Positions 1 through 23,490 of a stretch of DNA of 23,490 nt are shown here, one piece after another (position 1 is the first letter of the stretch; each line of letters begins with the position of its first letter). Position numbers and translations under genes: made by a program. The stretch is from a virus, in the IMG/VR virus record IMGVR_UViG_3300042154_000412, positions 1 through 23,490 of that record, one strand, 5' to 3'. A model generated the notes under the pieces. It saw only the letters and a program-made list of their open reading frames with translations, was not told the DNA's origin and did not search any database.

Positions 1-54
1 TTTACGGAATGGGATATTATGTTAGGGTTTTTTTCTATTAAGATATTATGTTAG
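1..54 (+). CDS. 3' end of an upstream gene (partial, frame uncertain)
   Basis: The first bases are open in frame 1 up to a TAG at 52-54, giving 17 residues that end IKILC and overlap the start of the sigma-like gene by 7 nt. Frame 3 is also open, to a TAA at 37-39, ending YYVRVFFY. Genes in this window normally overlap or abut, so one of these is probably the C-terminus of the preceding gene, but 50 bases cannot decide which. No function can be given. Confidence 0.3.
   Translation, partial: FTEWDIMLGFFSIKILC
13..54 (+). repeat. 13-bp direct repeat around the sigma gene start
   Basis: GATATTATGTTAG occurs at 13-25 and again, without mismatch, at 42-54. The second copy holds the ATG of the sigma-like gene at 48. 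The first copy has an ATG at 19, in a different frame, that opens only 11 codons. It may be a small duplication, or a repeated binding or translation-start element. Confidence 0.6.
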
Positions 55-542
55 AACTATTAGCTAAAAGCCATCTAACCTGGATAAAATATTTGAGGTC
101 CTTTGGATGTCCTGAGGATATTTGTGAGGACTTTGTACAGGATATGTATATAAAGGTATGGGAATATCAAAATAAGTATAATAAGGATCTTATGTATAAT
201 GGATCTGAGGTTAATTATTATTTTATATATGTAACGTTACAGAATTTATATCTAGACTTTTGTAGAAAAAAGAAACTAGATACCTCTGATATAGAGGGAA
301 TAGATAGAGAGGATGAGGAGTATAATGAGATAGACTATTCAAATGAATTGGAGGCTGTAAATAGATGGTATAATAGCGATAATAGTAATATTTATGAGGA
401 TGAATATTATAAGAAAATCTTTGAGGAGATATTTATAGAAAAAAAATCAGTATCCGAATTATCTAGAGAGAGTAAAATTACCTACTGGAGCCTGAGAAAT
501 GCAATAAAAATAATTAAAAAACAAATAAACGATTTAAAATAA
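48..542 (+). CDS. small sigma-70 family (ECF-sized) sigma-factor-like protein
   Basis: This 164-residue protein probably binds host core RNA polymerase and directs it to phage promoters. Residues 22-40, beginning PEDICEDFVQDMYIKVWE, resemble sigma region 2.1-2.2 (the pattern D-x-E-D-L-x-Q-E-x-F-x-x-x-W). Residues 55-76, with YVTLQNLYLDFCRKKK, resemble regions 2.3-2.4. An acidic linker at about 80-110 follows, and residues 130-164 (SVSELSRESKITYWSLRNAI) look like the region 4 helix-turn-helix. Two domains only and this length are typical of ECF sigmas. The next gene starts on its stop codon (TAATG). A five-copy bipartite motif upstream of late genes in this window is a candidate target. The region 2 match is clear to me; region 4 is weaker, so a structural homologue without sigma activity remains possible. 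Confidence 0.7.
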   Translation: MLELLAKSHLTWIKYLRSFGCPEDICEDFVQDMYIKVWEYQNKYNKDLMYNGSEVNYYFIYVTLQNLYLDFCRKKKLDTSDIEGIDREDEEYNEIDYSNELEAVNRWYNSDNSNIYEDEYYKKIFEEIFIEKKSVSELSRESKITYWSLRNAIKIIKKQINDLK

Positions 543-682
543 TGCCGATACCAAGTAAAAAAGACAAAGAAAATAATAAGGATTTCATACAGCGTTGTAT
601 GATAGATCCGGTAATGTTAGAGGAGTATCCAGATATACACCAAAGATTCGCAATATGTAACGATCAAATATTTAAAAAATGA
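542..682 (+). CDS. 46-aa conserved phage micro-protein (RCM...DP motif)
   Basis: It encodes 46 residues, starting in the TAATG overlap with the sigma-like gene and ending in an ATGA overlap with the next gene. The core runs FIQRCM, then DPVMLEEYPD, then QRFAICN (residues 15-40), with Cys19 and Cys39. I recognise this pattern (FxxRCM-DP-x-M-x-x-EYPD-x-x-QRxAxC) from small proteins or domains in other tailed phages, often near head-maturation genes, but I know no proven function. The tight double overlap argues that it is translated. Confidence 0.6.
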   Translation: MPIPSKKDKENNKDFIQRCMIDPVMLEEYPDIHQRFAICNDQIFKK

Positions 683-855
683 TACAGGCAATAGATATAT
701 TTTATTTAAAAAAAGTTAAGAGAGTATTTGGAGATCGAGCTAATGGAGTAGCTGCTTATTTACAATGCATCTATAAGAATGGAGTAGATACTAAAATGGT
801 AGCGGTGCAATATGGGGAAGAGATTAAAAGTATGATATATGAAAATAGGAAGTAG
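679..855 (+). CDS. 58-aa hypothetical protein
   Basis: It encodes 58 basic, mostly soluble residues. It starts in an ATGA overlap with the gene before and overlaps the next gene by 17 nt. Visible features are an N-terminal hydrophobic stretch (MIQAIDIFYL), a KKVKR basic patch and one cysteine at residue 30. I do not recognise the family. The overlaps and the phage-like codon use support a real gene. Confidence 0.5.
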   Translation: MIQAIDIFYLKKVKRVFGDRANGVAAYLQCIYKNGVDTKMVAVQYGEEIKSMIYENRK

Positions 856-988
856 TTTAGAGGTATTATTTAAATATACCGGGATTCAGTTTATAGTAAA
901 GACTATAAGTGGATGGTTAGGGATAGATTGTGGATGTGATAAAAGAAGAGATAATTTAGATAATTTATTTAGAAATGGAGCAAAATGA
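839..988 (+). CDS. 49-aa Cys-motif micro-protein
   Basis: It encodes 49 residues whose second half reads GWLGIDCGCDKRRDNLDNLF. The CGC at 31-33 followed by KRRD and a short amphipathic helix resembles a small protein I have seen in many phages of Bacteroidota and Gram-positives (GI-x-x-C-x-x-C-x-x-R-x-x-x-LN), often close to terminase genes. Two cysteines alone would not form a zinc site unless the protein dimerises or works with a partner. It overlaps the genes on both sides (17 and 14 nt). Confidence 0.55.
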   Translation: MKIGSSLEVLFKYTGIQFIVKTISGWLGIDCGCDKRRDNLDNLFRNGAK

Positions 989-1190
989 TTGGACTAGATG
1001 GTTTGACTTTAGAAACAAGCTAGGGAATACTATCGACCATACAGAGTATCTTATGGTAATGGAGTTGCACGCAAAGTATTTTAATCATAAATATAAAAAG
1101 CTCTGCAAATGTAAAGGAAAGGCTATACAGAAATACATAGATGATATTAATCAGTTCTGGGAGAAGTCTCCAAAAGCTAAAATTAGATGA
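975..1190 (+). CDS. 71-aa hypothetical protein with possible metal site
   Basis: It encodes 71 residues. The middle part, with ELHAKYFNHKY followed by CKCKGKAIQKYIDDIN, has His32, His38, Cys44 and Cys46 in an arrangement that could bind one metal ion. Similar LH...H..y..C.C proteins occur as small unknowns in Bacteroidota phages, to my recollection. It overlaps the gene before by 14 nt and the nuclease gene after it by ATGA. The function is unknown; a role next to the nuclease is possible because of the coupling. Confidence 0.55.
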   Translation: MEQNDWTRWFDFRNKLGNTIDHTEYLMVMELHAKYFNHKYKKLCKCKGKAIQKYIDDINQFWEKSPKAKIR

Positions 1191-1591
1191 TAGAAAATAT
1201 AAAGGAGTGGGAGAAAGCAGTTGTAGATATACTTAATCTCGATGGATGGCAGTTAGAATTAACTAAGGAGTATGATCATTATGATGCGATAGGGATAACT
1301 CCTAAGGGTATTAAATGCGTTATTGAAATGAAGTTTAGGAATGATTACTATGAGGATAAGATGCTAGAGAAGTTTAAGTATGATAAGTTAATGAAAATGG
1401 AGGGATATGTTAAAATCTACTTTGTAAATGATGCTAAGGGGAATTATATGTTTTGGTTAGATGATATGGTTATGCCTGAGGTTAAGTATTTGAGATTACC
1501 TAAGCAGACTTTGTGGGATAAAACTAAAGTATCTAAGGCTGTATATTTATTGAGTGAAAATAAAGCTACTATCATTAATAGAAATGAATAA
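1187..1591 (+). CDS. PD-(D/E)XK nuclease-like protein
   Basis: This 134-residue protein starts with a helix (IKEWEKAVVDILNLDGW), then has Asp33 in HYDAIGI and Glu47-x-Lys49 in CVIEMKFR. A helix, a strand with Asp, then ExK is the core of the PD-(D/E)XK nuclease fold. The size and simplicity suit a phage resolvase-like or VRR-NUC-like enzyme acting on branched or broken DNA, but the subfamily cannot be told from sequence alone. It is coupled by ATGA to the gene before it. It ends just before host-type promoter P1, so it closes the first transcription unit in the window. Confidence 0.55.
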   Translation: MIENIKEWEKAVVDILNLDGWQLELTKEYDHYDAIGITPKGIKCVIEMKFRNDYYEDKMLEKFKYDKLMKMEGYVKIYFVNDAKGNYMFWLDDMVMPEVKYLRLPKQTLWDKTKVSKAVYLLSENKATIINRNE

Positions 1592-1608
1592 AAAAAAATA
1601 GTTAAATA

Positions 1609-1639
1609 TTTGTTTATTAAAAAACTTTTAATATCTTTG
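1609..1639 (+). promoter_or_regulatory. Bacteroidota housekeeping-type promoter P1
   Basis: TTTG at 1609-1612 is followed after 19 nt by TATCTTTG at 1632-1639. This matches the known Bacteroidota consensus (TTTG at about -33, TAnnTTTG at about -7). It lies in an A/T-rich gap and is followed by ACTAAAAGATAT at 1652-1663, just before an ATG at 1668. It probably drives the 1668-3693 nuclease/replication block. Confidence 0.75.
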
Positions 1640-1667
1640 TATCATATTAATACTAAAAGATATAATT

Positions 1668-1835
1668 ATGTTAACAAAAGACACCTGGTATGAGGTCCTA
1701 AATGAGATTAGAAAATATGCTATGACCGATATGGAATTAACGCATATTAACTTAGAGATTAAAATTAGATCCAATTCTTTTAATCACAAAAACATTAGTA
1801 CAGTAAAAATAAATTTAACTAAAGATGAAGATTAA
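1668..1835 (+). CDS. 55-aa hypothetical protein, first gene after P1
   Basis: It encodes 55 residues, starting about 28 nt after the -7 box of P1 with the A-rich leader typical of Bacteroidota. It overlaps the RecE-like gene by 11 nt. No cysteines or membrane segment are present; the sequence is a charged mix with a likely helix (residues 5-20). I do not recognise it. Small first genes behind strong early promoters in phages are often host-takeover proteins, but that is only an analogy. Confidence 0.55.
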   Translation: MLTKDTWYEVLNEIRKYAMTDMELTHINLEIKIRSNSFNHKNISTVKINLTKDED

Positions 1836-2598
1836 AACACTAGACAACAAGGTATGGGATAAAAAAGAGCTTATAGATAATATGTATGAGGATTCTTTTT
1901 ATTATGGTTACTTAGGTAAAAACGCTTTCAGTAGCAGTTCTTTAAAATTATTATTGGATTCGCCTAAGACTTACAAATATGTTACTCAGTATGGATCAGA
2001 TGAGAGCCAGGCTTTAAGAGATGGAAAATTATTTCACACTATGATGTTAGAGCCGGAGAAAATAGATAGCTTTACGTTTGTGGATGTACAGAGTAAGAAT
2101 ACGATTAAGTACAAAGATGCGGTTAAAGAGGGGGATATTGTATTTACTAGTAAGGAGAAAAAAGATGCTGAGAGATTGTGTGATGCGATCTATAGAAATG
2201 AGGCTGCTAAGTCTTTATTGATTCACTCTCAGTATGAGGTACCTGAGGCAGGTATATTGAATGGATATGCTTTTAGAGCTAAGGCTGATATCATAGGTAA
2301 GAATGGATTAATAGATTTAAAGACTACAACGGATGTAAAGAATTTCAACCTATCAGCTCGGAAGTATAGATATGCTTTACAGGTTTATATTTATTGCCAA
2401 TTATTTAATGTAGAGTATAAGGATTTCAAGTTTATAGCTATTGATAAGGCTAATTTAGATATCGGAATATTTGATGTATCGGAGGATTTTTATTTCTCTG
2501 GAGAGCAGATGCTAGAGGTAGCTTTACAAATCTATAAGGAATGTATAGAGGATGATAGTTATGATGTTAATGATTATGTAATTTACGGAACTTTATAA
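1825..2598 (+). CDS. RecE/Exo VIII-like PD-(D/E)XK exonuclease
   Basis: This 257-residue protein fits the exodeoxyribonuclease VIII-like PDDEXK family, which degrades one strand of double-stranded DNA to make 3' overhangs for recombination. Residues 36-46 (SSSSLKLLLDS) match the usual N-terminal helix start. GKLFHTMMLEP holds the conserved His71 after Gly67. Asp155 lies in RAKADIIG, Asp164-Leu-Lys166 in LIDLKTTTD, and Gln186 in YALQVYIYCQLF. These give the D, DxK and QxxxY signature residues. The usual partner, a single-strand annealing protein (RecT/Erf), is not visible in the window. The start at 1825 overlaps the previous gene by 11 nt. Confidence 0.8.
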   Translation: MKIKTLDNKVWDKKELIDNMYEDSFYYGYLGKNAFSSSSLKLLLDSPKTYKYVTQYGSDESQALRDGKLFHTMMLEPEKIDSFTFVDVQSKNTIKYKDAVKEGDIVFTSKEKKDAERLCDAIYRNEAAKSLLIHSQYEVPEAGILNGYAFRAKADIIGKNGLIDLKTTTDVKNFNLSARKYRYALQVYIYCQLFNVEYKDFKFIAIDKANLDIGIFDVSEDFYFSGEQMLEVALQIYKECIEDDSYDVNDYVIYGTL

Positions 2599-2609
2599 AA
2601 GAAAAAATT

Positions 2610-2858
2610 ATGAGTAAAAAACACACACAGCTTTATGTAAATGAAACACATACATTGAGCCAGTCAAATGGAGAGTTATATATAAGTGGAGAAAATTTCG
2701 AGATAGTTTGGAATACTGAAACTTTATTTATGGATTTACCTTTTATTATTAGATTAGTTTTAAAGGCTAGAGAGGAGACTAATAATATGGTTAAAGAACA
2801 AATAGAACAAGAGTTAAAGAATATAAAATCTTTTTTAGAGAGATATGAAAACAAATAA
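2610..2858 (+). CDS. 82-aa hypothetical protein
   Basis: It encodes 82 residues with a polar N-terminus, a hydrophobic middle (LFMDLPFIIRLVLKA, about 50-64) and a charged C-terminal helix (VKEQIEQELKNIKSFLERY). The hydrophobic part is short and flanked by charges, more like a buried helix than a membrane anchor. Eleven nucleotides with an A-rich leader separate it from the exonuclease, and it sits in the same P1 operon. A reverse-strand ORF lies on top of it but has no support. I do not recognise the family. Confidence 0.6.
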   Translation: MSKKHTQLYVNETHTLSQSNGELYISGENFEIVWNTETLFMDLPFIIRLVLKAREETNNMVKEQIEQELKNIKSFLERYENK

Positions 2859-2861
2859 GAT

Positions 2862-3017
2862 ATGAGAAAATTTATAGTATATTATTGGACAGAAAAAAAT
2901 GATGATGCGGTAGATATTGAGAGAGAGATCGAGGCTTATGATTTTGATGAGGCATATAGTAAATTTAGAAATGAATATCCAAACGTTAAGATATGGTCTA
3001 TTAATTTAGAGATATGA
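2862..3017 (+). CDS. 51-aa acidic hypothetical protein
   Basis: It encodes 51 residues, strongly acidic in the middle (ERE-x-E, DFDEA), beginning with a strand-like MRKFIVYYW. It starts 3 nt after the previous stop and ends in an ATGA overlap with the next gene. Both ends fit the close packing of this operon. The function is not recognisable. Confidence 0.55.
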   Translation: MRKFIVYYWTEKNDDAVDIEREIEAYDFDEAYSKFRNEYPNVKIWSINLEI

Positions 3018-3253
3018 ATATAGATAATAAAAGAGGAGATAGTTTAGAGGATAGTCTAGGGTTAGATCCTGGCTTTATGGTAGAGTTAGATGATAGGATA
3101 ACTGATAGTATTTATTATGCTATTGGAGTTCCTTATAAGAGCGATATTATAAAGTATGTATTAAATAATTTTAGTTATAACGAGTTAGTAATAATCGCAT
3201 CGAAATATATAGATGATGCAGCAGTATATTATATTGAAAATCAAACAGAATAG
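3014..3253 (+). CDS. 79-aa hypothetical protein
   Basis: It encodes 79 residues, acidic, with a probable helical C-terminal half (YKSDIIKYVLNNFSYNELVI). It is coupled to the gene before by ATGA and lies 2 nt before the DnaA-like gene. No motif, cysteine cluster or membrane segment is visible, and I do not recognise the family. Confidence 0.55.
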   Translation: MNIDNKRGDSLEDSLGLDPGFMVELDDRITDSIYYAIGVPYKSDIIKYVLNNFSYNELVIIASKYIDDAAVYYIENQTE

Positions 3254-3255
3254 AA

Positions 3256-3693
3256 ATGATAAAAGAGAATTATAAAATAGATAATAGTTTTGCTAAATAC
3301 AATAAAGTAGCAGATAGAATAGAGAAAGTAACAGGAGTTAATATATTTGATAAAAAGAGAACGTTAGAGATAGTAGATGCGAGAGCTACAGCTTGTTATA
3401 TTTATAGAAAGTATTATAATGGTACTTTGCACTCGATAGCAGATTACTTTAAAAAAAATGGTAAGAATTTCGATCATAGTACGGTACATTATAATGTTAG
3501 ATTATTTGATCAGGAAGTTAAAAATAGGAGGAGAGATATAAGTGATAGAATGAATTTTTTAATAGGATCTATCGATGGTAATACTCAGCTGAATATAGTT
3601 ATAGATACGATATTAAGTGATGATGATAAGAATAGAATTATAGCAATAGTCAACAGACTTGTTAACAAATATAAAAAAGACAGCGTTATATAA
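3256..3693 (+). CDS. DnaA domain IV-like DNA-binding protein
   Basis: This 145-residue protein carries a helix-turn-helix like the C-terminal domain of the replication initiator DnaA. Residues 34-52 (RTLEIVDARATACYIYRKY) match the first helix region, residues 58-66 the second, and FDHSTVHYNVR at 72-82 matches the DnaA signature (RDHSTV-x-x-A). There is no AAA+ ATPase part. Such stand-alone domains may bind DnaA-box-like DNA at a phage origin, or act as regulators. No DnaA box cluster stood out to me in the window. The last 28 nt of the gene carry a copy of the CAAA/CGTTATAT promoter motif. Confidence 0.65.
   Translation: MIKENYKIDNSFAKYNKVADRIEKVTGVNIFDKKRTLEIVDARATACYIYRKYYNGTLHSIADYFKKNGKNFDHSTVHYNVRLFDQEVKNRRRDISDRMNFLIGSIDGNTQLNIVIDTILSDDDKNRIIAIVNRLVNKYKKDSVI
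3666..3691 (+). promoter_or_regulatory. phage late-promoter motif, copy E (divergent)
   Basis: CAAA at 3666-3669, then 11 nt, then CAGCGTTATAT at 3681-3691. Spacing and CGTTATAT are identical to the other four copies; TAA is replaced by CAG. It sits inside the end of the DnaA-like gene, just before the block leading to the methyltransferase and terminases. The ATG at 3693 lies too close to the motif to be translated from this start, so the first gene served would be 3839 or later. Confidence 0.5.
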
Positions 3694-3842
3694 TGGAACT
3701 AACAAAAGAAAATAAAAAAGCATTACTTGCTTATTTTGACAACACTACAATTAATATCACTAACCTTATTAAAAAAATAGGTAGAGAAGAGACAAAACAA
3801 TTAGAGAATTTTATCGATAAGCTTTATAAAGAAAAATTATGA
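3693..3842 (+). CDS. 49-aa hypothetical protein
   Basis: It encodes 49 residues, Lys- and Glu-rich, probably two helices (LTKENKKALLAYF and IKKIGREETKQLENFIDKLY). It begins in a TAATG overlap with the DnaA-like gene and ends in an ATGA overlap with the DUF3310 gene. I do not recognise it. The double coupling supports translation. Confidence 0.55.
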   Translation: MELTKENKKALLAYFDNTTINITNLIKKIGREETKQLENFIDKLYKEKL

Positions 3843-4060
3843 AACCAATACACTACAAAGGAGTAAAAGATTACGATGTAATAGACTTCTGCAAAGATTA
3901 TGATTTAAACTTCAACAAAGGTAATATAGTAAAGTACCTAGTAAGAGCAGGTAAAAAAGATGATGAGCTTAGGGATATGAGAAAGGCTTTAGATTATATC
4001 GAGAGAGAGATTAAATGGTTAGAGCAGCAGCAGATAGAATGGATAGAAAATAATAAGTAG
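3839..4060 (+). CDS. DUF3310 family protein
   Basis: This 73-residue protein matches DUF3310, a small family common in phages and sometimes named nucleotide kinase without firm proof. It starts PIHYKG (the usual HY near the N-terminus), then has FNKGNIVKYLVRAGKKDD at about 25-42 (the GNxxKYxxRAGxK core), and RKALDYIEREI at 48-58. It overlaps the previous gene by ATGA. Family membership is clear; the biochemical role is not known to me. Confidence 0.8.
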   Translation: MKPIHYKGVKDYDVIDFCKDYDLNFNKGNIVKYLVRAGKKDDELRDMRKALDYIEREIKWLEQQQIEWIENNK

Positions 4061-4062
4061 AT

Positions 4063-4161
4063 ATGGAAGATTGGAGCAGTTGTTGTGGTACTGAGAGACA
4101 CCATATATGGAATGATTTATGTAGTGCTTGTTTAGAGCATTGTGAGTTTGAAGATCAATAA
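4063..4161 (+). CDS. 32-aa zinc-ribbon-like micro-protein
   Basis: It encodes 32 residues with five cysteines: Cys7-Cys8, then Cys20-x2-Cys23 and Cys27, plus His13, His14 and His26. The pattern SCCG...LCSACLEHCEF resembles short zinc-binding proteins found in Bacteroidota phages. It starts 2 nt after the DUF3310 stop. It is too short to assign a role; binding of one zinc ion is likely. Confidence 0.55.
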   Translation: MEDWSSCCGTERHHIWNDLCSACLEHCEFEDQ

Positions 4162-4173
4162 ATGAAATAAGAT

Positions 4174-5385
4174 ATGATAGTAGAGATTAGCAAGATTCGA
4201 AATAACACTAATAACCCTAGATTCATAAAGGATGATAAGTTTAGAAAATTAGTAAAGTCTATTAAAGAATTCCCAGAAATGTTAGAACTTCGCCCTATAG
4301 TAGTGGATGAGGATATGATAGTCTTAGGAGGTAATATGAGATTAAAAGCCTGTATAGAGGCAGGATTAAAAGAGGTGCATATTAAGATAGCAGAGAACTT
4401 AACAGAGGATCAAAAAAAAGAATTCATAGTTAAGGATAATGTAGGATTCGGAGAGTGGGATTGGGATCTATTAGCTAATGAATGGGATAATGATTTATTA
4501 GAGGAGTGGGGTTTGGATATAACCGGATTCGATACCAACGAAGTATTAGAGGCAGAGGAAGATGATTTCGATAGTACACCACCGGAAGAGGCTATAACGG
4601 TCTTAGGAGATTTATACGAGATAGGAGAGCACCGTTTGTTATGTGGGGATAGTACAGATAGCGATAAGGTTGCTGAATTAATGAATGGAGAGAAAGCAGA
4701 TATGGTATTTACAGATCCTCCTTATAATATTGGATTTAAGGGCTCAATGTCAAATAAAATGATAAATGGAAAAAAGGCTCCTGCTGATAGTGCAAACCAA
4801 AGGCACGATAAAATAAAAAATGATGAAATGTCTGAGGAACAATTTTATAATTTTATTAGTGATATTTTGAAAGAAATTAAAATTAATTGTTTAGGTGCTT
4901 TTTATATTTGTTTCGGAAGTCAAACATTGAATCAGTTGTTACAACCACTTACGGATTTAGGAATTGAATATAAGTCTATAATTATTTGGATGAAAAATCA
5001 AGCAATTTTTAGCGGTAAAGATTTTAAAAGTAGATACGAGCCAATAGTTTACGGTAGATTTAATGATTTTTTTAATGGAGAAAGATTTAACGAGGAAGAT
5101 ATTTGGGAATTTGCAAGAACACAAAAAAACGATTTACACCCAACAATGAAACCAATACCTTTAATTGAAAATGCGTTAAAATATTCAAGTAATGAAGGTA
5201 TGATAGTTTTTGATCTATTTTTAGGTAGTGGATCAACTATGGTAGCATCACACCAATTAAAAAGAAAATGCTACGGTATGGAATTAGATCCGAAGTATTG
5301 CGACGTTATTATAAAAAGAATGCTTAAATTAGATCCTAATTTAGTAATTAAACGAAACGGAATTACAGTAAACGATTTTAATTAA
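4174..5385 (+). CDS. ParB-N domain / DNA (N4 or N6) methyltransferase
   Basis: This 403-residue protein has an N-terminal ParB/Srx-like domain (residues 1-90, with RPIVVDEDMIVLGGNMR carrying the GGxxR motif) joined to a methyltransferase. The catalytic motif DPPY is at 181-184, and the cofactor motif (FLGSGS, 349-354, then YGMELDPKYCD) follows it, the order of beta-class enzymes. It would methylate adenine or cytosine amino groups, perhaps protecting phage DNA from host restriction. The position just before the terminase genes is common in phages. Codon use changes near base 4740 (see findings), which suggests a recombinant C-terminal half. The target sequence cannot be read from the protein. 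Confidence 0.85.
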   Translation: MIVEISKIRNNTNNPRFIKDDKFRKLVKSIKEFPEMLELRPIVVDEDMIVLGGNMRLKACIEAGLKEVHIKIAENLTEDQKKEFIVKDNVGFGEWDWDLLANEWDNDLLEEWGLDITGFDTNEVLEAEEDDFDSTPPEEAITVLGDLYEIGEHRLLCGDSTDSDKVAELMNGEKADMVFTDPPYNIGFKGSMSNKMINGKKAPADSANQRHDKIKNDEMSEEQFYNFISDILKEIKINCLGAFYICFGSQTLNQLLQPLTDLGIEYKSIIIWMKNQAIFSGKDFKSRYEPIVYGRFNDFFNGERFNEEDIWEFARTQKNDLHPTMKPIPLIENALKYSSNEGMIVFDLFLGSGSTMVASHQLKRKCYGMELDPKYCDVIIKRMLKLDPNLVIKRNGITVNDFN

Positions 5386-5390
5386 ATAAT

Positions 5391-5741
5391 ATGAATGCAC
5401 AAAATTCAACACTAAAAAAGGCGATGCTCGAGGCATTAGAAAAATCTTTGTGTGTGGTTACTACAGCCTGTAAGCAGGTAGGCATAGATAGAGGTACTCA
5501 CTATAATTGGTTAAAGAATGATCCGGAGTATTCTAAGGAGGTTAAGAATTTAGAGAATATAGTTTTAGATTTTGCAGAGAGTCAGTTACATAAACAGATT
5601 AAAGATGGTAATACGACTGCTACTATCTTTTTGTTAAAGACTAAAGGTAAGTCTAGAGGATATATTGAGAGACAGGAAGTGGTTACTGATTCTGATAACT
5701 TCTTTAAAGTAGAGATCATAGATAATGAACATAAAGACTAA
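5391..5741 (+). CDS. terminase small subunit-like protein
   Basis: This 116-residue protein has an N-terminal helix-turn-helix (about 8-45: AMLEALEKSLCVVTTACKQV, then GIDRGTHYNWLKNDPEY), as in the DNA-recognition domain of small terminases. A helical middle (residues 52-70) could form the oligomer. Its stop overlaps the start of the large subunit gene by 17 nt, which is the strongest support. It would bind the phage packaging site. The sequence 5 nt upstream is A/T-rich without Shine-Dalgarno. Confidence 0.7.
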   Translation: MNAQNSTLKKAMLEALEKSLCVVTTACKQVGIDRGTHYNWLKNDPEYSKEVKNLENIVLDFAESQLHKQIKDGNTTATIFLLKTKGKSRGYIERQEVVTDSDNFFKVEIIDNEHKD

Positions 5742-6876
5742 TGTAGTATTTAAGCATCTTAATAGCTCGAATAAGAGAATAACTATAGAGCAGGGAGGTA
5801 CTAGGTCCGGTAAGACTTATAATATCCTTATATGGATTATATTTAGTTATTGCTCAGAGAATAGAGGCAAGACTATTACAATAGCCAGAAAGACCTTTCC
5901 TAGTTTAAGGACCTCAGCTATGAGAGATTTCTTTGAGATACTTAGAGCTTATGATTTATATAGTGAGGATAGGCATAATAAGTCTAGCTCAGAATATTCC
6001 CTTAATGGAAACTTAATAGAGTTTATATCATTGGATCAACCTCAGAAAGTTAGAGGTCGCAAAAGGGATCTATTGTATGTTAATGAGGCTAATGAGATGC
6101 ATTGGGAAGACTGGCAGCAATTAATATTTAGAACTAAAGAAAAAATAATACTAGATTACAACCCGAGTGATGAGTTTCATTGGATATATGATAAGGTTAA
6201 AACGAGAGAGGATGCTGATTTTTATATTACAACGTATAGAGATAACCCTTTCTTAGATGATCAGATTAAAAAAGAGATCGAAAGGTTAAGAGATACGGAT
6301 GAGAATTATTGGAATGTATACGGACTAGGACAAATAGGTCAGAGTAAGTCTTTGATATTCCGATTTAATGAAGTGGATCAGATACCTAAAGAGGCTAAGT
6401 TATTAGGATATGGTATGGACTTTGGATTTACTAATGATCCTACTACTCTCTCAGCAATATATCAGTCAGGGGATAATCTTTATTTTGATGAGTTAATTTA
6501 TAAAACAGGATTAACTAATCCGGATATCGTTAAAGAGTTTGAGACTCTGGGTATAGACAGAAGAGCTGAGATATTTGCAGATGATGCTGAGCCCAAAAGT
6601 ATAGAGGAGATTTATAGAATGGGATGGAATATAAAGGAGGCTAAGAAAAAAGAGATTAATCTAGGTATCGATATAATGAAACGATATAATCTATTCTGTA
6701 CCGGTAGATCAGTCAATATGATAAAAGAGTTTAAAAACTATAAATGGATAGAGGATAAGAATGGTAATATACTAAATAAGCCAGTAGATATGTTTAACCA
6801 CTCTATCGATAGTATTAGATATGTAATGTATAATAAAATGAGTAGACCTAATTATGGGAGATATGCAGTTCGATAA
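5725..6876 (+). CDS. terL: terminase large subunit
   Basis: This 383-residue packaging motor has an ATPase half and a nuclease half. Walker A is GGTRSGKT at 24-31; Walker B is LLYVNEA at 116-122, with Glu121 as catalytic acid. The nuclease domain starts with GMDFGFTNDPT (Asp232), continues with EIFADDAEP (Asp286/287), and ends with FNHSIDSIRYV, giving the acidic residues of an RNase H-like site. The size is close to the usual 400-480 residues of this PBSX-like group but slightly short. It overlaps the small subunit (17 nt) and the next gene (23 nt), and it is the best marker that this is a tailed phage. Confidence 0.92.
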   Translation: MNIKTNVVFKHLNSSNKRITIEQGGTRSGKTYNILIWIIFSYCSENRGKTITIARKTFPSLRTSAMRDFFEILRAYDLYSEDRHNKSSSEYSLNGNLIEFISLDQPQKVRGRKRDLLYVNEANEMHWEDWQQLIFRTKEKIILDYNPSDEFHWIYDKVKTREDADFYITTYRDNPFLDDQIKKEIERLRDTDENYWNVYGLGQIGQSKSLIFRFNEVDQIPKEAKLLGYGMDFGFTNDPTTLSAIYQSGDNLYFDELIYKTGLTNPDIVKEFETLGIDRRAEIFADDAEPKSIEEIYRMGWNIKEAKKKEINLGIDIMKRYNLFCTGRSVNMIKEFKNYKWIEDKNGNILNKPVDMFNHSIDSIRYVMYNKMSRPNYGRYAVR

Positions 6877-7096
6877 TCTAAGAAGTGATTATATAAGATT
6901 AAGACAAACAGGATCGTTTAGCTCAGACTTCTTTTATAGATATTATAAATACAAGGGAGGAGATCTAGGATTCCAGGAATTCAATATGATATTTAAACTA
7001 GGTAGCTTTCACGATGTACTAAATGGAATGGATAAGATATTCTCAGTTAATAAGGTATTAGATAAGAATGGAGAGCTATTGAGAATAGTAGATTAA
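6854..7096 (+). CDS. 80-aa hypothetical protein after terL
   Basis: It encodes up to 80 residues, aromatic-rich (DFFYRYYKYKGGD, about 25-37). The start is uncertain: ATG at 6854 gives MGDMQF, and ATG at 6863 gives MQFDNL; both overlap terL (23 or 14 nt). It is the last gene before host-type promoter P2. Small genes in this position occur in related phages, but I do not know the function. Confidence 0.55.
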   Translation: MGDMQFDNLRSDYIRLRQTGSFSSDFFYRYYKYKGGDLGFQEFNMIFKLGSFHDVLNGMDKIFSVNKVLDKNGELLRIVD

Positions 7097-7124
7097 AAAA
7101 AAATAAAAAAAAGTTTAAAATATA

Positions 7125-7155
7125 TTTGGTTATTAAAAAATTGTTTATATCTTTG
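7125..7155 (+). promoter_or_regulatory. Bacteroidota housekeeping-type promoter P2
   Basis: TTTG at 7125-7128, then 19 nt, then TATCTTTG at 7148-7155: the same boxes and spacing as P1. It is followed by ACTAAAAGATAT at 7171-7182, overlapping the ATG at 7181. The surrounding A/T tract also resembles that of P1, so the two look like copies of one cassette. It drives three small genes that end at the terminator at 7676. Confidence 0.75.
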
Positions 7156-7180
7156 TAGAGTAATATTAAAACTAAAAGAT

Positions 7181-7318
7181 ATGGAAACGATTAAAGACTT
7201 AGAAAAACAGGTTGCTTTAGATCAGATAGAGATACTGATATCCTTAGCTGAAGTATCAGAGCGTGCTTATCATATTAAGAAACTAGAACAAATTAAAGAA
7301 TACATTTTAAAACAATAA
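7181..7318 (+). CDS. 45-aa helical hypothetical protein, first gene after P2
   Basis: It encodes 45 residues that look like one or two long amphipathic helices with heptad-like hydrophobics (IKDLEKQVALDQIEILISLA, then HIKKLEQIKEYIL), a possible coiled coil. It starts about 25 nt after the -7 box of P2. The family is unknown. Like the first gene after P1, it has an ACTAAAAGATAT leader, so the two may share timing. Confidence 0.55.
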   Translation: METIKDLEKQVALDQIEILISLAEVSERAYHIKKLEQIKEYILKQ

Positions 7319-7322
7319 GACT

Positions 7323-7460
7323 ATGAGAACAATAACAGGAATTTTATCAGCTAGTATAGTGATGGCTAGTAATGATTATTTAGTACAGATTGCATTTGCT
7401 TTATTAACTTTCTATTTGATATATCGTGAGCTTAAAAGCGATGAGCGTATGTCTCAGTAA
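7323..7460 (+). CDS. 45-aa probable membrane protein
   Basis: It encodes 45 residues with one good membrane segment (about 19-34: YLVQIAFALLTFYLIY) followed by a charged tail (RELKSDER). A preceding weakly hydrophobic stretch (ITGILSASIVMA) could be a second, short segment. It starts 4 nt after the previous stop and overlaps the next gene by 20 nt. It could be a small inner-membrane protein with a lysis or exclusion role, but the position is no proof. Confidence 0.5.
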   Translation: MRTITGILSASIVMASNDYLVQIAFALLTFYLIYRELKSDERMSQ

Positions 7461-7656
7461 TGGTATCCTTATATATCCGGTAGTTATAGATGAGAGTTAT
7501 TTCGATGGTAAAAAGAAAGTGAATTATGTAAGGATCGAGATTAATGATAGAGGCAAGAAGACTACCGGTAAGGATAGATACAAACAGAATGATGAGTTAA
7601 CAAATAAAGTATTAGAATTATATAAAATATTAAATTTAAAATTAGGTTTAAATTAG
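7441..7656 (+). CDS. 71-aa hypothetical protein
   Basis: I chose ATG at 7441; a GTG at 7426 in the same frame would add 5 residues, but GTG starts are not needed elsewhere here. The 71 residues begin with a strand-like hydrophobic part (GILIYPVVIDE), then a basic section (KKTTGKDRYKQ) and a C-terminal helix (ELTNKVLELYKILNLKL). It is the last gene of the P2 unit, 19 nt before a strong terminator. The function is not recognised. Confidence 0.55.
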   Translation: MSVCLSNGILIYPVVIDESYFDGKKKVNYVRIEINDRGKKTTGKDRYKQNDELTNKVLELYKILNLKLGLN

Positions 7657-7675
7657 TTAAAGTTGGTTAAGAATT

Positions 7676-7702
7676 GGTAGTCAGAAATGGCTACCTTTTT
7701 TT
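7676..7702 (+). terminator. rho-independent terminator closing the P2 unit
   Basis: GGTAGTCA at 7676-7683 pairs with TGGCTACC at 7688-7695 (8 bp with one G-T pair) around a GAAA tetraloop, followed by seven T at 7696-7702. Copy A of the late-promoter motif begins 5 nt further on, so this is a clean border between transcription units. Confidence 0.9.
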
Positions 7703-7707
7703 GTTCA

Positions 7708-7733
7708 CAAAGTATTAGGTAGTAACGTTATAT
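7708..7733 (+). promoter_or_regulatory. phage late-promoter motif, copy A
   Basis: CAAA at 7708-7711, then 11 nt, then TAACGTTATAT at 7723-7733. It lies between the terminator at 7676 and the first tail gene at 7749, with no other promoter-like sequence in the gap. If CGTTAT (7726-7731) is the -10 box, transcription starts near 7738, leaving a leader of about 11 nt. It should drive the whole tail block to 14850. Confidence 0.75.
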
Positions 7734-7748
7734 ATAAAATGATTAAGA

Positions 7749-8411
7749 ATGAAAGTAAGTATTAAAATTCCGGCTACATTATCAGAGATAACTTTAGAGC
7801 AATATCAAAAGTATATAAAGATATATGAGCAGAATAAAGATATAGAAAATGCTGATGTATTCCTGGAGTTAAAGATGATAGAGATCTTTTGTTACCTACC
7901 CTATTCTGAGGTAGTTAATATTAAGTATAAGGATGTCAAAGGTATAGTAGACCATCTTAATAGTTTATTAAGTTTAAAGCCTGATCTAGTTAAGGGATTC
8001 GAGTTAGGAGATAAAAAATTCGGATTCGTTACTAATCTAGATGAGTTAACCTTTGATGAGTATACTACTATCGATACTAATATATCTAGTATAGAGAATA
8101 TCCATATAGCTATGGCTGTGTTATATAGACCTATTCAGACAGGATCTTATAAGTCAAAATATATCATAGAGGACTATGAGATCAAAAAGTATTGGGAGGT
8201 AATGAAACATATGCCTTTAGATGCTGTAATGAGTAGCTTAGTTTTTTTTTGCAATTTAGGGAAAGAACTTTCAAAAGCTACCCTGAGATATTTGCAGACA
8301 CAGGCAGTCAAGGAGGATTTTCAGCTAGAGCTCAATTTAGTTCAAAATGGAATTGGTATAACTCACTTTACAGACTTAGTGGAGGAGACATTACAAAGTA
8401 TGGATATGTAG
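7749..8411 (+). CDS. tail assembly chaperone-like protein, short (G-like) form
   Basis: This 220-residue protein opens the tail block. Features are ITLEQYQKYIKI near residue 14, a central LDELTFDEYTTID, AVLYRPI, and HMPLDAVMSSLVFFCNLGKELSK (about 156-178), a layout I associate with tail assembly chaperones of Bacteroidota phages. It reads through a T9 run at 8242-8250; after that point frame -1 is also open and carries a conserved-looking protein (see the next entry). By analogy with lambda gpG/gpGT, this would be the abundant short form that coats the tape measure with the longer form. The normal frame continues 54 codons past the run, longer than in lambda. An ATG at 7739 is out of frame and stops after eight codons. 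Confidence 0.65.
   Translation: MKVSIKIPATLSEITLEQYQKYIKIYEQNKDIENADVFLELKMIEIFCYLPYSEVVNIKYKDVKGIVDHLNSLLSLKPDLVKGFELGDKKFGFVTNLDELTFDEYTTIDTNISSIENIHIAMAVLYRPIQTGSYKSKYIIEDYEIKKYWEVMKHMPLDAVMSSLVFFCNLGKELSKATLRYLQTQAVKEDFQLELNLVQNGIGITHFTDLVEETLQSMDM
8243..8249 (+). other. candidate -1 ribosomal slippery site (T TTT TTT)
   Basis: In the chaperone frame the codons read TTA GTT TTT TTT TGC, with nine T in a row at 8242-8250. T-TTT-TTT at 8243-8249 fits the X-XXY-YYZ rule for -1 slippage. After slippage the next codons are TTG CAA TTT AGG, open to 8509. I did not find a convincing stimulatory hairpin just downstream. Confidence 0.6.
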
Positions 8412-8509
8412 CCAAAATGAATATACACGAATGCCTATTATTTTTATGTTACAAATCTGAGCTAGATGAGCTAGATGCAAATGAATTAAGAAAAAATTTT
8501 AAGAAATGA
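8249..8509 (+). CDS. tail assembly chaperone frameshift extension (T-like)
   Basis: This is the -1 frame part, 86 codons, that would be fused to residues 1-167 of the chaperone to make a protein of about 253 residues. It has no ATG at its start; only a TTG at 8249, inside the slippery run, and an internal ATG at 8417. The sequence contains FSSKWNWYNSLYRLSGGDIT and then NIHECLLFLCYKSELDELDA, a pattern I recall from phage tail proteins (KWGWY, hydrophobic, GDI, then a C-terminal helix). Its stop overlaps the next gene by ATGA, as most real genes here do. Production by frameshift is therefore more likely than chance openness. An indel in a T9 run is the alternative. Confidence 0.65.
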   Translation: MQFRERTFKSYPEIFADTGSQGGFSARAQFSSKWNWYNSLYRLSGGDITKYGYVAKMNIHECLLFLCYKSELDELDANELRKNFKK

Positions 8510-8985
8510 TAACTAATACCTACGGATTACAGAATTTTTATAAGGTTACGGATATGATGAGAGAGGCTTTTGATAATAGCCCTTATGTTAATACTGTTAC
8601 CTATGGTAATATATTCGAGATAGATTTAAACAAGCAAACTATATTCCCTTTAACGCATATCCAGGTTAATACAGCTACTCACTCTGAGAACTTAATTACC
8701 TATTCAATTAGTATAATGAATATGGATATAGTAGATCAGTCTAAAGATCCTGTGATAGATCAGTATTATGGTAATGATAATTTACATTATGTATATAATA
8801 CTCAGTTAGCTGTTATTAATGAGTTTGTTCAATTAGTAAAAAGAGGTAGTATTAGTAGAGATGGATTCCAATTAAATGGAGATGCGAGTAGTGAGGCTTT
8901 TATGGACCGATACGAAAACTTATTAGCAGGATGGGTTACTACTATTAATATCGATGTAGCTAATAATATATCAGTATGCAGTTAG
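8506..8985 (+). CDS. putative tail/neck structural protein
   Basis: This 159-residue protein is coupled by ATGA to the frameshifted chaperone extension and overlaps the next gene by 10 nt. Visible parts are YGLQNFYKVTDMMREAFDNSP at the N-terminus, a strand-rich centre (IFPLTHIQVNTA, ITYSISIMNMDIVD) and a C-terminal AGWVTTINIDVANN. The strand-rich centre with a late amphipathic piece resembles tail terminator or completion proteins that cap the tail tube, and its place beside the gp10-like gene agrees. The assignment is by position and general look only. Confidence 0.5.
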   Translation: MITNTYGLQNFYKVTDMMREAFDNSPYVNTVTYGNIFEIDLNKQTIFPLTHIQVNTATHSENLITYSISIMNMDIVDQSKDPVIDQYYGNDNLHYVYNTQLAVINEFVQLVKRGSISRDGFQLNGDASSEAFMDRYENLLAGWVTTINIDVANNISVCS

Positions 8986-9515
8986 AGAACTTAAGAAAGG
9001 CATTAGAAGAGTTAAGAGATAATGTGGTAGAGCAGTCTAAAGCTAATCTTAAAAACTCTAATAAGTCAGCCTCAGGAAGTTTATATAATTCTATTAAAGG
9101 TAGTCCGGTTAAGATATCGGATAATAGTATAGAGTTTAGTATTGAGATGCAGGATTACGGTACTTTCATAGATAAGGGAGTATCAGGGGTTAAGGTTAAA
9201 TATCAGACTCCATATTCGTATAAGGATAAGATGCCTCCGCCTAAGGCTTTAGATAAGTGGATAGTAAGAAGAGGGTTAGCTCCTAGAGATACAGGAGGAA
9301 AGTTTAGAGGTAGATCTATTAAGTCCGTAGGGTTTGCTAAGTCTATTCAGTTTTTAATAGCTAGATCTATCTTTAACAAAGGTATTAAGCCTAGTTTATT
9401 TTTTACTAAGCCATTTGAGGAAGAGTATAGAAAATTAGAGGGGCAGTTAGATGGTATCTTATTTAAGGATGCAGATGATATGATTAATTTTGTAATAAAA
9501 CAGAATAAGAAATAA
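8976..9515 (+). CDS. HK97 gp10-like tail-completion / neck protein
   Basis: This 179-residue protein has an N-terminal helix (LRKALEELRDNVVEQSKANL), ASGSLYNSIKG at about 32-42, then DYGTFIDKGVSG and YQTPYSYKDKMPPPKALDKWI. The YG-x-FIDKG and PPP-x-ALxxW signatures fit the HK97 gp10-like family, which joins head and tail or completes the tail. The protein is basic, with GGKFRGRS in the second half. It overlaps the previous gene by 10 nt and ends in TAATG with the next gene. Confidence 0.65.
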   Translation: MQLENLRKALEELRDNVVEQSKANLKNSNKSASGSLYNSIKGSPVKISDNSIEFSIEMQDYGTFIDKGVSGVKVKYQTPYSYKDKMPPPKALDKWIVRRGLAPRDTGGKFRGRSIKSVGFAKSIQFLIARSIFNKGIKPSLFFTKPFEEEYRKLEGQLDGILFKDADDMINFVIKQNKK

Positions 9516-10516
9516 TGAAAAAAATATTTGTAAGGAGTCCGTATTTTGTACAGATAGATGAGCCGAATCAATTATCCGGTAGTATAGAATTATATATATG
9601 GAATAAAAATAGTACAGAGCCGATTGATCCTAATTATACCTTATCTAAGGATATACCTACAGCTAATCAGCCTGTATTAAGTTGGAATATATCTAACTAT
9701 GCGTTAGAGTTTATAAAGCCTATTAAAACCACTACTGTATCGGTACCTACTGAGGAGGATGTTAATACCTGGTGCTATATGAGAGTAGTTTCTTATTCAG
9801 ATGGGGAAGAGGTAGCGGATGAGACTTATGTTTGTTTAAATGGATATACTAATTACTCAATAGGTTATAATCAAAATAATACTGATACAATAATTCCATT
9901 AGTAAATATTGATATTAATCTAACAACTTTCTCAGGTTTTAATTATATAAATGTTTGGATAGAAGAAAATGATACTTTTGAATATTCATCATCTCACTCG
10001 ACAGAATTTTTTACTACTGTAAGCGAGGGAATATGGAAACTACCTTATGATTACGATCCATATACTTTAGGATACGATGGTGGTGCTAATATTTTTACCT
10101 TTAATAGTGAGGAGGTATGTGAGCCTAAGTATACTCCGATAACCTGTACCTATATTAATAGATATGGAGGGTGGCAATTCTTAACGTTTTTTAAAGCCTC
10201 TAGCGAGTTAATTGATACTGAGTATAAGGAATTCAATTTGATGCCCTCTAATGTAGATTATGATCCTTATCTAGGGGTTAATAAAGTATTTAATAATCAG
10301 GGTAAGCAAACTATAAAATGTAATACCGGATGGGTAGATGAGAATTATTTTGAATTGATCCAGGACCTATTGCTTAGTGAGACTATTCTATTGGATAATA
10401 AGCCGGTTACGATTAAGTCTAAGAGTATGGATAAGAAAACTTATATTAAGGATAAGAATATAAATTATACTATAGACTTCCAATATGCTTTCGGATTAAT
10501 TAATGATATAATGTAA
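9515..10516 (+). CDS. conserved tail structural protein (333 aa)
   Basis: This 333-residue, strand-rich, mostly polar protein looks like a virion tail component. Recognisable parts are EPKYTPITCTYINRYGGWQ near residue 204 and QTIKCNTGWVDENYFELI followed by LLLSETILL near 268-290; both remind me of a conserved tail protein in Bacteroidota phages (FINRFGGWQ, NTGWV-E). The N-terminal 130 residues may form a fibronectin-like sandwich. It starts on the stop of the gp10-like gene and is followed at once by the 785-residue tail gene, so both probably belong to the tail tip. The function within the tip is unknown. The part at bases 9850-10030 uses more GAA/CAA codons than its surroundings. Confidence 0.5.
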   Translation: MKKIFVRSPYFVQIDEPNQLSGSIELYIWNKNSTEPIDPNYTLSKDIPTANQPVLSWNISNYALEFIKPIKTTTVSVPTEEDVNTWCYMRVVSYSDGEEVADETYVCLNGYTNYSIGYNQNNTDTIIPLVNIDINLTTFSGFNYINVWIEENDTFEYSSSHSTEFFTTVSEGIWKLPYDYDPYTLGYDGGANIFTFNSEEVCEPKYTPITCTYINRYGGWQFLTFFKASSELIDTEYKEFNLMPSNVDYDPYLGVNKVFNNQGKQTIKCNTGWVDENYFELIQDLLLSETILLDNKPVTIKSKSMDKKTYIKDKNINYTIDFQYAFGLINDIM

Positions 10517-12874
10517 ATGGAAGTAGCTCTATATATAAAGACTCCTAAATTTCAAAATGCTAATGCTATTACTCTCTCTAGTTTTATGAATAGAGTTAGT
10601 AATGATGGCGGAGTATTTGAGGCAGCTGATTGTTGTATGGATATCATAGAAAGTCTAGGAGGTGCGTTTGATACTTTAGATACTTATAATAGAATTGAGT
10701 TGTTTAATGATGAGAAAATTAGTGTTACAAGTTCTGTACAAAATATTAGCGATATATCAAAAGTCTTTACAGATTACTCACAGAGCTTTACGATTCCGGC
10801 TAGTAAGAATAATAATGAGATTTTTAGACATTGGTATGAGAATAGTATAGATAATGCATATGATCAGAGAATAAGATATCCAGGTTATATTGAAATAGAT
10901 ACTCAGACTTTTAGATCAGGGAGATGGCAATTAGAGGGAGCTACTATTAAGAATAACAGAGTAGAGGATTATAAGCTAACTTTCTATGGAGAATTAAAGA
11001 GTTTAATGGATAAGTTCGGTGATGAGAAATTACAGGATGTAAAAGAGTTAAATGATTATACAGTTTCGTATAGTGGGGACTTAGTACAGGAGTTAGTTAC
11101 AACACCTTTAAGTGCTTCACAAACCGATGTAATGTTTCCTTTAATTAGTAGCAAAAGAACTTGGGCAGCAGCTGATCCTGAGGCACCTACATCGAGTAGT
11201 TATCCAATAGTTTATAACGAGTTATTCCCTGCAATAAAATTGCCTTTAATACTTAATGCTTTTGAAACTAGATATGGAGTTAATTTTAATGGTGCATTTT
11301 TAACTGATGATCGTTTTACAAAAGCGTATTTATGGCTAAAAAATAGTGAGGCTGAAACGTACACTATGACTAGTGCTGAGCGTAGGATAGAAATACAAGC
11401 TACCGAGAATGATGGTAACTTTTATGCTAATGCTGATGATAATACTGTTACTGCTGTAGGTTTTGAGGATAGTGGAACTTTTACTGTTAATGTAACAAGT
11501 GCTACAGCTTTTGATATGACACTAACAGTTTATAAAGATAATGTATTTTTTGGATCTGTTCAAAGTGTTACTGATTCAATAAGCTATACTTTAGGTACAC
11601 AAACAGGTACAGGAGTATTTTCTTTTACAATTAAAAAAGCATATTCTGCATCTACTCCTACTTTTAATTATACTTATACTGCAAATAAATTTATTGTTAG
11701 TAACCCAATTCAGCCTACCGATGGTTTGATAACTACTTTTAGTGATAGTGGCTCAATAGTTATGAATAACTTAATGGATTTAGCGATCACTGCACCAGAT
11801 ATGAAAGTAAGTGATTTCTTTAGTGGTATGTTAAAAATGTTTAATCTTACTGCATATAGTACAGATGGAGTTAATTTCACATTAGAGCAGTTAGAGAATT
11901 GGTATTTTTTAGGAAAAATAAAAGATTTTAGCGGATATACAACTACTGATTTTGAATACAATAGAGTTAAGCCATATAAGAAAATAGATTTTAAATATCA
12001 AAAAAACGAAAGTATTTTAAATAGATCTTTTTACGATAGAAATGCTCGTGAATATGGTGATTTAAATTATGCTTTCTTTAACGACGGTAGTGATTACACA
12101 ATTCAGTTACCATTTGAGAATTTATTATTTACTAATTGGGATAATACAACTACAACTACTTCTTTACCGCAAGTAGGATATGCCTTTAAACCTGATTTAA
12201 AACCGTTTAAACCTAAAGGAGTTATTTTATATTTTACAGGTGGGCAGCCGTTTGATGTTGACTGGTATTTTAGTGATGGTGTAAACACTCCTATTAGTTT
12301 TAATTACGCAAATATATTCGGAGCTGATGTTAATATAAATAGAAACCAAACTAACACGATAAATTGGGGGGTTGAAATTAGTACTGTATATTTTGTAAAC
12401 GTTTATAGCACTTTATTTGCTAATTATTATTTAGCGTATTTGAATAACTTATATAGTTTAAAATCTAGGTTAGTAAAGGTTAAGATGAGATTGCCTTATT
12501 TAGAGATGCTGAATTTAAAGTTAAATGATAGGATAGTAATTAGAGATAAGAGGTATGTTATTAATCAGTACACTACAGATCTAACTACGTTTGAGACAGA
12601 TATGGAATTGATCCAGGATTTTAGAAGTATTAATTATAATAATAGTACAATAAGAACAACTGACAATTCAGTTCAAATTTTACGTTTTAATACTACATCA
12701 GTTAACCCGCTAATTTGGACAATAGAATCTGATCCTGAGGGATTAATAACAACGTTAACAAATGGGGATACCTACGTTGATGTGCAAATAAAAGCAAATG
12801 TATCTGGGATAGAACGTATTGCAAGTATAGTAAGTAATTTAGATGATAGAATAATAATAGTACAGGATGCTTAG
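10517..12874 (+). CDS. large tail/baseplate protein with C-terminal Ig/BACON-like domain
   Basis: This 785-residue protein is probably a tail-tip or baseplate protein. Residues 24-50 read FMNRVSNDGGVFEAADCCMD, a segment also found in the 78-aa protein at 21177. The core starts with DISKVFTDYSQSFTIPASKNN (about 78-99), a conserved element of large tail proteins of Bacteroidota phages, and continues strand-rich. The last 75 residues (from about 711) read as an Ig-like domain ending SGIERIASIVSN, then IIIVQDA; the IW-I and ER-x-A-x-I pattern resembles BACON domains, which in Bacteroidota phages may bind glycans or mucin. The gene begins directly after the previous stop and overlaps the next gene by 8 nt. 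Confidence 0.6.
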   Translation: MEVALYIKTPKFQNANAITLSSFMNRVSNDGGVFEAADCCMDIIESLGGAFDTLDTYNRIELFNDEKISVTSSVQNISDISKVFTDYSQSFTIPASKNNNEIFRHWYENSIDNAYDQRIRYPGYIEIDTQTFRSGRWQLEGATIKNNRVEDYKLTFYGELKSLMDKFGDEKLQDVKELNDYTVSYSGDLVQELVTTPLSASQTDVMFPLISSKRTWAAADPEAPTSSSYPIVYNELFPAIKLPLILNAFETRYGVNFNGAFLTDDRFTKAYLWLKNSEAETYTMTSAERRIEIQATENDGNFYANADDNTVTAVGFEDSGTFTVNVTSATAFDMTLTVYKDNVFFGSVQSVTDSISYTLGTQTGTGVFSFTIKKAYSASTPTFNYTYTANKFIVSNPIQPTDGLITTFSDSGSIVMNNLMDLAITAPDMKVSDFFSGMLKMFNLTAYSTDGVNFTLEQLENWYFLGKIKDFSGYTTTDFEYNRVKPYKKIDFKYQKNESILNRSFYDRNAREYGDLNYAFFNDGSDYTIQLPFENLLFTNWDNTTTTTSLPQVGYAFKPDLKPFKPKGVILYFTGGQPFDVDWYFSDGVNTPISFNYANIFGADVNINRNQTNTINWGVEISTVYFVNVYSTLFANYYLAYLNNLYSLKSRLVKVKMRLPYLEMLNLKLNDRIVIRDKRYVINQYTTDLTTFETDMELIQDFRSINYNNSTIRTTDNSVQILRFNTTSVNPLIWTIESDPEGLITTLTNGDTYVDVQIKANVSGIERIASIVSNLDDRIIIVQDA

Positions 12875-13013
12875 ATTTATATTAGATGCGTTACAATACG
12901 CAGAGTACGGAGAGAATGAGTATATAGATATCGCTAAGGGTAAATATAGAAAGGCTACTAGTTGGAATGAATTTAAAAGAGATTTAAAAGAGATAGTAAA
13001 TGGCAATAACTAA
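12867..13013 (+). CDS. 48-aa hypothetical protein before the tape measure
   Basis: It encodes 48 residues with two likely helices (LRFILDALQYAEYG and TSWNEFKRDLKEIV). It overlaps the tail gene before it by 8 nt and the tape-measure gene after it by 14 nt, so translation of all three is linked. I do not recognise it; small proteins at this place may be tail assembly helpers. Confidence 0.55.
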   Translation: MLRFILDALQYAEYGENEYIDIAKGKYRKATSWNEFKRDLKEIVNGNN

Positions 13014-14850
13014 GACTATAGAAATAGAGGTTAACTCTTCACAGGCTAATCAGAGTATAGATAGCTTAACCAATTCCTTAAATAAGAATGAGGAAGTAGT
13101 TAAGTCTTTAAAGCAGCAATATAAAGAGGCTGCATTAGAGGTACAAAGATTAGGAGATCAGTATGGAGTAACTTCTAAAGAGGCTACTGAGGCAGCAAAG
13201 AGAGCAGCAGATTTAAAAGATAGGATAGAGGATAGTAATGATGCTATCGCGGCTTTTAAGGGAGAGGGTGCTTTTAATGCTACAGCTAAGGCAGTTGGTG
13301 CGGTTGCTAGTGGTTTTAGTGCTGTACAGGGAGCGTTGGCTTTAGCGGGTGCTCAGTCTGAGGAGTTTGAAAAAACGATGGTACGATTACAGGGTGCTAT
13401 GGCTTTGGCTCAGGGGTTACAAGGACTAGAGGACTTAGGTCGTAGCTTTCAACAGTTAAAGGTTGTAGCGGTTAATGCGTTTAATGGTATTAAAGCAGCT
13501 ATTGGATCTACAGGAATAGGTCTTTTATTAATTGCTTTAGGTGCTGTAGTTACTTATTGGGATGATATTAAGAGTGCTGTTAGCGGTGTTAGTGAGGAGC
13601 AAAAGAAATTAAATGCTGATTCTGAAAATAACCTTAATATCCAAAAGGGAAAATTAGATAGCCTTTCATTACAAGAAAATTCATTAAGATTACAGGGTAA
13701 GTCGGAGAAAGATATCCTAAAAATGAAAGTATCTCAGACTGATCAGATCATTAAAGCAGCAGAGATACAATTAGAAAATAGTATTGCAACTTCTAAGGCT
13801 CAAACTGAGGCAGCTAAAAGAAACCAGGATATATTAGCCGGTGTTTTAAAGTTCCTTTCGTTACCTTTAACAATGATCTTAAAGACAGTTGATGCTGTAG
13901 GTGCTGCATTAGGTAAGGATTTCGGGTTAGAGGATAAGGTATTTAAAGGATTATCATCATTTGTATTTGATCCAAAAGAAACAGCAGCAGAGGGAGCTAA
14001 AGTTATAGCAGAGCAAAGAAAAGCATTAGCGGTATTAAAGTCACAAAAAGATGCTAATTTATTAGCTATTCAGAATATAGATAAAACAGCCTCAGATAAA
14101 GCGGCAGCGGATGCTAAAGCTAAAAGCGATAAAGCTAAGGCAGATGCTGAGAAAGCTATGAATACTCAGTTAGATGATCTTAATAAACAAAGTGAGATAT
14201 TAGCTAAGGGTAGAGATATAGCTAAAGCAAATAATGAGAATCTCTTAAGTGATCTTAAAGATTTTGGAGCTAAGAAAACAGCTGAGATAGTAAAGAATCT
14301 AGATGAACAGATAGCAGCAGAGGCGGCAGCAGCTAAGACTAAAGAAGAGATAGCTAAATTAGAGGCTGAGAATAAATTAAAAATGTTAGATGCAGTAGCC
14401 GGAGGGTTAAGTCTAGCGGCAGATGAGTTAGGAGCTAGTACAGCAGCCGGCAAAATAGCAGCCGTTGCAGCAGCATCGATATCTACTTACACAGCTATAG
14501 CAGGTCAGTTAGCTGCTTTCTCTAATGTACCTGTTCCTGGTTATGCTATTGCTCAGGCTATTATAACAGGTGCTACAGGTTTGTTACAAGTTAAGAAAAT
14601 ATTAGCTGTTAAGACTCCTAAGAGTAAGGGATCAGCAGGAGGGGCTCCTAGTCTTGGAGGCGGTGGATCAGGTGGTACAGCTCCGGCAGCAGCTCCTAGT
14701 TTTAATATTATAGGGAATAGTGGTGTTAATCAAATAGCTCAAACATTAGGGCAGCAGCAACCGGTACAGGCTTATGTAGTGGCTAATTCAGTTACCACTC
14801 AGCAGGCTTTAGATAGATCTATCGTACAGAATGCTAGTCTAGGAGGATAA
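13000..14850 (+). CDS. tape measure protein
   Basis: This 616-residue protein is the tail length ruler. It begins AITKTIEIEVNSSQANQSI, followed by a long Ala/Lys/Glu-rich helical region (about 25-95), a Gly/Ala-rich hydrophobic part with GSTGIGLLLIALGAVVTYW near 167-186 (the usual membrane-active segment), a second coiled-coil region (residues 360-465), another hydrophobic stretch and a Gly/Ser/Pro-rich end. At about 0.15 nm per residue this predicts a tail of roughly 90-95 nm, so a siphovirus with a short-to-medium tail. It ends the block served by late-motif copy A. A reverse ORF within the Ala-rich part is an artefact of repetitive composition. Confidence 0.85.
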   Translation: MAITKTIEIEVNSSQANQSIDSLTNSLNKNEEVVKSLKQQYKEAALEVQRLGDQYGVTSKEATEAAKRAADLKDRIEDSNDAIAAFKGEGAFNATAKAVGAVASGFSAVQGALALAGAQSEEFEKTMVRLQGAMALAQGLQGLEDLGRSFQQLKVVAVNAFNGIKAAIGSTGIGLLLIALGAVVTYWDDIKSAVSGVSEEQKKLNADSENNLNIQKGKLDSLSLQENSLRLQGKSEKDILKMKVSQTDQIIKAAEIQLENSIATSKAQTEAAKRNQDILAGVLKFLSLPLTMILKTVDAVGAALGKDFGLEDKVFKGLSSFVFDPKETAAEGAKVIAEQRKALAVLKSQKDANLLAIQNIDKTASDKAAADAKAKSDKAKADAEKAMNTQLDDLNKQSEILAKGRDIAKANNENLLSDLKDFGAKKTAEIVKNLDEQIAAEAAAAKTKEEIAKLEAENKLKMLDAVAGGLSLAADELGASTAAGKIAAVAAASISTYTAIAGQLAAFSNVPVPGYAIAQAIITGATGLLQVKKILAVKTPKSKGSAGGAPSLGGGGSGGTAPAAAPSFNIIGNSGVNQIAQTLGQQQPVQAYVVANSVTTQQALDRSIVQNASLGG

Positions 14851-14852
14851 GA

Positions 14853-14878
14853 CAAATATTAAAAAACTAACGTTATAT
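14853..14878 (+). promoter_or_regulatory. phage late-promoter motif, copy B
   Basis: CAAA at 14853-14856, then 11 nt, then TAACGTTATAT at 14868-14878, in the 33-nt gap between the tape measure and protease genes. The ATG at 14884 is 13 nt after the C of CGTT, so a -10 reading gives a transcript with almost no leader. No terminator precedes it. Confidence 0.75.
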
Positions 14879-14883
14879 ATAAT

Positions 14884-15507
14884 ATGGAAACAAGAGAGAT
14901 AATAGAGTTAATCATAGATGAGAGCCAAGAGCTTAGCGGAGTAGATGCTATTAGTATAGTAGAGAGCCCGGCTATAGAGGAAAACTTTATAGCATTATCT
15001 AAGCAAAAGGAGTATAAGTTTGAGAGTATAGATGAGGATAAGCGTATCTTAGTTGGTCCGTTATTAATACCTAATAAACAAATCTATAGAAAGGATGGAG
15101 ATAGAGAGTATTATGTATATTTCTCTAAAGAGACTATTCGTAAAGCTATGGAGTTATATGCTCAGAGAGGATATCAAAACAATGCTACATTTGAACATAG
15201 AGAGGATATTAACGGATTAACCTTAGTGGAGAGTTGGATTATCGAAAGTAAAGAGCACGATAAAACTAATCTTTATGGTATGGATCTACCTGAGGGAACT
15301 TGGGTAGGTACTATTAAAGTTAATAATCCGGTTATATGGGAGGAATTTGTTAAGACAGGTACGGTAAAAGGATTCAGTATAGAGGGATATTTTGCTGATA
15401 AGAAACATAATGATGAGGATACTGAGTTGTCTATTGAGATAGAGGCGGGATTAAAGCTATTGGGTATTAAAGCTGAATTATTAAAAGCTATAGTTTATGG
15501 CAAATAA
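14884..15507 (+). CDS. XkdF-like prohead serine protease (Peptidase_S78_2 type)
   Basis: This 207-residue protein would cut scaffold and capsid proteins during head maturation. After GVDAISIVESPAIEENFIAL (residues 19-38, typical of the XkdF family) it has VGPLLIPNKQIYR, the putative catalytic His105 in ATFEHRED, VESWIIES, and putative catalytic Ser165 in VKGFSIEGYF. The order His, then Ser in G-F-S-x-E-G, fits the herpesvirus-assemblin-like fold of HK97-type proteases. It opens the head block behind late-motif copy B and overlaps the next gene by 11 nt. Confidence 0.8.
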   Translation: METREIIELIIDESQELSGVDAISIVESPAIEENFIALSKQKEYKFESIDEDKRILVGPLLIPNKQIYRKDGDREYYVYFSKETIRKAMELYAQRGYQNNATFEHREDINGLTLVESWIIESKEHDKTNLYGMDLPEGTWVGTIKVNNPVIWEEFVKTGTVKGFSIEGYFADKKHNDEDTELSIEIEAGLKLLGIKAELLKAIVYGK

Positions 15508-15712
15508 TAAAAATTATATCCCTAGTTGGTCTAGTCCTAAAGGAGGTAAAAGAGGATGTCTATGTATCGATAAGGATATCTATGATGTTAAGTGCTGTAA
15601 TGGAGATTTAAGAGAGCAAGGTATTGGTCCTATTCAGAGACAGGCAGATTATCTATTAACTGAGAATAAAGAAACGATATTAACTGAAAATTATAATGAT
15701 ATAACACTATGA
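15497..15712 (+). CDS. 71-aa Cys-motif protein (GCLC...KCC)
   Basis: It encodes 71 residues with a core of KGGKRGCLC (Cys21, Cys23), then YDVKCCNGD (Cys33, Cys34) and QGIGP. Four cysteines spaced in this way probably hold one metal ion or two disulphides. I recall the RGCLC...KCC..(x)..QGIG pattern from small proteins of Bacteroidota phages, next to structural genes, with no known function. It overlaps the protease by 11 nt and the next gene by ATGA. Confidence 0.6.
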   Translation: MANNKNYIPSWSSPKGGKRGCLCIDKDIYDVKCCNGDLREQGIGPIQRQADYLLTENKETILTENYNDITL

Positions 15713-16269
15713 GTAAAAGAATAAGCGAGTTACCATTAGCTAGTAGTATTACAGGGACAGAGGTATTGCCTATAGTACAGGGAGGAGTAACTAAAAAAAT
15801 AGCTATTAATACTATATCCGGTGCTAACTTTGGATGGGGTAGATATGATGATACACAATATACAGCGGGTAGTCCTTATACGTTTACTTCTGCTCCCTTT
15901 ACAGTACCTAATAATGCAGGTAATATAATTGATAATACAGACTTTACTTTCTATTCTAGTAATGAATTAAGAGCAGAGAATATAGATGATGTATATATTA
16001 TTACTATTGCCTTTAAAGCTCAGATTAGTAATGGTAATGGATATATGGATTTATATTTAGAGAGTGGTAATGGTACTCCTTATGATAGAGTTAGAGATAC
16101 GATTACTTTCCCTAAGGGTGCTAATCAAGATCATACGTTTGCTAAGACCTTTCAATTTTATGCTGATGAGTTTGTAGTTGCTAATGGATTATCGGTTAAA
16201 ATGGATGCGTCTCACAATGGACATATTCACGATGTTATCTATTTTATTCAGCGTACACTAAAGTATTAA
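15709..16269 (+). CDS. putative head decoration or fibre protein
   Basis: This 186-residue protein starts with KRISELPLASSITGTEVLPIVQGGVTKKI, a short N-terminal motif shared by many phage fibre and decoration proteins, where it may anchor the protein to the virion. The rest, from about residue 45, is strand-rich and polar (AGSPYTFTSAPFTV, IITIAFKAQIS, MDLYLESGNG, TFQFYADEFVV), consistent with a jelly-roll like C1q/TNF-like domain. The location between the protease and scaffold-like genes suggests a capsid appendage rather than a tail fibre. It ends 49 nt before the next gene, with copy C of the late motif between them. Confidence 0.55.
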   Translation: MSKRISELPLASSITGTEVLPIVQGGVTKKIAINTISGANFGWGRYDDTQYTAGSPYTFTSAPFTVPNNAGNIIDNTDFTFYSSNELRAENIDDVYIITIAFKAQISNGNGYMDLYLESGNGTPYDRVRDTITFPKGANQDHTFAKTFQFYADEFVVANGLSVKMDASHNGHIHDVIYFIQRTLKY

Positions 16270-16274
16270 AAATG

Positions 16275-16300
16275 CAAAATTTAAGTTATTAACGTTATAT
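16275..16300 (+). promoter_or_regulatory. phage late-promoter motif, copy C
   Basis: CAAA at 16275-16278, then 11 nt, then TAACGTTATAT at 16290-16300, between the decoration-like gene and the scaffold-like gene. The predicted leader to the ATG at 16319 is about 14 nt. It gives the scaffold and major capsid genes a promoter of their own, fitting their need for high expression. Confidence 0.75.
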
Positions 16301-16318
16301 TGATAAATTAATTATTTT

Positions 16319-16882
16319 ATGAAACCAAGTGAATTATTAAAAAACATTCAGACTCTATTAAGTGCTAAGATTGAATTAGCTCAGGAGAAATTGATGGATG
16401 GTATGATTCTGGAGGCTGAGAGCTTTGAGCCAGGTATGCCTGTTTACATTGTAACAGAAAACGGACCGGAGCCTTTAGAAAAAGGAGAGTACAAGCTAGA
16501 AAACGGTAAAACGTTAGTAGTAGCTGAGGATGGTATTATCGACCTTATCGCTGAGGTAGAGGTAGAAAAAGAAATTGAGATCGAGGCAGCTGCTGTAGAA
16601 GTAGTAGAGGAAGAGCCTGTAGTAGAAGAGGTTAAAGAGGAAGTAATGGAAGAGGCACCATTAAGTCAACAGGAGATTATCGATGCTGTTATTAGCGTTG
16701 TAGCTCCAATGTTAGAGGAGATGAGAGCTCAGTTAGAGGATGTTAAAATGAAAATTGAGACAGCTAAAGAGACTAAGATGAGCAAAGTAGTTCATACTCC
16801 AGAAGTTAAACAAACTGCTACTAAATTATCAAACAACAAAAAGAATAACGTATTAGAAACTATTTTTGAAAAATTAAATTAA
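16319..16882 (+). CDS. putative capsid scaffold-like acidic protein
   Basis: This 187-residue protein lies 7 nt before the major capsid gene. It starts with a helix (SELLKNIQTLLSAKIELAQ), has a small strand region (VYIVTENGPEPLEKGEYKL), then a very acidic, Glu/Val-rich stretch at about 80-115, and a helix-rich end with EIIDAVISVVAPMLEEMRAQLEDVKMKI and a basic tail. High acidity, coiled-coil tendency and this position are typical of scaffold proteins that guide capsid assembly and are removed by the protease. No clear family match comes to mind. Confidence 0.6.
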   Translation: MKPSELLKNIQTLLSAKIELAQEKLMDGMILEAESFEPGMPVYIVTENGPEPLEKGEYKLENGKTLVVAEDGIIDLIAEVEVEKEIEIEAAAVEVVEEEPVVEEVKEEVMEEAPLSQQEIIDAVISVVAPMLEEMRAQLEDVKMKIETAKETKMSKVVHTPEVKQTATKLSNNKKNNVLETIFEKLN

Positions 16883-16889
16883 TTAAACA

Positions 16890-17813
16890 ATGAGCAACTT
16901 AACAAGACAAAACTTTTCAGAGCCTGCAATTACTACAACTTATGCAGGTGAATTCGCAGGTAAATATATCGCTGCGGGTGTATTATCAGCTCCTACTTTA
17001 AAAGAGGAGGGTATTACAATTATGCCAAATGTAAAATCCAAATCAGTATTAAAAAAATTAGCTAATGTAATTACTATTGCAGATGCTACTTGTGATTATA
17101 CCGATACTGCTGATGTAACGTTAACAGAGAAAGTATTAGAAGTAACTGAGAAACAAGTTAACTTAACTTTATGTAAAACTCCTTTCGAGGAAGATTGGCA
17201 AGCTGTTTCTATGGGCTACTCTTCATTTGATACATTACCTCAAACTTTTACTGATTTCTTTATTGCTAATATGTTAGAGCAAGTATCTTATGCTACTGAA
17301 ACTACTGTATGGAATAGCTTAATCTCTCAGGCGATTGCTGATGGTGCTGATGATTCATTGAATCCTGGTGCTTTAACTGCTGCTAATATTATTGATACTT
17401 TAGGAGATGCTTTAGATTTATTGCCATCTAACGTATATGGGAAAGAGGATTTAACTTTCTATATGGGATTTGATGCTTATAAGGCTTATGTAAGAGCTTT
17501 AGGTGGATTTGCTGCTAATGGAGTAGGTGCTAATGGTGTTGATGGTAAGGGTACAATGTGGTACAATGGAATTCAGAGCTTAACTTTTGATGGTGTTAAA
17601 ATCTTCGTTTCTGGAGAGTTGACTAGCAAAGTAGTTTTAGCTAGAAAATCTAACTTGTATTTCGGAATTGGACTTTTAGATAATTTGAATGAGTGCCGAG
17701 TTTTAGATATGGCTCCGCTTGACGGCAGCAAAAATGTAAGATTTATAATGAGATGGTCTCAGGGTACGCAAGTAGGTTTCGGTAACGAGATTGTATTAGT
17801 TAACTGCGACTAA
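16890..17813 (+). CDS. major capsid protein
   Basis: This 307-residue protein is the best candidate for the capsid subunit. It has NFSEPAITTTYAGEFAGKYIA at the start, VKSKSVLKKL, then LEVTEKQVNLTLCKTPFEEDW (about 83-104), and a final part with FIMRWSQGTQVGFGNEIVLVN, where a viral-coat-like strand ends. The same type of protein occurs as the major capsid protein of Bacteroidota phages, to my recollection; an HK97-like fold is expected but cannot be shown by sequence alone. Genes before it (protease, scaffold) fit. It is followed within 8 nt by a strong terminator, as expected of a highly expressed gene. Confidence 0.75.
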   Translation: MSNLTRQNFSEPAITTTYAGEFAGKYIAAGVLSAPTLKEEGITIMPNVKSKSVLKKLANVITIADATCDYTDTADVTLTEKVLEVTEKQVNLTLCKTPFEEDWQAVSMGYSSFDTLPQTFTDFFIANMLEQVSYATETTVWNSLISQAIADGADDSLNPGALTAANIIDTLGDALDLLPSNVYGKEDLTFYMGFDAYKAYVRALGGFAANGVGANGVDGKGTMWYNGIQSLTFDGVKIFVSGELTSKVVLARKSNLYFGIGLLDNLNECRVLDMAPLDGSKNVRFIMRWSQGTQVGFGNEIVLVNCD

Positions 17814-17821
17814 TTATATAG

Positions 17822-17848
17822 GGGAGGGTAACTCCTCCCTTTTTTTTT
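17822..17848 (+). terminator. rho-independent terminator after the capsid gene
   Basis: GGGAGG at 17822-17827 pairs with CCTCCC at 17834-17839 (all G-C or A-T), with a six-base loop, followed by nine T at 17840-17848. This is a strong terminator, 8 nt after the capsid stop. No late-promoter motif follows it. Confidence 0.9.
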
Positions 17849-17869
17849 AACTTTAATACATAAAAATAT

Positions 17870-18394
17870 ATGCTTTGTGGAATTTCAACCGGGAGGTTAT
17901 TAGCGTGTAAAGACAACGTTGGCGGAATTAGAAATATCTATTTTGCTGACTATGGTACGCTAGGAGCCCTTACAATTTCTGGAGGAGAGTTAACTGCTAT
18001 TGCAGGTACTCCTGAGATCTTTAGATATGAAGTTAGAGGAGCTAATAATTTAGAGGTAACCGTTACTCAGTCTGCTGATAATGGTACTACTTATTATGAG
18101 CAAGCCCTTAACGTTACATTAAATAAATTAGATGCTGATACTACTGAGGCTTTAAATAATATTATTATCGGTAGACCTCACGTTTTCGTAGAGGATAACA
18201 ACGGAAAATTTTACTCGGTAGGTGTTACTAGAGGATGTGATACTACAGGTGGAACATTTGCCACTGGGGCCGCATTTGGCGACCTCTCAGGCTATACCCT
18301 AGCTTTGACAGCGTCTGAGCCATTTTTCCCATACCAGGTAACTAGTACTATTATTAGTGCTAATTTAGAGAATGTTAATATTGATCCTGCATAA
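17870..18394 (+). CDS. putative major tail protein
   Basis: This 174-residue protein is strand-rich and uncharged in large parts. It contains STGRLLACKDNVGGIRNIYFAD near the N-terminus, LTISGGELTAIAGTPEIFRYEV, and VTRGCDTTGGTFATGAAFGDLSGYTLALTASEP near the end. This matches a structural protein next to the capsid gene in Bacteroidota phages that I know as a tail-tube-like protein. It lies alone between two terminators (17822 and 18420) without its own late motif, so it should be made by readthrough or from a promoter I cannot recognise. It could also be a capsid decoration protein. Confidence 0.55.
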   Translation: MLCGISTGRLLACKDNVGGIRNIYFADYGTLGALTISGGELTAIAGTPEIFRYEVRGANNLEVTVTQSADNGTTYYEQALNVTLNKLDADTTEALNNIIIGRPHVFVEDNNGKFYSVGVTRGCDTTGGTFATGAAFGDLSGYTLALTASEPFFPYQVTSTIISANLENVNIDPA

Positions 18395-18419
18395 TAAGGA
18401 TTAAATAATATAAGAGAGA

Positions 18420-18448
18420 GGGTAGCTTAATTGCTATCCTTTTTTTTT
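18420..18448 (+). terminator. rho-independent terminator after the major tail gene
   Basis: GGGTAGC at 18420-18426 pairs with GCTATCC at 18433-18439 (7 bp, one G-T) around TTAATT, followed by nine T at 18440-18448. Late-motif copy D begins 3 nt later, repeating the terminator-promoter arrangement seen at 7676-7733. Confidence 0.9.
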
Positions 18449-18451
18449 GTG

Positions 18452-18477
18452 CAAAAAATAAAATAATAACGTTATAT
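18452..18477 (+). promoter_or_regulatory. phage late-promoter motif, copy D
   Basis: CAAA at 18452-18455, then 11 nt, then TAACGTTATAT at 18467-18477. It stands directly behind a terminator and before the portal block. With CGTTAT at 18470-18475 as -10, transcription would start close to the ATG at 18482, so the mRNA may be leaderless. Confidence 0.75.
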
Positions 18478-18481
18478 GTAT

Positions 18482-18808
18482 ATGATAGTATTGAATGAAA
18501 CAATAGAGGAGCAAACTTTTATATGCATACCTAGAGCTTATGAGACTAATGTCTTATTAGTTTTAGAGAATGAGACTACTAATAATAAGACTAATATTAT
18601 TCCTGGAGTAGATATAGTAGATGATAATTATTATATCAGTGCTGTATTCGATTTAAAAGAAGATAATTTTTATAATATTACTATCTCTTATGGGGATGAT
18701 GTTATATTTAAGGATAAGGTATTCTGTACTAATCAGGTGGTCTATGATATAAACAAAAATGTTTACACTAGTGATACTAGTTATAACAATGAATATATAA
18801 CAATTTAA
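18482..18808 (+). CDS. 108-aa putative virion protein
   Basis: I prefer ATG at 18482 (MIVLNE) over ATG at 18476, because the latter overlaps the promoter motif and adds only two residues. The 108 residues are strand-rich, with YYISAVFDLKEDNFYNITISYGDD and FKDKVFCTNQVVYDINKNVY near the end. I have seen the FYxIxI...IxKDKxFCTNQ pattern in small proteins of Bacteroidota phages beside structural genes. The single Cys in FCTNQ is notable. It lies 1 nt before the portal gene, so a role in head or connector assembly is likely but unproven. Confidence 0.5.
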   Translation: MIVLNETIEEQTFICIPRAYETNVLLVLENETTNNKTNIIPGVDIVDDNYYISAVFDLKEDNFYNITISYGDDVIFKDKVFCTNQVVYDINKNVYTSDTSYNNEYITI

Positions 18809-18809
18809 T

Positions 18810-20603
18810 ATGAGTAAAACTAGCTTAAGATTCGTGCAAATGTCTACTTATACCTCGCCTGTTATTACAGAGGTTAGAGGTACTGAATGGGTAGGATATG
18901 GAGAGGATAATAATTATTATCAGCATTTGATCGATAGATATAATGGATCAGCTACAAACAATGCCTGTATAAATGGTATTAGTCAAATGATCTATGGTAG
19001 AGGTATAGATGCTATTAATCCTACTGCTGAGGAATACGCACAATTTAGAATGTTAATTGATGATGAGTGTATCCAAAAGGTAGCTAGTGATTTAAAGTTA
19101 TTAGGTAATGCTGCTATCCAGGTTATTTATAATATAGATCATAGTAAGATTGTAGAGATAGAGCATTTTCCTGCTGAGACTTTAAGATCTGGTAAGGCTA
19201 ATGATGATGGTATCGTAGAGTATTATTATTATTTTCCTGATTGGTCCAAGTTTAAGAAGTCGGATAAGCCTACTCCTATAGCTGCTTTTGGTACTAGTAA
19301 CTCGGGGAGTGAGATATTATTTATTAAGCCTTATAAAGCTGGGTTTTATTACTATGCACCGCCGGATTATCAGGGAGGGTTACAATACGCTGAATTGGAG
19401 GAAGAGATATCTAACTATCATTTAAATAATATATTAAATGGTTTGGCTCCTAGTATGCTTATTAACTTCAATAATGGTATACCGGATGAGGATATGCAAG
19501 CTCAGATCGAGCAGGATGTACAGAGAAAGTATGGAGGCACTAGTAATGCGGGTAGATTCATTTTAGCTTTTAATGATAAGCCTGAGGAGAGAGCTACTAT
19601 AGATGCAGTTCAATTATCAGATGCTCATAATCAATATCAATTTTTATCTACTGAGAGTACTACTAAAATTATGTTAGCTCACAGGGTAGTTAGTCCTATG
19701 TTATTAGGAATTAAAGATCAAACAGGGTTAGGTAATAATGCAGATGAGTTAAAGACTGCTAGTATCCTTATGGATAACGTAGTTATAAGACCTTTCCAGG
19801 ACCTTATTATTAAAAACCTTAATAAGATATTAGCCTTTAATGAAGTTAGCTTAAAACTATACTTTAAAACATTACAGCCTTTAGAGTTTACAGACTTAGA
19901 GAATGCTATAACTGAGGAGCAAATTATCGAGGAGACAGGAGTAGAGTTAAGTAAAAAAAAAAGCTGTAACCATATAAGCTGCTCTTCTGATAATGAGATA
20001 GCTGAGAAGTTAATAGCGTTAGGAGAGGAGCCTAGTGAGAAGTGGATTTTAGTAGATGAGTTCGATGTAGATTATGATAATGATGATCTAGAGAATGAAA
20101 TGCTAAGTAAAAAAATGGAGTTTGCTAAGGATGTGAAAACAGGTACAGCTAGACCTAACTCTGTTAGTTCTCAGGATGAGATTATTAATGGAGCTAGATT
20201 TATAACTAGATACAAATATGCCGGAGAGACTACTGATAAGAGTAGAGAGTTTTGTTCTAAGATGATTAATGCTAATAAGATCTACAGAAAAGAGGATATC
20301 TTACAAATGAATGATCAAATAGTAAATGAGACTAGAATTAAAAAAGATGGTAATATCGGTGGACTAGGTCCTAATGGCTCTCCTTTTGTGGATGTCTGGT
20401 TATATAAAGGCGGTGCTGCCTGCCATCATAGGTGGAATAAGCAAGTGTATGTTAGCTTTGAGGGAGTTAATATTGATGTTAATAGTCCTAATGCTCAGAG
20501 GATAGCAGGATTAAAAGCTGAGCAGTATGGATATGTAGTAAAGAATGAGTCTTTAGTTTCACAGAGACCTATTGATATGCCTAATAAAGCATTTTTAAAT
20601 TAA
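18810..20603 (+). CDS. portal protein fused to a minor-head-like C-terminal domain
   Basis: This 597-residue protein has a portal part (about 1-380), seen from GEDNNYYQHLIDRYNGSATNN near the N-terminus and AHRVVSPMLLGIKDQTGLGNNADELKTAS (about 290-320), as in Bacteroidota phage portals. The C-terminal part (about 385-597) has ITRYKYAGETTDKSREFCSKM and FVDVWLYKGGAACHHRW, a pattern like the end of Mu gpF/SPP1 gp7-type minor head proteins (REFC, then C-x-H). The portal ring is the DNA gate and terminase dock. An A10 run at 19953-19962 (codons 382-384) lies at the domain junction (see findings). The gene is served by late-motif copy D. Confidence 0.8.
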   Translation: MSKTSLRFVQMSTYTSPVITEVRGTEWVGYGEDNNYYQHLIDRYNGSATNNACINGISQMIYGRGIDAINPTAEEYAQFRMLIDDECIQKVASDLKLLGNAAIQVIYNIDHSKIVEIEHFPAETLRSGKANDDGIVEYYYYFPDWSKFKKSDKPTPIAAFGTSNSGSEILFIKPYKAGFYYYAPPDYQGGLQYAELEEEISNYHLNNILNGLAPSMLINFNNGIPDEDMQAQIEQDVQRKYGGTSNAGRFILAFNDKPEERATIDAVQLSDAHNQYQFLSTESTTKIMLAHRVVSPMLLGIKDQTGLGNNADELKTASILMDNVVIRPFQDLIIKNLNKILAFNEVSLKLYFKTLQPLEFTDLENAITEEQIIEETGVELSKKKSCNHISCSSDNEIAEKLIALGEEPSEKWILVDEFDVDYDNDDLENEMLSKKMEFAKDVKTGTARPNSVSSQDEIINGARFITRYKYAGETTDKSREFCSKMINANKIYRKEDILQMNDQIVNETRIKKDGNIGGLGPNGSPFVDVWLYKGGAACHHRWNKQVYVSFEGVNIDVNSPNAQRIAGLKAEQYGYVVKNESLVSQRPIDMPNKAFLN

Positions 20604-20609
20604 AAATAT

Positions 20610-21107
20610 ATGATACTATTTGTAACGCCTGAGGATATAAAAAGAAATACCATAATCAATGGTAATATGGATAATAATGAATTTTTACAATTCGTTAAGA
20701 TTGCACAGCAGATCCATATACAGAACTATTTAGGCACTAAATTATATGATAAAATAACAGAGGATATCGAGAATGATGATCTACCTGCTGACTATCAATT
20801 CTTATTAAATGAATATATACAACCTATGCTTATTAACTTTGCTATGGTGGATTATGTACCATTTGCCGGAGTAACTATTAAGAATGGAGGTATATTTAAA
20901 CATCGTACTGATACGGGAGATATCCCTAGTAAAGAGGAGATAGATTTCTTAACTCAGAAATATAGAAACTTTGCAGAGTTTTACTCTAGAAGATTTATAG
21001 ATTATATGGGAATATATGCTAGTCAGAAATACCCTGAGTATTTTACTAATGCTAATGCAGATATGTTTCCGGATACTAAAGCTAATTTTGTGGGATGGGT
21101 ACTATAA
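20610..21107 (+). CDS. head-tail connector-like protein
   Basis: This 165-residue protein follows the portal gene by 6 nt. It begins ILFVTPEDIKRNTIINGNMD and continues with FVKIAQQIHIQNYLGTKLYDKI, the helix pattern of connector/adaptor proteins (gp6-like) that sit below the portal. Later parts are LLNEYIQPMLINFAMVDYVPF and YRNFAEFYSRRFIDYM. This fits the small head-tail joining proteins of Bacteroidota phages. Position and helix layout support the assignment; the family name is uncertain. Confidence 0.6.
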   Translation: MILFVTPEDIKRNTIINGNMDNNEFLQFVKIAQQIHIQNYLGTKLYDKITEDIENDDLPADYQFLLNEYIQPMLINFAMVDYVPFAGVTIKNGGIFKHRTDTGDIPSKEEIDFLTQKYRNFAEFYSRRFIDYMGIYASQKYPEYFTNANADMFPDTKANFVGWVL

Positions 21108-21214
21108 GTAAGTATAAGGTTAAAAAGGAGAATATAGTAAAGCTCCAGAAGTATTTAGAATTAAAAAAATCAAAAGATGGCAAACACGATAGACTGGGGA
21201 CAAGCGGTAAATAA
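21095..21214 (+). CDS. 39-aa possible micro-protein
   Basis: It encodes 39 basic residues with a helix (KENIVKLQKYLELKKSK). It overlaps the connector gene by 13 nt and the next gene by 38 nt, in other frames, and fills an otherwise empty gap of 69 nt. Overlaps of this kind are common here, but the gene is short and the C-terminal part is read through a neighbour. It is the least certain of the small genes. Confidence 0.4.
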   Translation: MGTISKYKVKKENIVKLQKYLELKKSKDGKHDRLGTSGK

Positions 21215-21413
21215 TAACTCGATAGGATTCGGACAGGGTGCTATTAATAACTCTATAGGGTGGGGATCTATTTATGGTAGAAGTTACTCTGGAGAGACTG
21301 AAATATTAGGAAACGAAATAGAGGCAGTAATAGATTTCATAGCAAGGGTTACTGCTGATGGTGGAACGTTTGAGGCGAAACAATGTTTAATTAATACAAT
21401 AGAAAATATATGA
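21177..21413 (+). CDS. 78-aa tail-associated protein with NNSIG repeats
   Basis: This 78-residue protein has two similar units (NNSIGFGQGAI and NNSIGWGSIYG, about 13-34), a low-complexity Gly/Asn/Trp pattern known in small proteins near tail fibres of Bacteroidota phages. The end (EAVIDFIARVTADGGTFEAKQ) contains the RV-x-x-DGG-x-FEA segment also present near the start of the tail protein at 10517. Its stop overlaps the ATG of the inserted homing endonuclease (ATGA). In an uninserted genome it would overlap the tail-fibre gene in the same way. The start at 21177 is preceded by an A-rich leader. Confidence 0.6.
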   Translation: MANTIDWGQAVNNNSIGFGQGAINNSIGWGSIYGRSYSGETEILGNEIEAVIDFIARVTADGGTFEAKQCLINTIENI

Positions 21414-22110
21414 GTTTATCTTTTGATAAGTGTGTTTATAGACATATAACAAAAGACAACAATACTGTTTTTTATGTTGGAATGGGCAATAATTCAAGAC
21501 CATATACTAAAACAAAAAGAAGTTCATATTGGAAAAACATAGTTGACAAACACGGATATTATGTTGAAGTTTTAGCTGAAAATTTATCTTTTGAAGATGC
21601 TATTGAATTAGAAGTTTTTTTAATTAGCTTATATGGTAGAAAAGATAACAAAACAGGCGTATTATGTAACTTAACTGATGGTGGTGAAGGTACTAAAAAT
21701 GTTACTGAAAGCGTTAGAAAAAAAATATCAGAAAGAAGAAAAGGAATTAGAACATTATCTTTAGATTATATTAGAAGTGAAGAACATTGTAAAAAAATAT
21801 CTGAATCTAAAAAAGGAAAAGAAAGTACATTTAAAGGTAAAAAACATAGTGAATATAGTAAAGCAATAATTAAAGAAAAAAGAGCATTGCAGATATTTAC
21901 AAAAGAAACATTAATAAAAAAAAGTAATGCAGTTAAAGGCGGTAAAAATCCTTCAGCAATAAAAGTTATTGATACAGAAAAAAACATAATATACGATACA
22001 ATGAAAATTGCAGCAGAAGAAAACAATATAAAATATACTTCTTTATCAGCAATGTTAAATGGTTATTGTAAAAATAAAACTAATTTAAAAAAAATATAAT
22101 ATGAGTTTAT
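21408..22110 (+). repeat. 12-bp direct repeat flanking the homing endonuclease gene
   Basis: ATATGAGTTTAT occurs at 21408-21419, over the start of the endonuclease gene, and at 22099-22110, over the start of the tail-fibre gene. Similarity continues beyond it: both copies go on with TTGATA (after a 3-nt in-frame insertion in the first copy) and then GTG. Removing 21408-22098 would place the tail-fibre ATG in an ATGA overlap with the gene at 21177. Confidence 0.7.
21410..22099 (+). CDS. GIY-YIG homing endonuclease
   Basis: This 229-residue free-standing endonuclease gene has the GIY-YIG fold at the N-terminus: CVYRH at 8-12 (variant of GIY), VFYVGMG at 20-26 (YIG part), Arg30, and ELEVFLISLYGR with the likely catalytic Glu68, then NLTDGGEG at 88-95. 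NUMOD3-like units follow (VRKKISERRKG, CKKISESKKGK, FKGKKHSEYSK, about 102-146), and the last 55 residues (AIKVIDTEKNIIYDT, then AAEENNI) look like a NUMOD1-type helix-turn-helix for DNA recognition. It would cut uninserted relatives and spread by repair. All 18 Glu codons are GAA, unlike neighbouring genes, so it is recently acquired. The gene's first codons copy those of the tail-fibre gene. Confidence 0.85.
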   Translation: MSLSFDKCVYRHITKDNNTVFYVGMGNNSRPYTKTKRSSYWKNIVDKHGYYVEVLAENLSFEDAIELEVFLISLYGRKDNKTGVLCNLTDGGEGTKNVTESVRKKISERRKGIRTLSLDYIRSEEHCKKISESKKGKESTFKGKKHSEYSKAIIKEKRALQIFTKETLIKKSNAVKGGKNPSAIKVIDTEKNIIYDTMKIAAEENNIKYTSLSAMLNGYCKNKTNLKKI

Positions 22111-23490
22111 TTGATAGTGCTTCACTCTGTATAACGCCGAACGCGTATAAGGAAGACAAACTTTATTCGATAAAACCTACTGATGGTAGTGGAGATTTGG
22201 TAGTAACAAGAGCAACGACTGCAACGAGAGTTAATTCTGCGGGATTGGTTGAAATAGTGCCTTATAATTTAGTTACTTATTCTGAGCAATTTGATAATGC
22301 AGATTGGGGAAAAGAAAATTCATCAATTACAGCAAATCAATTAATTTCGCCTGATGGAAATTTAAGTGCTGATATAATTACAGACAATTCCACAAATGAT
22401 AGACATATTATTTATCAATCTTTTACAGGTGATTTTTCAACAGCAAGGACTTTTTCAACCTATGCAAAACAAGATTCGTTAAGGTATTTAGTTTTAAGTA
22501 TAACATCTGTTAATGATAGTTCAGCTTCTTTTAGTGCTATTTTTGATTTACAAACAGGAACTATAACTGCAACAAAAAATAACGGAACTGCTACAATAAA
22601 TGCCTCAATTCAAAATGCAGGTAATGGTTGGTATAGATGCATAATTTCAGGTACTTTAGGAACAGGAATTTTAGCATACTTCCCAATAATTGGCACAAGT
22701 AACAGGGCTACTTTTACAGGTGCTTTAGCAAACAATAACATTCCTGTTTATGTAGGTAGTGGGCAAAGTTTATATATTTGGGGTGGTCAATTAGTAACAG
22801 GAACTTCAGCAAAAGAATACTTCCCTACAACTGATAGATTAAACGTACCTCGTATTGATTACACTAATGGAAGTTGTCCGAGTATATTGGTAGAGCCACA
22901 GAGAACAAATTTAACTTTATATAGTGAACAATTTGATAACGCTGCTTGGGATAAATTTGGCACAGCTTTAACAGTTACTTCAAACAATGTAATAAGTCCC
23001 GACGGAACACAAAATGCAGATACATTAAATGTTTCAAATAATAATAATACTTTATACCAAGTACGTACAGGTACTTTTGTTGGAAACACTTATACTTTTT
23101 CAATATATGCAAAAGGTAGTGGGACATTTGTTATGAATGGGAGATTAAATAGTGTTACAACTACAACATCAACAAAAACTTTAACAAGCCAATGGCAAAG
23201 ATTTGATGTAACAGTTACTAATGCAGCTCCCGTTATTGCAATAGAATTTTTTCTTGAATTAAACACTTCAAGCACATATAACATTTGGGGCGCTCAAGTA
23301 GAGGCAGGTGCTTACGCTACTTCATACATTCCTACAGTAGCAAGTTCAGTTACTCGTAATGCTGATGTTATTTCTAAAACAGGAATAAGTAGTTTAATAG
23401 GACAAACAGAGGGGACTGTATTTTGGGATATTTATGTAGAAACTCCAACTGCTACTGATAACGAAAATATTTTAAATATTGATAATGGTT
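22101..23490 (+). CDS. tail fibre / lectin-like appendage protein (partial, 3' end outside window)
   Basis: The frame is open from ATG 22101 to the end of the window (463 codons) without a stop. It starts SLFDSASLCITPNAYKEDKLY, then LVVTRATTATRVNSAGLVE, which I associate with Bacteroidota phage tail-fibre or capsid-appendage proteins. Two similar strand-rich modules follow: module 1 opens with YSEQFDNADWGK at residue 60, module 2 with YSEQFDNAAWDK at 274. Each continues with SPDG, a YAK motif and an IWG-x-Q-x-x-xG segment; the first ends EYFPT, the second SYIPT. They resemble concanavalin-like carbohydrate-binding domains, so receptor binding is likely. The gene was probably coupled to the 21177 gene before the endonuclease insertion. 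Confidence 0.7.
   Translation, partial: MSLFDSASLCITPNAYKEDKLYSIKPTDGSGDLVVTRATTATRVNSAGLVEIVPYNLVTYSEQFDNADWGKENSSITANQLISPDGNLSADIITDNSTNDRHIIYQSFTGDFSTARTFSTYAKQDSLRYLVLSITSVNDSSASFSAIFDLQTGTITATKNNGTATINASIQNAGNGWYRCIISGTLGTGILAYFPIIGTSNRATFTGALANNNIPVYVGSGQSLYIWGGQLVTGTSAKEYFPTTDRLNVPRIDYTNGSCPSILVEPQRTNLTLYSEQFDNAAWDKFGTALTVTSNNVISPDGTQNADTLNVSNNNNTLYQVRTGTFVGNTYTFSIYAKGSGTFVMNGRLNSVTTTTSTKTLTSQWQRFDVTVTNAAPVIAIEFFLELNTSSTYNIWGAQVEAGAYATSYIPTVASSVTRNADVISKTGISSLIGQTEGTVFWDIYVETPTATDNENILNIDNG

Follow-up and report, generated by a model that had tools for sequence, protein, structure and literature searches.

In the late or middle sigma systems of phages T4 (gp55) and SPO1 (gp28/gp33-34), a phage sigma factor switches host RNA polymerase to later genes, together with extra co-activators. 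A switch of the same kind is proposed here for a family of phages, which differs from those of T4 and SPO1 in its sigma group, in its promoter boxes and in the extra co-activators of the latter. For Salmonella phage 7-11, the late sigma factor SaPh711_gp47 and its bipartite late promoters, GTAAtg-(16)-aCTA, located before the late genes, were established experimentally (PMC8948821). SaPh711_gp47 possesses region 4, is related to sigma24 (ECF) and works with host RNA polymerase, and its closest relatives include a protein of the flavobacterium Winogradskyella (PMC8948821). The middle/late sigma factor gp36 of phage phiEco32 also redirects host RNA polymerase, and the early promoters of this phage are of host type (PMC8948821, PMC4331800); however, gp36 uses the single element tAATGTAtA and shows no region 4 homology, whereas the system of this study has two boxes and a sigma with region 4. 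Finally, bacterial ECF systems, such as that of Mtb sigmaH, combine a two-domain sigma with a -35-like box and a CGTT/GTT -10 box of strict sequence and near-rigid spacing (PMC6411747).

The window of this study, which is the whole stretch of DNA analyzed, is a 23.5-kb viral record (23,490 nucleotides) with nearly all genes on the + strand. It contains a sigma-like gene, small early genes, an exonuclease gene, genes for a DnaA_C protein and a ParB-methyltransferase fusion, and terminase genes, as well as tail genes, a head protease gene, a scaffold/capsid region, a portal gene and a tail protein gene. The features used below are as follows.

48-542, + strand: predicted ECF-type sigma gene (164 amino acid residues, regions 2 and 4; profile and fold)
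1609-1639, + strand: host-type promoter match TTTG-N19-TATCTTTG in the early region (consensus match only)
3256-3693, + strand: DnaA_C gene (Pfam E-value 3e-9)
3666-3691, + strand: candidate promoter P1, CAAA-14-CGTTATAT, within the 3'-terminal part of the DnaA_C gene; 6 of the 8 near-complete relatives have the orthologous site
7125-7155, + strand: host-type promoter match nearly identical to that at 1609, after the terminase operon (consensus match only)
7676-7702, + strand: intrinsic terminator from the terminator scan (stem 7676-7695 and T7), just upstream of P2
7708-7733, + strand: candidate promoter P2, before gene 7749, the first of the tail-side operon
14853-14878, + strand: candidate promoter P3, before the S78-type head protease gene (ATG 14884, 13 nt past the C of CGTT)
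16275-16300, + strand: candidate promoter P4, preceding the scaffold-like gene 16319 and gene 16890, presumably that of the major capsid protein
18421-18448, + strand: intrinsic terminator, GGGTAGC/GCTATCC and T9, immediately before P5 (found by direct reading of the sequence, absent from the scan output)
18452-18477, + strand: candidate promoter P5, preceding gene 18476 and portal gene 18810

P1 precedes an operon of nucleotide-kinase-like, methyltransferase and terminase genes. The head protease was assigned by Pfam PF14550 (E-value 1.7e-14) and the portal protein by PHROG 33693 (E-value 5e-102), and the true start of gene 18476 is probably ATG 18482, 12 nt past the C of CGTT. As in phage 7-11, a phage sigma with region 4 occurs with bipartite promoter-like sites before late genes, as judged from gene positions and co-occurrence; different from phage 7-11, a larger enterobacterial phage, the boxes, the host phylum and the genome type are others. 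Similar to bacterial ECF promoters, the sites have two conserved boxes with near-fixed spacing and a CGT in the -10 box. However, box 1 is CAAA rather than of the GGAAC type and lies nearer to box 2: the AAC-kind -35 element of ECF promoters is about 17 bp from GTT, whereas gCAAA ends 14-16 bp before GTT here. Moreover, the sigma gene is phage-borne and no anti-sigma was identified.

The first-pass annotation had described five copies of a two-box motif with invariant phasing, four of them in gaps before structural genes and one in the end of the DnaA-like gene, and had read them as a phage late promoter. A pattern search of the window confirmed the five copies, all on the coding strand. CAAA-N11-TAACGTTATAT matched exactly at 7708, 14853, 16275 and 18452, and the second box of the fifth copy, at 3666, reads CAGCGTTATAT. 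The chance expectation was 0.00, and four or more copies were found in 0 of 100 shuffles of the window. The 8-mer CGTTATAT by itself, for which 1.2 occurrences were expected in the window, was found five times on the + strand and not on the - strand. Their placement was also as described: one copy (3666-3691) in the 3' end of the DnaA_C gene, and the other four in the gaps before 7749, 14884, 16319 and 18476/18482. So was the position of two copies directly after terminators, with P2 and P5 beginning 4-6 nt past the T-run of an intrinsic terminator (GGGTAGC-TTAATT-GCTATCC and T9 in the case of P5), a position to be expected for a new start of transcription. The form of the motif stood in its two boxes; the leading TAA was confined to the window, and the 14-nt phasing held within this genome, the spacing across the phage family being 13-15 nt. 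Thus, the unit conserved across relatives was gCAAA-N13-15-CGTTATAT, with an A/T-rich spacer in the family consensus.

The sigma-like protein matched 25 viral contigs with identities of 38-100%, and the profile search matched more than 280 viral stretches; among bacterial genome candidates, the profile search confirmed no relative. Searches by tblastn with the sigma of the window, or with a distant one, against annotated phages gave no match. The host of the family is probably a Bacteroidetes bacterium. The members are small phages, mostly uncultured. In eight near-complete relatives from the first set, whose sigma-like proteins were as little as 38% identical, 38 of the 40 expected sites were present before the same genes by our own count, some of them with one mismatch in box 1. 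Mapping by protein homology placed them before the terminase operon (P1, either in the last part of the DnaA_C gene or directly 5' of the small terminase gene), before the tail operon with the homolog of gene 7749 (P2), before the S78 protease gene (P3), before the scaffold-like gene of the scaffold/capsid region (P4), and before gene 18476 and the portal gene (P5). No recognizable P1 was found in two of these genomes (G005 and G007). Absence of the motif before orthologous genes, which the annotation had named as grounds for dismissing it, was thus not observed, and the motif was specific to one strand and did not occur at random spacings. In nine near-complete genomes including the window (257 kb), 41 CAAA..CGTTATA pairs with spacers of 13, 14 and 15 nt (14, 24 and 3 pairs, respectively) were counted, every one of them on the coding strand, against 0-3 pairs at any other spacer and 1 in the reversed sequence. 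Given that the spacer sequences were unconserved, the conservation of the sites is not simple DNA similarity. Counts of the exact 26-mer in viral contigs were of little use, single matches being mostly due to chance and relatives being found only among the records with multiple matches. As it was the sigma gene that led to the relatives, the co-occurrence of gene and sites was not blindly sampled, except for phage P12024S and four control phages described below.

Another reading of these data is that CGTTATAT..ATG is an element of translation initiation or of the mRNA leader. The distance to the start codon, constant at 12 nt at most sites, would fit such an element. The two sites right after terminators do not, given that transcription must restart there, and neither do the sites with ATG at 18-30 nt, which keep the 13-15 nt between box 1 and box 2. 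That the box spacing is kept despite a varied ATG distance places the constraint between the boxes. A leader element is therefore very improbable.

The first-pass annotation had spoken of a sigma-like gene, and both sequence profile and predicted fold upheld this for the gene at 48-542. It matched the sigma70-ECF family TIGR02937 with an E-value of 2.2e-8 over residues 13-161 of 164, a score below the curated cut-off, and the sigma factor family PHROG 1740 with an E-value of 4e-4. A search of PDB sequences with the sigma profile returned chance matches only. The AlphaFold2 model is of modest confidence (mean pLDDT 71, pTM 0.47). Its best PDB matches were sigmaE of E. coli, RpoE of Bartonella, SigL and SigH of Mtb, and SigW; it aligned over residues 1-164 with ECF sigmas in RNA polymerase complexes, with the domains superposing singly at about 2.4-3.8 Å. 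Each model domain superposed separately on the structures of region 2 and region 4, and we think that the linker between the two domains of the model accounts for the poor overall rmsd. The layout is that of ECF (group 4) sigmas, with regions 2 and 4 and neither region 1.1 nor region 3, at scores under the curated cut-offs. Thus, the product is predicted, from profile and model, to be an ECF-type sigma factor.

Nonlabens phage P12024S was found through its portal protein, which is 34% identical to that of the window. Its gp33 is annotated as 'Sigma-70 region 2' and matched the sigma profile with an E-value of 8e-27, for a profile alignment that includes gp33 as a row; in an independent comparison excluding gp33, region 2 was aligned at 95.7% probability. 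When the upstream regions of P12024S were listed without applying the exact motif of the window, six genes or operons proved to be preceded by CAAA-N13/14-CGTTAA, five of them with their ATG at exactly 12 nt from the C. The sister phage P12024L carries the same CAAA-N13/14-CGTTAA signal and a sigma homolog. In the flavobacterial phages 11b, P12002L, FCL-2 and 6H, which are without the sigma gene, no copy with ATG at 12-13 nt was found.

Box 2 also varied with the sigma. In G039-G042, the readable CAAA-linked promoters P3-P5 carry CTATATA instead of CGTTATAT, as do P2 and the methyltransferase promoter of G039 and G041. The clade of G039-G042 and L206 is well supported, and all its readable promoter copies are CTATATA with an unchanged ATG distance. 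In G047, P3-P5 are CCAGTT-N13-(T/A)GTTATAT, i.e., TGTTATAT or AGTTATAT. Because all copies in a genome are altered together, they are read by something acting in trans. Residue 70 of the sigma belongs to the helix of regions 2.3-2.4. All 36 rows of the CG type have Asp at this position, whereas the six non-CG rows have Ala, Ser, Gln or Asn, and no other conserved column of the sigma alignment tracked the type of box 2. When L235 (Ala70) and L250 (Asn70) were chosen by this residue alone, CGTT was absent before their homologs of gene 7749. On the tree, residue 70 and box 2 each change three times, with several rows on long branches, and with about three independent changes, an independent-pairs test had too few events for a formal assessment. 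The association between Asp70 and box 2 in these alignments is thus suggestive. A corresponding covariation of box 1 with the region 4 recognition helix (YWSLRN vs. YYSLYN) was rejected, given that CAAA is retained at P3-P5 with either sigma type and deviations are limited to some of the P2 sites.

Bacteroidetes possess many ECF sigmas of their own, and the box order and spacing of the sites are ECF-like. The sites could accordingly be promoters of a host ECF sigma exploited by the phage, the phage sigma-like protein having another role. However, this sigma family is confined to viral stretches in the searches above, a diverged phage sigma goes with correspondingly diverged boxes, and the sites are absent from the four flavobacterial phages without the sigma, all of which make use of a host ECF sigma improbable.

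The primary sigma of Bacteroidetes recognizes TTTG-N19-TAnnTTTG. A scan of the window for TTTG-N17-21-TAnnTTTG gave three matches (1609, 7125 and 18275), none of which coincided with the five sites. Across 16 genomes, matches were weakly above the control (42 vs. 23), so only the near-perfect ones at 1609 and 7125 were used; they presumably serve early and auxiliary genes. A sigma-70 scan found E. coli-type promoters to be no commoner than in shuffles. Both host boxes are absent from the five sites, in agreement with the earlier claim that these are not host-type promoters. The same observation bears on whether the two boxes are instead an operator at which some other phage regulator, for example the small terminase subunit or the HTH protein of DnaA_C type (3256-3693), switches on or shuts off late operons that are transcribed with a host sigma. 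Bipartite sites before operons could be operators, and a DnaA_C-type gene adjoins P1 in most relatives. However, no host-type -33/-7 boxes accompany the sites, and P12024S, G005 and the examined part of G039 (L204) have the sites but yielded no DnaA_C-type gene. The promoter-like box spacing, the mostly constant distance to the start and the changes of box 2 with a residue of sigma region 2 also argue against an operator, which we regard as unlikely, if somewhat less so than a host ECF sigma.

We therefore favor, with a probability of about 0.88, the interpretation that the five copies are late promoters to which the phage sigma directs host RNA polymerase. It builds on the motif, its conservation at orthologous positions, the co-occurrence of the sigma gene and the concerted change of the copies with the sigma, from which we infer binding by the phage sigma, timing, start points and leaderless translation. 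The early genes, presumably including the sigma gene, would be read by host sigma and polymerase from host-type promoters. Accumulated phage sigma would then take the host core RNA polymerase to the five sites, where its region 4 would bind CAAA and its region 2 would open the DNA at CGTTATAT. The five starts would serve the packaging, tail, protease, scaffold/capsid and portal operons, respectively; 'late', as proposed by the first-pass annotation and supported here, is deduced from these genes. At most sites, the first transcribed nucleotide would be the A of the start codon or a nucleotide adjacent to it.

Among the 101 distinct sites, the distance from the C of box 2 to ATG was exactly 12 nt in 58 and 13 nt in 8, together 66. 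In the open complex of Mtb sigmaH, the GTT of the -10 box is at -11 to -9, with its last T at -9 (PMC6411747). Working out the +1 register from this T, we place the C of CGTT at -12, so that an offset of 12 corresponds to +1, the A of ATG, and an offset of 13 to +2. Late transcripts of phage 7-11 start 6-9 bp from the promoter element (PMC8948821), which agrees with the predicted register. By this geometry, many late mRNAs should be leaderless or nearly so. Exceptions are P1 of the clade of the window, with ATG at 9 nt, and several P2 and P4 sites with ATG at 16-30 nt; the former fits neither a leader nor an exact +1, and leaderless starts are thus not universal. A broader proposal is a family-wide fusion of late promoter and start codon, in which one sigma sets both when and how the genes are expressed, virion mRNAs are strictly leaderless, and the CGTT, CTAT and TGTT specificities are mutually exclusive and largely governed by Asp70. 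This proposal is tentative, and we rate it at somewhat below an even chance.

By analogy, the present system would work like that of phage 7-11, the likeness of the two sigmas being at the ECF level. What sets it apart is CAAA as a box, a closer spacing, its setting in Bacteroidetes and the predicted fusion of promoter and start codon; the paper on phage 7-11 mentions no leaderless arrangement, and the word is absent from it (PMC8948821). No account of such a sigma/promoter system in flavobacterial phages was found in the open-access literature. The suggestion that the motif defines a new regulon thus applies to this phage family but not to the principle, given that ECF-like late sigmas of phages are already known from phage 7-11 (PMC8948821). 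What appears to be new is the phage family, the host group and the leaderless layout.

The sites and the sigma gene together would constitute a complete and testable control circuit for the late genes of an abundant, largely uncultured phage group, and the isolated phages P12024S and P12024L, which carry the same system, make experiments possible. The natural series of sigmas with matched promoter changes is a data set for the evolution of ECF sigma specificity, as well as a source of orthogonal sigma/promoter pairs for Bacteroidetes. A survey that saw Pribnow-type promoters only found leaderless genes in just 1 of 37 Bacteroidetes/Chlorobi genomes (PMC3160421). If the prediction is true, the translation of late mRNAs that lack a leader would be a notable strategy in hosts where leaderless genes have almost never been detected.

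Two matches to the primary-sigma promoter consensus of Bacteroidetes (host-type promoters) were identified and are listed here with other features:

1609-1670, host-type promoter match (by consensus) and leader, nearly the same as the copy at 7125-7185
7125-7185, host-type promoter match (by consensus) and leader, nearly the same as the copy at 1609-1670
4174-5385, ParB-like domain fused to an N6/N4 DNA methyltransferase
within 21177-22099, 78-aa ORF adjoining a GIY-YIG homing-endonuclease-like gene
21410-22099, the GIY-YIG homing-endonuclease-like gene

The leader stretch common to both copies, ACTAAAAGATAT, lies downstream of the promoter match and upstream of the first ATG. Judged from sequence, the candidate promoter at 7125-7185 may start a small auxiliary operon flanked by the terminase and tail blocks. 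The fusion gene is flanked by the predicted late promoter P1 and by terminase. Part of gene 10517 was 48% identical to the 78-aa ORF, and a similar small ORF was found upstream of the portal gene in the Nonlabens phage P12024S.

In the divergent relative G047 (L277, L278), box 1 and box 2 were jointly altered, and the region 4 helix of its sigma factor was the unusual DYCSIKRT.

G047 23460, 24703 and 26964, copies of the predicted promoter CCAGTT-N13-(T/A)GTTATAT

Residue 70 is other than Asp in the sigma relatives L235, L237, L243, L247, and L250, whose own promoter boxes are only partly readable because their contigs are short. These five are suited to a blind test of residue 70 against promoter boxes.
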